Position numbers and translations under genes: made by a program
Assembly (NCBI GenBank): GCA_030426085.1
Contig: JAUHYW010000014.1
Location: 1-64,000, forward strand
Source of the DNA: a bacterium
GTDB lineage: Bacteria > Myxococcota_A > Bradymonadia > UBA7976 > UBA1532
Direction: 5' to 3'
Length of the DNA: 64,000 nucleotides
Notes under the pieces: model-generated
Told to the model about the DNA's origin: nothing
What the model saw: only the letters and a program-made list of their open reading frames with translations
Database searches by the model: none
Shown here: positions 1 to 64,000 of the stretch, one piece after another
How the letters are laid out: every line of letters starts with the position of its first letter
Position numbering within the stretch: the stretch's first letter is position 1

Positions 1-86
1 TCCCATCCCGAACTCGGAAGTCAAGCCTCTCAGCGCCGATGGTACTGCACGGGTCACTGTGTGGGAGAGTAGGTCGCCGCCGGAGC
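1..86 (+). rRNA. rrf: 5S ribosomal RNA, 3' part
   Basis: The window opens inside a 5S rRNA. The stretch reads through the conserved loop (CCCATCCCGAACTCGGAAG), the GCCGATGGTACTGC segment and the terminal GGGAGAGTAGGTCGCCGCC helix strand. The 5' third and the 16S/23S genes would lie to the left of the window. The 3' end is placed by similarity to the usual 5S terminus and may be off by a few bases. Confidence 0.93.
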
Positions 87-93
87 CCATCCC

Positions 94-133
94 GAAGCCC
101 CGAGCAACTCTGTTGCTCGGGGCTTCGCCTTTT
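94..133 (+). terminator. Rho-independent terminator of the rRNA operon
   Basis: A perfect 15-bp stem (94-108 pairs with 112-126, arm GAAGCCCCGAGCAAC) with a 3-nt loop begins 8 bp after the 5S 3' end and is followed by GCCTTTT. This is the normal position and form for the terminator that ends an rRNA operon. Confidence 0.93.
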
Positions 134-481
134 CGAATGGCTCACGCGAGCTGGTTTGCCCGCCAGCGCTCGTCGCGTCTTGCTGCTGTACCTGGCTGTG
201 TGGTCGGCTGAAGGCCGATGTCGACCGATCCGCTCACCACCAGTCGCTGAGCGTCACCTCGATGCGGGCGTCAATGGCCGCGCCTACTCCCCAGTCCGGG
301 GCGAGCGTGGCCGGTCCCCTGGCGGATCGAGCGCTCCTCGGCGACCCGCTCTCTGTTCCGGTCCAGCTCGCTGGAGGTGAAGCGGGTGAATGCCCGCCGC
401 AGATCGAGCAAGAACGCCTTGAACGTCTCCCTGAACTGGATGCTCGAGCGTCTCCCTGAACTGGACGGGACCGTCTGCCCT
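134..481. other. Non-coding stretch with a short direct repeat
   Basis: This 348-bp stretch between the rRNA terminator and the stop of the 482-994 gene holds no convincing gene. The open frames that cross it have unlike codon use and no homology I recognise. It contains a 17-bp direct repeat, CGTCTCCCTGAACTGGA, at 424-440 and 449-465 (period 25 bp). No promoter was recognised. Confidence 0.6.
424..465. repeat. 17-bp tandem direct repeat, period 25 bp
   Basis: CGTCTCCCTGAACTGGA occurs at 424-440 and again at 449-465 with an 8-bp spacer. It lies 17 bp beyond the stop codon of the minus-strand gene 482-994. It looks like a local slippage duplication; no function is evident. Confidence 0.75.
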
Positions 482-994
482 TCAAAACCGAACGCGGAGA
501 CCACCAGGGCCGATATCGACCCGGGCGGACGGGACTTGTATCGGAGTCGGCTGGGCGTTGCCGGTGGAGGTGAACCAAGTCTCGCTGCCCCACAGGAACG
601 GGGGCAGGCCCACGGCGAGGTTGACGGCGGCGATGAGGCCGAAGCCGACCGCGACCGGCGCGGCGCCGAGGCGGGTCTCGGTGTCTTCGGGCCAGCCCTG
701 TTCGATGGCGGCGGGTAGCAGGAAGACGGTGATCACACCGAACAGCGAGCCGACGACGGTGTTGGGCAGCCCGATCACCATGGCGACGTTGCCCGGGTGG
801 TCGATCTCCTCGATGCCGCGGCGCTCGATCTCCACTGTCCGGCCGTCCGGCGTCTCGACCGTGAGGATCTTCGGGTCGCTGGAGACGATGCGCGCCTCGA
901 GCGCAGGCTCGTCCTTGCGCACGATGTGCGCGTAGGGGCTGCACGCCCCCGTGGCGAGGGCGAGCGCGGTGAGAGTGGGGGTGAGGCGCGGCAT
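482..994 (-). CDS. Hypothetical membrane-anchored protein with N-terminal signal
   Basis: Encodes 170 residues. The N terminus is a short signal-like stretch ending in Thr-Gly-Ala-Cys (about residue 18), which could be a weak lipobox, although the -3 residue is Thr. A soluble segment of about 45 residues follows, with a short beta pattern around ILTVETPDGRTVEIERRGIE that resembles a small SH3-like or NfeD-like barrel. Two hydrophobic segments come next, roughly residues 70-95 and 112-135. ATG at 994 is preceded at 6 bp by AGGAG on the minus strand, which fixes the start. The gene stands alone between the rRNA terminator and the photolyase gene. No family was recognised. The coding call rests on the good ribosome-binding site, signal sequence and coherent hydrophobic pattern. 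Confidence 0.72.
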   Translation of the reverse strand: MPRLTPTLTALALATGACSPYAHIVRKDEPALEARIVSSDPKILTVETPDGRTVEIERRGIEEIDHPGNVAMVIGLPNTVVGSLFGVITVFLLPAAIEQGWPEDTETRLGAAPVAVGFGLIAAVNLAVGLPPFLWGSETWFTSTGNAQPTPIQVPSARVDIGPGGLRVRF

Positions 995-1376
995 TGCTGG
1001 CTCCTGGCGCCACTGTATCAGGATTCGAGCCGGCGCGGCGCCGAACGCGATGGCGTCGAGGCACGCGGCTCGTACAGCGGCTGGATATTGAAGATGGCCA
1101 GGGATCGCGCAGACCGATTCGTCGGGAATCGAGCCGGCGACCCGACGGGGCGTTGGTTCGGGTGGAGCCGAGGCGTGAGCGGAGCCCAGGCGCGAGACGC
1201 GGACGCTGCTGGGAGCAACGTCAAGGCGAGACCACGCTGCAATCGACGCATCGGGCCAAGAGCACGGTCAGATTCAGTGTCTGGCTGCTGCAACGGTGTC
1301 TGGCTGCTGTAACTCGACCTGTGCCGGGTTCATCGTCTCCCGGCGCCATCGATGGTAGACAGGCTGGGGAGCGAGC
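995..1376. other. Divergent intergenic region with a 14-bp direct repeat
   Basis: This 382-bp region separates the minus-strand gene at 482-994 from the plus-strand photolyase gene, so it should carry both promoters. I could not pick out a convincing -35/-10 pair. GTGTCTGGCTGCTG occurs at 1277-1290 and 1296-1309 (period 19 bp), about 70-100 bp upstream of the photolyase start, where a regulator could bind. Short open frames here look like chance. Confidence 0.55.
1277..1309. repeat. 14-bp direct repeat upstream of photolyase
   Basis: Two copies of GTGTCTGGCTGCTG with a 5-bp spacer (period 19 bp, near two helical turns); both copies continue with C/T-AAC. The location in a divergent promoter region makes a regulatory role possible, but no known operator was recognised. 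Confidence 0.5.
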
Positions 1377-3074
1377 ATGGAGATCTTCCGCACGCGGCTG
1401 CGGGCGTGTCTGGGAGGGACGGATGAGCACGAGCGGACGTGGGTCTACGTACCCTATGACCAGTTGACGGATCAGATCGGGCCGCTGGCCCGGCTGGCAC
1501 CGGAGCGGGCTGGCATCGTGCTGGTGGAGTCCGCTTGGAAGGCCGCCCGCCGGCCGTACCATCAGCAGAAGCTGGCGCTGATCCTGGCCAACCAGCGGCA
1601 CTTCGCGCTGGAGCAGGCCCGCCGGGGGGTCGCTGTCCGCTACGTGGCGACGCAGGCGCCCTACGACGAGGTGCTGCGCGAGGTGGCGGCCGAGACCGGG
1701 CCGCTGTTGGCGATGGAGCCGGCCGAGCGGGAGTTGCGACGGCTCCTCGAGCCGCTGCTCGACGAGGGCGTCATCGAGCCGCGGCCTCACGAGGGCTGGT
1801 TGACGAGCGCCGAGACCTTCCGAGATGCGGTCGGCGAGCCGCCGTGGCGGATGGATGTATTCTATCGCGCGCTCCGCCAGCAGACTGGGATCCTGATGGA
1901 AGACGGGCACCCGATCGGCGGCAGATACAGCCACGACGCCGACAATCGGAGGCCGTGGAGCGGGGAGCCGCCGGCGCCCTCGCCGCCGACTTTCGAGCCG
2001 GATGAGGTCACTGGCGAGGTGGGGGCTTTGATCGAAGCCCGATTCGCCCATCACCCGGGTCGGGTCGACCTCACTCGTCTTCCGGCTCGTGCCGAGGACG
2101 CCGAGAAGGCGTGGCACTGGGCCAAGTCGGTTTGCATGCGCCACTTCGGCCCCTATGAGGACGCGATGTCGGCGGCGTCGCCGACGCTCTTCCACACGCT
2201 GATCTCGCCCCTGCTCAACCTGCATCGGCTGCTGCCCCGTCGGGTGCTGGACGATGTGCTGCGCCTCGACCTGCCGATCAACAGCCGAGAGGGCTTCGTT
2301 CGGCAGCTCATCGGGTGGCGCGAGTTCGTGCGGCACGTCCATCGGGCGACCGATGGCTTTCGTGATCTGCCCGATGGCGCGCCGTCGATGGCCTCGACGC
2401 CCGGGGACGCCAACTGGGCCCGGTCCGCTTCGGGTATCGAGGCCGCGGCGCCGTCGGAGCACGCCCGCCTGGATGGCGGCGCGGCGCCGTCGCTCGTGGG
2501 CGCCGACGAGCCGATCCCGGCCGCGTTGTGGGGGACGCCGTCGGGCATGCGCTGCCTGGACACGGTGGTCCGGGGCGTCCTCGAGACCGGATACAGCCAT
2601 CACATCACTCGGCTCATGGTCATCGCGAACCTGGGCACCCTGCTCGACTGGTCCCCCCGCGGGTTGACGGACTGGTTCTGGTGCGCCTACATCGACGCTT
2701 ATGACTGGGTGGTCGAGCCGAATGTGCTCGGTATGGGCACTTTCGCGGTCGGGGATCTGATGACGACCAAGCCCTATGTCTCGGGCGCGGCCTATATCGA
2801 CCGCATGAGCGACTTCTGTGGTGACTGTGGCTTTCACCCCAAGAAGTCATGTCCGATCACTCATCTGTACTGGGCCTACCTCGACCGGCACCGGGACACC
2901 CTGAAGGGCAACCATCGGCTGCGTCTGCCGCTGGCGTCTCTGGGCAGGCGCGATCACGCGCGCCGGGCGCGCGACGCGGCGGTCTTCGAGGCCGTGCGCG
3001 CTGCGCTGCGGGCGGGCGAGCGGCTCGACCCGGACGCGCTCGCCGCGCGGCTCGGCGGGAACTCCGACGGTTGA
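1377..3074 (+). CDS. Iron-sulfur (6-4) photolyase / FeS-BCP cryptochrome-like protein
   Basis: Encodes 565 residues of the deoxyribodipyrimidine photolyase-related family, whose characterised member PhrB of Agrobacterium repairs (6-4) photoproducts with FAD and a 4Fe-4S cluster. The four cluster cysteines of that family are visible: Cys393 in a Gly-Met-Arg-Cys-Leu motif, Cys481 and Cys484 in FCGDC, and Cys492 before Pro. The catalytic His pair falls at 408-409 (YSHHITRLM), 16 residues after the first Cys as in PhrB. Two oddities are an Ala/Pro-rich insertion of about 45 residues around 330-380 and only 7 residues between the last two Cys, where PhrB has 12. ATG at 1377 follows GGGGAG by 5 bp. 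The gene is probably monocistronic; the next gene starts 101 bp later. Light-driven DNA repair is inferred from family membership. Confidence 0.92.
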   Translation: MEIFRTRLRACLGGTDEHERTWVYVPYDQLTDQIGPLARLAPERAGIVLVESAWKAARRPYHQQKLALILANQRHFALEQARRGVAVRYVATQAPYDEVLREVAAETGPLLAMEPAERELRRLLEPLLDEGVIEPRPHEGWLTSAETFRDAVGEPPWRMDVFYRALRQQTGILMEDGHPIGGRYSHDADNRRPWSGEPPAPSPPTFEPDEVTGEVGALIEARFAHHPGRVDLTRLPARAEDAEKAWHWAKSVCMRHFGPYEDAMSAASPTLFHTLISPLLNLHRLLPRRVLDDVLRLDLPINSREGFVRQLIGWREFVRHVHRATDGFRDLPDGAPSMASTPGDANWARSASGIEAAAPSEHARLDGGAAPSLVGADEPIPAALWGTPSGMRCLDTVVRGVLETGYSHHITRLMVIANLGTLLDWSPRGLTDWFWCAYIDAYDWVVEPNVLGMGTFAVGDLMTTKPYVSGAAYIDRMSDFCGDCGFHPKKSCPITHLYWAYLDRHRDTLKGNHRLRLPLASLGRRDHARRARDAAVFEAVRAALRAGERLDPDALAARLGGNSDG

Positions 3075-3175
3075 GTCCGGTCGCCTGTGGGGCGGTCTTT
3101 TTCCCTGGATCCCGTGCCGCTTCAGGGGGTATACGGCGCCCGCCTCGACACTGGTCCGAGGGGAGGAGCCGACTC

Positions 3176-6100
3176 ATGTCCGGATTGCCGCGCAACGTAC
3201 TGAGATGCTTGTCAGTGGCCGCCGTCTTCGCGATGGCCGGCACCGCGACCGCTCGAGTGGAGGTCGCAGGGGGCATCAACGCCGACACGGTCTGGCGCGC
3301 TGCAGACGCACCGTATGTGGTGACGGGCGAGCTGATCGTGCGGGCGGGCGCGACGCTCACCATCGAGCCGGGCACCGAGGTCCAGATCGGCGACAACCTG
3401 CGGATCGTGATCGAAGGGTCGCTGGTCTCGGTCGGTGAGGGAGACAATCCCGTCGTCATCCGCGGCGAGCGGGAGATCGCCGGCGCCTGGAACCGGCTGG
3501 AGCTCAACGGCGGCAGCCTCACGATGCAGCACACCCGGGTGGCCCACGCCAACTACGGCTTGTACCTCAATCGGGTCCCGACCGCGCTCGATGTGCAGGA
3601 CAGCACTTTCACGAGCTATGGCAACACCGGCATCTACATGACCGGCGCCGGAGTCGGGCCGTACACCTTCGAGGGCGTCACCCTCGACGGCAGCAATGAC
3701 GACAACAACACCGGCTTCTACTCCGATGGCGCCCGGATCGAGTTCCGCGGCGGATTCGTGGCCCACAACCTCTACGGGATGCGGGTGCGCAACGAGCGCC
3801 TGACCCTTCAGCGTACGGTCATCTGGGACAACTCGAGCCGCGGGGTCGAGGTGTACACGTCCACCGACAACCCGTACTCGGTCTCTATCAGCCGCTGCAC
3901 GTTCTACGGTCAGCAGGCGGGCACGGCGATCTACGCTGCCCGCAGCCGCAACTTCCGCTCGGGGCTGACCCTCTCGATCAGCCGGTCCATCTTCCAGCGG
4001 AACAACCTCATGGTGCAGAACGGCGAGCGGGACTACCCGATCACGTTCTCGTCCTTCTCCCAGAACGTCTACACCCGGGACAACAGCACCTTCAGCGGCT
4101 TGAGCAACCCGGGCAACTTCGGCACGAGCCTCGAGTACGACGCGCTGCTCGTCGACCCCGAGAACGGCGACTTCGAGCCGACCGATCGCTCGCCGGCCCG
4201 CTATTTCGATCCCGATGGGCCGGCGAACACCGTGGGCGCCATCGACTTCGCCGGCGCCGAGACCGGCGACGGTCTGCACGGCTTCTGGTACGTCAACCGG
4301 GTCTTCGAACCGGAGACGGTCTACGACGTGGCCGGTGATGTCGTCGTCGCGCCGGGGGTGACGATGAACTTCCGCCCCGGGACCGAGTTCCGGATGGCGG
4401 CCGGCGCCGATCTCATGAACGGCGGGCTGGACCGCAACCGCATCGAGATCCGGGTGGAAGGCACGCTCGAGGCGGACGGCACCAACTCCCGACCGGTCAG
4501 CTTCACCTCGGCCGCCGACGAGCCGGCGCCCGGCGACTGGTACGGCATCGTCATCCCCTCGGGGGCGGAGGCCTTCAACGTGGCGCAGGTCGAGCTGGGC
4601 TGGGCCTGGCGCGGCGTCTCGCTCTACCAGAACGATCACATCGTGGCCGGCTCGCGCGTCTTCAGCGCCCAGGACGCCGGGATCTGGATTCAGGGCGGCA
4701 CGCCCCAGATCGAAGAGGTGATCGTCGAGGACAGCCAGCGGCATGGCATCTACATGGAGGGCAGCGCCAGCGTACCGATCACCGAGACGACCATCCGCCG
4801 CAGCGTGCAGACCGGGATCTACAGCACCGACTCGGAGTTCAACCTCTCCGACTCGCTGGTGCACGATAACGATCAGTACGGCATCTACGCGTATACGAAC
4901 GTCGACAACGACCCCAAGGGCATCAACCTCAACCACGTCACCGTGGCTCACAACGGCCGGGATGGGGTCTACACCCGCCGCGCGCGCAACTTCCGGACGT
5001 CGATGTCGCTGTCTCTGCGCTCGAGCTCGATCACCCACAACGGCGGGCCCGGCGCGAGCAGCAACGAGCGGGATTATCCGACCACCTTCAGCTGCACGTC
5101 GTCGAACCTGTGGGGCAATACGACCGGCGTCTCCGGCTTCACGCTGGGCAGCTCGTGCTTCGAGTACAACCCGCTCTACGCCGACATCGACAACCGCAAC
5201 TACCAGCCCACCCGCTGGTCGCCCAACCGGGGGCTGGGCATCGGCGGAAGCCACGTCGGTGCCATCCCGTGGGACGATGCCATCGGCCCGCACATCATGG
5301 GTTATCTGTGGGAGGACTATACGTTCACCCGCCAGGACTCCCCGTACCCGGTGCTGGGCGACATCGTCGTGCCGGCCGGGGTGAACGTGACGTTCGAGCC
5401 GGGCGCCGAGCTGCGGGTCGCGGCGCAGGAGGACGGCATGGGCGGTGGCCTCAGCCGCAACCGGGCCGAGATCCGGGTGCTGGGCGGGGCGACGGTGACC
5501 ATGGGGCTGCCGGTGGACGATCAGCCCGACGAGGGCATCGGCGGGCAGCCGGTGCTCATCCGGTCGAACGCGGCTCAGCCGGCGAACGGCGACTGGTATG
5601 GGCTGCACTTCACCAACGGTGAGACGAGCAGCATCTACAACGTCGAGGTCCGCCACCCGACGAGCGGGCTGGTGGCCGAGGGGCCGGGCGCGCCGCGGGT
5701 GCGCTACCTGCGGGTGCTGCACCACAACAACTACGGCCTGTATTTCAACCGGGTGCGCGGCGCGTCGGACATCGACGTGCACGGGGCCTTCGTCGTGGGC
5801 CCCCGGCGGGGCAGCGGCAGCGGCCTGCACATCATCGAGAGCGATGGGGTCGTGCAGAGCAGCTACTTCACCCACCACGCGAACGGGGCCTACGTCTACA
5901 CCAACGAGGACAACGTCGCCCACCGGGTCTACCTGACGAACAACACGTTCGTGAAGCACAACACCGGCATCTACTGGAGTCGGGCGTCCAACTTCCGAAC
6001 GACGCTGCGGATGGACATCCACAACAACATCGTCGCCGACAACTCAAGCTACGCGCTGCGCGACGGGCAGAACCGGAACTACCCGACGACCGAGAGCGTG

Positions 6101-9100
6101 ACCAACAACAACCTGTTCGGCACCAACCGCATCGACGCCACGCTCGACACCAACCAGAACAACATCACCACCGATCCCAACGTGGAAGACATCGACTGGG
6201 ACGACGCGCCCCGGTGGTGGGACGGCCAGGTGTGGCCCGAGTCGCTGGCCATCGACGCCGGCAGCAACGGGGCCCCCAACCGGCCGGCGTACGACATCCT
6301 CGGGCGGCCCCGGATCATCGGCAACACCGTCGACATCGGCGCGTGGGAGCACGATCCCGACGCCAACGTCGAGCCCCGGGCCGATCCCGTCACCGACTCG
6401 ATCATGGTGCCCCGCAATGAGTCGTTCGTCTTCGACGGCTCGGAGGCCTTCGACCCCGACGGGCGCATCGCGTCGGCGTTCTGGACCATGAGCGATGGCA
6501 CCGTCACCGCCGGCCAGACCGTGGAGCACACCTTCAACACCCAGGGCGAGGGGCAGTGGGGCTACATCACCGTCGTCGACGACGACGGTGCCGAGGATCA
6601 CGCCCGGGTGCTGGTCAACGTCAACATCCGCCCGATCGCGGACGCCGGGCCGGCGGTCTTCCAGGACGAGGGGCCCGAAGAGTCGGTCTTCTTCGACGGC
6701 ACGTTGAGCGTGGATCCCGACGGCCAGATCGTGCGCTGGGAGTGGGACTTCGGCGACGGCTCGCCGCTGGTCGCTCAGCAGAGCCCGCGCCACAGCTACC
6801 TCAGCGCGGGGTTGTACACGGTGCGGCTCACGGTGACCGACAACGAGGGGCTGACCGACACCGACACCACCATCGCGACGGTCTTCGGCAACGTGGACAT
6901 CGTCGGGCCGCTCGTCGAGCACAACGAGCTGGCCGACGGGCTGCCGGTGGGTCAGGACGTCGAGATCCGGGCCACCATCCGTGATCCGGCCGGGGTGCAG
7001 GACGCGGTGCTGTTCTATCGCGGCATCGGCGATCAGGCGGCGCAGTTCGCGCTGATGCAGCCCCAGGGCGGCGACATCTACAGCGCGACCATCCCCGGGG
7101 ATCGGGTGGACGCGCCGGGGGTCGAGTACTGGATCGTGGCCCGGGACGGGGTCGAGGGTGAGCCGAACACGTCGACCTACCCGATCGGCGCGCCGGCCGA
7201 CGATGTCTGGGACTTCCTCGTCGTCGGCGACCGCGATCCGCCGGTCATCGTGCATCAGCCGGTGGCCGACGGGCAGGCACCGGGTGAGCCGGTGACGGTC
7301 TCGGCGACCATCTCCGACGACACCGGCATCGGCAGCGCGGTGCTGTTCTTCCGCAGCCAGGGCAGCCAGGTCTTCGGGGCCACCAACATGGCTCGGGTCC
7401 AGGGCGATGTCTGGAGCGGGCAGATCCCGGCGTTCGTCGTCGGCGAGGCGGGGGTCGAGTACTACATCGCCGCCGAGGACGCCTCGCCCATCCCCAATCA
7501 GGCGGCGTCGCCGGCCGACGCGCCGGCCACGCTCTACAGCTTCACCGTGCAGAGCAGCGATCAGCAGCCGCCGGTCATCGTGCACCAGCAGGTGCCCGAC
7601 GATCAGGTCGAGGGGGCGCCGGTGACCGTCGACGCGGGCATCGTCGACGCCGAGTCGGCGGTGGCGTCGGCGGCGGTGGTCTACCGCGCGGTCGGGGCCC
7701 AGGACTGGCTGCGGGCGCCGATGATGCGGGTCGACGGGAACACCTGGCGGGGCCAGATCCCGGGTGAGGCGGTCGTGCTCGCCGGGGTCCAGTATTACGT
7801 CGAGGCGACGGACGCGGCGGACAACGTCGCCACCGACCCGCCCCAGGCGCCGGTGGTGGCCCACGTCTTCTCGGTCAGCGCCGAGGATCGCATCGGGCCC
7901 GAGATCGACCACCGCCCGATCGCCGACGGCCAGCCGGAGAACGAGGACGTGCTCATCGAGGCCACCGCGGCCGATCCGGCGGGCGTCGCCTCGATGCGGG
8001 TCTCGTACCGGCCGGCGGGCTTCCCGTTCTTCAACGACGTGCAGCTCGTCGAGCAGGACGAGGTGTGGGTCGGCCTCATCCCGGGCTTCGCTGTCGCGGC
8101 GGGTTCGATGGAGTACTACCTGCGGGCGACCGACGGGGAGGGCAACTTCGGCTACTTCCCGGCCGGCGGTCAGAACGCGCCGCTGACCTTCACCGTGGGA
8201 TCGGCGGACGAGGTCGGGCCGACCATCGTGCACGACCCCGTCGCCGACGGGCGCACGGTGGGTCAGCCGCTCGACCTCGAGGTGAGCGCCTTCGACGACG
8301 CCGGGGTGGCTTCGGTCGTCGTCTGGCACCGGGTCGAGGGCGAGGACGAATTCACCGAGCTGTCGCTGGAGCGGGGGCAGAACAGCCGCTGGGCCGGCGT
8401 GCTCGACGGCGAGGCGGTGGCCCTGCCCGGCGTCGAGTACTACATCGTGGCCACCGACGCCTCGCAGGCGGGCAATACGGCCCGGCTGCCCGAGGCGGAG
8501 GGCGAGTTCTTCGCGTTCTCGGTCGCCGCGCCCGATGAGGACGGGCCCGAGATCGTGCACGCGCCCTCGGTCGATCCGCTGCCCCGGGGCGTGCCCTTCG
8601 TGGTGACCGCGACGGTGACCGACCAGAGCGAGATCGCCGCGGTTCAGCTCCGCTGGGCCATCGACGACGGCGTCTTCCGCACCCGGGACATGGCGCTGGG
8701 GGCGGGGGACGCGTTCGCGACGACCATCGCGCCCGAGTTCATCCCGGCCGGCTCGGGGGCGGTGCGCTACTACATCACCGCCACCGACGCGGTGGGCAAC
8801 GCCGCCACCCTGCCCGTGGGCGGGGAGGACGCGCCCTTCGTGCAGCCGCTCGAGCAGCGGGACGAGGAGTCGCCGTTGGTCGAGGTGGCGCTGGGGGCGG
8901 GCGTCGAGCAGCCGGTGATCGCCGGCACGCCGACCGCGCTCGAGATCACCGCCCTCGACGACCGGGGGGTCATCGCGGTGCGGGTCGAGATCACCGTCGG
9001 CGGCGATCAGGTCGCCGATCTGCCCGCCGCGCCGGCCGGCGCCGACACCTGGAGCGTGGTCGTGCCGGGCAACCTCGTGGTCGAGCCGGACTTCGTGGCG

Positions 9101-12100
9101 ATGGCGGTGGCCAGCGACGCGGCGGGCAACGTCGGCCGCAGCGAGCCGCTGGCCGTCGACGTGCTGCCGCCGCCCGACGTCACCGCGCCCGTCGTGACCC
9201 TGGCCCGGGTGCCCGACGGGCAGCTCGAGGGGCAGGCGGTGACGGTGACGGCCGAGATCGTCGACGCGGTCGGGGTGGCCGGGGCGACCCTGTCGTACCG
9301 GGCGCCCGGCGGGATGTGGAGCCCGGTGGTGATGGCCGCCGAGGGGCCGCTGTGGCGGGGCACGATCCCCGGGGCTGCGGTCGCCGCGCCGGCCGTCGAG
9401 TACTACGTCGAGGCGGCGGACGCCGCGGGCAACGTGGGGGTCGATCCCGACGCCACGGCCCAGGCGCCGGCCCGGTTCACCGTGACCGAGGCCGACGAGG
9501 CGGGGCCGGCCATCGGCCACGTCGCGCCGGCCGGCCCGCTGAACGACGGCGAGCCGCTCACGCTGTCGATCAGCGTGGAGGACGCCAGCGGCGTGGCCGG
9601 GGTCAGCGTCTGGTGGCGGGTGGACGACGGCGCCTTCCTGGCGGTGAACGCGGTCCGAGTGGGCGAAGGGCGCTACGAGGCGACCGTGGGCCCGCTGGCG
9701 GCGCCGGCCATCGAGTACTACATCGAGGCCGACGATAGCGTGGACAACACCAGCCGGCTGCCGCTGGACGGCAGCTTCCGGGTGGGCGTCGTGGTGCCCG
9801 ACCGGGACGCGCCGACCATCGAGCACGCGCCGCCGGCCGAGGCGGTCGTCGGTGAGGGGCTGCTCATCGGGGCGGTCGTCACCGATCCGTCGGGTGTGGA
9901 CGCGGTCATCCTGCGCTACCGCCAGATCGGCAACCCCGCGTTCGGCGAGGTGCCGCTGGTGGCCGGGGACGACGACACCTGGGCCGGGGCGATCCCCGGG
10001 TTCCTGGTCAACGCGCCGGGCGTCGAGTACTACCTCGTCGCCACCGACGCCGCCGGCAACAGCGGTACCCTGCCGGCCGACGCCCCGGGGGAGACCTTCC
10101 GGGTCGCGGTGGGTGGGGGCGACGTCGAGCCGCCGCTGGTGGTGCACGACCCCGTCCAGGGGCCGCTGCCCGCCGGTGAGGATCTGGCGGTCGAGGCGCT
10201 GGTCGAGGACGACACCGGGGTGGCCTCGGTCTCGGTCTACTTCCGGGCCCAGGGCGCGGGGGTGTATCTCAGCGCCGAGCTGATCCGGCAGGACGACATC
10301 TCGTGGCTGGGGCGCATCCCCGGGCTGGCCATCCAGCCGCCGGCCGTCGAGTACTACATCGTGGCGACCGATCTGGCGGGCAACCGGGGCTTCGTGCCCG
10401 CCGAGGGCCCCGACGGCCCGATCGCGGTGCCCGTCGAGGGCGAGGCGGTCGACGAGGAGCCGCCGGCCATCGAGCTGCAGCCGGTGGCCGACGAGCGCCC
10501 GGTGGGGGTCGAGGTGGACATCGCCGCGATCATCACCGACGCCGGGGTCGTCGCCGGGGCCACCGCCCACGTGCGGGTGGCCGGCACGCCGGACTTCGTG
10601 GGTCTGCCGATGATCGCCGACGGCGACGCGTGGACCGCCCGGATCCCGGGCGCGTTGGTGCAGGTGCCGGGCATGGAGTACTACGTCGAAGCCCGGGACG
10701 CGGCGGGCAACACCGCCCGGGCGCCGGTGCCCGGGCCCGCGGCGCCGGCGACCTTCTCGGTGGTCGATCCCGACGCCGACGCCGAGCCGCCGACCATCGT
10801 GCACGCGCCGATCCTGGTGGAGCAGGCGACCGGCGTCGCGGTGCCCATCGAGGCGGTCATCACCGACGCGGGCAGCGGCGTCGACCGGGCGGTGCTCTAC
10901 TTCCGGCGGCCGGCCGACAACAACTGGCTCAGCGCGGTGCTCGCCGCCGGGCCGGGCGACGTGTGGACCGGGGCGATCCCGGCGTTCGCGGTCACTCAGC
11001 CGGCGGTGCAGTACTACATCGAGGCGATCGACGTGGCGGGCAACACCGCCGTGGAGCCGACGCTGGCCCCGGCCGTGCCGCACCTCTTCCCGGTGCAGGC
11101 GCCGCGGGAGGCGGATCCGCCGGTCATCGACCACGATCCCATCGAGGGGCCGGTCGAGGAGGGCGTCGATCTGCGGGTCGAGGCCCGGGTGACCGACGCC
11201 TCGGGGCTGGCCCGGGTCGAGGTCCGGGTCCGGCGGGAGGGCAACGACAACTGGCTGACCGTGGCGCTCGAGCCGCAGGGCGGCGACGACTGGGGCATCG
11301 ATATCCCCGGTGACTTCATCGTCAGCCCGGGCATCGAGTACTACCTGCGGGCGGTCGACGCCGGTGACGGCGTCGAAGCGACCGATCCCGCCGGGGCGCC
11401 GGGGGCCTTCCACAGCGTCGTGGTGGGGCTGCCCGACGAGGAGGGGCCGGTCATCGCGCTCGAGATGCTGCCCGAGTCGGTCAGCGCGGGCACGCCGGTG
11501 CCGGTCGTGGCGACCATCACCGACGAGTCGGGCGTCGACAGCGCCCGGTTGCAGGTGTACAGCAGCGCGACCGAGAGCTGGACGACGTTCGATCTGCTGG
11601 ACGAGGGCGGCGACCGCTACACCGGGGTCATCCCGGCGGCGCTGTCGGTCGAGCCGGAGCTTTTGGTGGTGGTCGAGGCCACCGATGGGGCGGGCAACGT
11701 GTCGCTCGATCCGGCGGACGGCCAGGCCGATCCCTACGTCGTGACGGTGGAGGTCGAGGCCGAGGCCGACCCGCCGATGATCGTGCACAGCCCGGCGGCG
11801 AGCGGTGATCGGGATCTGCCGCTGCCGGTCAGCGCCATCGTGACCGACGCCAGCGGGGTGGGCGAGGTGACCGTCTTCTTCCGGGAGGGCGGGACCGACG
11901 ACTGGCTCGATCGGGAGATGACCGCCGACGGCGACGATCGCTACGCGGCCGACATCCCGGCGGCGGTGACCCGGGGCGCGTTCGTCGAGTACTACATCAC
12001 CGCGGTCGACACTCTGGGCAACGCGGCGTCCGATCCGGGCGGCGCGCCGGAGATGGTCTACGCCGTCGAGCTGCGGGGCGAAGAGGTCGAGCCCGACATG

Positions 12101-12328
12101 GGGCCCGACGAGGCCGATATGGCGCCCGATCCCGAGCCGGAGGCGGACATGGGTGAGGTCGACGTCGACATGGGCTCGATCCCCGAGGGCGACATGGGCG
12201 GCTCGGACGGCGACGACGACACCGAGCCCACCGGCTGCACCTGCGATGTGGATGACGGCGGCGCCCCGGCCTCGCTGCTGGCGCTGTTCGGCCTGCTGCT
12301 CGCCATCCGCCCCCGCCGACGCCGCTGA
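3176..12328 (+). CDS. Giant secreted beta-helix/PKD/Ig-repeat protein with MYXO-CTERM tail
   Basis: Encodes 3,050 residues. The order is: signal peptide (about 1-26); three right-handed beta-helix units of about 340 residues, headed near 48, 385 and 725 by motifs such as GDIVVPAGV plus EPGTE; two PKD domains (about 1065-1150 and 1152-1238, the second with WDFGDG); sixteen Ig-like repeats of about 108 residues (1240-2970), each opening Asp-x-x-x-Pro-x-Ile and carrying (V/I)EYY(I/V/L)-x-A-x-D-x-x-GN; an Asp/Met/Glu-rich spacer; and a C-terminal tail with Cys3021-Thr-Cys3023, a hydrophobic run and RPRRRR. That tail fits MYXO-CTERM sorting signals, so the protein is probably held at the cell surface. 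An in-frame ORF reaches back to 2849, but ATG 3176 has GGGGAGGAG 8 bp upstream and begins the signal peptide. Adhesin or surface-layer function is inference. Confidence 0.93.
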   Translation: MSGLPRNVLRCLSVAAVFAMAGTATARVEVAGGINADTVWRAADAPYVVTGELIVRAGATLTIEPGTEVQIGDNLRIVIEGSLVSVGEGDNPVVIRGEREIAGAWNRLELNGGSLTMQHTRVAHANYGLYLNRVPTALDVQDSTFTSYGNTGIYMTGAGVGPYTFEGVTLDGSNDDNNTGFYSDGARIEFRGGFVAHNLYGMRVRNERLTLQRTVIWDNSSRGVEVYTSTDNPYSVSISRCTFYGQQAGTAIYAARSRNFRSGLTLSISRSIFQRNNLMVQNGERDYPITFSSFSQNVYTRDNSTFSGLSNPGNFGTSLEYDALLVDPENGDFEPTDRSPARYFDPDGPANTVGAIDFAGAETGDGLHGFWYVNRVFEPETVYDVAGDVVVAPGVTMNFRPGTEFRMAAGADLMNGGLDRNRIEIRVEGTLEADGTNSRPVSFTSAADEPAPGDWYGIVIPSGAEAFNVAQVELGWAWRGVSLYQNDHIVAGSRVFSAQDAGIWIQGGTPQIEEVIVEDSQRHGIYMEGSASVPITETTIRRSVQTGIYSTDSEFNLSDSLVHDNDQYGIYAYTNVDNDPKGINLNHVTVAHNGRDGVYTRRARNFRTSMSLSLRSSSITHNGGPGASSNERDYPTTFSCTSSNLWGNTTGVSGFTLGSSCFEYNPLYADIDNRNYQPTRWSPNRGLGIGGSHVGAIPWDDAIGPHIMGYLWEDYTFTRQDSPYPVLGDIVVPAGVNVTFEPGAELRVAAQEDGMGGGLSRNRAEIRVLGGATVTMGLPVDDQPDEGIGGQPVLIRSNAAQPANGDWYGLHFTNGETSSIYNVEVRHPTSGLVAEGPGAPRVRYLRVLHHNNYGLYFNRVRGASDIDVHGAFVVGPRRGSGSGLHIIESDGVVQSSYFTHHANGAYVYTNEDNVAHRVYLTNNTFVKHNTGIYWSRASNFRTTLRMDIHNNIVADNSSYALRDGQNRNYPTTESVTNNNLFGTNRIDATLDTNQNNITTDPNVEDIDWDDAPRWWDGQVWPESLAIDAGSNGAPNRPAYDILGRPRIIGNTVDIGAWEHDPDANVEPRADPVTDSIMVPRNESFVFDGSEAFDPDGRIASAFWTMSDGTVTAGQTVEHTFNTQGEGQWGYITVVDDDGAEDHARVLVNVNIRPIADAGPAVFQDEGPEESVFFDGTLSVDPDGQIVRWEWDFGDGSPLVAQQSPRHSYLSAGLYTVRLTVTDNEGLTDTDTTIATVFGNVDIVGPLVEHNELADGLPVGQDVEIRATIRDPAGVQDAVLFYRGIGDQAAQFALMQPQGGDIYSATIPGDRVDAPGVEYWIVARDGVEGEPNTSTYPIGAPADDVWDFLVVGDRDPPVIVHQPVADGQAPGEPVTVSATISDDTGIGSAVLFFRSQGSQVFGATNMARVQGDVWSGQIPAFVVGEAGVEYYIAAEDASPIPNQAASPADAPATLYSFTVQSSDQQPPVIVHQQVPDDQVEGAPVTVDAGIVDAESAVASAAVVYRAVGAQDWLRAPMMRVDGNTWRGQIPGEAVVLAGVQYYVEATDAADNVATDPPQAPVVAHVFSVSAEDRIGPEIDHRPIADGQPENEDVLIEATAADPAGVASMRVSYRPAGFPFFNDVQLVEQDEVWVGLIPGFAVAAGSMEYYLRATDGEGNFGYFPAGGQNAPLTFTVGSADEVGPTIVHDPVADGRTVGQPLDLEVSAFDDAGVASVVVWHRVEGEDEFTELSLERGQNSRWAGVLDGEAVALPGVEYYIVATDASQAGNTARLPEAEGEFFAFSVAAPDEDGPEIVHAPSVDPLPRGVPFVVTATVTDQSEIAAVQLRWAIDDGVFRTRDMALGAGDAFATTIAPEFIPAGSGAVRYYITATDAVGNAATLPVGGEDAPFVQPLEQRDEESPLVEVALGAGVEQPVIAGTPTALEITALDDRGVIAVRVEITVGGDQVADLPAAPAGADTWSVVVPGNLVVEPDFVAMAVASDAAGNVGRSEPLAVDVLPPPDVTAPVVTLARVPDGQLEGQAVTVTAEIVDAVGVAGATLSYRAPGGMWSPVVMAAEGPLWRGTIPGAAVAAPAVEYYVEAADAAGNVGVDPDATAQAPARFTVTEADEAGPAIGHVAPAGPLNDGEPLTLSISVEDASGVAGVSVWWRVDDGAFLAVNAVRVGEGRYEATVGPLAAPAIEYYIEADDSVDNTSRLPLDGSFRVGVVVPDRDAPTIEHAPPAEAVVGEGLLIGAVVTDPSGVDAVILRYRQIGNPAFGEVPLVAGDDDTWAGAIPGFLVNAPGVEYYLVATDAAGNSGTLPADAPGETFRVAVGGGDVEPPLVVHDPVQGPLPAGEDLAVEALVEDDTGVASVSVYFRAQGAGVYLSAELIRQDDISWLGRIPGLAIQPPAVEYYIVATDLAGNRGFVPAEGPDGPIAVPVEGEAVDEEPPAIELQPVADERPVGVEVDIAAIITDAGVVAGATAHVRVAGTPDFVGLPMIADGDAWTARIPGALVQVPGMEYYVEARDAAGNTARAPVPGPAAPATFSVVDPDADAEPPTIVHAPILVEQATGVAVPIEAVITDAGSGVDRAVLYFRRPADNNWLSAVLAAGPGDVWTGAIPAFAVTQPAVQYYIEAIDVAGNTAVEPTLAPAVPHLFPVQAPREADPPVIDHDPIEGPVEEGVDLRVEARVTDASGLARVEVRVRREGNDNWLTVALEPQGGDDWGIDIPGDFIVSPGIEYYLRAVDAGDGVEATDPAGAPGAFHSVVVGLPDEEGPVIALEMLPESVSAGTPVPVVATITDESGVDSARLQVYSSATESWTTFDLLDEGGDRYTGVIPAALSVEPELLVVVEATDGAGNVSLDPADGQADPYVVTVEVEAEADPPMIVHSPAASGDRDLPLPVSAIVTDASGVGEVTVFFREGGTDDWLDREMTADGDDRYAADIPAAVTRGAFVEYYITAVDTLGNAASDPGGAPEMVYAVELRGEEVEPDMGPDEADMAPDPEPEADMGEVDVDMGSIPEGDMGGSDGDDDTEPTGCTCDVDDGGAPASLLALFGLLLAIRPRRRR
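3300..6330 (+). repeat. Three tandem beta-helix units (about 340 residues each)
   Basis: Within the surface protein, segments starting near 3319, 4330 and 5350 share a header (hydrophobic strand, GD/GE-x-x-V-x-(A/P)-G-V/A, then EPG(T/A)E) and a run of short turns containing N-Y-G-(L/I)-Y, G-I-Y and R-(A/S)-x-N-F-R. Spacing is about 337 and 340 codons. The copies are diverged at the DNA level, so the triplication is old. Confidence 0.8.
6890..12090 (+). repeat. Sixteen tandem Ig-like repeats of about 108 codons
   Basis: I counted sixteen copies by the recurring start Asp-x-x-(G/P/A)-P-x-(I/V) and the late motif VEYYI. At the DNA level (G/A)TCGAGTACTAC recurs, for example near 7458, 8434, 9400, 9712, 10023, 10349 and 11334. 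Copy 7 (near 8870-9180) is the most diverged and lacks the EYY motif. Confidence 0.85.
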
Positions 12329-12356
12329 GCGCACGGAGCCCCCGGGGTCACCGCGC

Positions 12357-14006
12357 GTGAGGCTCAGTCACGGACTCACGGGCCTCTTCCGGATCGCAAC
12401 AGGTCCGAAGCCCCTCGGCGCGGCGAGCGTGCCCACGCTGGCCGTGCTCGCCGTCGCCGTCGACACCCTCCTGTTGATCATCCTCCTGCGTGGCCTGGAG
12501 GCCCGGCGGGCGGGCGTCGGGGTCGGCGTCGAGGCGGTGCTGTTCCTGGCGGCGGTCGGCGCCCTGTTCCTGGTCACGGCCCGCCTCAACCGGGTGATCG
12601 ACGGGGCGGTCGTGCGCTGGGCCGGCGAGCGGGTGTCCTCGATCTGTCGGGGCGTGCTGCGCATGCCGCTGATCGCGCTCGAGGCTCTGGGCCGGGGCCG
12701 GGTGATGACCCGGCTGCTCGGTGACTTCAACCAGGTGGCCGGCTGTGGGCGACCGCTCGCCGGCCTGGTGACCGGCGCGCTGCGGATGCTGCTGGGCACG
12801 GCCCTCGCCATCTCCATCGCGCCGGACGCCACCCTCGTCTCGAGCCTCGCGCTGGCGGCGGTGGTGGCCGTCACCTTCGGGCAGTTGAGGGCGCTCGAGG
12901 CCGGGTACGCCGAGGTCGCCGAGGACGAGGCGCGTCACTACGACCTGCTTCGGGCTCATGTGTCGGGGGCGGTCTCCATCAAGAGCCACTGGCCCCGGGC
13001 CGAGGCCGTCACGGCGGCTGCGGCCGCGGTGTCGGCCCGGGTGCGCGCGGTGCGCACCCGCCTGTTCTCGACGTTCTTCCGGCTCCAGATCGCCGGCGAC
13101 GCCCTGGTGTACGGGCTGCTCGGGATCAACGTGTTCGTGCTGCCCGCGCTGGTGGACATGGACGCCCGGTCCGTACGCGAGCTGAACCTGGTCGTGCTGT
13201 GGCTCGTGCGGGCCGCGGTCCAGCTCACCGTCTCGATCCCCCGGGTGTCGTCGGCCGCGGCCGCGCACCACCGCCTGGAGGATCTGGGGGATCGGGTGTC
13301 CGAGGACCGTGAGCCGACCGTCGAGCCGGCGGCCGGGACCGCGCGGGCCCTGGCCGGCTTCACCGAGCTGCGCTTCGCCGGGGTCGGGTTCGCCTATCCC
13401 GGGCGCCCGGATGCGCCGGGCTTCGGCATCGGGCCCATCGACCTGCGGCTGCGCCGGGGTGAGCTGGTGTTCGTGACCGGGGCCAACGGCGCGGGCAAGT
13501 CGACGTTCGCCCGGGTGCTCGCCGGCCTGTATCGGCCGCAGCGGGGGCACATCGAGGTCGACGGTCGGGTCATCGACGAGGAGACCCTGGCCGCCTATCG
13601 CCACCTCGTCTCGACCATCTTCGTCGAGCACCGGATCCTCGATCGCAGCACCGCGGTCGAGCCCGCCGACCGACCGCGGGCCGAGGCGTTGATCGACGCG
13701 TTGCATCTGGCCCGGGTGGTCGCCCTCGACGGCGGACATCTGACGACACAGGGCCTTTCCACCGGGCAGGGCAAGCGCCTGGCGTTGGCCATCGCCCGGC
13801 TCGCCGACCGCCCGGTGATCGTGCTCGACGAGTGGGCGGCCGAGCAGGACCCGGCCAATCGGGGCGCGTTCTACGACGAGGTTCTGCCCGCGCTGCGCGA
13901 CGAGCAGCGGCTCGTCGTGGTCGTGACCCATGACGACCAGTTCTTCGACCGGGCCGATCGGGGCTTCGTCGTCGAGCGCGGCCGGCTGGTGGAGCTGCCC
14001 CGATGA
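12357..14006 (+). CDS. Half-ABC exporter, cyclic-peptide (SyrD/PvdE) type, first subunit
   Basis: Encodes 549 residues: an N-terminal transmembrane domain (about 1-330) and a C-terminal ATPase. Walker A is GANGAGKST at 375-383, the signature is LSTGQ at 467-471, Walker B ends in LDEW with Asp491-Glu492, and a VTHDD switch His follows. The LS(T/A)GQ plus DEWAA(E/D)QDP combination is typical of the cyclic-peptide exporter family, which includes PvdE (pyoverdine precursor export) and SyrD. The start is GTG 12357, 28 bp after the surface-protein stop. No strong ribosome-binding site is visible, but upstream in-frame sequence is shadow of the previous gene. It overlaps the next ABC gene by 4 bp (ATGA), so the two probably form a heterodimer. 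The substrate is unknown. Confidence 0.88.
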   Translation: MRLSHGLTGLFRIATGPKPLGAASVPTLAVLAVAVDTLLLIILLRGLEARRAGVGVGVEAVLFLAAVGALFLVTARLNRVIDGAVVRWAGERVSSICRGVLRMPLIALEALGRGRVMTRLLGDFNQVAGCGRPLAGLVTGALRMLLGTALAISIAPDATLVSSLALAAVVAVTFGQLRALEAGYAEVAEDEARHYDLLRAHVSGAVSIKSHWPRAEAVTAAAAAVSARVRAVRTRLFSTFFRLQIAGDALVYGLLGINVFVLPALVDMDARSVRELNLVVLWLVRAAVQLTVSIPRVSSAAAAHHRLEDLGDRVSEDREPTVEPAAGTARALAGFTELRFAGVGFAYPGRPDAPGFGIGPIDLRLRRGELVFVTGANGAGKSTFARVLAGLYRPQRGHIEVDGRVIDEETLAAYRHLVSTIFVEHRILDRSTAVEPADRPRAEALIDALHLARVVALDGGHLTTQGLSTGQGKRLALAIARLADRPVIVLDEWAAEQDPANRGAFYDEVLPALRDEQRLVVVVTHDDQFFDRADRGFVVERGRLVELPR

Positions 14007-15640
14007 GGCTCGTGCGCCTGCTCGCCGACCGCGCGGGGCGCCGCCTGACGTATTGCGTCGTCTCGACCGTGGTCGGCGGGGTGCTCGCGGCGGTGGTCGT
14101 CGCGATGTTCAACGAGGCCAGCGCCCGGGAGACCGGGCTCGGCTCCTGGCACCGGGGCCTCTTCTTCCTGGGCGTGCTCGGGGCGATGTTCGCCGCGCGG
14201 GTGTGGGCCGCCCGGGTGCTGATCGAGGTCTTCGAGGAGACCGTCGCCGGGCTGCGCGACGAGGCGGTGCGTCGGCTGCGGCGCACGTCGCTGAGGATGC
14301 TCGAGTCGCGCCAGGACGAGATCACCCGGCTCACCGCCGATCTGTCGTTCGTCGGGACGACGCTCGAAGGCTGGGTCTCCGGGTTGCAACACCTCGCGTT
14401 CGTGGCCGGCGCGACCCTCACCGTCGCGTTCATCTCGACCCGGGCCTTCGTCTTGTGGTCGGCCACGCTGGCCCTGCTCGGGTGGTGGCTGTGGCCCCGG
14501 CTGGGGCAGGTGGACGCGGCGTCCAGGCGGCTCAGCGGCGCCAGCGAGCACCTGGGGAGCCGGGTCGAGCAGCTCCTCGATGGCCTGCCCCAGCTCAAGC
14601 TCGACTGGGCGACGGCGCGGGCCGTGCTGGCCGACATCGACGGGGCGGTCGCCGGGATCGATGCGCTCCAGAGGGGGGCCGAGGACGCTTCCCGGCGGGC
14701 GTTCGTCGGGGCGATCGTCGCCCTGTTCGTCGTGGGCATCGGGGTGGCTGCCTTCGCCTCGCCCGAGGGGGTGGGGCTGCCGGCGACGGAGAGCTACGCG
14801 CTCGTGGCCTACTTCCAGATCGCGTGGGGGCCGATCTTCGCGGTCGTCACGTCGGTCCCCCAGATGGTGCGCGCCGAGGCGGCGGCGGGCAGCGTGCTGG
14901 ACACATTGGCCGGGCTCGAACCCGAGCCCGACCGGTCGCAGGCGCCCGGCCGAGGTGAGGGGGTCGCCGAGGTCGAGCTGCGCGGCGCCCGCTTCACCTA
15001 CGGCCGCCCCTCGGGCGGGGGCGCCGCGCAGGGGGGCGCCCGGTTCGGCGTCGGGCCCGTCGACCTGCGCCTGAGGCGGGGTGAGATCACGTTCCTCGTC
15101 GGGGGTAACGGCAGCGGCAAGACGACGCTGGTCAAGATGCTGCTCGGCCTCTATCCGCTCGAGTCGGGCCGGCGCCTGATCGACGGTCGCGCCATCGCGC
15201 CGCGCCAGCTCGAGCCATGGCGTGCGCTGTTCACGGTCATCCTCGACGGGCAGCACCTGTTCGATCGGCTCTACGGTCTGGAGGGCGTGCCGCCCGGCGA
15301 GGTCGACGCCTGGCTGCGCCGCCTGGGTTTGACCGACGCCGTCGACCCCCGGGCAGAGCGCTTCGATCGGGCGGCGCTGTCGGCCGGGCAGCGGATGCGG
15401 CTGGCGATGGTGGTCGCGCTCCTGGAGGACCGGCCGATCTGCGTGTTCGACGAGTGGACGGCCAATCAGGACCCCGAGATGACCCGGTGGTACTACGACG
15501 TGCTGCTGCCCGAGCTCGCCGCCGGCGGCCGGGCGGTGCTCGCGGTCAGCCACGACGATCGATACTTCGACCGGGCCGATCGGGTCATCGATCTGCGGGC
15601 GGGGCGCATCGTGGGCCGCGAGACCCACGCTCGTCCGTGA
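14003..15640 (+). CDS. Half-ABC exporter, cyclic-peptide (SyrD/PvdE) type, second subunit
   Basis: Encodes 545 residues. A membrane domain (about 1-300) begins with a helix followed by MFNEA, then a loop with the EDEITRL-type pattern seen in this family. The ATPase has Walker A GGNGSGKTT at 367-375, signature LSAGQ at 459-463, Walker B Asp483-Glu484 in CVFDEWTANQDP, and VSHDD. All catalytic residues are present in both partners, so two working ATP sites are expected. ATG 14003 overlaps the upstream stop (ATGA), which indicates translational coupling. The gene ends 7 bp before the convergent 15648-16598 gene. No peptide synthetase or precursor gene is visible nearby, so the transported molecule remains open. 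Confidence 0.88.
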   Translation: MRLVRLLADRAGRRLTYCVVSTVVGGVLAAVVVAMFNEASARETGLGSWHRGLFFLGVLGAMFAARVWAARVLIEVFEETVAGLRDEAVRRLRRTSLRMLESRQDEITRLTADLSFVGTTLEGWVSGLQHLAFVAGATLTVAFISTRAFVLWSATLALLGWWLWPRLGQVDAASRRLSGASEHLGSRVEQLLDGLPQLKLDWATARAVLADIDGAVAGIDALQRGAEDASRRAFVGAIVALFVVGIGVAAFASPEGVGLPATESYALVAYFQIAWGPIFAVVTSVPQMVRAEAAAGSVLDTLAGLEPEPDRSQAPGRGEGVAEVELRGARFTYGRPSGGGAAQGGARFGVGPVDLRLRRGEITFLVGGNGSGKTTLVKMLLGLYPLESGRRLIDGRAIAPRQLEPWRALFTVILDGQHLFDRLYGLEGVPPGEVDAWLRRLGLTDAVDPRAERFDRAALSAGQRMRLAMVVALLEDRPICVFDEWTANQDPEMTRWYYDVLLPELAAGGRAVLAVSHDDRYFDRADRVIDLRAGRIVGRETHARP

Positions 15641-15647
15641 CGGGTCG

Positions 15648-16598
15648 TCAGGCGCCCGAGACGGTGAGCCGCCCGTCGCGCAGGGCGAGGCGGAACATGA
15701 AGTCGCCCGATGCCAGCATCGAGCGGCGCAGATCGTCGGGGATGTAGTCCATCGTGCGCAGCCGCTGCTCCAACTCGACGAAGCCGTGCAGGCCGACCGC
15801 CTGGGCGTCGGTCTCGCTGGCGATGCGCTCGAACAGCGGCCACGGGATGGGGCGCTCGGCGTCGAAGATGAGGTCCTCCGTGGCGACGTGCCGGGCCTCG
15901 ATCGCGTCGGCGTGATATTGCAGCGCGAAGTGGTGGTAGAGGACGTACTCCGACGCCGCGTTCCACTTCTCGACCTCGACCGCCTCCATGAACGCCCGCC
16001 AGAAGGGCAGGCCGCTCGCAGACTTCACCCGGTCGAAGAGGTCCTCGACGATCGCCCGGTCGAAGAGCATGTGGTGTTGCATGCCGCTGAAGGCATGCTG
16101 CGGGGCCCAGCCGGGGACCAGGCTCCGGGCGAAGTCGACGTGCACGTGCTCGACCGTGTCGGGGTAGTCGTCGGTCTGCCGCAGCCAGCTGAACGGGTAG
16201 CCGTAGGCCAGCAGCGATCGGTCACCGGGCCCCACGAAGGCGATCGGGCGGCTGATGACGAAGTCGGCGTCGAGGATCAGGACCCGGTCGGCGACGCCCT
16301 CGATCACCTCGAATACATAGAACTTCAGGAGCTGCTGGAGATACCACGAGGCGTGCGGGTGTCGGGATCCCTTGTCCACGAGCGCCCGGTCGATGTCGTC
16401 GATCGTGAACGGGAACGCCTCGTCCCCGACCCGGTGGAGCGTGGCTCCGAGCGGCGCATCGATCGGAAACGGGCGCGGCGAGACGAGGTGGATCCGGCCG
16501 ATGGGGGTCGTGCAGTGGTGCAGCAGGCCGGCCAGCGCGAGGCTCGCCTTGGCGGCGTCCTTGGCCGCGACCGGCATTACGACGTCTATGGAATCCAT
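15648..16598 (-). CDS. DUF6492-type glycosyltransferase-like protein
   Basis: Encodes 316 residues. The N terminus (IDVVMPVAAKD) starts a GT-A-like fold. A DAD motif (Asp110-Ala-Asp112 in LILDADFVISRP) is the likely metal and sugar-nucleotide binding site, preceded by WYLQQLLKFY. Later His-rich segments (MQHHMLFD, VLYHHFAL) match the pattern of DUF6492 proteins, which occur in polysaccharide clusters. ATG 16598 follows GGAGG by 4 bp, which rules out the longer in-frame start at 16742. The sugar and acceptor are unknown. The gene stands alone on the minus strand, convergent with the ABC pair, and there is no polysaccharide operon around it. Confidence 0.8.
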   Translation of the reverse strand: MDSIDVVMPVAAKDAAKASLALAGLLHHCTTPIGRIHLVSPRPFPIDAPLGATLHRVGDEAFPFTIDDIDRALVDKGSRHPHASWYLQQLLKFYVFEVIEGVADRVLILDADFVISRPIAFVGPGDRSLLAYGYPFSWLRQTDDYPDTVEHVHVDFARSLVPGWAPQHAFSGMQHHMLFDRAIVEDLFDRVKSASGLPFWRAFMEAVEVEKWNAASEYVLYHHFALQYHADAIEARHVATEDLIFDAERPIPWPLFERIASETDAQAVGLHGFVELEQRLRTMDYIPDDLRRSMLASGDFMFRLALRDGRLTVSGA

Positions 16599-16765
16599 CC
16601 GGCCTCCGACCTGAAGCGGGCGCACGATAGGGGAGGGGGCCGGCGCCTGCAATGTCACCCGGCCCTCGGGGATCCCCCGGAGTCTCGGCGATTCGGTGGC
16701 CGGGTCGCCGCTCGGCCACGGTGGCCGCCGCGCCTCGCGCACGCCATGGCTCGAGCGGCGCCGGA

Positions 16766-16793
16766 GCCGCCGGCCGAGCGATCTCCCGGCGGC
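16766..16793 (-). terminator. Possible hairpin terminator after the DUF1501 gene
   Basis: GCCGCCGG at 16766-16773 pairs with CCGGCGGC at 16786-16793 (8-bp stem, 12-nt loop), 13 bp beyond the minus-strand stop at 16806. No T-run follows in the direction of transcription, so this could be a chance GC hairpin. Confidence 0.3.
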
Positions 16794-16805
16794 GGCGCGG
16801 GCGAG

Positions 16806-18329
16806 TCAGGCGTTGCGCCGCATCGCCCGCATGTCGGGCAGGCCCGATCCGCTGGTGTCGACCCCCATCGCGTGCAGGATGCCGGCGTAGATCTGGCGCT
16901 CCTCCATGTGGCTGCCGCGCACCGGCTCGCCGGTCTGGGGGTCGAAGCCGTAGGTCCGGCCGGTGTCGGGGTCGACCTCGCCCAGGATGCGGCCGCCGTT
17001 GGCGAGCGGGGAGACGACGAGCACCCCGTTGTCCAGGTCGTGCCCGGTGCCCCACTCGTCGGCGCCGTCGGGGCGCTTCTTGTCCCGGCCGAAGTCGGTG
17101 GCCATGTAGATCATGCTGCGATCCCACAGGCTCTGGCCGCCGGCGAACGCCTCGGCCTTCAGCAGCCCGATGAGGCCGTCCATCACCCGGTACATGCGAT
17201 GCCACATCAGCGCCTGCACCGAGCGGTGGGCCTGATGGCTGAAGTCGAACGCGATCGGGGGGTTGGCCACCGAGTCGTCGGGCAGCCCGCGCCGGCCGCC
17301 GCCGCCGTTGCCCTCGCCCCCGACGAAGACGAACGAGCCGGTGGGGCCGAGGGTGACGGTGCACGAGACCCGGTGCTTGATGAGCAGGAACGCCAGCGCG
17401 GCCTGGGCCTCGAGCGGGTCCTGGTCGTAGTTGGGGAACGCGTCGCGCACCCGCGGGCCGTCGGGGGAGCTCTCGAGGCCGAACGCGGCCAGCGGATGGG
17501 CGGCGCTCTCGGGGGTGAACATCAGCTTGTCGATGAGGCCGAGCGACTCGATGAGTCGCCGCTGTTCGCCGCGGATGCGCTGCCAGTGCTTCAGGCGGGG
17601 GCTCTCGCCGAAGACCTCGCCGAAGCGCGAGCGGGGGTCGAGGCGGTCGTCGCGCAGCGCGCGGGCCCGGTCGAGCAGGCCCTTGGACGGCGCGCCGTCG
17701 ATGCCCCGGGCGCCGTCGAGGGACAGCGGCCACAGCTTGGGATCGACGACGACCTCGCCATAGCACCCCGGGGGCAGGCTGCCGTCGGTGCCCCGGTCGG
17801 TGAAGCCCGATCCCGAGGTGAGGTGCACGTTGGGCAGCGGGAAGTCGGCCCCGTACTGCATCGCGACGCACTCCTGGAGGGTGCGCCCGAGCCAGGCCTC
17901 GTTGCCGGTCACCGACCGCCGCTGGCCGATGGCGTGGTTGACGCTGGTCCGGGTCCAGGTCGAGACCATCATGTCCCGGTGGTGGGCCCGCACGAAGTCG
18001 GACTGGTTGGCGGTGAACGACACCGGGATGGGCCCCAGCTCTTCGCGGCGGGTGTCGATCGCCCGGAACGGGGCGTCGGGGATGCGCACGAGCATGTCGT
18101 CGGGGAAGGTGTTCAGCCGCTCGGCTTCGAGCGACTTGCTGGCGGCGATGGCCAGCGGGCCGTCGACGATGGAGGCCCCGCCCCCGGCGCCGAGCACGAT
18201 GAGGAAGCGGGGGCCGTCGGCGCTCTGGGCCCGGGCGAGCGGCGAGAGGCCGAGGCCGCCGAGGGCCCCGGCGGCGCCGGCCGCGCCGAGCCCGCCGAGG
18301 AACGACCGTCGGGTGATGCGATGGGTCAT
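16806..18329 (-). CDS. Tat-exported DUF1501-family protein
   Basis: Encodes 507 residues. The N terminus carries a twin-arginine signal (RRSFLGG at residues 7-13, then an Ala/Gly-rich hydrophobic run ending Ala-Arg-Ala), so folded export is expected. The body fits the DUF1501 family, which belongs to the alkaline phosphatase/sulfatase-like superfamily: LIVLGAGGGAS near the start, SVNHAIGQRRSVTGN in the middle, and a late YMATDFGRDKKRPDGADEWGTGHDLDNG block. Biochemical activity of the family is not established. ATG 18329 has GGAG on the minus strand about 7 bp upstream; the longer in-frame ORF to 18938 is antisense to nothing useful and lacks the signal. It follows the lipoprotein gene by 11 bp and is the last gene of the operon. 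Confidence 0.88.
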   Translation of the reverse strand: MTHRITRRSFLGGLGAAGAAGALGGLGLSPLARAQSADGPRFLIVLGAGGGASIVDGPLAIAASKSLEAERLNTFPDDMLVRIPDAPFRAIDTRREELGPIPVSFTANQSDFVRAHHRDMMVSTWTRTSVNHAIGQRRSVTGNEAWLGRTLQECVAMQYGADFPLPNVHLTSGSGFTDRGTDGSLPPGCYGEVVVDPKLWPLSLDGARGIDGAPSKGLLDRARALRDDRLDPRSRFGEVFGESPRLKHWQRIRGEQRRLIESLGLIDKLMFTPESAAHPLAAFGLESSPDGPRVRDAFPNYDQDPLEAQAALAFLLIKHRVSCTVTLGPTGSFVFVGGEGNGGGGRRGLPDDSVANPPIAFDFSHQAHRSVQALMWHRMYRVMDGLIGLLKAEAFAGGQSLWDRSMIYMATDFGRDKKRPDGADEWGTGHDLDNGVLVVSPLANGGRILGEVDPDTGRTYGFDPQTGEPVRGSHMEERQIYAGILHAMGVDTSGSGLPDMRAMRRNA

Positions 18330-18340
18330 GGCGGTGGCTC

Positions 18341-19006
18341 CTAGTAGAACAGGGCTTCGAGCATGGTGGCGACGGCGAAGCAGGTGAGCTGGCCGAAGGC
18401 GCGCGCCGGCTGGTCGGACTCGGCCTCGGCCGCCTCCCAGAACCCGGACAGCGCGGCGATCTCGTCGGGGGTGGCGTCGCGCCGCAGGATGCGAGCGATC
18501 AGATCGGCGGCGACGCCCTCCCGGGTGGCCGGATCGGTGGCGCCGGCCAGCGGGCCGAAGATCGCGGCGGTCGCCGGATCGGCGAAGTCGGCGTCGACCC
18601 GATGGGTGCAGGCCGAGAGCGCGACCCGGTCGATGGCCATCGCGGCGCTGACCGGGGGCACCGGCAGCGGCTCGTCGATGCCGATCTCGTAGGGCTCGAC
18701 GCCCCCGAGCGCGATGAGGTGCACGTCGTCGACGCAGTCGTAGAGCCCCAGCTCGGTGCACAGGCCGTCCCGGGGCAGCTCGAGCGCCGCGGCGAGGTCG
18801 CGGGCGTAGCGCTGGCCGCCCTTGAACTTCACCCGGGCCTTGCTGGACGGGATGATGCCCTGGGGTTCGACCGGGGGCTCGGGCTCCGGCTCGGCCGTCG
18901 GGGGTTCGGGGGTCGCCGGTTCTTTCGAGTCGTCGCACGCCGGCAGGCCGAAGGCGACGAGGCCGATCAGGAGCAAGCGCGCGGCGCGGGTGGGATCAAG
19001 GAACAC
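18341..19006 (-). CDS. Lipoprotein of the DUF1501/cytochrome operon
   Basis: Encodes 221 residues. The signal peptide ends in a good lipobox (Leu-Pro-Ala-Cys, about residue 24), then a Pro/Glu/Thr-rich tether of about 30 residues. The folded part has paired Cys (CTELGLYDCVDD), a middle Cys (ALSACTHRVD) and a C-terminal LTCFAVATMLEALFY segment. It looks like a detached homologue of the C-terminal helical region found in larger DUF1592-type proteins; that comparison is by eye. The start is GTG 19006, which overlaps the upstream gene by 11 bp and points to coupled translation. No catalytic motif or haem motif is present. It may be an accessory or partner of the diheme protein. Confidence 0.8.
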   Translation of the reverse strand: MFLDPTRAARLLLIGLVAFGLPACDDSKEPATPEPPTAEPEPEPPVEPQGIIPSSKARVKFKGGQRYARDLAAALELPRDGLCTELGLYDCVDDVHLIALGGVEPYEIGIDEPLPVPPVSAAMAIDRVALSACTHRVDADFADPATAAIFGPLAGATDPATREGVAADLIARILRRDATPDEIAALSGFWEAAEAESDQPARAFGQLTCFAVATMLEALFY

Positions 19007-20450
19007 CGTAGGCCTCCGTCTCGATGAGGGCGTGCAGCATGCGCTCGACGCGGTACTCGTGGGTGGTCATCAGGCCCCGCCACAGGGTCTCGAACTCGGC
19101 CTGCTCTTCGGGGCGGGGGCTCTCGCCCATCATCAGCTTCCAGTAGTCGAGCACGGTGGCCCGGGCGAAGGCCTCGCTGTCGGCGGCGACCCGGGCCCAC
19201 TCGATCAGATCGGCCACCGGCTCGCCGAAGAGGCGCCCTTCTTCGGGGGTCTCGATGATGCGCGGGCTGTCGGTCTCGGTGAACGCCTCGAGCCGGGTGC
19301 TGTTGTAGCGGAAGGGCAGCCGGAACGAGCCGGTGCCCCCCTGGATGCCCTCGTAGCGGCTGAAGGGGTAGGTCAGCGGGTCGAGCGTCGAGTGGCACCG
19401 GGCGCACTCGGGGGCGGTCACGCCGCGGTCGTCGTAGTCCTGGGGCTCGCCCTCGACGGGGAAGAGGCCCTCGAGCCGCGAGATGTCGTAGCCGAGGAAC
19501 GCCCGGTACGCCTGGGCGGCGGCGGTGCGGGGCAGGGCGGTGAACATGATCTGGCTCATGAGGAACCAGCGATGGGTCAGCAGGCCGGCCCGGAACGGTT
19601 CGAAGACGAGCTGGCCGACGGTCTGCCCCCGGTTGTTGAAGTCGTCGAGCCCGGCCGGGTTGAACGGGGTGTAGACGGTGGGCGCGCCGCCGCCGCCGGT
19701 GCGGCTGACGTAGTACCGGCCGGTGAGCACGTCGCGCACGTCGCGGTCGTCGGTCTGGGTGTAGACGAAGAAGGCGTAGTCGTCGTTGTAGTCGGCCAAC
19801 GGGATGTCGCCGGCGCCGTCGCCGCTCTTGATCGACTTGAGCGGGGCGATCTTGCGGTTGGCCAGGTTCCAGACGACGCCGTCCTTGCCCCGCCACCACT
19901 CGGTCTCGAGGCAGGCGTCGAGCGCGGTGTGCAGCGCGGCGAGGCGGTCGTCCTCGGCTTCGAAGGCGGCGATGGCGTCCCGGGTGGGGGAGTGGCCGCA
20001 GACGTCGAGGTGCAGCTTGCGGAAGGCGTAGACCGGGTCGAAGTTGCAGACGTCCCAGCCGTTGGCCGCCACCGAGCGGGGGCAGTCGCCGACGACCGGG
20101 CGGCTGCGGGGGTCGGCGGGGCCGGTGCCGGTGAGCAGCTCTTCGAGGTTGTCGAAGCCGTCGCCGTCGGCGTCGAGGGTCTCGACTGCGGTGAGCGCGT
20201 CGGGCAGGGCGTCGAGGAAGTCGGCGTCCGACAGCGGGCGGTCCTCGGCCGGGGCGAGGGCCTGCTCGATCTGCACCCCGTAGACGTTTCGTCCCGGTGG
20301 GGCGGTGTGGCAGGTCTCGCACAGCGCCGGCCCCGAGGCGCAGGCCGGCGCCTCGGGGTAGGCGGCGCAGAACGCCGAGGGCGCCACCGGCTTGGCGGTG
20401 GCGGGTCCGGCGAGGGCCAGCAGGGCCATCGCGGCGAGTGTTCGGGTCAT
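18996..20450 (-). CDS. Secreted diheme c-type cytochrome-like protein (DUF1588/DUF1592 type)
   Basis: Encodes 484 residues with a signal peptide (about 1-19, ending Ala-Thr-Ala). Two c-type haem sites are visible: CETCH at 44-48 and CARCH at 349-353, the second in the CARCHSTLDPLTYPFSRYE context typical of DUF1588-like proteins. Between them lies a calcium loop of the thrombospondin type 3 form (DADGDGFDNLEE, residues 93-104). Proteins of this kind pair with DUF1501 or DUF1552 genes in Planctomycetes and Myxococcota, but their role is unknown. ATG 20450 has GGAG 5 bp upstream. It is first in the operon, divergent from the giant TPR/LytM gene across a 345-bp region. Confidence 0.87.
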   Translation of the reverse strand: MTRTLAAMALLALAGPATAKPVAPSAFCAAYPEAPACASGPALCETCHTAPPGRNVYGVQIEQALAPAEDRPLSDADFLDALPDALTAVETLDADGDGFDNLEELLTGTGPADPRSRPVVGDCPRSVAANGWDVCNFDPVYAFRKLHLDVCGHSPTRDAIAAFEAEDDRLAALHTALDACLETEWWRGKDGVVWNLANRKIAPLKSIKSGDGAGDIPLADYNDDYAFFVYTQTDDRDVRDVLTGRYYVSRTGGGGAPTVYTPFNPAGLDDFNNRGQTVGQLVFEPFRAGLLTHRWFLMSQIMFTALPRTAAAQAYRAFLGYDISRLEGLFPVEGEPQDYDDRGVTAPECARCHSTLDPLTYPFSRYEGIQGGTGSFRLPFRYNSTRLEAFTETDSPRIIETPEEGRLFGEPVADLIEWARVAADSEAFARATVLDYWKLMMGESPRPEEQAEFETLWRGLMTTHEYRVERMLHALIETEAYGVP

Positions 20451-20538
20451 GACTGCTCCATGAGGTGGACGGGGCCGATGTCGACAACCGGCCGAGGCGC
20501 CGCAGGTTGCGCGGCCGGCGAAAGTTTCTCGCCCCGCG

Positions 20539-20559
20539 CGCGATCGAACATTGATCGCG
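20539..20559. promoter_or_regulatory. Inverted repeat, candidate operator facing the cytochrome operon
   Basis: CGCGATC at 20539-20545 and GATCGCG at 20553-20559 are exact inverse complements with a 7-nt A+T-richer spacer (GAACATT). The site is 89 bp upstream of the ATG at 20450. The binding protein is unknown, and in GC-rich DNA a 7-bp match can arise by chance. Confidence 0.35.
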
Positions 20560-20625
20560 GGCGGGCAGATCGATCAAGGATGGGAGAAGAGAGATCCGCC
20601 GGGGGGTCGTCGGACGCGCTCTGAA

Positions 20626-20647
20626 CCTACGTGTGCACACATGTAGG
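20626..20647. promoter_or_regulatory. 22-bp near-perfect palindrome, candidate operator
   Basis: Half-sites CCTACGTGTG (20626-20635) and CACATGTAGG (20638-20647) are inverse complements with one mismatch around a central CA. The dyad ends 18 bp before the -35 element of the proposed promoter of the giant gene and 176 bp from the divergent start at 20450. Size and symmetry fit a dimeric helix-turn-helix regulator. No known operator was recognised. Confidence 0.5.
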
Positions 20648-20665
20648 AAATAATGCGCAAACCCG

Positions 20666-20694
20666 TTGAGCCCGATACCCGAACACGGTACTTT
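20666..20694 (+). promoter_or_regulatory. Candidate sigma-70-type promoter of the giant gene
   Basis: TTGAGC (20666-20671), a 17-bp spacer and TACTTT (20689-20694) give a reasonable -35/-10 pair, which would start transcription near 20701 and leave a leader of about 95 nt. Transcription data would be needed to confirm it. Confidence 0.4.
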
Positions 20695-20795
20695 GCCGAG
20701 GGCTCGCCGTCGAGCCCGGGCCGCAGCGTGCGCGCCGCGCGGTCTTCAGAGGACACCGACCCCGACCCGTCGCGCCCGGGTCGCCGTGATTGCCC

Positions 20796-23700
20796 ATGCT
20801 GCTCGTCTGCCCCGACTGCAGCCATCGTTATCGCATCCCCGCCGGGGATGACGGGCGCGTTCTGCGCTTCGCCTGCCGCAAGTGCGGCGCCGCCATCGAC
20901 AGCCGCCAGCACCGGTCCGAAGACGCGCTGCCCACGCTCGCCGAGGGCTCGGGCTGGCTCGTGATCCACGGGGGCCGGGCGAGCGGCCCGTTCGATACGC
21001 GGGCGCTGGTCGGCATGGCCCGCGCCCGCCGGTTCGGCGCCCGGTCGCTGGTCTGGTCCGATGGCGCCGAGGCGTGGAACGTGGCCGGCAACACCCCGCC
21101 GCTGGGGCCGGCCCGCGCGGTGGCCTGGTGGGTCAAGATCGACGACGCCGAGGTGGATCCCATCGTGGCCGGGCTGGGGCAGGTCCTCGCCGCGCGCCCC
21201 GGTCACGGGCCGTCGGTGGACGCGCTGGAGAAGCTGATTCGGGTCGGCCGGGGCGGCGCGGCGGCGCGGGCGCACTTCGAGCGGGCGCTGCTGGACGGCG
21301 GCGAGCGGCGGCGGCTGGTGGACGTGCTGGAAGATCGGCTGGCGCTGACCGACGCCCGCGCCGATCGGGTGGCGCTGCGGGCGCGCATCGGCGGGCTGTA
21401 CGAGGCGCTGGGCGAGCCGGCGGCGGCGGCGGCGGCCTACGCCGAGGCGCTGCGCGACACGCCTCACGAGCTGGCTTTGATCGAAGGGCTCCTGCGCACG
21501 AGCGAGGGCGACGCGACACACCTGATCCGGCGGCTCGAGGGGGCGATCGACGGCCTCGACCCCGAAGAGGCGGCCCGCGTCCGGCTGCGTATCGCCCGGA
21601 TCCACGCCGACGGGGATCGGCCCGAGGCGGCGCTGACCGCCCTGGACACCGTCGACACCCACATCAGCGGCCCCGAGGCCCGCGCCCTGCGGGTCGAGCT
21701 GTACCGCCGCCTGGCGCGCTGGCCGGCCCTGGCCGCGCTGTACGCCGAGATCGCGTCCGAGACCACGGGGGGCGAGCGACGCGACGCCCTGCGATCGCTG
21801 GCCGAGCTGTTGGGCGGCACGCTCGGCGATCCGGCGGCGGCTGCGGCGACCTGGGCCACCCTGGCCGACGAGTGGCCCGAGGACGACGACGCCGTCGAGC
21901 GCCTCGCCGCGCTGGTCGGCGCCCACCCCGAGCTGGACGAGCCGGCGGCGATCCTGGACCGTACGCTGGAGACCCGGGGCGACTGGGCCGGGGTGTACGC
22001 CCTGCGCGCGGGGCGCATCGATCACGCGCCGCCGGGCTCGGCGCGGGCGGGGGCGATGGCCGCGCTGGCCGCGCTGTGCGTCGAGCGGCTGGGGGACGCG
22101 CCGGCGGCGTACACCTGGGCTGCGCGGGCGGTCGCCGAGCGGCCATACGCCGAGGACTACCGCCGCCTGCACGCCGAGCTGGCCCGGGCCGCCGAGCGGC
22201 TGTCGGCGTGGGTCGACGCGGCGGTGGCGGCGTTCGAGGCCGATCCGGCGCTGGTCGATGTGTACGTCGAGGCGGCGGCCTCGATGCCCCTCTCGGATGT
22301 GGATCGCGAGCGCCTGCACCGGGCGGTGCTGCGGCTCGCCCCGGGCCATGACGAGGCGTTCGCGGTGCTGCGGGCGATGGCCGATGGCCCCCAGCGGCTG
22401 CACGCCCTGATCGACGCTCGGCTGGCCGTCGCCCCGGACGAGCGGCGGGCGCTGCTGGCCGAGCGGGCGGCGATCGAGGCCGGGCCGCTGGCCGATCCCG
22501 AGCGGGCGTGGGCGACGTGGGGCGTGCTGCTCGACAGCGGGCCCGATCGGGCGGCGCTCGAAGCCCGGCTGGCGCTGGCCGAGCGGTTGGAGGATCCGGC
22601 GCGGCGGCTGGGCGCGCTCGACGCGCTGCGGGCGGTCGAGGCGGACGCCGCGCGGCGGCTGACGCTGGATCGGGCCGCGGCCCGGCTGGCGGGCGAGCTG
22701 GGTGATGCGGCCGACGCCATCGCCCGGTGGGAGGCGATCTTCGAGTCGGGGGCGGGCGATCCGGCCGAGTCCGTCGACGCGCTGGTCGAGCTGTGCGCCG
22801 CGGCGGGCGACGACGCGGGCTGCATCCGGGCGCTGGAGCGCCGCCGGGCGCTCGTGGGCGCGCTGGCGTCGGCCGATCTGCGCCGGCTGGCCGCGCTGTA
22901 TCACCGGGCGGGGCAGCGCGAGCCGGCCCGGGCGGCCTTTCGGGTCCTGGTCGACCGCGATCCGACCGACGACGACGCGCTGGACGGGCTCGAGGCGGCC
23001 TCCGACGACCCCCGGGATCATTTCGAAGTGGCGGTCCTGCGGCTGGCGCGGGCCGACGACAAGGGGACCGCGCTGGCCGCGCTCGTCCCGCTGGCCGACG
23101 CCGTCGCCGAGGATCGGGCGGGGCTGATCTTCGCCGCGGCGTCGGTGGTGCACACCGGGGACGACGCCGGCGCCGGGCGTCAGATCGAGCTGCGCATGCA
23201 GCCCGATGCGCGGCCGCTGCTCATCGACGCCTGGGGGCAGGCCGCCGCGGCTCACGGGCACGCCGCGCTGTATCGCCGACGCGCTGGCTGGTGCGAGGCG
23301 GCGGGGCGCGCGACCGACGCCCGGGCCGACTGGCGGATGGCCTGCGCCGCCGACCCCGAGGATCCGTCGAGCTGGCGGGCGCGCATGCGGCTGGCCGAGG
23401 GCGTGGGCGACATCGACGAGGTGTTGCTGTGCCTCGACGCGCTGATCGATCTCGACGACGCCCGCCCGCTCTATCGGCGGCGGGGCGCGCTGCTGGCCGA
23501 GCAGGGTCGGACGGCCGACGCCATCGAGGCCTGGCGCGCGGCTCGCTGCCCCGACGATCCGAAGGCCGACGCGCCGGCGCTCGACGCGCTCATCGATCTC
23601 TACGACCCGACGGATGACCGCGAGGCGCTGGCGGCGGCCCTCGACGAGCGGGCGCGCATCGCCGAGGCGTCGGGGGAGGCCGTGGCCGGCGATCTCGCCG

Positions 23701-26700
23701 CGCGGCAGGCCCGGCTGGCCGAGGCCGACAACCGGATCGAGGCCGCCATCGCCGCCTGGGAGCGGGCGCTGGATCTGGGATTCGCGCCGACGACCGCGCT
23801 GGCGGCGCTGGAGCCGCTGTATGCCATCGAAGGGCGCATCGACGATCAGGCCCGGACGCTCGGCCGCCACATCGCGCAGGTCGAGGGGGCCGAGCGGCGG
23901 GCGCTGCGGGCGCGGCGGGCGCGGCTGCTGACGCTGGCGGGGGACGCCGAGGGCGCGCTGTCCGAGTGGGACGCGACCCTGGCCGAGGCGCCGGGCGACC
24001 TCGACGCGCTGTGGGCGGCCTATGAGCTGCGGGTCGAGCGGGGCGACTGGCCCGAGGCGGTCGAGTCGGCCCGGCGCCTGCTGGCCACGCTGCCCGCCGA
24101 TGACCCGCGCTCCGACGCGCTGTGCCGGGCGCGGGCCCGGGCGCTGGTCGATCCGCTCGATCGGCCGGCCGAGGCGGTCGACGCGTGGTCGGCGGTGCTC
24201 GCCCGGGCGGCGGGCGACAGCGAGGCGCTGGACGCGCTCGAGGCGCTGTACGCCCGGCTCGACGACCCCGCCGGGCTCGTGAGCACCCTGGAGCGCCGCC
24301 GGGCGCGGGGCGAGCGGCCGGACGGGGCGCTGCTGCGGCGCATCGGCGCGCTGCGGGTCGATCGCCTGGGCGACGCCGACGGCGCGCTGGCGGCCTTCGA
24401 CGGGGCGCTGGCGCTGGATCCGGGGGACGGGGCGGCGTTCGAGCGGGCGGTCGCGATCCTGGACGCGCGCGCCGACGCGGCCGGCGCCCTGGACCGCATC
24501 GAGCGCCACGTCGCCCACGCGCCCGAGCCCATCGCGCTGCACGCCCGGGCCGCAGCGCTGGCCGAGCAGTTGGAGCGCCCCGAAGCGGCCCTGGCCCACG
24601 TCGCCGCCGCCATGCGGGCCGGCGGGCGCGACGCTGACTTCGGCGATGTGGCCGAGCGGCTGGCCGGGCGGGGCGCAGGCTGGGAGACCCCCGCGGCCGC
24701 GTGGGAGGCGGCGCTGGCCGACGTGCGGGGCACGCCCGCGTCGCTGCCGCTGCATCGGCGGTTGATGGCCTGGGCCCGGGATCCGCTGGCCGACGCCCCG
24801 CGCGCGCTGCGCCACGCGGCCGGCGTGCTCGCGCTGGAGCCGGCGGACGTCGAGGCGCTCACGGTCCGGGCCGACTGCGGCGCCGAGCCGGCCACCGTCG
24901 CCGAGGCGCTGGGGCGGCTGTATTCGATCTCTGAGGACGGGCGCGGCCGGCGGGCCCGGCGGCTCGGCGCGCTCCATGCCGGCCCGCTGGATGATCCGGC
25001 CCGGGCCGCCCATTGGTTCGAGCGCGCGCTGGAGGCCGATCCGACCGACAGCGAGGCGCTGGCCGGGCTGGGCGAGGTGTACCGGGGCGACGAGAACTGG
25101 CCCGCGCTGCGCATCGTGCGGCTGCGGCAGGCCGACCGGGTGCGGTCCGATCTCGAAGCGGGGCGGGGCTCGCTCGAGGTCCACGCGGCGCTGCTGGCCG
25201 AGGCCGCCCGGCTGAGCGCCCGGCTCGGCGCCCCGGGGCAGGCGCTGGATGATTGGGCCGAGGTCCTCGGCGTCGATCCGCGGCACGCCGAGGCGCTGAG
25301 CGAGGCCCGGGCGCTGCACCGGGCGGCGGGGGACTGGGCGGCCGCGGTCGAGCTCGGCGAGCGGCTGCTCGAGCAGGTCGAGGACGGCGATCTGCGGCGG
25401 GATCAGGCGCGCATCCTCGACGAGCGGCTCGACCGGGCCGAGCCGGCGATCGCCGCGTGGCGGGCCCTGCTGGCGGCCGCGCCCGATGATCCCGAGGCGC
25501 TGGCGGCCCTCGACCGCCGCTTCACGCTGGCCGGCGCGCCCGGCGAGCTGGCCGGCATCCTGACCGCCCGGCTGAGGCTCGACCCCGAAGACGCGGATCT
25601 GTGGGTCCGGCTGGGCGTGGCCCGGCGGGCCGTGGGTGACATCGAGCGGGCCCGGGCCGCCTTCGACGAGGCGCTGAGCCGGGCGCCCACCCACCAGGAC
25701 GCGTTCGAGGCGGGGCTGGCGCTGGCAGCGGGGCCGGCCGAGGTGCTCGATCGCATCGAGGCCCACCTCGCGCATACCGATCCTGGCGCGCGCCACGCTC
25801 TCGGGCTGCACGCCCGGGCGATCGACGCGGCGCTGGCGGCGGCGCCGGCCCGCGCGGTGCCTCACCTCGCGGCGGCCCTCGCCGCCACCCGGGACGACGC
25901 CCGCTTCGGGCCGCCGGCCGAGCGGGTGGCCGCGGCGACGGGTGAGCGGGCGCCCGTGATCGAGGCGTGGCGCGCGGCGGCCGTCGAAGCCGACCGGCGC
26001 GAAGCGCTGCCGCTACACCGTCGGATTCTGCGCTGGTCCACCGAGCGCCCCGACGACGCCGCGCCCCACGCCGAGGCGCTGCTCGTCGCCGATCCCGACG
26101 ACGTCGAGGCGCTGACCGCCCTCGGCCGGGCCAGCGACCCCCGGATCCGGGCCGACGCGCTGGCCCGGCTGCACCCGCTGACCGACGAGGCCGACCAACG
26201 CGCCGAGCGGGCCGCGGCCGTCGCCGACATCCACGCCCACGCGCTGGACGACCCCCGAGCGGCGGTCGGGTGGTACGAGTCGGCGCTGGCCGACCGCCCC
26301 GACGACCCGGCGCTCCTCGACCGGCTGGCCGACGCCCACCGCGCCGCCGGCGATCGCTTCGCGCTGTGCCGCACCCACCGCCGTCAGGCCGCCGCCGCCC
26401 GCGGGGCCGCGCGGATCGCCTTCCGCGCCGAGGCCGCCCGGCTGGCGACCGCTCTGGGGGATCCCCACGCCGCCCGCGATTGGGCCGCGGTCCTGGCCGA
26501 CGCCCCGGATCACCGCGAGGCGCTCGAAGCCGCTCTGGATCTCGCGCGCCAGCGGGGCGACGCCGCGGCGATGATCGACCTCGGCGACCGCCTGTTGGCG
26601 CTCGTGGCGCCCGACGAGCCGGCGCGCCCCGAGCTGCTGCGGGCCCAGGCCCGACTGCTCGCGGCGTCCGAGTCGCGGTCCGAGCGGGCCATCGATCTGT

Positions 26701-29700
26701 GGCGGGCGGTGCTCGACGCGGCGCCGGGCGACGCCGAGGCGCTGGACGCGCTCGACGATCTATACGGCGCGGTCGGCGACGCCCACGGCCTCCTGGCGGT
26801 GCTCGACGCGCGCCGCGCCGGCCGCCCGGCGCCCGGGTTGCTCGTGCGCAGCGGCGACATCCGGCGGGCGGAGCTGGGCGACGACCGGGGCGCGCTGGCC
26901 GATTACGACGCCGCGCTGGCCGCCGACCCGCTGCACGGCGAGGCGTTCGACCGGGCCTGCGCGCTGTGCGCCGCGCTGGGCGACACGGCGGGGGAGCTGG
27001 ACCGCATCGAGGCCCGGCTCGAGCGGGTCGAGGCCGCGACCGCGCGGGGCGCGCTGCGCGAGCGGGCGGGGGCGTTGGCCGAGCGCTCGGAGCGGCCCCC
27101 GGCGGCCCTCCGCCACTGGTCGGCCGCGGCCCGGCTCACCGGGGACGACGCCCGCATCGGCCCGACGGTGGAGCGGCTGGCGGCCGAGACCGGCGACTGG
27201 GCCACCCCCGCGGCGGCGTGGCGCGCGGCGCTCATCGGGCGCTCGGCGGCCGACGCGCTGCCCCTCCGCCGGCGCCTGCTGGCCTGGGCCCGTGGCCCGC
27301 TGGCCGACGAGGCCGAGGCCCGGGTGCACGCCGAGCACATCCTGGCCCTGGCGCCGACCGACCGCGACGCGCTCGAGGCTTCGGCCGAGGCGGCGGCCAA
27401 CCCCGCCGAGCGCATCGCCGCGCTGAGCCGGCTGCACGCCATCGCCGAGGCCCCCGCCGAGAGGGCCGCGCTGGCCCGCGAGCTGGGCCGGCTGCACGCC
27501 GCCGATGCCCCCGGCCGGGGCGCGCGCTGGTTCGAAGCCGCGCTGGACGCCGACCCCACCGATCGCGCCGCGCTGGAGGGCCTGGCCGAGCTGCACCGGG
27601 CCCGCGACGCCCGGGCGCCGCTGCTGGCGGTCCGATTGCGGCAGGCCGAGCTCGACGGCGACGCTCGCTGGCTCGTCGAGGCGGCCCGGCTCGCCGAGCA
27701 GCTCGGGCGGCTGGACGAGGCGACGACGCTGTGGCAGCGGGTGGTCGGCGCGGCCGACCCCGACGGCAGCGTGGAGGCGCTCGACGGCGAGCTGTCGGTC
27801 GACCACGCGCTGCGGGCCTTGACCCGCCTGCTCGACGGTCAGGCCCGCTGGGCCGAGCTGGACGACGTCCTCGCGCTGAGGATCGAGCAGGCCGACGCCG
27901 AGACCCGGCGGACTCTGTGGCGCCGACGGGCCGCGCTGGCCGCCGAGCGCCTGGATGATCCCGAAGCGGCGCTGGCCGCGTGGCGGGCGATCCTGGCCGA
28001 CGACCCCGACGACGAAGAGGCGCTGTGGGCCGCGCTGGCGTCGAGCGAGGGCCCCGATCGGACCGCGCTGCGGCGGCGGCTGGTCGCGCGGCTGCCGGCG
28101 GGGGACGAGCGGCGGATCGAGCTGCTGCGGGCGCTGGCTCGCGAGGCCGGGCCCCGCAGCCGCGCTCGGGCGTGGGCCGCGGTGCTGGAGGACGCCCCCG
28201 GCGACGCCGAGGCCCTGGACGCGCTGGAGGCCGCCTGCGAGGCCGCCGAGGACTGGCCGGCGCTGGTGCGGGTCCTGCTCGAGCGGGTGGGCGACCCCCC
28301 GAGCGACGCCGGGCGCCTGTTGCGGGTGGCCCGCCTGCGCGACGAGCGGCTGGGCGACCCCCGGGCGGCGGCCGAGGCCTACGCCGCGCTGCTCGGGCTG
28401 ACCCCCGACGACGAGGACGCCTTCGCCCGCCTCGTCGAGCTGTACATCGCCGCCGGTGATCCCGCCGCCGCGCTGGCCCGCATCGAATCCCGCCTCGACC
28501 GGACCCGCGATCCCGCCGCGCGCCTCGCGCTGCACCGGCGGGCGGCCGAGCTGGCCGACGCCCGCCTGGGCCGCCCGGCCGAGGCCCTGGCCCACATCTG
28601 CCGGGCCTTCGCCGAGTCCCGGGACGACGCCCGCTTCGGCCCCGAGGCGGCCCGGCTGGCGCGCCAGCTCGACGACTGGACGGCCCCGGTCGCCGCCTGG
28701 AGCGGCGCGATCGACGGCGTCCCGGCGGCGGCCGCCCTGGCCCTGCACCTGCGCCTCGGCGGGTGGGCCGCCGGCCCGATGGGCGACCCCCGCCTCGCCC
28801 GGCGCCACTACCGCGCCGCGCTGGCGCTCGAGCCCGGACATCACGAGGCCCTGCGGGCGCTGGCCGCGCTGGCCGAGGACGACCCCGCCGATCGGGCCGA
28901 GGCGCTCGAGGGGCTGTTGGCCGCGGAGGCCGACCCCGAGGCTCGCCGGGCGCTGGCGGTGCGGCTGGGCGACCTCTACGCCGGCCCGCTGGCCGATCCC
29001 GATCGGGCGGTGGCCCGCTACCGCGCCGCGCTGGACGGGGTGGACGACGCCGAGGCCCTGGCCGGGCTGGCCCGGGTGCACGCCAGCCGGGGCGCCTGGG
29101 CCCCGCTGCTCGCCGTGCGGGCCCGCCAGATCACCCGGCTGGACGGCCCGGCCCGGGCGGCGACGCGGGTCGAGATGGCCCGACTGGCCGAGCGGCTGGG
29201 GCGGGTCGACGCCGCGATCGAGGCGTGGCGGACCGCGATCGAGGAGGGGGCCGATCCCCACGCGGCGCTGCCGGCCCTCGACGCCTGGCTGACCGCGCAC
29301 CGCCGCTGGGCTCCGCTGGCCGATGTGATCATCCGCCGGATCGCGCTCGCCGCCGGCGACCGCTCCACCGAGCGCGCGCTGCGGGCCCGGCTGGCCGCGC
29401 TGCGGGCCGACCGCCTCGACGACCCCGAGGGCGCCCGCGCCGAGTGGGCGGCCCTGCACCGCCTCGACCCCCGCGATCGGGAGGCCCTGCGCGCCTTGCG
29501 GGCCCTGGCCGACGGGCCCGAGGCCCGGGTCGAGGCCAACCGGCGCTTGCTCGACGCGCTGCCCGGCGGCGACCCCGACCGGGGCCCGCTGCGCCGGGAG
29601 ATCGCCCGGATCTGCACCCGGCCGCCGCCCGCGGGCCTCGACCGCCCGGCGGAGGCCATCGCGGCGTGGCAGCTCATCCTCGACGAGACCCCGGGCGACG

Positions 29701-32700
29701 CCGAGGCGCTCGACGCCCTGGAAGCCCTGCACGCCCGGGCCCACGATCCGGCGGCGCTCATCGAGGTCCTGCGCCTGCGCCACGCCGCCGCGCCGTCGAC
29801 CGCCCTGCGCCTGCGCATCGGCGGCCTGCACGAGTCCGCCGGCGCGCCCGCCGAGGCCCTGGCCGAGTACCGGGCCGTGCTCGACGCCGCGCCGGGCCAC
29901 GCCGAGGCGTTCGCCCGCGCCCGGCGCCTGCTCATCGCCGCGGGCGACGGCCCCGGCTTGCGGGCGCTGGTCGAGGGGCGGCTGGCCCGCGTCGCCGAGC
30001 CGGCCGCCCGCCGGGCGCTCGCCGAAGAGGCGGCCCGGCTGGCCGAAGAACAGGGCGATCTGCCCCGGGCCGTGCACTGGCTGGGCGAGGCGTTCGCCAC
30101 CTGCCGGGACGACGCGGCCTACGGGGACGGCATGGCGCGGCTGGCCGACCTCGCCGAAGCCCGAACGGCCGCCGTCGCCCGCTGGCGGGCCGCCGCCGAG
30201 GCGCTCGCCGGCACCCCCGAGGCCATCCCGCTGCACCTGCGCCTGCACGCCTGGCTGGCCCCCGTCGACCCCGCCGCGGCCGCCGCCGAGCTGGCCGAAG
30301 CGGCCCGCCTCGCGCCCGACGATCCCCGCGTGCTGCGAATCCGGGCCCGGGCGGCCGAGGGCGATCACGATCACCCGACCCTCCTGCGGGCGCTGCTCGC
30401 GCTGCGCCGACAGGCCGCCGACTCGACCCGGGTCGATCTCACCCGGCGCATCGCCCGCCTGCTCGCCGGCCCGCTGGACAACCCCGAGGCCGCGCTGGCC
30501 GAGTACACCCGGCTGCTCGACGCCCGCCCCGACGACGGCGAGGCGCTGGCCCGGCGGGCCGATCTGCTGCGCCGGCTCGACCGCCCCGAGGCGTTGTTCG
30601 CGGTGCTCGGCGAGCTGCTCGACCGCGACCCCGACCCCGACCGGCGGCGGGCCCTGCTCGAAGAGCGGGCGGCCCTCGCCGAGCGCCAGGGCTGGACCGA
30701 CGCCGCGATCGACGGCTGGCGGGCGGTGCTGGCGTCGAGCGAGCGGAGCGACGCCGCGTGGGCCGCGCTGGAGACGCTGTACGCCGCCGACGGGCGCCTG
30801 GACGACCTCGAAGCGCTCTTCGTGCGGCGGGCCGCGGCCGAGCCCGACCCGACCGCCGCGACGCTGCGGGTGCGCGCGGCCCGGGTCGCCGAGTCCCGCG
30901 CCGACGCCGCCGCCGCCCGGGCCCACTACGAGGCCGCGCTGACCCACGACCCCGACTGCGCCCCCGCGCTGCGGGCCCTGGCCGCGCTGCACGCCCGCGC
31001 CGGGGACACCGCGGCCCGGGCCCGCCTCGAAGCCCGCCTCGCCGCCGGCCTGCCCGACGACACCCCCGAGGCCGTCGACCGCTGGCGGGCCATCGGGCGC
31101 ATGTGCCAGGGCGCGGGCGACGCCGCGCAGGCGATCGAGGCGTGGTCCCACGTCCGGCGGGCGGTGCCCGACGACGAAGAGGCGCTGGCCGCGCTGGGCG
31201 AGCTGTACGCGCTGGTCGGCGACGACGGCGCCCTGGCCGACGCGCTGGCCGATCGGGCGGGCGCGCTGACCGACGGCGGCGCCCGGGCGGCGCTCCTGGC
31301 CCGGGTCGGCGGGCTGCGGGCGGGCATCGGCGACACGCCGGGCGCCATCGCCGCGTGGCGGGCCGTCTTCCGCCTCGACCCCGCCGCCGACGAGCCCTTC
31401 GACGCCTTGGAGACGCTGCTCGCCGGGGACTGGCCGGCGCTGGCCGGGCTCCTGCTCGAGCGGGCCGCCGCGCTGCCCGCCGGCCCTCGCCGGGTGGCCT
31501 TGCGCCTGCGGGCCGCCGAGCTGCTCGCCGAGCGGGCCGCGCGCCCGGGGGACGCCCTCGCCGCCCGGCTCGCCGTCTTCGCCGACCAGCCGGACGACGC
31601 GGCCCACGGCGCGGTCATCGACGCCCTGGCCGACGCGGCCGACGGCCACGCCCGCGCCGCGGCGGCCTACACCATGGCCCTCGATCGGGGCCTGCCCGTC
31701 GAGCGCGCGGTGCCCCTGCGCATGCGGCTGGCCCGCTGGCAGTCGGGCCCGCTCGGCGCCCCCGAGGACGCCATCGCCCAATACTGCGCGGTGCTCGACC
31801 GGGTGCCCGATCACGCCGAGGCGCTGGCCCGGATGGAGGCGCTGCGGGCCGAGATCGGCGACTGGAGCGCGCTGGCCTCGCTGCTCCAGCAGCGGGTGGC
31901 CCGGGCGGCCGACGACGAGAGCCGGCTGAGCGCGCTGCGGCGGTTGGGGCGGGTCCAGGCCCGGCAGGCCGGCGCGGCCCAGGCGGCCATCGCGACGTGG
32001 CGCCGCATCCGCCGGGCGCGCCCCGACGACGACGAGGCGGCCGACGCGCTGCTGCGGCTGTATCGCGAGACCGAGCGCTGGCCCGCGCTGGTGCGCGCCC
32101 TCGAAGAGCTGCCCCCCACGCCGGCCCGCCTGCGGGAGATCGCCGGCCTGTGCCGGGGCGCGCTCGACGACGCCCCGCGGGCGATCGACGCCCTGGAGCG
32201 GGCCCGGGCCATCGACCCCGACGACCCCGAGACCGGCGCCGCGCTGCTCGACGCCTACCGCGGCGCCGGGCGCTGGGCCGACATGCGGGCGCTGTACGCC
32301 GACCTCGTGCGCCGCCGCCCGCCGGCCGAGCGCCCCGCGCTGTACCGCGATCTGGCCGCGCTGCTCGAAGAGCACCTGGCCGACGCCGACGCCGCCGCCG
32401 ACGCCTGGCGGGCCGTCGTCCGCCTCGTGCCGACCGACGCCGAGGCCGTCACCGCGCTGGATCGCATCGAGCGCGCCGCCGGTCGCCATGGCCCGCTGGC
32501 CGACGTCTGGGCCCGCCACGTCGCCGCGCTGCCCGCCGAGCAGTCGGTGCCCGCCCGCCTGACCCTGGCCGGGCTGTACCGCGCCGCCGGCGACCCCTAC
32601 CGGGCCATCGACGCCCTGCGCCCCGCGCTGGACCTGCCCCGGGGCCGGGCCGACGTGCTGCGGGCGCTGGCCGATCTGTATGCCGGGACCGGCGACTGGC

Positions 32701-35700
32701 GCTACTGCGCCGAGGTGCTCGACCGCGAGATCCGGCTCGCCCCGCCCGCCGAGCGCGTCGCCCGGCTGCGAGAGGCCGTCGAGGTCCGCGAGCGCCACCT
32801 GCGTGACCCGCTGGGCGCCTTCGAGCGCGTCGCCGAGGCGTGGCGGCTCGAGCCCGCCGACGAGTCGCTGGCCGTCGACGCCGCCCGCCTGAGCAACCGG
32901 GTGGGGCGGCCCCGAGCGCTGCTCGACCTCTATCGCGAGATCCAGGGTCGGGTGTCCGCGGTGCCCGCCCGGGGCCGCGTCCTGCGGGCCGCCGCCCGCC
33001 TCGCCCGGCAGCTCGGCGACGCCGGCACCGAGGCCGATGCGTGGCGCGCGCTGCACGACGCCGTCGACCCCGACGACCGCGAGGCCCTCGACGGGCTGAT
33101 CCGCCTGCTGAGCGCCGACGGAGCCTGGAGCGCCCTGCGCCCGATGCTCGAGGCCCGGATGGCGCTGGATCCCGCGGCCGGCACCGCGCTGGCCCTGGCG
33201 GTGCTCACCGCCGAGCACCTGGCCCGCCCGGGCGAGGCCGCCGGCTGGTACCGCCGGGCGCTGGCCCTCGACCCCGGCGACCGCCGGGCGCTGGCCGGGC
33301 TGGTCGACATCGAGCGCAGCCGCGAGGCGTGGCCCGCGCTGTATCACGCGCTCGACCGCCTCGCCGAGCGCCTCGACGGCCCCGAAGAGGCCGCCGTGCG
33401 GGCCGAGCAGGCGACCCTGGCCGCCGAGCGCCTGGGCCGCCCGGCCGACGCCCGCCGCCTGTGGGAGACCGTACTGCGGCTGCGGGGCGCCGACGACGCC
33501 GAGGCGCTGGCCGCGCTCGACCGGCTGCTCTCGGGTGGGGATGACGACCGGGCCCTGATCGACGTCCTCGAGCGCCGCCTCGCCGCTGGGGAGTCGCCCG
33601 CGCCGCTGCATGTCCGGCTGGCCGAGGTGCACGCCGGGCAGGGGCGGGCGCCGGCCGCGCTCGACCACTGGCGCCGAGCGCTGGACGCCGAGCCCGACTG
33701 CGTGCCCGCGCTGTGGGCGGTGCATCAGGGGTCGGACGATCCGGCCGAGGTCATCGCGACCCGCCGCCGGCTGCTGGCCCGGCTGGGCCCCGACGACCCC
33801 CGCCGGCTGAGCCTGCTGCGGGCCCACGCCCGGCACACCGCCGATTCGGGCGACGCCGCCGCCGCGATCGCCGCGTGGCGGGCGGTCCGGGCCGAAGCCG
33901 CGCTGGACGCCGAAGCGGTCGCCGCGCTGGCTGCGCTGTACGCGCAGATCGACGAGCGGGCCGCGCTGGCCGACCTGCTCGCCGAGACCGGCGCCGACCG
34001 CCTGCGCGCGGCGCAGCTCTACGTCGAGCTGGGCCGCCCCCGCGTCGCCCGGCGGCTGTTCGAGCGCATCCTCGCGGCCGACCCGGCCCACGCCGAAGCC
34101 AGCGCGGCCCTGGCCGACATCCACCGCGCCGCCCTGCGCTGGCCGGCGCTGGCCGACGTGCTGCGGGCCCGCATCGAGGCCACCGGCGACGCCACGACCC
34201 GGGCCGCTGTGCGGCGCGAGCTCGCCGAGATCCAGCACCGCCGGCTGCGCGATCCGGGCGCCGCGCTGGAGACCTCGATCGCGGCCTTCGACGAGCGCCC
34301 CGATCCGGCCGCGATCCCCGCGCTGAACGCCCTCGCCGCCGAGACCGGCGCCTGGCCGGCCCTGGCCGACTGCGCCGAGCGGGCCCTGGACGCCGGCGAG
34401 GCCGATCCCGCGCCGCTGCACCGCTGGTTGACCGCGCTCTACGCCGAGCACCTCGAGATGCCCCAGGCGGCCGCCGCCCACGCCCGCCGCGCGTGGCGCC
34501 TGACCGGGGACGACGCCGCGCGGGCCCGCCTCGAAGCGCTGCTGACCGCCGCCGAGGACTGGGACGGGCTGGCCGAGGTGTGGGCGGCCCACGCCGATCG
34601 GCTGCCGGCCGACGCCCAGCGTGAGGCCCTGGTGGCCCTGGCCCGGCTGCACGCCGAGCGGCGGGGCGATCCGGCGGCGGCGACGGCGGTGTGGCAGGAC
34701 GTGTTGGCCGCCGACCCCCGCGACGCGGACGCCCTCGACGCCCTGGCCGCGCTGCACCGGGAGAGCGACCGCCTCGACGAGCTGTGCGCGGTGCTGGAGC
34801 GCCGGTTCGAGCAGGCCGAGGACGTCGACGCCCGGATCGAGCTGGCCGGGCAGATCGCCGAGCTGGCCGCCCACCTGGGTGATCCCATGCGGGCGGTGCC
34901 GCCGCTGCGGGCGGTCGTCGACGCGACCGGGCGCCCGGCGCTCTCCGACCGGCTCGCGGCGCTGCTCCGGTCCGCCGGCCGGTCGTCCGAGGCGCTGGCC
35001 GTGCGCCTGGAGGCGGTCTCGCGGCTGCCCGACGCCGAGGCGCGGGGCCGGGCCCTCGTGGCGCTGGCCGATGATCTGCGCGCGCCGGGTCGGCCCCCTC
35101 GGTGGCGGGGCCTGCGCATGGCCTGGCCCGACGACGCCCCGGGGTGGCAGGCGGTGGATGCTCTGCTCGAAGCCGTCGGCCGGTGGGATGACCGCGCCGC
35201 GCTGGCGACGATCGACGCCGAGGTGCACGGGGGCCGTGATCGCTGGGTGACCGTCGCCCGGCTGCATCAGGACCGCCGACGGGATGCCGTCGAGGCGCTG
35301 GCCGCGTGGCAGGTGGCGCTGATCACCGCCCCCGGCGACGCTGCCATCCTGGATGCCATCGAAGCCATCCACCGGGCCGACGGGCGCGCCGATCGCTTCG
35401 CCGATGTGCTGCGGGCCCAGATCGACCGGGTGCCCCCGCCCCGGGGCGCCGAGCTGGCGCTGCGGCTGGCCGATCTCGAGGCGCGCCATGGCGCGCCCGC
35501 GGCGGTGGCCGACGCCGTCGAGCGGGCGCTCGATCTGCGGGCGGACGCCATCGACGCGGCGGCGGACGCCATGCCATCCGACGACGCCGATGCCATCCGC
35601 GTCATCGAGCATGCCATCGACGGGCTCGACCGCCTCGGGTTCGCCCGCGCCGCCGCCGACGATCGGGCCCGCTGTGTCACCGCGGGGCAGCGGGCGCTGG

Positions 35701-38700
35701 CGCTGGCCGAGGCCGCCGGTCGCCCGCTGGACGAGCGCATCGACCGCCGGGTCATGCTGGCCGCGCTGGGCGACACCTGGGACGCGCTCTACGCCGAGGC
35801 CGTCGGCGGCCCGCTCCTCGATCCGCTGCTCGACGCCCTGGTCGATCGCCGCCCGAACCGCTGGCGCGCGTTCGCCCGGCGCGCCGCCGAGCAGATCGAC
35901 ACCGCCGCCGCCTGGGCCCGCCTCGCCCGCGGCCTGGAAGACGTCGCGCCCGCGCGCGCCCCGTCCGCGTGGAAGCGGGCTCTGGACCACGACCCGGCCC
36001 ACGGCGAGGCCCTGGTGCACCTCGCCGCCTCCGACCGCGCCATGGGTGATGTCGACGCGGCGGTCCGGCGCCAGATCGTCGCCGCCGGGATCGATCGGGG
36101 CCAGCTCGACGGGCTGCTGGCGCTGGCCGACGATCCGGCCCCGAGCCCCGCGGCCCGCCACGCCGCGCTGGAAGCCGCCCACGGCATCGACCCGGCCCGC
36201 ACGCCGCTCGATTCGCTGGCCGAGGCCCGCCTGGCGGTGGGCGACGCGGCCGGCTGGCGGGTGGCGCTGGACGAGGCCCGGCGGGTCGACGCCGACCCCG
36301 AGGGCTGGGCCGCCCGCACCGTGACCCTGGCCGACGCCGGCGCCGACTGGGCCGCGCTGATCGACGACGACGCCGGCCGGCTCGACGCCCTCGACGGGGC
36401 GCTGGCCGCCGACGACCGCTGGACCGACGTCGCCGAGCTGCGCGGTCTGCGCGCCGAGCGGGCGCCGAGCGTCGAGCATCACCGCGCGCTGGCCCGGGTG
36501 ACCGCGCGCCTGGGGCGCACCGCGGATGCGTTCGAGGCGTGGCGCGCCGTGCTCGACGACGCCCCGGCCGATGTCGAAGCCCTGGGAGGCGTCGCCGCCC
36601 TCGAGCCCGAGCTGCCCCCGTCGTCGACTGCGGCGGTCTACGTCGAGCAGCTCCCGCACGTCGACGACCCCGCCGAGGCGGTGACGCGGGCGCTGCGCCT
36701 CGCCGATCTCGTCGAGCGCCTGCCCGATCCCCGGCCGGCCCTCGACGCCCTCGACGCCGCGTTGGCGCGCCACGACGACCCCCGGCTGGTCGAGCGGGTG
36801 GCCCGGGCGAAGGCCGCCACCGGTGACGACGCCGGCGCCGCCGCGCTGTGGGCCCGGGCGCTGGACGCGGTCGACGAGGCCGCCGAGCGGGCCGCCCGCC
36901 TGGGTGAGCTGGCCGATCTGCGCAGCCGGGCAGGGGACCTGGACGGGGCCTTCGACGCCGCGGCCGAGGCGGCTCTGCTGCGGCCCGACAGCGACCTCGA
37001 AGACGCCCGGCTGACCCGCCTCGCCGACGCCACCGATCGCCTCGCCGACCGCGCCCGCACGCTGGGCGAGGTGCACGACCGGGCCACCGACCCCGAGCGC
37101 CGACGGGCCCTGCGCGAGACGCTGGCGGCGCTCTTCGGCGGCCCCCTCGCGGGCACCGACGACGCCGAGCGCTGGTGGCGGGCCCGGCTCGCCGCCGACC
37201 CCGACGACGCCCCGGCCCTCGCCGCGCTCATCGAGCGGCTGCAAGGCGCCGAGCGGTGGGCCGATCTGGCCGACCTCTACGCCGAGCGGGCCGCCGCGCG
37301 CCCGAGCGAGGCCGCCGCGCTGCATACCGCCCGGGCCCGCATCTTCGCCGATCGCCTCGGCGATCCCGTCGCCGAGCGCGAGGCGTGGCGCGCCGTGCAC
37401 GAGGTCGACCCTCGCGACGAGGCGGCGCTGCGGGCGCTGTGGCGGCTGGACGACGACCCCCAGCGCCGCGACGGGCTGGCCCGGGCGCTGCTGGACCGGC
37501 TGCCCGCCGGCGATCCGCTGCATCCGGCGCTGCACCGGTGGCTGGCCCCCCGCAGCGCGCGCCCCGCCTCGCACTGGCGGGCGGTCCTGAGCGCCGATCC
37601 CGAGGCCGACGACGCCGCCGACGCGCTCGAAGACCTGCGCCGGGCGGCGGGCGACCACGACGCCGTGCGGGCGCTGCTCGACCGCAAGCTGGCCCGCGCC
37701 GCCGATCCCGACACCGCGGCCGAGGTCTGGCGGGCCATCGCCGAGACCGAGCGCGCCCGAGGCGACGGCCCGGCCGCCCGGGCCGCGTGGCGCGAGGTGC
37801 TGGCCCGCCGGCCGGGCGATCTCCGGGCCGAGGCGGCGCTGGCCGAGGCCCACCTCGCGGCGGACGACGTCGAGGCGTGGGCCGCGCTCCGGCTGCGCCA
37901 GCTCGACGGCGTCGACGACCCGGCGGCCCGCGCCGAGCTGTACCGCGAGGTGGCCCGCACCCTCGAGGCGCGCCTGCCCGACGCCGGCCCGGCCTTCGAC
38001 GTCGTCGCCCGGGCCTTCGCCGAGCGGCCCCACGACGGCGCGCTGTCCGCCGAGCTGATCCGCCTCGCCGAGCGCAGCGGCCGCCGGGGCGCCCTGGCCG
38101 ACATCTGGCGGTCGGCGCTGGATCGGGTCGAGGGCCGGCCGGCGGCCACCCTGGCCCTGCGCCTGGCCGAGCTGGAGCAGCGCCGGGGCCGAATGGACGC
38201 CGCCGCCGAGGCGTGGCGCCGGGCGCTGGCCGCCGATCCCAAGGCGTTGCCCGCGCTGGAGGGCTTGGAGCACTACGCCCTCGACCGGGGCGACGATGCG
38301 CTGCTGGCCGACATCCTCGCCGCCCGCCTGCGCACGCCGTCGGGCGAGGCCGAGGCGCTGGATCGCTGGCGCCGGCTGGCCCGCCTGCACGGCGAGGCCG
38401 GCCGGGTCGCCGAGGCCGAGGCCGGGTGGCACGCGGTGCTCCAGCGGCGGCCGGACGACGCCGAGGCGCTGGAGGCCCTGGCTGACGTCTACGCCGCCGA
38501 CGCGCAGTGGCGGGCGCTGACCGAGGTGCTGCTGCGCCAGCTCGTGGCGGCTGAGGGCCCGCGCGCGGTCGCGCTGCGCCGTCGGCTGGCGCTGGTCTGC
38601 CTCGAAGAGCTGGACGACCGGGCGGCGGCCCGGGCGGCGCTCGATCCCATCGCCGACGAGACCGACGACCCCGAGCTGCTGGCCCTGCTGGTCGATCTGA

Positions 38701-41700
38701 CCCGGGCCGAAGCGGACTGGCCGGCCTGCGCGGCCCTGCTCGACCGCCTCGCCCGCCGCACCCGCGGCGCGCAGGCCCGCGACGCGTGGGTCGCCCGGGC
38801 CGACATCCAGCGGGATCACCTGCACGATCCGGCGGGCGCCCGGGCCAGCCTGGGGGCCGCCGCCGAGATCGAGCCCCGCCACCGCCCGGCGCTCGAGGGC
38901 CTGTGGCGGCTGGCCGAAGACGCCGACGACGCGCCCGCCGCGGCCCGGGCCCTGGCCCGGCTGGAGCCGCTGGGCGACCCCGACTCACGCGCCCGCTGGC
39001 TGACCCGCCTGGGCGAGCTGCACGCCGACGCCCTGGGCGATCCGGCGGCGGCGGTCGAGGCGTGGCATCGGGCCCTCACCGCCGATCCGGCCCATGGCCC
39101 CGCGCTGCGCCGGCTGGCCGAGCACGCCCTGGCCGAGCGCCGCTGGCCCGAGGCGGCGATCCTGCTCGACCGCCTGCTGGCCGCCGAGCCCGACGCCGAG
39201 CCGAGCCGCCTGCGCGAGCGCCACCTGGCCGCGGCTCGCTGCGCCGAGGCGCTGGACGACGACGAGGCGACCCGCCGGCACTTCGAGGCCGCGCTGGACC
39301 TCGACGCGACCCACCGCCCGGCGCTGCTGGCGCTGGCCGATCTGGCCTTCCGCCAGGGCGACTGGGCCCGCGCGTTCCAGGTGGGGCAGGCGCTGCTGGT
39401 GCATCACGGGGCCGACCTCGAGCCGGCCGAGCGGGCCGACCGGCTGCACCGGCTGGGCGCGCTCAAGGCCCTGCTCGGCGAGCCGGAGCGGGCCCGGGCG
39501 TTCTACCGGCAGGCGCTGGAGGCGTGGTCGGGGCACGGGCCGTCCCGGCGGGCGCTGTCCGAGGCCCCCGGCGCGCCGACCCCGGCCCCGGTCGACGGCG
39601 ACCCGTCGTGGATCGGCGAGGCCGAGCTGCTCGACGCCGAGGACGCGGCGCTCGAGGCGTATCTCTACGGGGACGGCCCGGCGCCCGCGCTGGACGCCGC
39701 CGAAGAGGTCGACGACTTCGAAGAGGTCGCGGATGACGCGATCGAAGGGGATCCCGCGCCCGAGCAGCCCGCGGCGCCGCCCCCGCTGCCCGCCATCCGC
39801 CGGACCGCGGCCTACGCCTCGCCGATGGCGCCGCCGGCCGATGTCGAGGGCGCCGTCGAGCGGGCGGTCGAGGGCACCGTCGGGCGGGCCATCGATCGCA
39901 TCGTCGAGCGCATCGGCGAGCGGCCGGTCGAGGTCAAGCCGACCGAGGATCTGGCCGCCGTGACCCGGGCCGCCGAGAGCGCCGCCGCCGAGGCCGCCGC
40001 CGCCGCCCGCGCCGCCGAGGCCGCCGCCGAAGCGGCCCACGCCGGCGCCGCCGCGATGACCGCGCTGCCCCTGGCGACCGCCGCCGCGCTCGAAGCCCCC
40101 GGCGAGCCCCGCGAGCGGGCCCCGGTGCGCCCGATCAAGGCCAGCAAGGTCCGCGTGCTGCGCCGCACCTCGCCCCGCCGACGCTACCTCTACGCCGCCA
40201 GCGCCGCCGCGGTCCTCATCGCCGGGCTGTCGGCCGGCCTGTTCGCCGTCCAGAGCTACCGCCTCGAAGAGACCGTCGAAGACAACGCCCGCCTGACCCG
40301 GGTCTCGGAGTCGCTCGCCCGCCGGGTCAGCGCGACCCAGCTCGCGTTCGAGCGGGTGACCCGCGAGCTGCGCGGCGATCCGCTCGAGGGCGACATGCCC
40401 ACCGAGCGGGCCATCGCGCTGTTCGACGAGGACGGCCAGCCGCTCGACGAGGTGATGCTCGAGCTGGCGTTCCGCGACCTCGAGATGCGCGAAGAGCTGG
40501 GCGCGGTGAAGGGCATCCTGGCCGCGGCCGACGCCGGGCGGGCCGACGCCACCGAGCGCAGCAAGGCGCTGGAGCTCCAGGTGGCGACGCTCCAGAGCCA
40601 CATCGACGGCCTCAAGGCGCAGCAGACCGAGGTGCACGAGCGGCTCGCCGGGCGCCTCGACCAGAACATCCAGGCCATCGAGACCGCGCTGACGGCGACC
40701 GGCATCGACTTCGACGCGCTGGCCGACCCCGAGCTGGGCAAGACCCCCATCGTGGTCGCCGGGCTCGACGATCAGCCGCTGACCGGCGCCGGCGGCCCGT
40801 TCATCGCCGACGGCACCAGCGAGTACGTCAACCCGGTGCCCGGCGAGACCGAGGTGATGAGCGGCTTCGGGCCCCGGGGGCACAGCCACCACAACGGCAT
40901 CGACATCCCGGCGCCCATCGGCACCGCCGTGCTCGCGGTCAGCGCGGGCGAGGTCATCCACGTCCAGGATCGGGTGGCCTGGCAGGGCCGGCCGAAGTGG
41001 ATCGAGAAGAACGACCGCAAGATCAAGAGCCAGGGCTGGCGGGCGGGCATCTACGTCGAGCTCGAGCAGGACGATGGCCGCATCAGCCGCTACATGCACC
41101 TCGCCGCGGTGGCCCCCGGCATCGAGGTCGGCGCCCGGGTGCTCAAGGGGCAGGTGCTGGGCAGCGTCGGCCGGACCGGGGTCGAGAAGAGCGACACCCA
41201 CCTGCACTTCGAACTGCGCGAGCCGCCCAGCGACGGCGGGCGCTACGGCGCGGCGCTCGACCCGACGGCGGCGGTGCACAAGGACGACGTCGACGTGATC
41301 ATGGGCAGCTCGCTGCTGCACGCCGATCCGTCGATCATCGACGTGAGCCCCGAGGCCGAGCGGGCGCTGAAGTCGCGTCAGGACGCCGCCGGGGCCGACG
41401 AGGAGGCCATCGTCGAGCGGCTCGACGGCCGCATGGATCGCCTCCAGAGCCTCGAGAAGCTGCTGCGCGAGATGCCGCTGGTGCCGCCGGTGGACGACTT
41501 CAAGGTCTCCAGCCGCTTCGGCCGGCGCCTCGACCCGCTCAACGGGGAGTGGGGCTTCCACGGCGGCCTCGACATCCCGGGCCACGAGGGCAGCCCCATC
41601 CGGGCCACCGCGCCGGGCACGGTCGTCTTCTCGGGCGACCGCGGCCGCTACGGCATCATGGTCGAGATCGACCACGGCAACGGCGTGACCACCCGCTACG

Positions 41701-41882
41701 GCCACCTGCTGCGCAGCCTCGTGCGCAAGGGCCAGCGGGTCCGCTACCGGGCCCGCATCGGCGAGATGGGCAGCTCGGGCCGCACGACCGGCACCCACCT
41801 GCACTACGAGGTCCGGGTCGACGGCAACCCCCGCGATCCGATGAACTTCATCCAGGCCGGGCGCTACGTCTTCAAGCGGTAG
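20796..41882 (+). CDS. Giant trans-envelope zinc ribbon-GYF-TPR-TM-double LytM (M23) protein
   Basis: Encodes 7,028 residues in one uninterrupted frame. Order: an MJ0042-type zinc ribbon with Cys5, Cys8, Cys27, Cys30; a GYF_2-like domain (53-96: W54, GPF at 64-66, VW at 86-87, W94); a TPR solenoid (about 115-6250); an acidic and Ala-rich linker; a basic patch (RRTSPRRR), then one transmembrane helix (6464-6485); a coiled coil (about 6490-6650); and two M23 peptidase domains. The first has His6699-x3-Asp6703 and His6802-Leu-His6804; the second has His6922-x3-Asp6926 and His7001-Leu-His7003, so both keep the zinc ligands. The positive-inside rule puts the TPR part in the cytoplasm and the peptidases in the periplasm. 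ATG 20796 is preferred because it begins the zinc ribbon directly; TTG 20790 adds two residues, and no clear ribosome-binding site is seen. Coupling an internal signal to peptidoglycan cleavage is inference. Confidence 0.93.
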   Translation: MLLVCPDCSHRYRIPAGDDGRVLRFACRKCGAAIDSRQHRSEDALPTLAEGSGWLVIHGGRASGPFDTRALVGMARARRFGARSLVWSDGAEAWNVAGNTPPLGPARAVAWWVKIDDAEVDPIVAGLGQVLAARPGHGPSVDALEKLIRVGRGGAAARAHFERALLDGGERRRLVDVLEDRLALTDARADRVALRARIGGLYEALGEPAAAAAAYAEALRDTPHELALIEGLLRTSEGDATHLIRRLEGAIDGLDPEEAARVRLRIARIHADGDRPEAALTALDTVDTHISGPEARALRVELYRRLARWPALAALYAEIASETTGGERRDALRSLAELLGGTLGDPAAAAATWATLADEWPEDDDAVERLAALVGAHPELDEPAAILDRTLETRGDWAGVYALRAGRIDHAPPGSARAGAMAALAALCVERLGDAPAAYTWAARAVAERPYAEDYRRLHAELARAAERLSAWVDAAVAAFEADPALVDVYVEAAASMPLSDVDRERLHRAVLRLAPGHDEAFAVLRAMADGPQRLHALIDARLAVAPDERRALLAERAAIEAGPLADPERAWATWGVLLDSGPDRAALEARLALAERLEDPARRLGALDALRAVEADAARRLTLDRAAARLAGELGDAADAIARWEAIFESGAGDPAESVDALVELCAAAGDDAGCIRALERRRALVGALASADLRRLAALYHRAGQREPARAAFRVLVDRDPTDDDALDGLEAASDDPRDHFEVAVLRLARADDKGTALAALVPLADAVAEDRAGLIFAAASVVHTGDDAGAGRQIELRMQPDARPLLIDAWGQAAAAHGHAALYRRRAGWCEAAGRATDARADWRMACAADPEDPSSWRARMRLAEGVGDIDEVLLCLDALIDLDDARPLYRRRGALLAEQGRTADAIEAWRAARCPDDPKADAPALDALIDLYDPTDDREALAAALDERARIAEASGEAVAGDLAARQARLAEADNRIEAAIAAWERALDLGFAPTTALAALEPLYAIEGRIDDQARTLGRHIAQVEGAERRALRARRARLLTLAGDAEGALSEWDATLAEAPGDLDALWAAYELRVERGDWPEAVESARRLLATLPADDPRSDALCRARARALVDPLDRPAEAVDAWSAVLARAAGDSEALDALEALYARLDDPAGLVSTLERRRARGERPDGALLRRIGALRVDRLGDADGALAAFDGALALDPGDGAAFERAVAILDARADAAGALDRIERHVAHAPEPIALHARAAALAEQLERPEAALAHVAAAMRAGGRDADFGDVAERLAGRGAGWETPAAAWEAALADVRGTPASLPLHRRLMAWARDPLADAPRALRHAAGVLALEPADVEALTVRADCGAEPATVAEALGRLYSISEDGRGRRARRLGALHAGPLDDPARAAHWFERALEADPTDSEALAGLGEVYRGDENWPALRIVRLRQADRVRSDLEAGRGSLEVHAALLAEAARLSARLGAPGQALDDWAEVLGVDPRHAEALSEARALHRAAGDWAAAVELGERLLEQVEDGDLRRDQARILDERLDRAEPAIAAWRALLAAAPDDPEALAALDRRFTLAGAPGELAGILTARLRLDPEDADLWVRLGVARRAVGDIERARAAFDEALSRAPTHQDAFEAGLALAAGPAEVLDRIEAHLAHTDPGARHALGLHARAIDAALAAAPARAVPHLAAALAATRDDARFGPPAERVAAATGERAPVIEAWRAAAVEADRREALPLHRRILRWSTERPDDAAPHAEALLVADPDDVEALTALGRASDPRIRADALARLHPLTDEADQRAERAAAVADIHAHALDDPRAAVGWYESALADRPDDPALLDRLADAHRAAGDRFALCRTHRRQAAAARGAARIAFRAEAARLATALGDPHAARDWAAVLADAPDHREALEAALDLARQRGDAAAMIDLGDRLLALVAPDEPARPELLRAQARLLAASESRSERAIDLWRAVLDAAPGDAEALDALDDLYGAVGDAHGLLAVLDARRAGRPAPGLLVRSGDIRRAELGDDRGALADYDAALAADPLHGEAFDRACALCAALGDTAGELDRIEARLERVEAATARGALRERAGALAERSERPPAALRHWSAAARLTGDDARIGPTVERLAAETGDWATPAAAWRAALIGRSAADALPLRRRLLAWARGPLADEAEARVHAEHILALAPTDRDALEASAEAAANPAERIAALSRLHAIAEAPAERAALARELGRLHAADAPGRGARWFEAALDADPTDRAALEGLAELHRARDARAPLLAVRLRQAELDGDARWLVEAARLAEQLGRLDEATTLWQRVVGAADPDGSVEALDGELSVDHALRALTRLLDGQARWAELDDVLALRIEQADAETRRTLWRRRAALAAERLDDPEAALAAWRAILADDPDDEEALWAALASSEGPDRTALRRRLVARLPAGDERRIELLRALAREAGPRSRARAWAAVLEDAPGDAEALDALEAACEAAEDWPALVRVLLERVGDPPSDAGRLLRVARLRDERLGDPRAAAEAYAALLGLTPDDEDAFARLVELYIAAGDPAAALARIESRLDRTRDPAARLALHRRAAELADARLGRPAEALAHICRAFAESRDDARFGPEAARLARQLDDWTAPVAAWSGAIDGVPAAAALALHLRLGGWAAGPMGDPRLARRHYRAALALEPGHHEALRALAALAEDDPADRAEALEGLLAAEADPEARRALAVRLGDLYAGPLADPDRAVARYRAALDGVDDAEALAGLARVHASRGAWAPLLAVRARQITRLDGPARAATRVEMARLAERLGRVDAAIEAWRTAIEEGADPHAALPALDAWLTAHRRWAPLADVIIRRIALAAGDRSTERALRARLAALRADRLDDPEGARAEWAALHRLDPRDREALRALRALADGPEARVEANRRLLDALPGGDPDRGPLRREIARICTRPPPAGLDRPAEAIAAWQLILDETPGDAEALDALEALHARAHDPAALIEVLRLRHAAAPSTALRLRIGGLHESAGAPAEALAEYRAVLDAAPGHAEAFARARRLLIAAGDGPGLRALVEGRLARVAEPAARRALAEEAARLAEEQGDLPRAVHWLGEAFATCRDDAAYGDGMARLADLAEARTAAVARWRAAAEALAGTPEAIPLHLRLHAWLAPVDPAAAAAELAEAARLAPDDPRVLRIRARAAEGDHDHPTLLRALLALRRQAADSTRVDLTRRIARLLAGPLDNPEAALAEYTRLLDARPDDGEALARRADLLRRLDRPEALFAVLGELLDRDPDPDRRRALLEERAALAERQGWTDAAIDGWRAVLASSERSDAAWAALETLYAADGRLDDLEALFVRRAAAEPDPTAATLRVRAARVAESRADAAAARAHYEAALTHDPDCAPALRALAALHARAGDTAARARLEARLAAGLPDDTPEAVDRWRAIGRMCQGAGDAAQAIEAWSHVRRAVPDDEEALAALGELYALVGDDGALADALADRAGALTDGGARAALLARVGGLRAGIGDTPGAIAAWRAVFRLDPAADEPFDALETLLAGDWPALAGLLLERAAALPAGPRRVALRLRAAELLAERAARPGDALAARLAVFADQPDDAAHGAVIDALADAADGHARAAAAYTMALDRGLPVERAVPLRMRLARWQSGPLGAPEDAIAQYCAVLDRVPDHAEALARMEALRAEIGDWSALASLLQQRVARAADDESRLSALRRLGRVQARQAGAAQAAIATWRRIRRARPDDDEAADALLRLYRETERWPALVRALEELPPTPARLREIAGLCRGALDDAPRAIDALERARAIDPDDPETGAALLDAYRGAGRWADMRALYADLVRRRPPAERPALYRDLAALLEEHLADADAAADAWRAVVRLVPTDAEAVTALDRIERAAGRHGPLADVWARHVAALPAEQSVPARLTLAGLYRAAGDPYRAIDALRPALDLPRGRADVLRALADLYAGTGDWRYCAEVLDREIRLAPPAERVARLREAVEVRERHLRDPLGAFERVAEAWRLEPADESLAVDAARLSNRVGRPRALLDLYREIQGRVSAVPARGRVLRAAARLARQLGDAGTEADAWRALHDAVDPDDREALDGLIRLLSADGAWSALRPMLEARMALDPAAGTALALAVLTAEHLARPGEAAGWYRRALALDPGDRRALAGLVDIERSREAWPALYHALDRLAERLDGPEEAAVRAEQATLAAERLGRPADARRLWETVLRLRGADDAEALAALDRLLSGGDDDRALIDVLERRLAAGESPAPLHVRLAEVHAGQGRAPAALDHWRRALDAEPDCVPALWAVHQGSDDPAEVIATRRRLLARLGPDDPRRLSLLRAHARHTADSGDAAAAIAAWRAVRAEAALDAEAVAALAALYAQIDERAALADLLAETGADRLRAAQLYVELGRPRVARRLFERILAADPAHAEASAALADIHRAALRWPALADVLRARIEATGDATTRAAVRRELAEIQHRRLRDPGAALETSIAAFDERPDPAAIPALNALAAETGAWPALADCAERALDAGEADPAPLHRWLTALYAEHLEMPQAAAAHARRAWRLTGDDAARARLEALLTAAEDWDGLAEVWAAHADRLPADAQREALVALARLHAERRGDPAAATAVWQDVLAADPRDADALDALAALHRESDRLDELCAVLERRFEQAEDVDARIELAGQIAELAAHLGDPMRAVPPLRAVVDATGRPALSDRLAALLRSAGRSSEALAVRLEAVSRLPDAEARGRALVALADDLRAPGRPPRWRGLRMAWPDDAPGWQAVDALLEAVGRWDDRAALATIDAEVHGGRDRWVTVARLHQDRRRDAVEALAAWQVALITAPGDAAILDAIEAIHRADGRADRFADVLRAQIDRVPPPRGAELALRLADLEARHGAPAAVADAVERALDLRADAIDAAADAMPSDDADAIRVIEHAIDGLDRLGFARAAADDRARCVTAGQRALALAEAAGRPLDERIDRRVMLAALGDTWDALYAEAVGGPLLDPLLDALVDRRPNRWRAFARRAAEQIDTAAAWARLARGLEDVAPARAPSAWKRALDHDPAHGEALVHLAASDRAMGDVDAAVRRQIVAAGIDRGQLDGLLALADDPAPSPAARHAALEAAHGIDPARTPLDSLAEARLAVGDAAGWRVALDEARRVDADPEGWAARTVTLADAGADWAALIDDDAGRLDALDGALAADDRWTDVAELRGLRAERAPSVEHHRALARVTARLGRTADAFEAWRAVLDDAPADVEALGGVAALEPELPPSSTAAVYVEQLPHVDDPAEAVTRALRLADLVERLPDPRPALDALDAALARHDDPRLVERVARAKAATGDDAGAAALWARALDAVDEAAERAARLGELADLRSRAGDLDGAFDAAAEAALLRPDSDLEDARLTRLADATDRLADRARTLGEVHDRATDPERRRALRETLAALFGGPLAGTDDAERWWRARLAADPDDAPALAALIERLQGAERWADLADLYAERAAARPSEAAALHTARARIFADRLGDPVAEREAWRAVHEVDPRDEAALRALWRLDDDPQRRDGLARALLDRLPAGDPLHPALHRWLAPRSARPASHWRAVLSADPEADDAADALEDLRRAAGDHDAVRALLDRKLARAADPDTAAEVWRAIAETERARGDGPAARAAWREVLARRPGDLRAEAALAEAHLAADDVEAWAALRLRQLDGVDDPAARAELYREVARTLEARLPDAGPAFDVVARAFAERPHDGALSAELIRLAERSGRRGALADIWRSALDRVEGRPAATLALRLAELEQRRGRMDAAAEAWRRALAADPKALPALEGLEHYALDRGDDALLADILAARLRTPSGEAEALDRWRRLARLHGEAGRVAEAEAGWHAVLQRRPDDAEALEALADVYAADAQWRALTEVLLRQLVAAEGPRAVALRRRLALVCLEELDDRAAARAALDPIADETDDPELLALLVDLTRAEADWPACAALLDRLARRTRGAQARDAWVARADIQRDHLHDPAGARASLGAAAEIEPRHRPALEGLWRLAEDADDAPAAARALARLEPLGDPDSRARWLTRLGELHADALGDPAAAVEAWHRALTADPAHGPALRRLAEHALAERRWPEAAILLDRLLAAEPDAEPSRLRERHLAAARCAEALDDDEATRRHFEAALDLDATHRPALLALADLAFRQGDWARAFQVGQALLVHHGADLEPAERADRLHRLGALKALLGEPERARAFYRQALEAWSGHGPSRRALSEAPGAPTPAPVDGDPSWIGEAELLDAEDAALEAYLYGDGPAPALDAAEEVDDFEEVADDAIEGDPAPEQPAAPPPLPAIRRTAAYASPMAPPADVEGAVERAVEGTVGRAIDRIVERIGERPVEVKPTEDLAAVTRAAESAAAEAAAAARAAEAAAEAAHAGAAAMTALPLATAAALEAPGEPRERAPVRPIKASKVRVLRRTSPRRRYLYAASAAAVLIAGLSAGLFAVQSYRLEETVEDNARLTRVSESLARRVSATQLAFERVTRELRGDPLEGDMPTERAIALFDEDGQPLDEVMLELAFRDLEMREELGAVKGILAAADAGRADATERSKALELQVATLQSHIDGLKAQQTEVHERLAGRLDQNIQAIETALTATGIDFDALADPELGKTPIVVAGLDDQPLTGAGGPFIADGTSEYVNPVPGETEVMSGFGPRGHSHHNGIDIPAPIGTAVLAVSAGEVIHVQDRVAWQGRPKWIEKNDRKIKSQGWRAGIYVELEQDDGRISRYMHLAAVAPGIEVGARVLKGQVLGSVGRTGVEKSDTHLHFELREPPSDGGRYGAALDPTAAVHKDDVDVIMGSSLLHADPSIIDVSPEAERALKSRQDAAGADEEAIVERLDGRMDRLQSLEKLLREMPLVPPVDDFKVSSRFGRRLDPLNGEWGFHGGLDIPGHEGSPIRATAPGTVVFSGDRGRYGIMVEIDHGNGVTTRYGHLLRSLVRKGQRVRYRARIGEMGSSGRTTGTHLHYEVRVDGNPRDPMNFIQAGRYVFKR
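21140..39540 (+). repeat. TPR solenoid, about 6,100 residues
   Basis: Helical repeats with the TPR pattern (W or L at position 4, G/A at 8, A at 20, P at 32) run almost without a break, for example A-x-x-x-W-x-x-x-L-x-x-x-P-x-D-x-E-A-L-x-A-L. At 34 residues per unit the space would hold well over 150 units; I did not count them one by one. Frequent signatures are DPEAL, RLA-x-LY and AI-x-AWRA. Confidence 0.88.
24702..31668 (+). repeat. Higher-order modules of about 420 and 495 residues in the TPR array
   Basis: An anchor motif, an aromatic codon (Trp, last copy Tyr) followed about 15-18 residues later by (L/I/V)-P/A-L-(H/R)-x-R-(L/I), recurs at 24702, 25968, 27219, 28698, 30183 and 31668. 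Spacings are 422, 417, 493, 495 and 495 codons. The flanking text also matches between copies, for example the preceding ARFGP or DDA-x-(F/I)-GP segment. This points to growth by duplication of whole multi-TPR blocks. Confidence 0.75.
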
Positions 41883-42031
41883 CCGCCGATACCCCGTCGC
41901 ACGCCGCCCGGATCCTCCTGCCGCCATCCGGCATCTACCGCGCGGGAATCGCCCGCCGCCGGAAGGGGAACCCGGCCCGGGCACACGCCGGAGCGCAGAA
42001 GCGCCGTCCGGTGAATCTGGGACAGAGCGAC

Positions 42032-43123
42032 ATGAAGACTCACATCGCGTTGGCCGCCGGCCTGCTGCTGGCGTCGGGGTGCAGCGAGAGCGACCCCGAA
42101 CCCCCAAAGGCCGAGGCGCCGACCGCCGAGGCCCCCGCTGCGGCGACGGCCGCGAAGCCGGCGTTCGACCGGGCCGTGCTGGCGGCGTTCGCGCCGCTGC
42201 CCGCGGTCGTCGAGGCCGAGGGCCGACCGCTCACCGAGGCCCGGGTCGAGCTCGGGCGGATGCTCTACTACGAGAACCGGATCTCGAAGAACCACGACCT
42301 CTCGTGCAACTCGTGCCACCAGCTCGACGCCTACGGGGTGGACGGGCAGGCGACCTCGCCGGGGCACAAGAAGCAGCTCGGCGCCCGCAACTCGCCGACG
42401 GTCTACAACGCCGCGGGCCACGTCGCGCAGTTCTGGGACGGGCGGGCGGCCGACGTCGAAGAGCAGGCCAAGGGCCCGGTGCTCAACCCGATCGAGATGG
42501 GCATGCCCGACGAGGGGGCGGTGCTGCGGGTCCTGCGCTCGATGCCGGGCTACGCCGCGGCGTTCGCCGAGGCCTTCCCCGGCGAGGCCGAGCCGATCAC
42601 CTACGACAACTTCGCCCTGGCCGTCGGCGCCTTCGAGCGCAAGCTGCTGACGCCCGGCCGGTGGGACGCCTTCCTCGGGGGCGACGACGCCGCGCTGACC
42701 GACGCCGAGAAGGCCGGCCTGACCGCGTTCGTGCAGACCGGCTGCACGACCTGCCACAGCGGGGCCTACCTCGGGGGGCACATGTACCAGAAGGTGGGCC
42801 TCGTCGAGCCCTGGCCCGATCAGAAGGACCAGGGCCGATACGAGGTGACCGGCGAGGACGCCGATCGGATGATGTTCAAGGTGCCCTCGCTGCGCAACGT
42901 CGCCCGTACCGGCCCCTACTGGCACGACGGCTCCGAGCCGGATCTGAAGAAGGCGGTGGTCGCCATGGCCCGGCACCAGCTCGGCAAGCCGATCGACGAC
43001 GCCACCGCCGCCTCGATCGTGACCTTCCTCGAGGCGCTGACCGGCGAGATCCCCACCGACTACATCGCCCGCCCCGATCTGCCCGCCAGCACCGACCAGA
43101 CGCCGAAGCCCGATCCCACCTGA
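42032..43123 (+). CDS. MauG/CcpA-type diheme cytochrome c peroxidase family lipoprotein
   Basis: Encodes 363 residues. The N terminus is a signal peptide with lipobox Leu-Ala-Ser-Gly-Cys (Cys at about 17), followed by a Pro/Ala/Glu tether. Two haem sites are present: CNSCH at 92-96 and CTTCH at 238-242. Family landmarks include RNSPTVYNA, FWDGRA, NPIEMGMP and KVPSLRNVARTGPYWHDGS. Members reduce peroxide or oxidise protein substrates in the periplasm; which applies here cannot be told. ATG 42032 begins the signal sequence directly; the longer ORF from 40997 is a shadow of the giant gene. It lies 149 bp after the giant gene and 133 bp before the next. The lipobox implies membrane anchoring, unlike soluble CcpA. 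Confidence 0.92.
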   Translation: MKTHIALAAGLLLASGCSESDPEPPKAEAPTAEAPAAATAAKPAFDRAVLAAFAPLPAVVEAEGRPLTEARVELGRMLYYENRISKNHDLSCNSCHQLDAYGVDGQATSPGHKKQLGARNSPTVYNAAGHVAQFWDGRAADVEEQAKGPVLNPIEMGMPDEGAVLRVLRSMPGYAAAFAEAFPGEAEPITYDNFALAVGAFERKLLTPGRWDAFLGGDDAALTDAEKAGLTAFVQTGCTTCHSGAYLGGHMYQKVGLVEPWPDQKDQGRYEVTGEDADRMMFKVPSLRNVARTGPYWHDGSEPDLKKAVVAMARHQLGKPIDDATAASIVTFLEALTGEIPTDYIARPDLPASTDQTPKPDPT

Positions 43124-43256
43124 GCGTCGCGGCCTCGGGCGCCGACGGGCGGCCGCGCCATCGGGCGAACGGCGCCCTCGCGGCGACCGGACCGCTTCCG
43201 CTACATCTCATGGTCACCCGTTCACCGCGCCGACACGCCGGCGCCGCCGAGGAGCC

Positions 43257-46200
43257 ATGATGATGCACCGTCTGTCGATCGCGTTCGCTCTCGGGGCGCT
43301 GGTCCTGGGCTGTCACGAAGGCGGTGAAGAGGCAGCGACGCCCGACGCGATGGTCGGCCCGGCGCTCGACATGACGCCGGTCGGTGACCGCGCGCTGCCG
43401 CCGCCCGACGCGGGGCCGATGGCCGACGCCGCCCCCGACGCCGCCCCCGACCTCGGCCCCCGCCCGGCGCCGGGCACCCGGGTCGAGGTCGATCTCACCG
43501 AGGCCCTCGCCCTGCGCCCCGACGCGCCCGGGGCCGGGCCGGCGCGGGCCTTCGTGTCGCTGACCGCCGACGATTTGGTGGACGGGCCCACGCCGCTGAG
43601 CCGGGTGGGGGACTACGTCCTGGAGAACGCGCGGGTGCGCTTCGTCGTCGAGGCCGCCGATCGGGCCATCGGGCCGTGCCCGTACGGGGGCAACGTCATC
43701 GACGCCGACATCCGCCGGCCGGACGGCGAGCCGGGCGGGGACAACGTCGGCGAGATCTGCCTGCTGATGAACCTGGGCCAGACGCTGCTGCCCGAGACCT
43801 ACGAGATCCTGGCGGACGGGGCCGACGGCGGCGCGGCGGTGCTGGCGGTGACCGGCTCGGCGACCCTGCTCGACTTCATCAACCTGCGGGGGTTGGTGGC
43901 GACCTTCCTCGGCGACCAGGGGCTCTCGATCGGCTACGACATCGACCGCGACCTGCCGCTGACCATCACCGCCTACTACGTGCTGCGGCCGGGGGACACC
44001 GGGGTCCGGGTCATCACGGCGCTGCGCAACGACGGGGACGAGACGCTGCACCTGCCGGTGGGCCACCTCGTCGACTCCGGGGGCGCGGTCGAGGTGCTCA
44101 ACCCGCTCAGCCCGACCGGCGGCTTCGGCAACGGCGGCTTCGGGGCCGACGCCCTGGGCGGGGTGCCGCTGACCTGGGTCGCCTTCGGGGGCGCCAACGG
44201 GGGCCACGCCTACGTGCCGCTGCCCGACCCCGACATCGACGACGACTACCCGTCGAGCGGACGCTACCTGTGGGTCGCCGGGGTGGTGGCCTCGCTCGTC
44301 GGCGCCGACGCGCTGCTGCCGGTGCTGCTGGCCCTGCCGAACCAGATCCCGAACCTGCCCGGCCTGATGCACCTCGAGCCGCGGGACGTGCAGCACCTGA
44401 CCCACTGGCACTTCGTCGGCGACGGCAGCCCGCACACGGTGGTCGACCCGGCGTGGGAGGCCCTGGGGGTCGAGACCGGGGTGGTGCAGGGCGAGATCCG
44501 GGTCGACGGGCAGCCGGACGCCGCCGCGGGCATCCGGCTGTCGGCCATCGACGGCGAGGGGCGGGCGGTGAACCAGGTCGGCGACGCGGCGCGCTACGCG
44601 ATGCGGGTACCGCCCGGCGAGTACACCCTGCGCCCGTGGAAGCGCGGCTACGTGCCGCTGGGGCCGCTGCCCACGGTGACGGTGGCGGCCGGCGAGACGA
44701 CCGAGGCCCCGCCCATCGACGTGCAGTCACCGGGCCGACTGGCGGTGGCCATCCGCCGCCCGGACGGCTCGGCGACGCCGGGGCGGGTCTTCGTGCAGTG
44801 CGTCGACGGGTGCCCGCAGTTCCCCGACGCGACGCAGCGGGACGTCGACACCAACGGCCCGCTCGATGGGATCCCGGCCCTGGAGTTCACCGGCGTCGAC
44901 GGCCTGGCCGACATCGCCCTGGCGCCGGGGCGCTACCGGGTGGTCGTCAGCCGGGGCCCGGGCTGGTCGGTCTGGCCGCCCGACGCGGTGCCCGACGGGG
45001 GGCGCGAGGTCGAGATCGTGGCCGGCGAGGCGGTGGCCCTCGACGCCGAGATCGCGCCGGTCATCGACCGCGGGGGCTGGCTCTCGGGCGACTTCCACGT
45101 GCACGGCATCAACAGCCCCGACGCGCCGATCACCCTCGAAGATCGGGTGCGCAGCTTCCTCGGCGAAGGGGTCGACGTGCTGGTGAGCACCGATCACGAC
45201 TCCATCACCGACTACCGCCCGACCATCGCCGGTCTGGGCGCCGAGGATGAGCTGATCGGGGTGGTGGGCATCGAGCTGACGACCTTCGACTACGGCCACT
45301 ACAACAGCTTCCCGCTCGTCGTCGACCCCGAGAGCCGCAACGGCGGGGCGGTCGACTGGGCCGGCGGGACCGGGCCCGGGCTCACCCCGGACGAGATCTT
45401 CCGGGCGCTCGAAGACCACAGCCCAGGGGAGCGGGTCATCCAGATCAACCACCCCGACCGGGGCGGCATCGGCGCGCTGGATGTCGACCTGCTGCGCGGC
45501 TTCAGCCGGACCCCCGCCGAGCTGTTCCGCCTGCCGCCGACCGAGCCCGATCCGGTCACCGGCGACACCGGCCTGTGGAGCGAGCGCTTCACCGCGCTCG
45601 AGATCATGAACGGCAACGGCAGCGGCAGTTTCAACGGCCGCATGCGGTGGTGGCTGACCCTCGTCGGCCGGGGCTTCACCCCCACCGCGACCGCCGTCAG
45701 CGACACCCACCGCACGATCACCACCCAGTCGGGCAGCCCCCGGTCCTACGTCGATGTCGGGGCCGGGGCCGACACCCCCGAGGCCTTCGACGGGCCCCGG
45801 TTCACCGCCGCGGTCAACGCCGGGCGGCTGTTCGGCTCGAACGGGCCGTTCGTCGACTTCTCGCTGCGCGCGGGCGAGGCGACCGCCGGCCTGGGCGATA
45901 CGCTGCGCAGCGAGCCGGGGGCGCCGGTCGAGGTGCGGGTCGACGTGCAGACCCCGGCGTGGATGGCGGTCGACCGGCTGGAGCTGTTCGTGAACATCAC
46001 CGACGCGCTGCTGCCCGATCCCGACCCGTTCGACGAGACCGCCATCCCCCCGACCCACACCGTACCGCTCGTCGAGGGCGCGCCCGAGCCGGTGGCTCAG
46101 GGGGCCGAGGCCCACGGGCGGCGGCGCTTCAGCGGCACATTCGAACTGCGGCCCGAGGTCGACAGCTACGTGGTCGGCGTCGTGCGGGGGTCGGACCACA

Positions 46201-46424
46201 TGTACCCGGTGCTGCTCAGCACCGGCGTGCGCCCGATGGCCTACACCAACCCGATCTACATCGACGTGGACGGCGGGGGCTACGACCGGTTCCCGCTGGC
46301 CGACGCCGCGGCCGCCGCCCCGAAGAAGGCCCGCCGGACCCGCCCGGCGCGGCGGCGCATGATCACGCTCGGCGAGGCGGCGCGGCTGTTCGAGTGGCTG
46401 GCGGAGGGGCACGACGGGCACTGA
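43257..46424 (+). CDS. CehA/McbA-family PHP-type metallohydrolase lipoprotein
   Basis: Encodes 1,055 residues. The signal peptide ends in Val-Leu-Gly-Cys (about residue 19) and is followed by an Asp-Ala/Pro-rich surface tether. An N-terminal beta-rich domain (about 80-420) and carboxypeptidase-regulatory-like Ig modules (about 420-600) precede the PHP-like domain: DFHVHG with His614 and His616, STDHDS with Asp646-His647-Asp648, then NHPDRGG and SDTHR, which supply further metal ligands. CehA and McbA hydrolyse carbaryl, but most family members have unknown substrates. Three ATG codons stand in a row (43257, 43260, 43263) after GAGGAG at 43249-43254; the third has the best spacing (8 bp), so the true start may be 43263. 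It converges with the FHA gene 18 bp away. Confidence 0.87.
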   Translation: MMMHRLSIAFALGALVLGCHEGGEEAATPDAMVGPALDMTPVGDRALPPPDAGPMADAAPDAAPDLGPRPAPGTRVEVDLTEALALRPDAPGAGPARAFVSLTADDLVDGPTPLSRVGDYVLENARVRFVVEAADRAIGPCPYGGNVIDADIRRPDGEPGGDNVGEICLLMNLGQTLLPETYEILADGADGGAAVLAVTGSATLLDFINLRGLVATFLGDQGLSIGYDIDRDLPLTITAYYVLRPGDTGVRVITALRNDGDETLHLPVGHLVDSGGAVEVLNPLSPTGGFGNGGFGADALGGVPLTWVAFGGANGGHAYVPLPDPDIDDDYPSSGRYLWVAGVVASLVGADALLPVLLALPNQIPNLPGLMHLEPRDVQHLTHWHFVGDGSPHTVVDPAWEALGVETGVVQGEIRVDGQPDAAAGIRLSAIDGEGRAVNQVGDAARYAMRVPPGEYTLRPWKRGYVPLGPLPTVTVAAGETTEAPPIDVQSPGRLAVAIRRPDGSATPGRVFVQCVDGCPQFPDATQRDVDTNGPLDGIPALEFTGVDGLADIALAPGRYRVVVSRGPGWSVWPPDAVPDGGREVEIVAGEAVALDAEIAPVIDRGGWLSGDFHVHGINSPDAPITLEDRVRSFLGEGVDVLVSTDHDSITDYRPTIAGLGAEDELIGVVGIELTTFDYGHYNSFPLVVDPESRNGGAVDWAGGTGPGLTPDEIFRALEDHSPGERVIQINHPDRGGIGALDVDLLRGFSRTPAELFRLPPTEPDPVTGDTGLWSERFTALEIMNGNGSGSFNGRMRWWLTLVGRGFTPTATAVSDTHRTITTQSGSPRSYVDVGAGADTPEAFDGPRFTAAVNAGRLFGSNGPFVDFSLRAGEATAGLGDTLRSEPGAPVEVRVDVQTPAWMAVDRLELFVNITDALLPDPDPFDETAIPPTHTVPLVEGAPEPVAQGAEAHGRRRFSGTFELRPEVDSYVVGVVRGSDHMYPVLLSTGVRPMAYTNPIYIDVDGGGYDRFPLADAAAAAPKKARRTRPARRRMITLGEAARLFEWLAEGHDGH

Positions 46425-46442
46425 GCCCGATCACCGGGGCGG

Positions 46443-47369
46443 TCACCCCTCGTCGATGCGCAGGCGGTCGATGCCCAGGCGCACCTGCCGCGAGGCGGCC
46501 CGGCGCTCGATGAGGCGGGCCGCGCCGCCGACGCCGAGCGAGGCGAACTGACGGCGGGCGCGGAAGATGTGGCTGTTGAGCCGGGTGGGGTCGCTGTCGA
46601 GCGCGGCGCACAGCTCGTCGACGGTGCGCCAGCCCTGCTCGCTGCGCGGCTGGGCGGCGTCTTCGGTCATCGCCCGGGCGAGCAGCAGCAGCAGCCGGTG
46701 GTGCTCGCGGGGCTCGACGCTGATCGGGCGCTGGCGATACCACACCGTCAGCTCGGGCGCGTCGCCATCCCGCACGGTGAAGTGCAGCCGGTCGAGGGTG
46801 CTCAGCGACAGGGTCAGCTCGTCCATGCCCAGGGTGCTGGTCATCTCGCTGCTGGGCACGACCGGGGGCAGGCCGAGGTGCCACACCGCGTCGGCCACCT
46901 CGAGCGTCTGCTGGTCGACCACCGCCTGCTGGGCGTCGTCCACCTCGGCCACCCACTGCCCGGTCTTCTGGTCGGGGAAGACCATCACCCGGGGGTCGTC
47001 CTCGTGGGGCAGGAAGAGCAGCTCGTCGGTCGCCACCCGCACGGTGTCGGTGCCGTCGAGGCGGGCGCTGGCCACCGGCGGGGCCTCGTCGACGAGGTGC
47101 CACCGCTCGTCGGCGAAGGTCAGCTCGCTGCCGGCGGTCAGCTTGACCCGGTCGCCGGGGCGGATGGGCTGGCCGTCGACGAAGGTGCCGTTGCGGCTGC
47201 CGAGGTCGCGCAGCCGCCAGCCGTCGTCCTCGGACCACGTCAGCAGGGCGTGCTCCCCCGACACCAGCCGGTTCTTCAATTGGAAGGTGCAGTGGTTCGC
47301 CCGCCCGACCAGGGTGCGTGAACCGAGGGTGAACCGCCGAGGCAGTATCGGGTGGACGAGCGTGGCCAC
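46443..47369 (-). CDS. FHA-domain protein with C-terminal winged-helix-like region
   Basis: Encodes 308 residues. The FHA domain covers about 8-90 with the phosphothreonine-binding residues in place: Gly22-Arg23, Ser37 and His40 in LVSGEHA, and Asn60-Gly61 in LGSRNGTF. The middle (90-200) is not recognised. The end (about 210-308) has a short helical domain, then WRTVDELCAAL and LNSHIFRARRQF, which resembles the recognition helix of OmpR-type winged helices. The start is GTG 47369. The gene is divergent from the kinase gene at 47659 over 289 bp, so it may be a phospho-dependent partner or a DNA-binding effector of that kinase. DNA binding is inferred only from the helix pattern. Confidence 0.85.
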   Translation of the reverse strand: MATLVHPILPRRFTLGSRTLVGRANHCTFQLKNRLVSGEHALLTWSEDDGWRLRDLGSRNGTFVDGQPIRPGDRVKLTAGSELTFADERWHLVDEAPPVASARLDGTDTVRVATDELLFLPHEDDPRVMVFPDQKTGQWVAEVDDAQQAVVDQQTLEVADAVWHLGLPPVVPSSEMTSTLGMDELTLSLSTLDRLHFTVRDGDAPELTVWYRQRPISVEPREHHRLLLLLARAMTEDAAQPRSEQGWRTVDELCAALDSDPTRLNSHIFRARRQFASLGVGGAARLIERRAASRQVRLGIDRLRIDEG

Positions 47370-47658
47370 GTCGCGACTGTATCCCGGTGACCGCAGCCGG
47401 TCAAAGCGGGGCGATCCTTATGTTCGGCGCGGCCCCCGGATCGACCCCCCGCAGACCGCCCACCGGCCCCCCCGCCGGGCCATGTCGATTGCGCTGCGGC
47501 CGCGGACCGGGCACAGTCGAGGCTGGTCTCGTCGGGACACACCTCGGCCCGGCGGATCTGATACGCCAGAAAACTCCGGAGGCACGGCCAGCGGGCCGCG
47601 CTCGGCGACCTCGACGACCGCGAGGCATCGCCGCCCGGGGGCCCGGTGTGGAGCGCGG

Positions 47659-50193
47659 ATGACCCGGCGGACGACAGACGACACCCCCCACACGCCGCCC
47701 GAGCTGAGCGGCGGCGGCGAGGAGACCGTCGACGCCACCCGCACCTTCGTGCCCGACGGCGTCGAGCCGGCCAACCCGGCCCCGATCGACTTCGACGAGC
47801 GCTACGACGACCGGGGGCTCATCGGCCGGGGCGGCATGGGCGAGGTGCGGCGGGTCTTCGACCACACCCTCGACCGCACCGTGGCCATGAAGATCCTGGG
47901 CATGGCCTTCATCGACAACCCCCCCGCCCGGGAGCGCTTCGCCCTCGAGGCCGGGGTCACCGCCGGCTTGCAGCACCCGGGCATCGTGCCGGTGCACGAC
48001 AGCGGCTCGCTGACCGACGGCCGGCTGTGGTTCACCATGCGCGAGGTGCGGGGGCGCACGCTGGCCCAGGTCATCCGCTCGGTGCACCGGGTCAGCGGCG
48101 ACTCGAGCTGGCGGGCCACCGAGGGCGGGTGGACCCTGCGCCGGCTGGTCGAGGCCCTGCTGCGGGTCAGCGAGGCCGTCGCCTTCGCCCACCGCGAGGG
48201 CATCATCCACCGCGACCTCAAGCCCCAGAACATCATGGTCGGCGCCTTCGGCGAGGTGCAGGTGATGGACTGGGGCCTCGCCCAGCGCATCGGGCCGGCG
48301 AGCGACGGCCCCCCGTTCGACACCGGCTCGGCCGAGACCGGGCCGATGCCCCAGCTCGGGCCGGTGGTCGGCACCCCGGCCTACATGGCGCCCGAGCAGG
48401 CGATGGGGGTCGAGATCCTGACCCGGGCGGCCGACGTCTACGCGCTCGGCGGCGTGCTCTACGAGACCCTCACCGGCTCGCCGCCCTTCGTCGGCACCGC
48501 CCAGTCGGTCTGGCGCAGCACCGTCGAGGGCCCGCCGATGCCGGTCCGCAAGCGGGTCACCCCCAGCCACCCCCCGCTGCCCGACGAGCTCGTCTCGATC
48601 TGCGACCGGGCCATGGCCCGCGAGGTGGACGCCCGCTACCGGGACGCCGCCGCGCTCGCCCGGGCGCTGCGGGCGTGGCTCGAAGGCGCCCGCCGCCGGG
48701 AGCAGGCCGAGGCCATCGTCGCCGACGCGGCCCACCTGCTGCCCCGGGCCCGCGCGCTGCGCAGCCGGGCCCGCGACCTGCGGTCCAACGCCGAGACCCG
48801 GCTGAGCGTCATCGCGGCCCACGACCCCATCGAGCGGCGGCACGCGGCGTGGGCCATCCAGGACGAGGCGGCCGATCTGGCCCGGCAGGCGACGCTGGTC
48901 GAGATCGAGTGGGAGCAGAAGGTGCGCTCGGCGCTGGAGCAGGCCCCCGACCTCGAGAGCGCGCACATCCGGCTGGCCGACTTCTACCGCGAGCGGCTCG
49001 AAGAGGCCGAGGCGATGCGCCAGCGGGAGGCCGTCGCCCGGTTCGAGGCGCTGCTGCGCATCCACGATCGCGGGCGCCACGCGGCGTTTTTGCGGGGCGA
49101 CGGCGCGCTGACCCTGCGCACCGAGCCGGCCGGGGCCCGGGTCGAGCTGCTGCGCTACACCGAGGTGCATCGGCGCCTCATGCCGCAGCCGTTCCGCACC
49201 CTGGGGGCGTCCCCCATCCGCGCGGTGCAGCTCCCGCCGGGCAGCTACCTGGCCCGCATCACCGCGCCGGGGCACGCCACGGTGGACTACCCGGTGCTCA
49301 TCGAGCGCGGCCAGCACTGGGACGGCCTGCGCCCCGGCGAGCGCGACCCCCACCCCATCCGGTTGCCGAAAGAGGGCGAGCTGCTGCCCGACGAGCGCTA
49401 CGTGCCCGCCGGGTGGTTCGTCACCGGAGGCGACCCCGAGGCCCCCGAGGGCCTGCCCCGGCGCCGGGTGTGGGTCGACGGCTTCGTCGTGCGCCGCTTC
49501 CCCACCACCCGGGCCGAGTACCTGGGCTTCGTCAACGGCCTGCTCGCCGACGGGCGGGACGACGAGGTGAAGAGGGCGCTGCCCGGCGCGCTCATCGCCG
49601 AGGGACGCAGCGAAGTGCTCTTCGGCCGCGACCCGGAGACCGGGCTCTACCACCTCGAGGGCGACCAGCGGGGCCAGGACCCCCGCCACCCGATCGTGCA
49701 GATCAGCTGGGGCGCGGCGATGGCCTACGCCGACTGGCTGGCCGAGACCAGCGGGCGCCCCTGGCGGCTGCCCGACGAGCTCGAGCGGGAGAAGCTGACC
49801 CGGGGCGTCGACGGCCGCTTCTACCCCTGGGGCGACGACGCCGGGGCCCCCTGGGCCTGCGCGCTCGACACCGTCGACTGGGCCTCGCCGATGTACCTGA
49901 CCGTCGACACCTTCCCCACCGACGTCAGCCCCTACGGCGTGCGCGGCGTGGCCGGCAACACCCGCGACTGGTGCATCAACATCTGGCAGCACGACGGCCC
50001 CCGGGTCGACGGCGGCCGGCTGCTCATCGAGCCGGCGCCGCTCGACGAGCACGAGGAGTACCGGGCCATCCGCGGGGGGAGCTGGGCCGCCAACCTGCAC
50101 CTCGCCCGGGCCGCCGCCCGCTTCGCCAACCGCCCCCACCAGCGCTTCGCCGTGCTCGGCGTGCGCCCGGTGCGCCCCTTCGACCTCGACTGA
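47659..50193 (+). CDS. Ser/Thr protein kinase fused to an FGE-fold (sulfatase-modifying factor-like) domain
   Basis: Encodes 844 residues. The kinase domain (about 50-340) has glycine loop IGRGGMGEV, Lys78 in VAMK, HRDLKPQN with Asp186, DWG in place of DFG (Asp204) and APEQ. Helical coiled segments follow (about 345-480), then a PEGA-like beta region (about 485-570) and an FGE-sulfatase fold (about 575-844) with WRLPDELERE, GVAGNTRDWC and RGGSW at 805-809. The cysteine pair that catalyses formylglycine formation is missing after RGGSW, so this domain is more likely a ligand-binding module than an enzyme. No transmembrane helix is evident. ATG 47659 follows GGAG by 5-7 bp; upstream in-frame sequence is antisense to the FHA gene. 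Such kinase-FGE fusions are known in Myxococcota and Planctomycetes. Confidence 0.9.
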   Translation: MTRRTTDDTPHTPPELSGGGEETVDATRTFVPDGVEPANPAPIDFDERYDDRGLIGRGGMGEVRRVFDHTLDRTVAMKILGMAFIDNPPARERFALEAGVTAGLQHPGIVPVHDSGSLTDGRLWFTMREVRGRTLAQVIRSVHRVSGDSSWRATEGGWTLRRLVEALLRVSEAVAFAHREGIIHRDLKPQNIMVGAFGEVQVMDWGLAQRIGPASDGPPFDTGSAETGPMPQLGPVVGTPAYMAPEQAMGVEILTRAADVYALGGVLYETLTGSPPFVGTAQSVWRSTVEGPPMPVRKRVTPSHPPLPDELVSICDRAMAREVDARYRDAAALARALRAWLEGARRREQAEAIVADAAHLLPRARALRSRARDLRSNAETRLSVIAAHDPIERRHAAWAIQDEAADLARQATLVEIEWEQKVRSALEQAPDLESAHIRLADFYRERLEEAEAMRQREAVARFEALLRIHDRGRHAAFLRGDGALTLRTEPAGARVELLRYTEVHRRLMPQPFRTLGASPIRAVQLPPGSYLARITAPGHATVDYPVLIERGQHWDGLRPGERDPHPIRLPKEGELLPDERYVPAGWFVTGGDPEAPEGLPRRRVWVDGFVVRRFPTTRAEYLGFVNGLLADGRDDEVKRALPGALIAEGRSEVLFGRDPETGLYHLEGDQRGQDPRHPIVQISWGAAMAYADWLAETSGRPWRLPDELEREKLTRGVDGRFYPWGDDAGAPWACALDTVDWASPMYLTVDTFPTDVSPYGVRGVAGNTRDWCINIWQHDGPRVDGGRLLIEPAPLDEHEEYRAIRGGSWAANLHLARAAARFANRPHQRFAVLGVRPVRPFDLD

Positions 50194-50210
50194 ACGGCGC
50201 CGCCGGCCCC

Positions 50211-50708
50211 TCAGCCCGCCTTCGCCCGCGACGCCAGCCAGTCGGCCACCGCCGGACCGGGCCCGATGGGCCATGGCCTCAGCTTCTCGATGGGGATGCG
50301 CTTGTACTCGGCCAGCTCGGCGCCCAGCGTCACCTCGCCCTCGGCGACGACGTGGTACGCGATGAGGAGCTGGTTGAGCGGCGCGAAGCCGTAGATGCCC
50401 ACGAGCTGCGGATCGCGGGCCGCCAGCCCCAGCTCCTCGGCCGTCTCGCGCACCGCCGTCTCGTGGGGCAGCTCGCCGGCCTCCACGAAGCCGGTGATCA
50501 GGCTGAACATGCGGGCCGGCCACTGCGCGTTGCGGGCCAGGATCACCGCCCCCTCGTGCTCCACGATCATCGCCGCCACCGGGGTCGGGTTGTCGTAGTG
50601 CACGAAGCGGCAGGCGGGGCACGCCCGGCGGGCGCGGTCGTCGCCCTCGGGCACCCGCTCGACCAGGGGCGTCGCGCAGCGGGGGCAGAACTCGAACGGG
50701 CGGGGCAT
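50211..50708 (-). CDS. Nudix hydrolase with N-terminal zinc ribbon
   Basis: Encodes 165 residues. A zinc ribbon with Cys8, Cys11, Cys30 and Cys33 leads into a VHYDNPTPV strand, as in NADH pyrophosphatase-like Nudix proteins. The Nudix box is complete at 73-95 (G-x5-E-x7-REx2EELGL), so a nucleoside-diphosphate-linked substrate is expected. It lacks the NudC SQPWPFPxS motif, so I do not call it NudC. ATG 50708 is the only reasonable start and gives the full ribbon. It converges with the kinase gene (17-bp gap) and diverges from the small gene at 50822. Confidence 0.9.
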   Translation of the reverse strand: MPRPFEFCPRCATPLVERVPEGDDRARRACPACRFVHYDNPTPVAAMIVEHEGAVILARNAQWPARMFSLITGFVEAGELPHETAVRETAEELGLAARDPQLVGIYGFAPLNQLLIAYHVVAEGEVTLGAELAEYKRIPIEKLRPWPIGPGPAVADWLASRAKAG

Positions 50709-50752
50709 CGGGGGACTCCGGGAGATGAGCCCCCGCGGTAGCCCGCCCCGAC

Positions 50753-50784
50753 CGGCCCGTCAAGCCACATCGGCCCGTCAAGCC
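50753..50784. repeat. 14-bp direct repeat in a divergent promoter region
   Basis: CGGCCCGTCAAGCC occurs at 50753-50766 and 50771-50784 (period 18 bp) between the divergent genes at 50708 and 50822. It could be a regulator site or a small duplication. Confidence 0.5.
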
Positions 50785-50821
50785 GCTTGCGCCCGGCGCC
50801 CGGCTGTCGTGCAATGACCGC

Positions 50822-51118
50822 ATGCCGTACAGCGACCTCAGCCCCGAAGAGCTGGACGACCGGGCCGCCGCGCTCGACCGGGCCATCGCGCTCAAGCAAT
50901 TCGAATGCGACTGCGTCGACGCCATCGGCCACTTCCACCTCGACCGATCGGACCTCGGCTGGCTGCTCTCGATCCCGGCCAGCGGCGCGGGCACGCTCAC
51001 CGCGGTCACCGAGGGCAAGCGCTACTGCCGGGCCGCCGACCGCCTCACCGCGCTGCACGACGAGCTCGCCGCGCTGCGCACCGAGCGCGAGATCCTCGAG
51101 AGCTGGCGCGCCGGCTGA
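50822..51118 (+). CDS. Small unknown protein with CxC...HxH pattern
   Basis: Encodes 98 residues with no family I recognise. It is mostly helical and charged, with a predicted coil at the end (DELAALRTEREILESWRA). Cys29-x-Cys31 and His37-x-His39 lie close together and could bind a metal ion; Cys69 is a fifth possible ligand. No signal peptide or membrane helix. The gene lies 82 bp before folK on the same strand and may share its transcript. The codon use matches the neighbours and no overlapping frame is better, which supports it as a real gene. Confidence 0.65.
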   Translation: MPYSDLSPEELDDRAAALDRAIALKQFECDCVDAIGHFHLDRSDLGWLLSIPASGAGTLTAVTEGKRYCRAADRLTALHDELAALRTEREILESWRAG

Positions 51119-51200
51119 GCCACCCCGCCCCCGATGCGGCCCTTGACGCCGGCCGCCCGGCTGACGTCTACTCCGCGCGCTCGCCCCGCCGGAGACCCCC

Positions 51201-51764
51201 GTGAAGTCGAACCCCCCCGCACCCGGCGCCCCGGTCGCCATCGGCCTCGGCACCAACCTCGGCGACCGCCGGGGCAACCTGCGCCGCGCCCTGCGCGCGC
51301 TGGGCGGCGCGATCAGCGACATCCGCTGCTCGGCCATCTGGGCCTCCGACGCGATGCTGCTGCCGGGCTCGCCGCCGAGCTGGGCCATCCCGTTCCTCAA
51401 CGCGGTCGTCGTCGGGCGCAGCGCGCTCGCCCCTCACGCGCTGCTCGACGCGCTCCAGCGCGTCGAGCTCGACCTCGGCCGGGGCTCGCACGAGAAGTGG
51501 GCCCCGCGGCCCATCGACCTCGACCTGCTGCTGCACGGCGACCGGATGATCGACGACGCCCGGCTCACCGTGCCCCATCGGGGCATCCTCGACCGCCCGT
51601 TCGTGCTGCTGCCGCTCGCCGATCTGTGGCCCGCGGTGCGCATGCCGGGGGACGACCGCCCGCTGGCCGAGCGGGCCGCGGCCTACCGCGCCGCCCACCC
51701 CGACGGCCTGCCCTTCGCGGCCCACGTCGCCCGGGACGAGCCCCCGCTGGCCGCCGGCGCCTGA
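51201..51764 (+). CDS. folK: 2-amino-4-hydroxy-6-hydroxymethyldihydropteridine pyrophosphokinase (HPPK)
   Basis: Encodes 187 residues. HPPK transfers pyrophosphate from ATP to 6-hydroxymethyl-7,8-dihydropterin in folate synthesis. The start GLGTNLGDRRGNL and the signature WAPRPIDLDLLLHG are diagnostic, followed by PH-x-x-x-x-DR-x-FVL-x-PL. The start is GTG 51201 with GGAG 6 bp upstream. The C-terminal 25 residues go beyond the usual length of about 160. No other folate gene is adjacent. It converges with oleD, with a 9-bp gap. Confidence 0.94.
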   Translation: MKSNPPAPGAPVAIGLGTNLGDRRGNLRRALRALGGAISDIRCSAIWASDAMLLPGSPPSWAIPFLNAVVVGRSALAPHALLDALQRVELDLGRGSHEKWAPRPIDLDLLLHGDRMIDDARLTVPHRGILDRPFVLLPLADLWPAVRMPGDDRPLAERAAAYRAAHPDGLPFAAHVARDEPPLAAGA

Positions 51765-51773
51765 CCCCCGCGC

Positions 51774-52766
51774 TCAGCCCGCGTCGACCGCCCGCGCCAG
51801 ATCGGCCAGCCGCTCGGCCACCGTCGCCGTCGGCGCGTAGCCCAGATCGCGGCGGGCCGCCGAGATGTCGTACCAGTGGGCCGTCGCGAGCTGCTTCGCC
51901 ACGAAGCGGGTCAGCGGCGGCTCGGCCTTCACCCGGAAGAGCCCGAAGACCGCCTCCAGCACCGCGCCGACCCGATACGCCGCCTTCGCCGAGATCCACC
52001 GCTCACACGGCGGCAGCCCGTGGGCCGCGAGGATGCCGTTGATGACCACCGACACCGGCTGGGGGTCGCCCTGGCTGATGAAGTACGCCCGGCCCCCGCA
52101 GGCCGCCTCCGGCCCCAGGCGCTCGAAGGCCAGCAGGTGGGCCTCGGCGGCGTCGTCGATGTAGGTCGTATCGACCATCGGCCCCGGCGGCTGCCCCACC
52201 AGCCGCAGCCGGCCGGCCTTCGCCCGGGCCACGATGCGGGGGATGAGGTGGTTGTCGCCCGGCCCCCAGATCAAGTGCGGCCGCAGGGCCACCGTCGCCA
52301 GCGCCGGCCCGTGGGCCGCCAACACCGCCCGCTCGGCCTCGGCCTTGGTCGCCGGGTAGTGGGCCTCGAAGTGATCGGGGTAGGGGACCGACTCGTCGAC
52401 GCCCTCGAGGTCGCCCCCGGCGTGCACCACGCTGGGGGTGCTGGTGTAGACCAGCTTGGGGATGCCATGCCGCCGGCAGGCGTCGATGACATTGCGGGTG
52501 CCGATGACATTCGGCCGGTGGAAGTCATCATGGCTGCCCCACACCCCGGGCCGGGCGGCGACGTGGAAGACCACATCGCAGCCGGCCGCCGCCCCGTGCA
52601 CCGCGTCCGCGTCCGCCAGATCACCGCGCAGCGCCTCGACGCCCTTCGCCGCCAGCGCCGGATACGCGCCCCGGGCGAAGCTGCGCACCGCGACGCCCCG
52701 CGCCAGCAGCCGATCGACGATCGCGCCCCCCAGAAACCCCCCGCCGCCGGTCACCAGCGCCTTCAT
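51774..52766 (-). CDS. oleD: 2-alkyl-3-oxoalkanoate reductase OleD
   Basis: Encodes 330 residues of the extended short-chain dehydrogenase family. The NAD(P) loop TGGGGFLG is at residues 6-13, with catalytic Ser109 and Tyr137-x3-Lys141 (YPATK). OleD reduces the 2-alkyl-3-ketoacid made by OleA to a 2-alkyl-3-hydroxyacid. Assignment from generic 3-beta-HSD/epimerase to OleD rests on the neighbouring oleC, oleB and oleA. ATG 52766 overlaps the oleC stop by 4 bp (ATGA), which excludes the longer in-frame start at 52790. It is the last gene of the operon. Confidence 0.9.
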   Translation of the reverse strand: MKALVTGGGGFLGGAIVDRLLARGVAVRSFARGAYPALAAKGVEALRGDLADADAVHGAAAGCDVVFHVAARPGVWGSHDDFHRPNVIGTRNVIDACRRHGIPKLVYTSTPSVVHAGGDLEGVDESVPYPDHFEAHYPATKAEAERAVLAAHGPALATVALRPHLIWGPGDNHLIPRIVARAKAGRLRLVGQPPGPMVDTTYIDDAAEAHLLAFERLGPEAACGGRAYFISQGDPQPVSVVINGILAAHGLPPCERWISAKAAYRVGAVLEAVFGLFRVKAEPPLTRFVAKQLATAHWYDISAARRDLGYAPTATVAERLADLARAVDAG

Positions 52767-54451
52767 GCGCCCCTCTTCTTCGCCGCCCACCGGGCCAGGG
52801 CCGGGCGGTCGATCTTCGCGTTGTGACGGATGTCGACCGGGAAGCCCGGATGCACCATGAACACCCCGATGGCCCGGGTGTGATCGAAGCGGCGGGCGAT
52901 GTGATCCAGATCGCCGATCAGCGCCGTCTCGCCGGGGTGGGGCTTCTCGGGGTCGAGCTCGACGATGAGCGCCGGGCGGATGCCTTCGTCCGAGGGCAGC
53001 CCCACCAGCGCCGAGCGATACACCGCCGGGTGCTCGTTGAAGACCATCTCACATGGCACGGTGTACATCGGCCCGTCGGCGGTCTCGAGCCGGTGGCTCT
53101 TGCGCCCGCAGAACCACAGGGTGCCGTCCTCGTCGACGTAGCCCATGTCACCCATGCGATGCCGCACCCAGCCGTCGCCGTGCGCGATCTTGGCCGCCGC
53201 GGTCGAGGCGTCCCGCCCGTAATACGCCTGGGTCGTCGTCGGCCCCCGCACGGTGATCTCGCCGATGGTGCCCGGCGGCACCTCGAGCCCGTCGTCCCAC
53301 TCGGCGATGGGATCATCATCGCAGCGGATGACCCGCACGTCGTTGTGCGCCAGCGGCCGCCCGACGCACACCCCGGCCCCGGCGGCCGTCTTCTGCCGGG
53401 CCGGACCCAGCACCGTCTCGTCGCTCACCGTCGCCACCGGCAGGCACTCGGTCGCCCCGTACGGCGTGTGGATGCGCGCCCCCTCGGGCAGCAGCTCGAG
53501 CATGCGGGCCATGACCTGCGGGGGCACCGGGGCCCCGGCCGAGATGACCCGCTTCAGCGTCGGCAGCGTCACCCCCGTCGCGAGGCCGGCCCGGCTCACC
53601 GTGTCGAGCAGCGCCGGCGAGCCGAACATGTTGGTCACCCCGAAGTCGCGCACCGCCTCGAAGATGTGCGTCGGATCCACCTCGGCCGGGCGGGTGGGAT
53701 CCATATCGGGGATGACCGTCGTCATGCCCAGGGCCGGGTCGAACAGCGCGAACGGGGGGAAGGTCGGCAGATCGACCTCGCCCGGCTGGATGCCATAGGC
53801 CTCCCGGATGAGCTCGACCTGGGCGGTGAAGTGCCGATGCTGGTACATCACCCCCTTGGGCACCCCGGTGCTGCCGCTGGTGAACAGGATCGCCGCCAGC
53901 TCGCCGGCCCGGGTCTGCGCCATGCGCCAGCCCGCGCGCTGCGCCTCGCCGGCCGCGATGGCCTCGTCCAGCGTGACCCCGCCCCAACCCAGCTTGCGGC
54001 CGACCGTGACCCACGCCTTCAGCGACCCCCGGGCCCAGCCCAGGATCAAGCGGGCGACGTGGGCCGGGGGGATGCCGACGAAGGCGGTGGGCTCGGCCTC
54101 GGCCAGACACACCTTGAGCCGCTTGATGCCGATGCCCGGATCGACGAGCACCGGCACCGCGCCGGCCTTGAACAGCCCGAAGAACAGCGCGAAGAAGTCC
54201 AGCGACGGGCGCACCATCAGCGCGGTGCGCACGCCCGCGCCGATGCCCACCGCCTGCAAGCCGCGGGCGATGGCATCCGAGCGATCGTCGAGCTGGCGAT
54301 AGGTGTAGTGGGTGTAGGCCCGCACCCCGTTCGCGTCGCGCCCCTGGGGGTAGAAGATGGCCGGCACGTACGGCTGCCGGGCGGCCATCTCGACCAGGGC
54401 CGAGGCGATGTTGCACGGGGCGTCGGCCGGCAGCAGGGGCTGGCCGCTCAC
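52763..54451 (-). CDS. oleC: Beta-lactone synthetase OleC (AMP-ligase family)
   Basis: Encodes 562 residues. The adenylation motif FTSGSTGVPKG is at 190-200 and YGATE at 331-335, with a late GD(M)GY-x-DEDG-x-LWF-x-GR block. In characterised ole systems this enzyme uses ATP to close the 2-alkyl-3-hydroxyacid into a beta-lactone. The start is GTG 54451, overlapping the oleB stop by 4 bp (GTGA); the longer ORF to 54694 would run deep into oleB. Length matches known OleC. It is a separate gene, not an OleBC fusion as in many Actinobacteria. Confidence 0.93.
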   Translation of the reverse strand: MSGQPLLPADAPCNIASALVEMAARQPYVPAIFYPQGRDANGVRAYTHYTYRQLDDRSDAIARGLQAVGIGAGVRTALMVRPSLDFFALFFGLFKAGAVPVLVDPGIGIKRLKVCLAEAEPTAFVGIPPAHVARLILGWARGSLKAWVTVGRKLGWGGVTLDEAIAAGEAQRAGWRMAQTRAGELAAILFTSGSTGVPKGVMYQHRHFTAQVELIREAYGIQPGEVDLPTFPPFALFDPALGMTTVIPDMDPTRPAEVDPTHIFEAVRDFGVTNMFGSPALLDTVSRAGLATGVTLPTLKRVISAGAPVPPQVMARMLELLPEGARIHTPYGATECLPVATVSDETVLGPARQKTAAGAGVCVGRPLAHNDVRVIRCDDDPIAEWDDGLEVPPGTIGEITVRGPTTTQAYYGRDASTAAAKIAHGDGWVRHRMGDMGYVDEDGTLWFCGRKSHRLETADGPMYTVPCEMVFNEHPAVYRSALVGLPSDEGIRPALIVELDPEKPHPGETALIGDLDHIARRFDHTRAIGVFMVHPGFPVDIRHNAKIDRPALARWAAKKRGA

Positions 54452-55404
54452 TGGGCGCCGACCGGGTGGGCCGCGAAGAAGCGATCGATCAGACCCATGA
54501 TGGCCGCCCCCTCGTCCTCGAGGATGTAGTGCCCCCCGTCGGGGAAGCGGTGCACCTCGGCGTGGGGCAGGCGCCGCTGCCACTCGTCGAGGAAGGGCCC
54601 GTCGAAGACGAAGTCCTTCTCGCCCCAGCAGACCAGGGCCGGGGTTTCGCGGAAGTGTTCCAGACCGGCCGCCGCCGCGTCGATCGAGGCCCACGCCGGA
54701 TCACCCTCGGACAGCGGGATGTCCTGCACGAAGCGCAGCGTCGCCACCCGGTTGGCCCACGAGTCGTACGGGGCCACGTAGGCCCGGCGCACGGCCGCCG
54801 GCAGCGGCCTCTTCACCGCCAGCCGGGTCGCGCCCGCGGCGAAGGCGTTGAGCCCCTGCACCAGCCACGCCCCGACCCGGGTGTCGCGCACGAGCCGCAG
54901 CGTCGGCGGGATGCGGGTGCCCCGCGGGTTGTGGAAGGCGGCGGTGTTGAGGATGACCAGCCGCTCGACCTTCTCCGGGTGGCGGGCGGCCCAGCCGAAG
55001 CCGATGGCCCCGCCCCAGTCGTGCACCATCAGGGTGATCGGGCCCGGGTCGAGGTGGCTCAGCAGGGCGTCCAGATCGTCGATGCGCCGGGAGAGCGTGT
55101 AGTCGTAGTCCGCCGGCTTGTCGCTCAGCCCGCAGCCGACGTGATCGGGCACGATGCACCGATGCCGCCCGCGCAGCGCGCGCACCGCCGCGCGATAGTA
55201 GAAGCTCCACGTCGGGTTGCCGTGCACCATCACCACCGGCGGGCCGGCGCCCTCGTCGAGGTAGTGCATCCGGGCGCCGCCCACGTCGAGCAGCCGCCCC
55301 TCGAACGGGTACAGCGCCGGATCGACGCCCGCCGGCAGCCGCGCCGCCGTGGCGCCGGGCCGGCCCCCGGGCGCCGGATCTGACGAAACGGTCGGCCCGG
55401 CCAT
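54448..55404 (-). CDS. oleB: Beta-lactone decarboxylase OleB (alpha/beta-hydrolase)
   Basis: Encodes 318 residues of the haloalkane-dehalogenase-like alpha/beta-hydrolases. The oxyanion loop HGNPTW is at 61-66, the nucleophile is Asp129 in VHDWGG and the catalytic His is in DGGHYILED near the end. OleB removes CO2 from the beta-lactone to yield a cis-olefin. ATG 55404 shares one base with the oleA stop (TGATG). The first 30 residues are a Pro/Gly-rich extension before the fold. Alone it would be annotated as a dehalogenase; the operon decides the role. Confidence 0.92.
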   Translation of the reverse strand: MAGPTVSSDPAPGGRPGATAARLPAGVDPALYPFEGRLLDVGGARMHYLDEGAGPPVVMVHGNPTWSFYYRAAVRALRGRHRCIVPDHVGCGLSDKPADYDYTLSRRIDDLDALLSHLDPGPITLMVHDWGGAIGFGWAARHPEKVERLVILNTAAFHNPRGTRIPPTLRLVRDTRVGAWLVQGLNAFAAGATRLAVKRPLPAAVRRAYVAPYDSWANRVATLRFVQDIPLSEGDPAWASIDAAAAGLEHFRETPALVCWGEKDFVFDGPFLDEWQRRLPHAEVHRFPDGGHYILEDEGAAIMGLIDRFFAAHPVGAQ

Positions 55405-56420
55405 CACCACGCGACCTCCATCATCGATACGTTCAGCCCCGAGCCGATGCCCATCAGCGCCACCGTGTCCCCGGCCCGGATGGTGCCCGCCTCGACCCCC
55501 TTGGACAGCGTCATCGGCACCGACGCCGGCCCCACGTTGCCCAGCTCGGGGAAGGTGAGGATGGCCTTCTCCGGGCTCAGCCCCAGGGTCTGGCACAGCG
55601 TGCGGGTGTGCACCGCGCTGACCTGATGCAGCACCAGGTGATCGAGCCGGGCGTCGCTCCAGCCCAGCTCTTCCTGCGCGGCGGTCCAGGTGCGCATCGC
55701 CAGCGCCACGCCCTGCTTCAAGAGCGTCGCGGTGTCGGTCGTCATCCGCTCGTGCGTGCCCCGGCAGAGGTGGCTCCACTCGGTCGCCGCCCGGCTCACC
55801 CCGCCCCGCAGCCGGTGCCCGTCGGGGGCCACGTCGTCCCGGGCGAGCAGCATCGCCACCGCGCCCGAACCCAGGGTCAGCGTGGCGAACTCGGCCCGGA
55901 AGTCGTCGAGGGTCGTCTCGGGCCGGGCCAGCCGGGCCAGCGTCTGCTCCTGGATGTGGCGCGAACCCTCGCCGTCGACGATCAGCGCGTAGTCCATCGC
56001 GCCCCGCTCGAGCAGCGCCCCGGCCAGCTCCATCGCGTTGAGGAAGGCCAGGCAGGCGTTGCCCAGATCGTAGTTGAGGCAGTGGGGGCCCAGCCCCAGC
56101 CGCCCGTGCACCATGCACGCGGTCGACGGCTCGAGATACTGCCGGCAGACCGAGGTGTTGAAGACCACCCCGATGCGCTGCCGGTCGACGCCGACCTCGG
56201 CGATGACCTTCTCGGCGGCCAGCGCCGCCGCCTCGTCGGGCTCGACGCCCGGATCCCACCAGCGCCGGGCCTCGATGCCGGCCAGCGCCCGCAGCGTATC
56301 GGGGCGCATGCCCAGCCGCTGCATCGTCTCGGCGAGCCGGTCCTCGAACATCGTCGACGGGATGCGGTGGGGCGCGTCCACGTGGGCCACCCCGGCGATC
56401 ACCACCTTCTCGAACATCAT
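55404..56420 (-). CDS. oleA: Acyl-CoA condensing thiolase OleA
   Basis: Encodes 338 residues of the thiolase/KAS III family. The nucleophile is Cys123 in GNACLAF, and the later HQVS (His) and GNVGPAS (Asn) supply the rest of the triad. OleA joins two long-chain acyl-CoAs head to head in a non-decarboxylative Claisen condensation, the first step of olefin synthesis. ATG 56420 (a second ATG at 56417) follows GGAGAG by about 8 bp, so the in-frame extension to 56528 is rejected. It is the first gene of the oleABCD operon, divergent from the amidotransferase at 56594; the 173-bp gap must carry the operon promoter. Confidence 0.94.
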   Translation of the reverse strand: MMFEKVVIAGVAHVDAPHRIPSTMFEDRLAETMQRLGMRPDTLRALAGIEARRWWDPGVEPDEAAALAAEKVIAEVGVDRQRIGVVFNTSVCRQYLEPSTACMVHGRLGLGPHCLNYDLGNACLAFLNAMELAGALLERGAMDYALIVDGEGSRHIQEQTLARLARPETTLDDFRAEFATLTLGSGAVAMLLARDDVAPDGHRLRGGVSRAATEWSHLCRGTHERMTTDTATLLKQGVALAMRTWTAAQEELGWSDARLDHLVLHQVSAVHTRTLCQTLGLSPEKAILTFPELGNVGPASVPMTLSKGVEAGTIRAGDTVALMGIGSGLNVSMMEVAW

Positions 56421-56593
56421 CTGGGCACTCTCCGGTGAATCCGTGCACCGTGCGGCGCGGTTGGACCGCGGATCGGGGAGCCGTGTCAACCGCCGTCGAC
56501 GCCGCGGCCGGGGTGGGGGAGCGGTCACGGTGTCGGGCCCGGCGAGGGGTCCACCGCTGCCGGCGACCCCCGCGGTGCGCTATCATGCGCGCC

Positions 56594-57475
56594 ATGTGCA
56601 GAATCTTCGGCTTCCGCAGCGTGCTCCAGAGTCAGGTCCACCGGTCGCTGATGAGCGCCGACAACGCGCTCGCCGTGCAGAGCGAGAACCACCCCGACGG
56701 GTGGGGGGTGGCGTACTACGTGGCCGGGGCGCCGCACCTCATCAAGTCGGCCGGCACCGCGCTCGGCGACAAGCTCTTCCACCGGGTCTCGGGGGTGGTG
56801 ACCAGCCAGACGGTGCTGGCCCACATCCGCAAGGCGACCCAGGGCGAGATCACCCCGCTCAACTGCCACCCGTTCCAATACGGGCGGTGGGTGATGTGCC
56901 ACAACGGGGACATCCGCGACTTCGCCCGCCACCGGGAGGCCCTCAAGGCCGAGATCGCGCCCGCGCTGCGGGGGTTCATCCTCGGCGACACCGACAGCGA
57001 GGTGCTCTTCCACCTCTTCTTGACCTACCTGACCTTCGAGGCCGACCCCCAGCGGCGGGGCACGCCGGTCGAGGCGGTGGTGCGCGCCCTGCGCAAGACG
57101 GTGGAGACGGCCCGCCGCATCTGTGATCCGCCGGGGGCCGCGCCGGGGCACGAGAAGCGGGCGCTGCTGACGCTGGTGGTCAGCGACGGCGAGATCATGG
57201 TGGCCCACCAGGGCGGCAAGGAGCTGCACTACAGCACCTACAAGACCGCCTGCCCCGAGCGGGACGGCTGCCCGTTCTACCGCCCCGAGTGCGAGGCCGA
57301 GACCCAGACCGGCTATGTGAATCACTTCATCGTGACCAGCGAGCACCTGCACGGGGAGAACGTCTGGCTGCCGATGGCCGAGGGCGACATCGTCGCCGTC
57401 GATCACTTCATGCGGCTGCATCGCTACCCGGCGAAGACCCCCCCCGGGGACGCGCTGCGGGTGCTCGCCGGATGA
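56594..57475 (+). CDS. Class II glutamine amidotransferase (YafJ-like)
   Basis: Encodes 293 residues. Cys2 (MCRIFGFRS) becomes the N-terminal nucleophile after Met removal. Further Ntn-type motifs are NHPDGWGVAYY, RKAT, CHPF, CHNGD and DTDSE. The family is related to the glutaminase domain of GltB/GlmS and to EgtC, but free-standing members of the YafJ type have no settled acceptor. A Cys-containing segment (CPERDGCPFYRPEC, about residues 218-231) could bind metal. ATG 56594 is fixed by the need for Cys at position 2; the in-frame extension to 56435 overlaps the oleA promoter. It overlaps the next gene by 4 bp (ATGA). Confidence 0.9.
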   Translation: MCRIFGFRSVLQSQVHRSLMSADNALAVQSENHPDGWGVAYYVAGAPHLIKSAGTALGDKLFHRVSGVVTSQTVLAHIRKATQGEITPLNCHPFQYGRWVMCHNGDIRDFARHREALKAEIAPALRGFILGDTDSEVLFHLFLTYLTFEADPQRRGTPVEAVVRALRKTVETARRICDPPGAAPGHEKRALLTLVVSDGEIMVAHQGGKELHYSTYKTACPERDGCPFYRPECEAETQTGYVNHFIVTSEHLHGENVWLPMAEGDIVAVDHFMRLHRYPAKTPPGDALRVLAG

Positions 57476-57717
57476 GCGACCCGACCGACCCCTCGGGGAT
57501 CCCGCCGCCGTCGGACGCGCCCCGGGGCGAGGCCCCCGCCTGGGCCCCCCTGGCCGGGCTGGCCGGGCTGCTGCTCATGCTGCTGTTCACCGCGTGGTAC
57601 ATCGACACCGAGCCGGCGCCCCCCTGGCCCGACGCCGCGGTCGACGCCGGGCCCGACGCCGCGCCCGACGCGGCAGGCGGCGCCGGGGACGGCGGGGTGG
57701 AGCGCCGGACCCCCTGA
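57472..57717 (+). CDS. Small single-helix membrane protein
   Basis: Encodes 81 residues: a Pro/Ser-rich N terminus, one hydrophobic helix (about 25-45, LAGLAGLLLMLLFTAWYI), and an Asp/Ala/Pro-rich tail like the tethers of the lipoproteins in this window. Its ATG overlaps the amidotransferase stop by 4 bp, so it should be co-translated. No family was recognised. The tail composition suggests that the C-terminal part lies outside the cytoplasm. Confidence 0.72.
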   Translation: MSDPTDPSGIPPPSDAPRGEAPAWAPLAGLAGLLLMLLFTAWYIDTEPAPPWPDAAVDAGPDAAPDAAGGAGDGGVERRTP

Positions 57718-57801
57718 ACGACCCGTTGGGACATCTCCGTTACATCTGCCGGGCCATCATCGGGCTGCGCGACCCGACAACCCGCTCCCAGGAGGGACCC
57801 G

Positions 57802-58440
57802 ATGATGACCGCGCTCGACTTCCGCGCTCTGCGCCTCGCCGCGCTCGCCGCCGCACTGCTGCTGCCCGCCGCCGCCTTCGGGCAGGCGTCGGTCAAGTTC
57901 ACCAAGGACAGCGGGGTCTCGGCCCAGGCCAACGCCGGCTGCTGGCCCGACGGCACGACCAACTTCTCCGACAGCGGCCCCGGCCAGTACGAGTGGAGCC
58001 TGACCGTCTCCGACGACATCCTGGCGTCCGTCATCGCCGCGGCGGACACCGCGACCGAGGCCCAGCTCGTGTTCAGCGACTCGGGCAACGTGGCCACGAC
58101 CGGCACCGGCACCGCGGCCGAGGGCACCACCACCGCGCCGGCGCTCATCTTCACGGTCGACGGCACCCCGATCAGCGTCGGCGCCGGGACCTCGAGCCCG
58201 ACCGGCTGCTCGGGCTGCGTGCGCACCTGGACGGTGGACTTCGGCGGGGCCCTGCTCACCACGCTCGGCCTCACCGCGTGCGGGCAGAGCGTCGACATCG
58301 AGATCACCCTCTCCGGCGACGCGACCGCCGGCTGCGGGGTCGAGACGAACGGCCACGGCAGCGCCACCTGGCGCGGGCAGGGGGTCTACCCCGGCATCAA
58401 GCCCCGGCTGTTCTACGACGGCAGCCTGACGGGCTGCTGA
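57802..58440 (+). CDS. Secreted Cys-containing hypothetical protein
   Basis: Encodes 212 residues. ATG 57802 (a second at 57805) follows GGAGG by 6 bp. The signal peptide has a long hydrophobic core and ends Ala-Phe-Gly-Gln-Ala. The mature part is Thr/Ser/Gly-rich and beta-like and has six Cys, an even number that fits disulfides outside the cytoplasm; one sits at the very C terminus (Gly-Cys-stop). No family was recognised. It lies 22 bp upstream of the STAND regulator on the same strand. Confidence 0.8.
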   Translation: MMTALDFRALRLAALAAALLLPAAAFGQASVKFTKDSGVSAQANAGCWPDGTTNFSDSGPGQYEWSLTVSDDILASVIAAADTATEAQLVFSDSGNVATTGTGTAAEGTTTAPALIFTVDGTPISVGAGTSSPTGCSGCVRTWTVDFGGALLTTLGLTACGQSVDIEITLSGDATAGCGVETNGHGSATWRGQGVYPGIKPRLFYDGSLTGC

Positions 58441-58462
58441 GCCCGCCGCGTCTCGGAGCCCG

Positions 58463-61330
58463 ATGAGGCGCCCCGACCCCCGCCCCGCGCTGCTCGCCGT
58501 CGTCGGCCGCGACGCCGACCTCGACGGCCTCCTGCCCGACCTCGCCGCCCGCGGCTTCCAGCCCGTGCACCGCCCGCCCGACGACTGCGCCGCGCCGCTG
58601 GCCGGGGTGCTGGCCGCCGACGCCCCGCCCGGCGCCATCCGCCGCTGGCGGGCCGGCGGCCTGCGCTGCCCCATCCTGTGCCTGGCCCGCGCCGAGCCGG
58701 CCGTCGCCGCCGAGCAGCTCGACGCCGGCGCCGACGCGCTGCTGGTGCCCCCGCTCAGCGCCGACGGGGTCGCGCTGAGCCTCGCGGTGGCCGCCCGCCG
58801 GACGCCCGACCGGCTGCGCCTCGACGACCGCCTCGTCGACCTCGACACCGGCACCGTGCAGGGCCCCGGGGGATCGGCCGGGCTGACGCCCACCGAGGCC
58901 CGCCTGCTCGCCGAGCTGCACGCCGCGGGCGGGCGCCCCGTGCCCCGGGCCGCGCTGCTGCGGCGGGTGTGGGGCTTCGCGCCCGGGGTGCGCAGCCGGG
59001 CCCTGGACAACGCCGTGCGCCGCCTGCGCACCAAGCTCGAGCCCGACCCCGACGCGCCGCGCTACGTCCTGACCGTGCACCGGGTGGGCTACCGCCTGCG
59101 GGCGCCGTCGGCGGCGCGGCCGCCCCCGGCGCGCGACCCCCGCCGAGCGGACGATCCGGTGCCATGCGTCGGGCGGGGGCCCGATCGGGCGGCGGTCGAG
59201 GCGGCGCTGACGGCCCACGGCGCCTGCTGGATCTGGGGCCCGGCGGGCGTGGGCAAGACCCGCCTCGCCGCCGAGGTCGCGGCCGCGCGGAGCGAGGCGC
59301 GGTGGCTGAGCGACGTCGTCGGGCAGGGCGGCGACCACCTCGCCGTGCGCATCGCGGCCGCGCTCGACGTCGGCCTGCCGCTGGGCGCCCGACTGGCCGA
59401 CCTGGGCCCGCTGCTGGCGCCCCGGGGACCGACGCTGCTGGTGTTCGACGCCCTGCCCGATCCGCTGGCCGGGGCCCTGCTCGACGCGCTGCCCCGCTGG
59501 CGGCAGACCGCCCCCCGGTGCCACGTCCTCGTGACCGCCCGCCGCCGGGCCGGGATCGCCGGCGCGCACCGGCTCGCCCCGCTCGACCCGGCCGCGGCCC
59601 GCCGCTTGATCCGGGCCGCCGCCGAGCGCCACCGCCCGCTGCCACCCGAGGCCGATCCGGCCCTCGACCGGCTCGTGGCCCGCCTCGACGGCCTGCCCCA
59701 GACGCTGCTGCTCGTCGCCGCCCGCCTGCGCTACGGCCGCGCCACCGCGCTGGTCCACGATCTGCCCCCGGCCGACGCCCTGGCCGACGCGCTCGACCGC
59801 ACCTGGCGCCGCCTCGACCGCTGGCGCCGGGCGCTGCTGACCGCCGCGACGCTCTTCGTGGGCGACTTCGACCTGGCCGACCTCGACGCGATCGGGCCGG
59901 TGCCCGATCCGGCGGCGCCCGACACCGCCGCGCTGGTCGACGACCTCGTCGCCGCGGGCCTGCTGGAGCCGATCGGCGCGCCGCCCCGGCTGCGCCTGCT
60001 GCCCGCGACCCGGGCCGCGGTGCGCGCCCGCTCGGCGCCGGGCCTGGGCCTCGTGGAGCGCTACGCCCGCCACCGGATCGGCCGGGCCGAGCGGCTCGTC
60101 GACCGCCTCGTGGGCGACGACGCGGCGGCCGCCATCGGCGCGCTGGTCGCCGAGCTGCCGACTCTGGAGGCGCTGGTCGCCCACCCCCCGGGCCTCGACC
60201 CCGACCTGCGCAGCCGGGCGGCGCTGGCCATCGGGCGCTGCCTGGGTCAGCGGCGGGTCCTGCCGGGGCACGCCGAGCGCCTCGCCGGGATCCGGCGGCT
60301 CGATCCGCCCCCCGATCGGGCCATCGCCCACCGCCTGGCGCTCCAGCAGGCCCGCTTCGAGCGGCTCACCGGCCGCTTCGACGCGGCGGCGGCCACGCTG
60401 CGGGGCCTCGAAGCGCCGCCGGGCCTCGGCGGGCGGGATGGCCTCGAGCGGGCGTGGATCCACCTGCGGGCCGGGCGGCTCGACGACGCCGAGGCGGCGA
60501 TCGAGCGGGGGCTGGCCGCCGCGCTGGCCGACGGCGATCGGCTGTCCGAGGGCGAGCTGCTCGACCGGGCGGCGACGGTCGCCCGCCGCCGGGGCCAGCT
60601 CGACCGGGCGGCGTCGCTCGGGGCCCGGGCCATCGATGCGCTGCGCGAGGCGGGCGCGGTCTGGCCCGAGCTGATCGCGGTGGGCAACGCGGCGCTGCTG
60701 CACCTCGCCCGCGGCGAGCGGGACCGGGCCGAGACGACGTGGCGCGCGCTGGCCGAGCGGGCGGCCGGGGTCGCCCGGTGGGGGGTCGAGGTCGGCGCCC
60801 GCATCAACCTGGGCGCGGCGCTCCTGGCCCGGGGTCGGCACGGCGAGGCCGAGGTCCACCTCGAGGCGGCGTTCGCCCGGGCCACGGCCGGCGGCTTGCG
60901 GGCCGAGCGGGCGCTGTCCCGCTATCACCTGGGGCGGCTGCGGCTCGACCGGGGCGACCCCGAGCCGGCGGCCCACGCCGCGCTGTCCGAGGCCCGGGCC
61001 CTCGCCGCGACGCTGGGGGAGGAGCGCGTCGCCGCGGCCGCGTCCCTCTGGCGGGCGCTGGCCGATCACCTCGCCGGGCGGCGGTCCGCGGCCGACGCCG
61101 GCTACCGGCAGTGCGGCCCCGATCTGGCCCGCCTCGCGCCGGCGCTGGTGCCGTTGTGGGCCTTCGCCCGGCGGCGGCTCGATCCGCAGGCCGGGCCGAT
61201 CCCCGAAGGCCCCGACCCGGTGATCCACGCGGCCTTGCAGGCCCGGGACGCGGGCCGGATCCACCCCGACGAGGCGCCGCTGGCCGCCCGCTCCATCGAG
61301 CTGCGGGTCGCGCTGCGCCTCGTCCGCTGA
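58463..61330 (+). CDS. Winged-helix/STAND ATPase/TPR transcriptional regulator
   Basis: Encodes 955 residues. The N-terminal 115 residues look like a response-regulator receiver fold without a clear phosphorylation pocket. An OmpR/PhoB-type winged helix follows (about 135-212; LTPTEARLL, RALDNAVRRLRTKLE, VLTVHRVGYRL). The STAND ATPase has Walker A GPAGVGKT at 259-266 and a Walker-B-like LLVFDA. The rest (about 560-920) is TPR-like helical repeat. Proteins of this design, such as AfsR-like regulators, sense a signal through the repeats and switch on genes in an ATP-dependent way. ATG 58463 follows GGAG by 4 bp. The trigger and target genes are unknown; the secreted protein just upstream may be a target. 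Confidence 0.85.
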   Translation: MRRPDPRPALLAVVGRDADLDGLLPDLAARGFQPVHRPPDDCAAPLAGVLAADAPPGAIRRWRAGGLRCPILCLARAEPAVAAEQLDAGADALLVPPLSADGVALSLAVAARRTPDRLRLDDRLVDLDTGTVQGPGGSAGLTPTEARLLAELHAAGGRPVPRAALLRRVWGFAPGVRSRALDNAVRRLRTKLEPDPDAPRYVLTVHRVGYRLRAPSAARPPPARDPRRADDPVPCVGRGPDRAAVEAALTAHGACWIWGPAGVGKTRLAAEVAAARSEARWLSDVVGQGGDHLAVRIAAALDVGLPLGARLADLGPLLAPRGPTLLVFDALPDPLAGALLDALPRWRQTAPRCHVLVTARRRAGIAGAHRLAPLDPAAARRLIRAAAERHRPLPPEADPALDRLVARLDGLPQTLLLVAARLRYGRATALVHDLPPADALADALDRTWRRLDRWRRALLTAATLFVGDFDLADLDAIGPVPDPAAPDTAALVDDLVAAGLLEPIGAPPRLRLLPATRAAVRARSAPGLGLVERYARHRIGRAERLVDRLVGDDAAAAIGALVAELPTLEALVAHPPGLDPDLRSRAALAIGRCLGQRRVLPGHAERLAGIRRLDPPPDRAIAHRLALQQARFERLTGRFDAAAATLRGLEAPPGLGGRDGLERAWIHLRAGRLDDAEAAIERGLAAALADGDRLSEGELLDRAATVARRRGQLDRAASLGARAIDALREAGAVWPELIAVGNAALLHLARGERDRAETTWRALAERAAGVARWGVEVGARINLGAALLARGRHGEAEVHLEAAFARATAGGLRAERALSRYHLGRLRLDRGDPEPAAHAALSEARALAATLGEERVAAAASLWRALADHLAGRRSAADAGYRQCGPDLARLAPALVPLWAFARRRLDPQAGPIPEGPDPVIHAALQARDAGRIHPDEAPLAARSIELRVALRLVR

Positions 61331-61348
61331 GCGGGATCAGTTCAGCGG
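61324..61348. terminator. Inverted repeat across two convergent stop codons
   Basis: CCGCTGA (61324-61330, includes the plus-strand stop) pairs with TCAGCGG (61342-61348) over an 11-nt loop that holds the minus-strand stop. It might act as a short bidirectional terminator. There is no T-run, so the call is weak. Confidence 0.3.
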
Positions 61349-63676
61349 ATCGGTCATGCCCACCGCGTCGTCGGTGTGGAACCGGAAGTTGTCGATGAGC
61401 ACCGTCGAGCTGTAGATCTCGTCGCCCTCGTCGTGCACCGAGAACGTCAGGGTGAAGGTCTCGCCGGGCTCGATGGGCCAGCTCGTGCGCAGCCAGCAGG
61501 TCGAGGCGCCGCGCACGAAGCCGGTGTTGCGCTCGGTGCACGGGTGGAAGGGGTGGGCGAAGTAGTTGTTGTTGATCTCGATCGACGCGCCGGTGGCGTC
61601 GAACGCGATGTTGGTCGGGGCGCCGGCGTTGGTGCTCTCGGCCTCGAGGATGGCGTAGAACGTGTCGTTGAACTCGCTGCCGATGTACTCGGGGTACTCG
61701 GCGCTGAAGTAGTCGAAGTCGAACGAGAAGCTGTGGGCGTCGGCCGGCGCGGTCAGCGTGATCTGCACCTGGGCCAGGTCGCAGATCTGAGCCCCGTCGC
61801 CCCGGGCGCGCCGCGACCCCTGGAACGCCGGCGCGGGGTCGGGCATGCCGCACGCGCCGGACCGCCCGGGGATGGTCTCCGCCTCGCCCACCGCGCCGGT
61901 CGACAGCGCGGCGTAGCGGCAGCCCTCGCGGGGCGGGATGTCGGTCGACTCGTAGAGGCCGGTGACCGCCGCCGCCGCGCTGGCCGGGGCGTCGGTCTGC
62001 ACGGCCGGCCGCCGCCCGCAGAGGCCCATCGCCGCGGCGAAGCCCGCCTCCGGGCCGCAGTCGCAGGCGTCGGGGTGCTGCTCGCCGTCGAGGGTGATGG
62101 CGCACGCCTGCTCGGCCAGCGCGCGGGCCTCGACGATCGCGGCGGCGTCGGGCGCGGCCATCAGGGCCTGCATCATCTCGTCGCACACCGCCTCGGCCTC
62201 GCGCCGGGGCCCGAACCGCAGCGGATACAGCGCCACCAGCCCCTCGGCGAAGGCCACCAGCCCGTCGCCGATCGCGAGGTTGGGGGTCGGGGCGTCGAGC
62301 AGGTCGCCGACGCGCACGGTGATCTCGTCGATGCGCGGCTCGGCCTCGCCGGGGCGGGTGGAACGCACCCGGACGACCACCTCTTCGCCGCCGGTGACCG
62401 CCTCGGGATCACAAGTGGCGACCACCTGGCTGAAGATCATCTGGTCGTTGGGGGCGAGGTTCTGCGGCTCGACCTCGGCCGGATCGCCCGAGACCTGCTC
62501 GCCGTGGAACTTCACCAGCGACCACCGGGGCGGCAGCACGAGGTTGACCTGCACGTCGAGGGCGGCGGTGGCCATGTTGGGCACGAACCGCTCGCCGAAC
62601 ATGCGCCGGGCCTCGTCGACCGAGTCGAGGAACATGTAGGCCCCCTTGCCCTCGTCGGTGACCGCGTCCATCAGCCCGTCGTCGTAGCCCTCGCCCAGCC
62701 CCACGCCCACCAGGTGGATGCCCTCCTGCTCGGCGGCCCCCGCGTGGGACGCGATGAGGTCCTCGCTCAGCTCGCCGGCGTTGGCCCCGCCGTCGCTGAA
62801 CAGCATCACCCGCCCCAGGTGGCCCGGCGTCTGGTGCTCGACGGCCCGGTCGTAGGCCAGCTCCAGCGCCCGGTGCACGTTCGTCACCCCGTTGGGGCGC
62901 AGGTTGCTCAGCAGCAGGTCGAGGTCGACCTCGGGCGCCGGCACGCCGTCGACGAGCACCAGCGGATCGGCGTCGAGGCGCACGACGCTGACGGTGTCGG
63001 CCGGGCGCAGGTTCTCGAACAGCGTGCGCACCGCGGCCCGCAGCAGCGTCAGCGGGCGGCCGGCCATCGAGCCCGAGGCGTCGAGCACCAGCACGAGGTT
63101 CATCGGGGGCAGGTCTTCGCGGGCGACGTCGGGGGCCCGCACGCCGATCTGGAGGCTGTACTCGCCGGCGTTGTCGGTGGGGCGCAGCTCGGGGTGGATG
63201 GCCAGCCCCTCGGCGGCCGGGGCGTAGCTGAAGTCGGCGTAGTTGAGGAACTCGTAGGTCCGCACGACGTGGTCCGGCACGTAGCGGCCGCTGCGGATGA
63301 GGTGGCGGGCGAGCACCGGCGACGCCTGCGAGTTGGAGTCGTCGGCCGAGAGATACAGCGAGGTGGGGCCCTCGTCGACGCAGGCCTCGGGATCGGGCTC
63401 CGCGGGCGGCTCGGGCTCCTCGGGCGGCTCGGGCTCGGGGTCCCGGGGCTCTTCGGGCTGCCCCGGCGCCGGCTCGGGCTCCGGCGCCGGGGGCGCGAAC
63501 TGGCCCTCGCCTTCACCCTCGCCCTCGCCTTCGCCCTCGCCCTCGCCGCCCCAGGGCACGGCGCCCGCGTCGCTGCCGGCGTGGCTGGGGCGCGGGTCCG
63601 AGAAGGCGGCTTCGTCACAGGCGGTCAGGGCGAGCAGCGCGAGGGCGAGCAACAAGCGGGGTGGGGTGCGGGTCAT
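61337..63676 (-). CDS. VWA-domain lipoprotein with C-terminal anchor-associated beta domain
   Basis: Encodes 779 residues. The lipobox is Leu-Thr-Ala-Cys (Cys at about 20). A spacer of alternating Gly-Glu (about 44-58) and a long Pro/Glu tether follow. A VIT-like segment (about 100-190) precedes the von Willebrand A domain with MIDAS residues Asp199-x-Ser201-x-Ser203 (DASGSM), then TNVHRAL and MLFSDGGAN. The C-terminal 200 residues are beta-rich (FSFDFDYFSAEYPEYIG, VLIDNFRF) and resemble the choice-of-anchor domains of secreted bacterial proteins. ATG 63676 follows GGAG. It probably acts at the cell surface in metal-dependent binding; the ligand is unknown. Its stop is 6 bp from that of the convergent regulator. 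Confidence 0.87.
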   Translation of the reverse strand: MTRTPPRLLLALALLALTACDEAAFSDPRPSHAGSDAGAVPWGGEGEGEGEGEGEGEGQFAPPAPEPEPAPGQPEEPRDPEPEPPEEPEPPAEPDPEACVDEGPTSLYLSADDSNSQASPVLARHLIRSGRYVPDHVVRTYEFLNYADFSYAPAAEGLAIHPELRPTDNAGEYSLQIGVRAPDVAREDLPPMNLVLVLDASGSMAGRPLTLLRAAVRTLFENLRPADTVSVVRLDADPLVLVDGVPAPEVDLDLLLSNLRPNGVTNVHRALELAYDRAVEHQTPGHLGRVMLFSDGGANAGELSEDLIASHAGAAEQEGIHLVGVGLGEGYDDGLMDAVTDEGKGAYMFLDSVDEARRMFGERFVPNMATAALDVQVNLVLPPRWSLVKFHGEQVSGDPAEVEPQNLAPNDQMIFSQVVATCDPEAVTGGEEVVVRVRSTRPGEAEPRIDEITVRVGDLLDAPTPNLAIGDGLVAFAEGLVALYPLRFGPRREAEAVCDEMMQALMAAPDAAAIVEARALAEQACAITLDGEQHPDACDCGPEAGFAAAMGLCGRRPAVQTDAPASAAAAVTGLYESTDIPPREGCRYAALSTGAVGEAETIPGRSGACGMPDPAPAFQGSRRARGDGAQICDLAQVQITLTAPADAHSFSFDFDYFSAEYPEYIGSEFNDTFYAILEAESTNAGAPTNIAFDATGASIEINNNYFAHPFHPCTERNTGFVRGASTCWLRTSWPIEPGETFTLTFSVHDEGDEIYSSTVLIDNFRFHTDDAVGMTDPLN
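63503..63546 (-). repeat. Imperfect hexanucleotide repeat encoding Gly-Glu
   Basis: About seven copies of GAGGGC/GAAGGC (minus strand) encode the alternating Gly-Glu spacer of the VWA lipoprotein. Each unit keeps the frame, so slippage would change the spacer length but would not switch the gene off. Confidence 0.7.
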
Positions 63677-63836
63677 CGGGGGCTCCGTGGTCGTGATGGC
63701 CCACGGTAGGCGGCTGAAGGCCGATCTTACAGCGGCCGGACGACCCTGCGGTCGAAGGCGGGGTGATCGCCGACATCGAGGCGGCGACCGACGCCTGCGG
63801 TGAGGGGCGGGCGGCCCATGGCCGAGCCGGCCTCTG

Positions 63837-64000
63837 TCAAATCAGCCGCCCCGACTTGAACACGTCGTACAGCTCCAGCATGACCTCGGCGTCGACCGCC
63901 GCATACGCCACCTGGTGCCCCGCCAGCGGCCGGCGGGTCCAGTCGCTGGTCTGGTCGGTCTTGTCCAGCTCGATCCCCAACTCGCGGGCGCAGACCGCCT
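63837..64000 (-). CDS. RNase D-like 3'-5' exonuclease, C-terminal part
   Basis: The last 54 codons of a minus-strand gene whose start lies beyond the right edge. The readable end has CARELGIELDKTDQTSDW, RRPL and YAAVDAEVMLELY, which is the exonuclease III motif of the DEDDy family (Tyr-x3-Asp) as in RNase D and related proteins. The protein stops soon after this motif, so it lacks the HRDC domains of full RNase D and is probably a short stand-alone exonuclease. The 160-bp gap to the VWA gene shows no clear signals. Confidence 0.85.
   Translation of the reverse strand, partial: AVCARELGIELDKTDQTSDWTRRPLAGHQVAYAAVDAEVMLELYDVFKSGRLI

Follow-up and report, generated by a model that had tools for sequence, protein, structure and literature searches.

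Type VI secretion systems (T6SS) need enzymes that open the cell wall locally, a task carried out by TagX in Acinetobacter (PMC5061870, PMC10564176) and by MltE in enteroaggregative E. coli; according to a 2023 review, T6SS clusters do not commonly encode such wall-opening enzymes themselves (PMC10433429). How a T6SS passes through the wall of its own producer is only partly understood. In Myxococcus, the head of GltJ binds MglA and AglZ. Here we describe a giant gene that lies in a 64,000-nucleotide stretch of DNA (the window) and that joins a GltJ-type head to M23 peptidase domains through a very long arm. In relatives, genes of the same type adjoin clpV (tssH).

Results

A single 21-kb frame encodes a 752-kDa protein

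The gene probably starts at the ATG at position 20796, which is more plausible than a TTG present two codons upstream. Its features, with the evidence for each, are as follows.

20796..41882 (+): whole gene (7,028 sense codons, then a stop codon), with a 7,128-aa orthologue in the sister species G001
20796..20897 (+): zinc ribbon, residues 1–34, CxxC...CxxC (Pfam Zn_ribbon_4; PDB 7zok, AgmX/GltJ)
20955..21098 (+): GYF_2 domain, residues 54–101 (Pfam; PDB 7z3c, AgmX/GltJ)
21384..39521 (+): TPR alpha-solenoid, residues ~197–6242 (Pfam TPRs, repeat profile, AlphaFold model and Foldseek)
39522..40184 (+): linker, residues 6243–6463, acidic, then Ala/Glu-rich, then basic (sequence)
40185..40250 (+): single transmembrane (TM) helix, residues 6464–6485 (hydropathy and charge)
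40251..40694 (+): long helices, predicted to be periplasmic, probable coiled coil, residues 6486–6633 (AlphaFold model mc942713c7938, H12–77 and H104–185; low confidence there)
40791..41279 (+): M23 domain 1, which carries a distinctive insertion of ~28 residues (VQDR...GWRAG); motif residues H6699, D6703, H6768, H6802, H6804 (family-specific profile)
41556..41840 (+): M23 domain 2; motif residues H6922, D6926, H6970, H7001, H7003

Local GC content is 73–80% and open frames thousands of codons long exist on the antisense strand here, so that an open frame by itself proves little. One such frame, of 4,040 codons (26760–38882, −), lies antisense to the giant gene; it is a by-product of the ~80% GC and a warning for annotation. 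Third-position GC is 0.92–0.98 along the entire giant frame, and the sister species G001 has a matching uninterrupted frame of 7,128 residues that is 70% identical from end to end, with few gaps and similar spacing, a pN/pS of 0.46 and mismatch rates of 0.18, 0.19 and 0.39 at codon positions 1, 2 and 3. Since G001 thus carries the same unbroken frame with coding-type divergence, a frameshift, a misassembly or a chance frame is refuted as the origin of the ORF. DNA indels between the two genes are not all multiples of three (50/78 in a quick alignment); as neither frame is interrupted anywhere, we ascribe this to noise in the alignment. An earlier reading made from the sequence alone (the sequence-only reading) had proposed one unbroken frame of 7,028 residues and ~750 kDa, naming a frameshift or misassembly among the findings that would refute it; the proposal withstood this comparison, with a calculated mass of 752 kDa. 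To our knowledge, the protein is among the largest bacterial envelope proteins.

A GltJ-type head, one membrane helix and two intact M23 domains

In Pfam searches the N-terminal GYF_2 domain of the window's copy was detected with an E-value of 3e-7 and the preceding Zn_ribbon_4 weakly (E 0.0036), the latter more strongly in orthologues. When a profile built only from the N-termini of the giant family was searched against solved structures, its two best matches were 7z3c (GYF) and 7zok (zinc ribbon), with E-values of 4e-7 and 1e-6, both being structures of Adventurous gliding motility protein X (AgmX, GltJ). The zinc ribbon and GYF domain named in the sequence-only reading are therefore present, but are not a new module, and the giant protein has the zinc ribbon–GYF head of GltJ (NF033761). 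Neither the full-length NCBIfam GltJ model nor the AgmX/PglI C-terminal domain matched its N-terminal 1,500 or C-terminal 960 residues. Separate GltJ-like proteins with zinc ribbon, GYF and AgmX/PglI C-terminal domain are encoded at L119:3094–4314 (G000:C72, in the window's own genome), where the last domain exceeds its cut-off, and at L125:6735–7892 (G001:C77), near recR, dnaX and mglB–mglA-like genes.

At the other end of the protein, residues 6464–6485 form the strongest hydrophobic segment of the whole chain, flanked by seven K/R within the 15 residues on its N-terminal side and by two on its C-terminal side, and the predicted topology is N-in/C-out. The two M23 domains were matched in Pfam at 40887–41222 and 41556–41840 with 109 and 68 bits (cut-off 28.7), which places them in the M23 (LytM) family, and a helix sits between them. 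Both have intact HxxxD, (Y/M)xHL and HxH motifs, so the zinc ligands have not been lost as in EnvC-type degenerate domains, and the motif residues of domain 2 are invariant across six aligned homologues. Among solved M23 structures, the nearest relatives of domain 2 are ShyA and related endopeptidases. No VanY-type (pfam13539) domain was found in the C-terminal 960 residues, where M23 is the only peptidase domain detected. The proposed single membrane helix and the joining of a cytoplasmic input to a periplasmic LytM/M23 output in one chain are thus both supported by the domains, the helix and the predicted topology.

Relatives in one family keep both ends of the protein

A profile of M23 domain 1 was searched against 379 genomes of the phylum and gave strong matches in six, all from the window's family: G000 (the window's own), G001, G002, G007, G008 and G012. 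Five scored 292–310 bits and one, a partial at a contig start, 121 bits; the next best match was at 84 bits. A seventh genome, G006, has the TM helix, coiled coil and one M23 domain at a contig end (M23 203 bits, TM/coiled coil 75 bits). Because a plain protein search with the giant C-terminus missed G002, the absences reported below rest on profile searches. T6SS-free relatives (L162 to L167), a negative control, have ordinary M23 proteins only, whose scores against the part of the profile that covers M23 domain 2 do not exceed ~116 bits.

In G002 the whole protein, of 2,100 aa, is encoded in a single frame after clpV, with a CxxC/CxxC head, a long arm, the TM helix and two M23 domains. The halves lie on different contigs in G006, G007, G008 and G012, so that the full domain order there is inferred. 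In G006, the same decapeptide repeats are found where the clpV-adjacent N-terminal half and the TM–M23 C-terminal half each reach a contig end, which ties the T6SS-linked head to the TM–M23 end; no contig-end overlaps joining the halves were detected in G007, G008 or G012. Constant among the relatives are the head (zinc ribbon and/or GYF; GYF only in G008 and, judged by eye, the CxxC/CxxC ribbon only in G002), the TM–coiled-coil segment and M23.

The arm is a long TPR solenoid that unrelated repeats can replace

TPR families match throughout the giant arm in Pfam, and a self-trained TPR profile found 78 non-overlapping repeats in residues 197–6242, spaced mainly by 34–35 residues (0 in a shuffled control). 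For residues 4600–5300, where Pfam hits are weakest, AlphaFold predicted 42 consecutive helices (pLDDT 79) that match TPR structures in the PDB, such as OGT and designed CTPR, by Foldseek. Assuming textbook TPR geometry, we estimate a superhelix length of very roughly 0.15–0.2 micrometre for ~178 TPRs, which makes it doubtful that the arm spans a large part of the cell, as had been suggested.

The arm before the TM helix measures 6,463 and 6,555 residues in the two species of the window's genus, g1 (G000 and G001), and is of TPR type in these as well as in G007, G008 and G012. In two genera it is built of low-complexity repeats: that of G002 has ~1,595 residues, unrelated to TPR, with 29 FGF motifs mostly 21 or 28 residues apart, and that of G006 ends in decapeptide repeats GAWNGEAQAE/D. 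A TPR solenoid is consequently not an essential, invariant feature of the protein. As the sequence of the arm differs from genus to genus, individual repeats are probably less important than its length and multivalency. The comparison also suggests that unrelated repeats can take the place of a cytoplasmic arm of 6,000 residues with no loss of either end.

An arm so long, of conserved length in both g1 species and with repeats that suggest many docking sites, might also serve as a sheath-length or tether device: fixed at the inner membrane, it would bind the T6SS tail or the baseplate all along the arm and so determine where the tail lies or how far it extends, M23 being mainly a wall anchor. 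We consider this very unlikely, given that the arm of G002 comprises only ~1,595 residues of unrelated repeats and that the aligned sequences retain their catalytic motifs, which argues for M23 acting as an enzyme and not as a mere anchor.

In several relatives, a separate TPR protein of ~3,900–4,150 aa is encoded with a TPR lipoprotein/TPR gene on one side and an rsmI-like gene on the other (L118:1246–13002 of G001:C36; similarly in L117 and L122). Frames of about the size of this ~4,000-aa protein occur in most genomes of the class, and it is possibly related to GltI/AgmK.

Genes of the giant type adjoin clpV in four other genera

In five genomes from four other genera (G002, G006, G007, G008 and G012), the giant-type gene lies next to clpV, in the order tssA–tssB–tssC–hcp–tssE–tssF–(tssG)–clpV–giant-type gene. 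Its N-terminal part starts 72–160 bp downstream of clpV in G006, G008 and G012, where clpV itself follows tssC–hcp–tssE–tssF; the whole protein of G002 starts 174 bp after the clpV stop, downstream of tssF–tssG–clpV, and G007 has the same junction, directly adjoining, on a short contig. Pfam confirmed the neighbouring tss genes, and the adjoining ATPases in G006, G008 and G012 score above the NCBIfam cut-off for T6SS ClpV1. No other wall hydrolases were seen in these T6SS clusters. In G002, a second zinc-ribbon protein of 973 aa with apparent C-terminal membrane segments is encoded directly after the M23 protein (G002:C26 / L037:11401–14322).

In g1, the T6SS cluster is present (G000:C85, G001:C48), but the giant gene has been relocated, and so has clpV. 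The neighbours of the giant gene in the window are ordinary and offer no lead to T6SS. The window also encodes a protein of 3,159 aa in which beta-helix and PKD domains were detected (2849–12328, +), probably a large surface or secreted protein, and just beyond it (L021:8490–16476; G000:C40:64001–84000) PADLOC detected the BREX-type defence genes brxC and pglX (1,832 and 2,194 bits), with a HEC-02A-like gene nearby.

Within the family, the giant-type protein is present in 7/7 genomes with the sheath gene tssC and in 0/6 without, a pattern whose naive probability is 6e-4 if independence is assumed, with no correction for phylogeny; all seven positive genomes belong to this one family, so the co-occurrence is not phylogenetically independent. 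The profile search found the protein in none of 61 other T6SS-bearing genomes of the phylum, which makes it a lineage-specific accessory at most.

These distributions bear on two further explanations. The protein could be a hydrolase with a housekeeping role in cell shape or division (MepM-, DipM- or EnvC-like) to which a giant cytoplasmic arm was added, its T6SS linkage being coincidental hitch-hiking. Domain 2 is indeed closest to MepM, ShyA and similar DD-endopeptidases, TM–coiled-coil–M23 proteins are common, for example in Alphaproteobacteria, and the window's genome has about nine other M23 genes. Such an enzyme would be expected in T6SS-free family members too, where it is absent, and we regard this explanation as improbable. 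The clpV linkage and the co-occurrence likewise make the cell-shape or division role that the sequence-only reading implied, by analogy with FtsEX–EnvC, less likely than a role in T6SS.

Alternatively, it could be a T6SS-independent Glt/focal-adhesion or polarity component, with a head that binds MglA (and an AglZ-like partner), a TPR arm acting as GltI and M23 domains loosening the wall for gliding or polar growth. This would fit the match of the head to the solved GltJ/AgmX domains, the GltJ-like protein found in both g1 species (near mglB–mglA-like genes in G001), the position of the giant gene outside the T6SS cluster in g1 and the 4,132-aa TPR protein GltI of M. xanthus, which is encoded beside gltJ (PMC3169522). 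We nonetheless think it unlikely: heads of the GltJ type are found in almost all relatives and in 42/43 T6SS-bearing genomes of the phylum, whereas the giant protein occurs only where the family has T6SS, and in four genera its gene sits next to clpV and not next to glt genes. Among the matches listed for other Myxococcota, compared by eye, no Zn-ribbon/GYF heads were located near tssC.

Discussion

We propose, with a probability of roughly 0.6, that the giant protein is a T6SS-dedicated, inner-membrane-anchored peptidoglycan hydrolase (a wall endopeptidase) of this lineage. Its gene is linked to clpV in relatives and, within the family, occurs only together with T6SS, which suggests that its probable task is to open the producer's wall for T6SS. 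The GltJ-type head and long arm would dock onto T6SS assembly factors and recruit the protein to assembly sites, the head possibly also docking onto an MglA-type polarity switch, as the GltJ head does in Myxococcus. Docking would bring the M23 domains to the point at which the TssJLM membrane complex has to cross the wall, and local cutting of cross-links there would allow the complex to insert; the coiled coil may keep the enzymes off, in an EnvC-like manner, until the arm is engaged.

By analogy with GltJ, control by an MglA-type switch is plausible. The protein also suggests that the regulatory head of Myxococcus gliding has been put to use in controlling a secretion system. A more speculative and rather doubtful extension is that a head responsive to a polarity GTPase, a length-tolerant arm and wall hydrolysis are combined in one chain so that T6SS assembly is confined to a chosen site or a site of contact, gliding parts being re-used to aim a weapon. 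On the proposed T6SS role, the protein would add a wall hydrolase from a different enzyme family to those linked to T6SS, one that is new, testable and unusual in size and build.

We searched the literature and, in line with the sequence-only reading, found no described protein with the same domain order, though several resemble parts of it. EnvC (with FtsEX), DipM, MepM and ShyA share the M23 fold, and EnvC also has a coiled coil and a membrane partner that drives it, but these LytM/M23 enzymes are a few hundred residues long and have no cytoplasmic arm; EnvC is, moreover, catalytically degenerate, whereas both M23 domains of the giant protein keep their H/D and HxH motifs. GltI/AgmK (4,132 aa, M. 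xanthus) is likewise a giant TPR protein of Myxococcota, but it has neither head nor M23, and no signal peptide or TM segment is listed for it (PMC3169522). The Myxococcus focal-adhesion protein GltJ/AgmX has the same N-terminal cytoplasmic zinc ribbon followed by GYF and then a membrane crossing, but has no TPR solenoid and no M23, and carries an AgmX/PglI C-terminal domain that is found here only in the separate GltJ-like gene. TagX is, like the proposed hydrolase, an inner-membrane-anchored peptidoglycan endopeptidase encoded in a T6SS cluster, with a periplasmic catalytic domain, and has been proposed to open the producer's wall (PMC5061870). It differs in being small (24.5 kDa as a tagged construct; PMC10564176), with two predicted TM segments and a VanY/pfam13539 fold, as against the M23 fold, 752 kDa, one TM helix and giant cytoplasmic arm with a GltJ-type head described here. 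The giant protein would thus work like TagX yet, by its catalytic domain, stand outside the TagX family.
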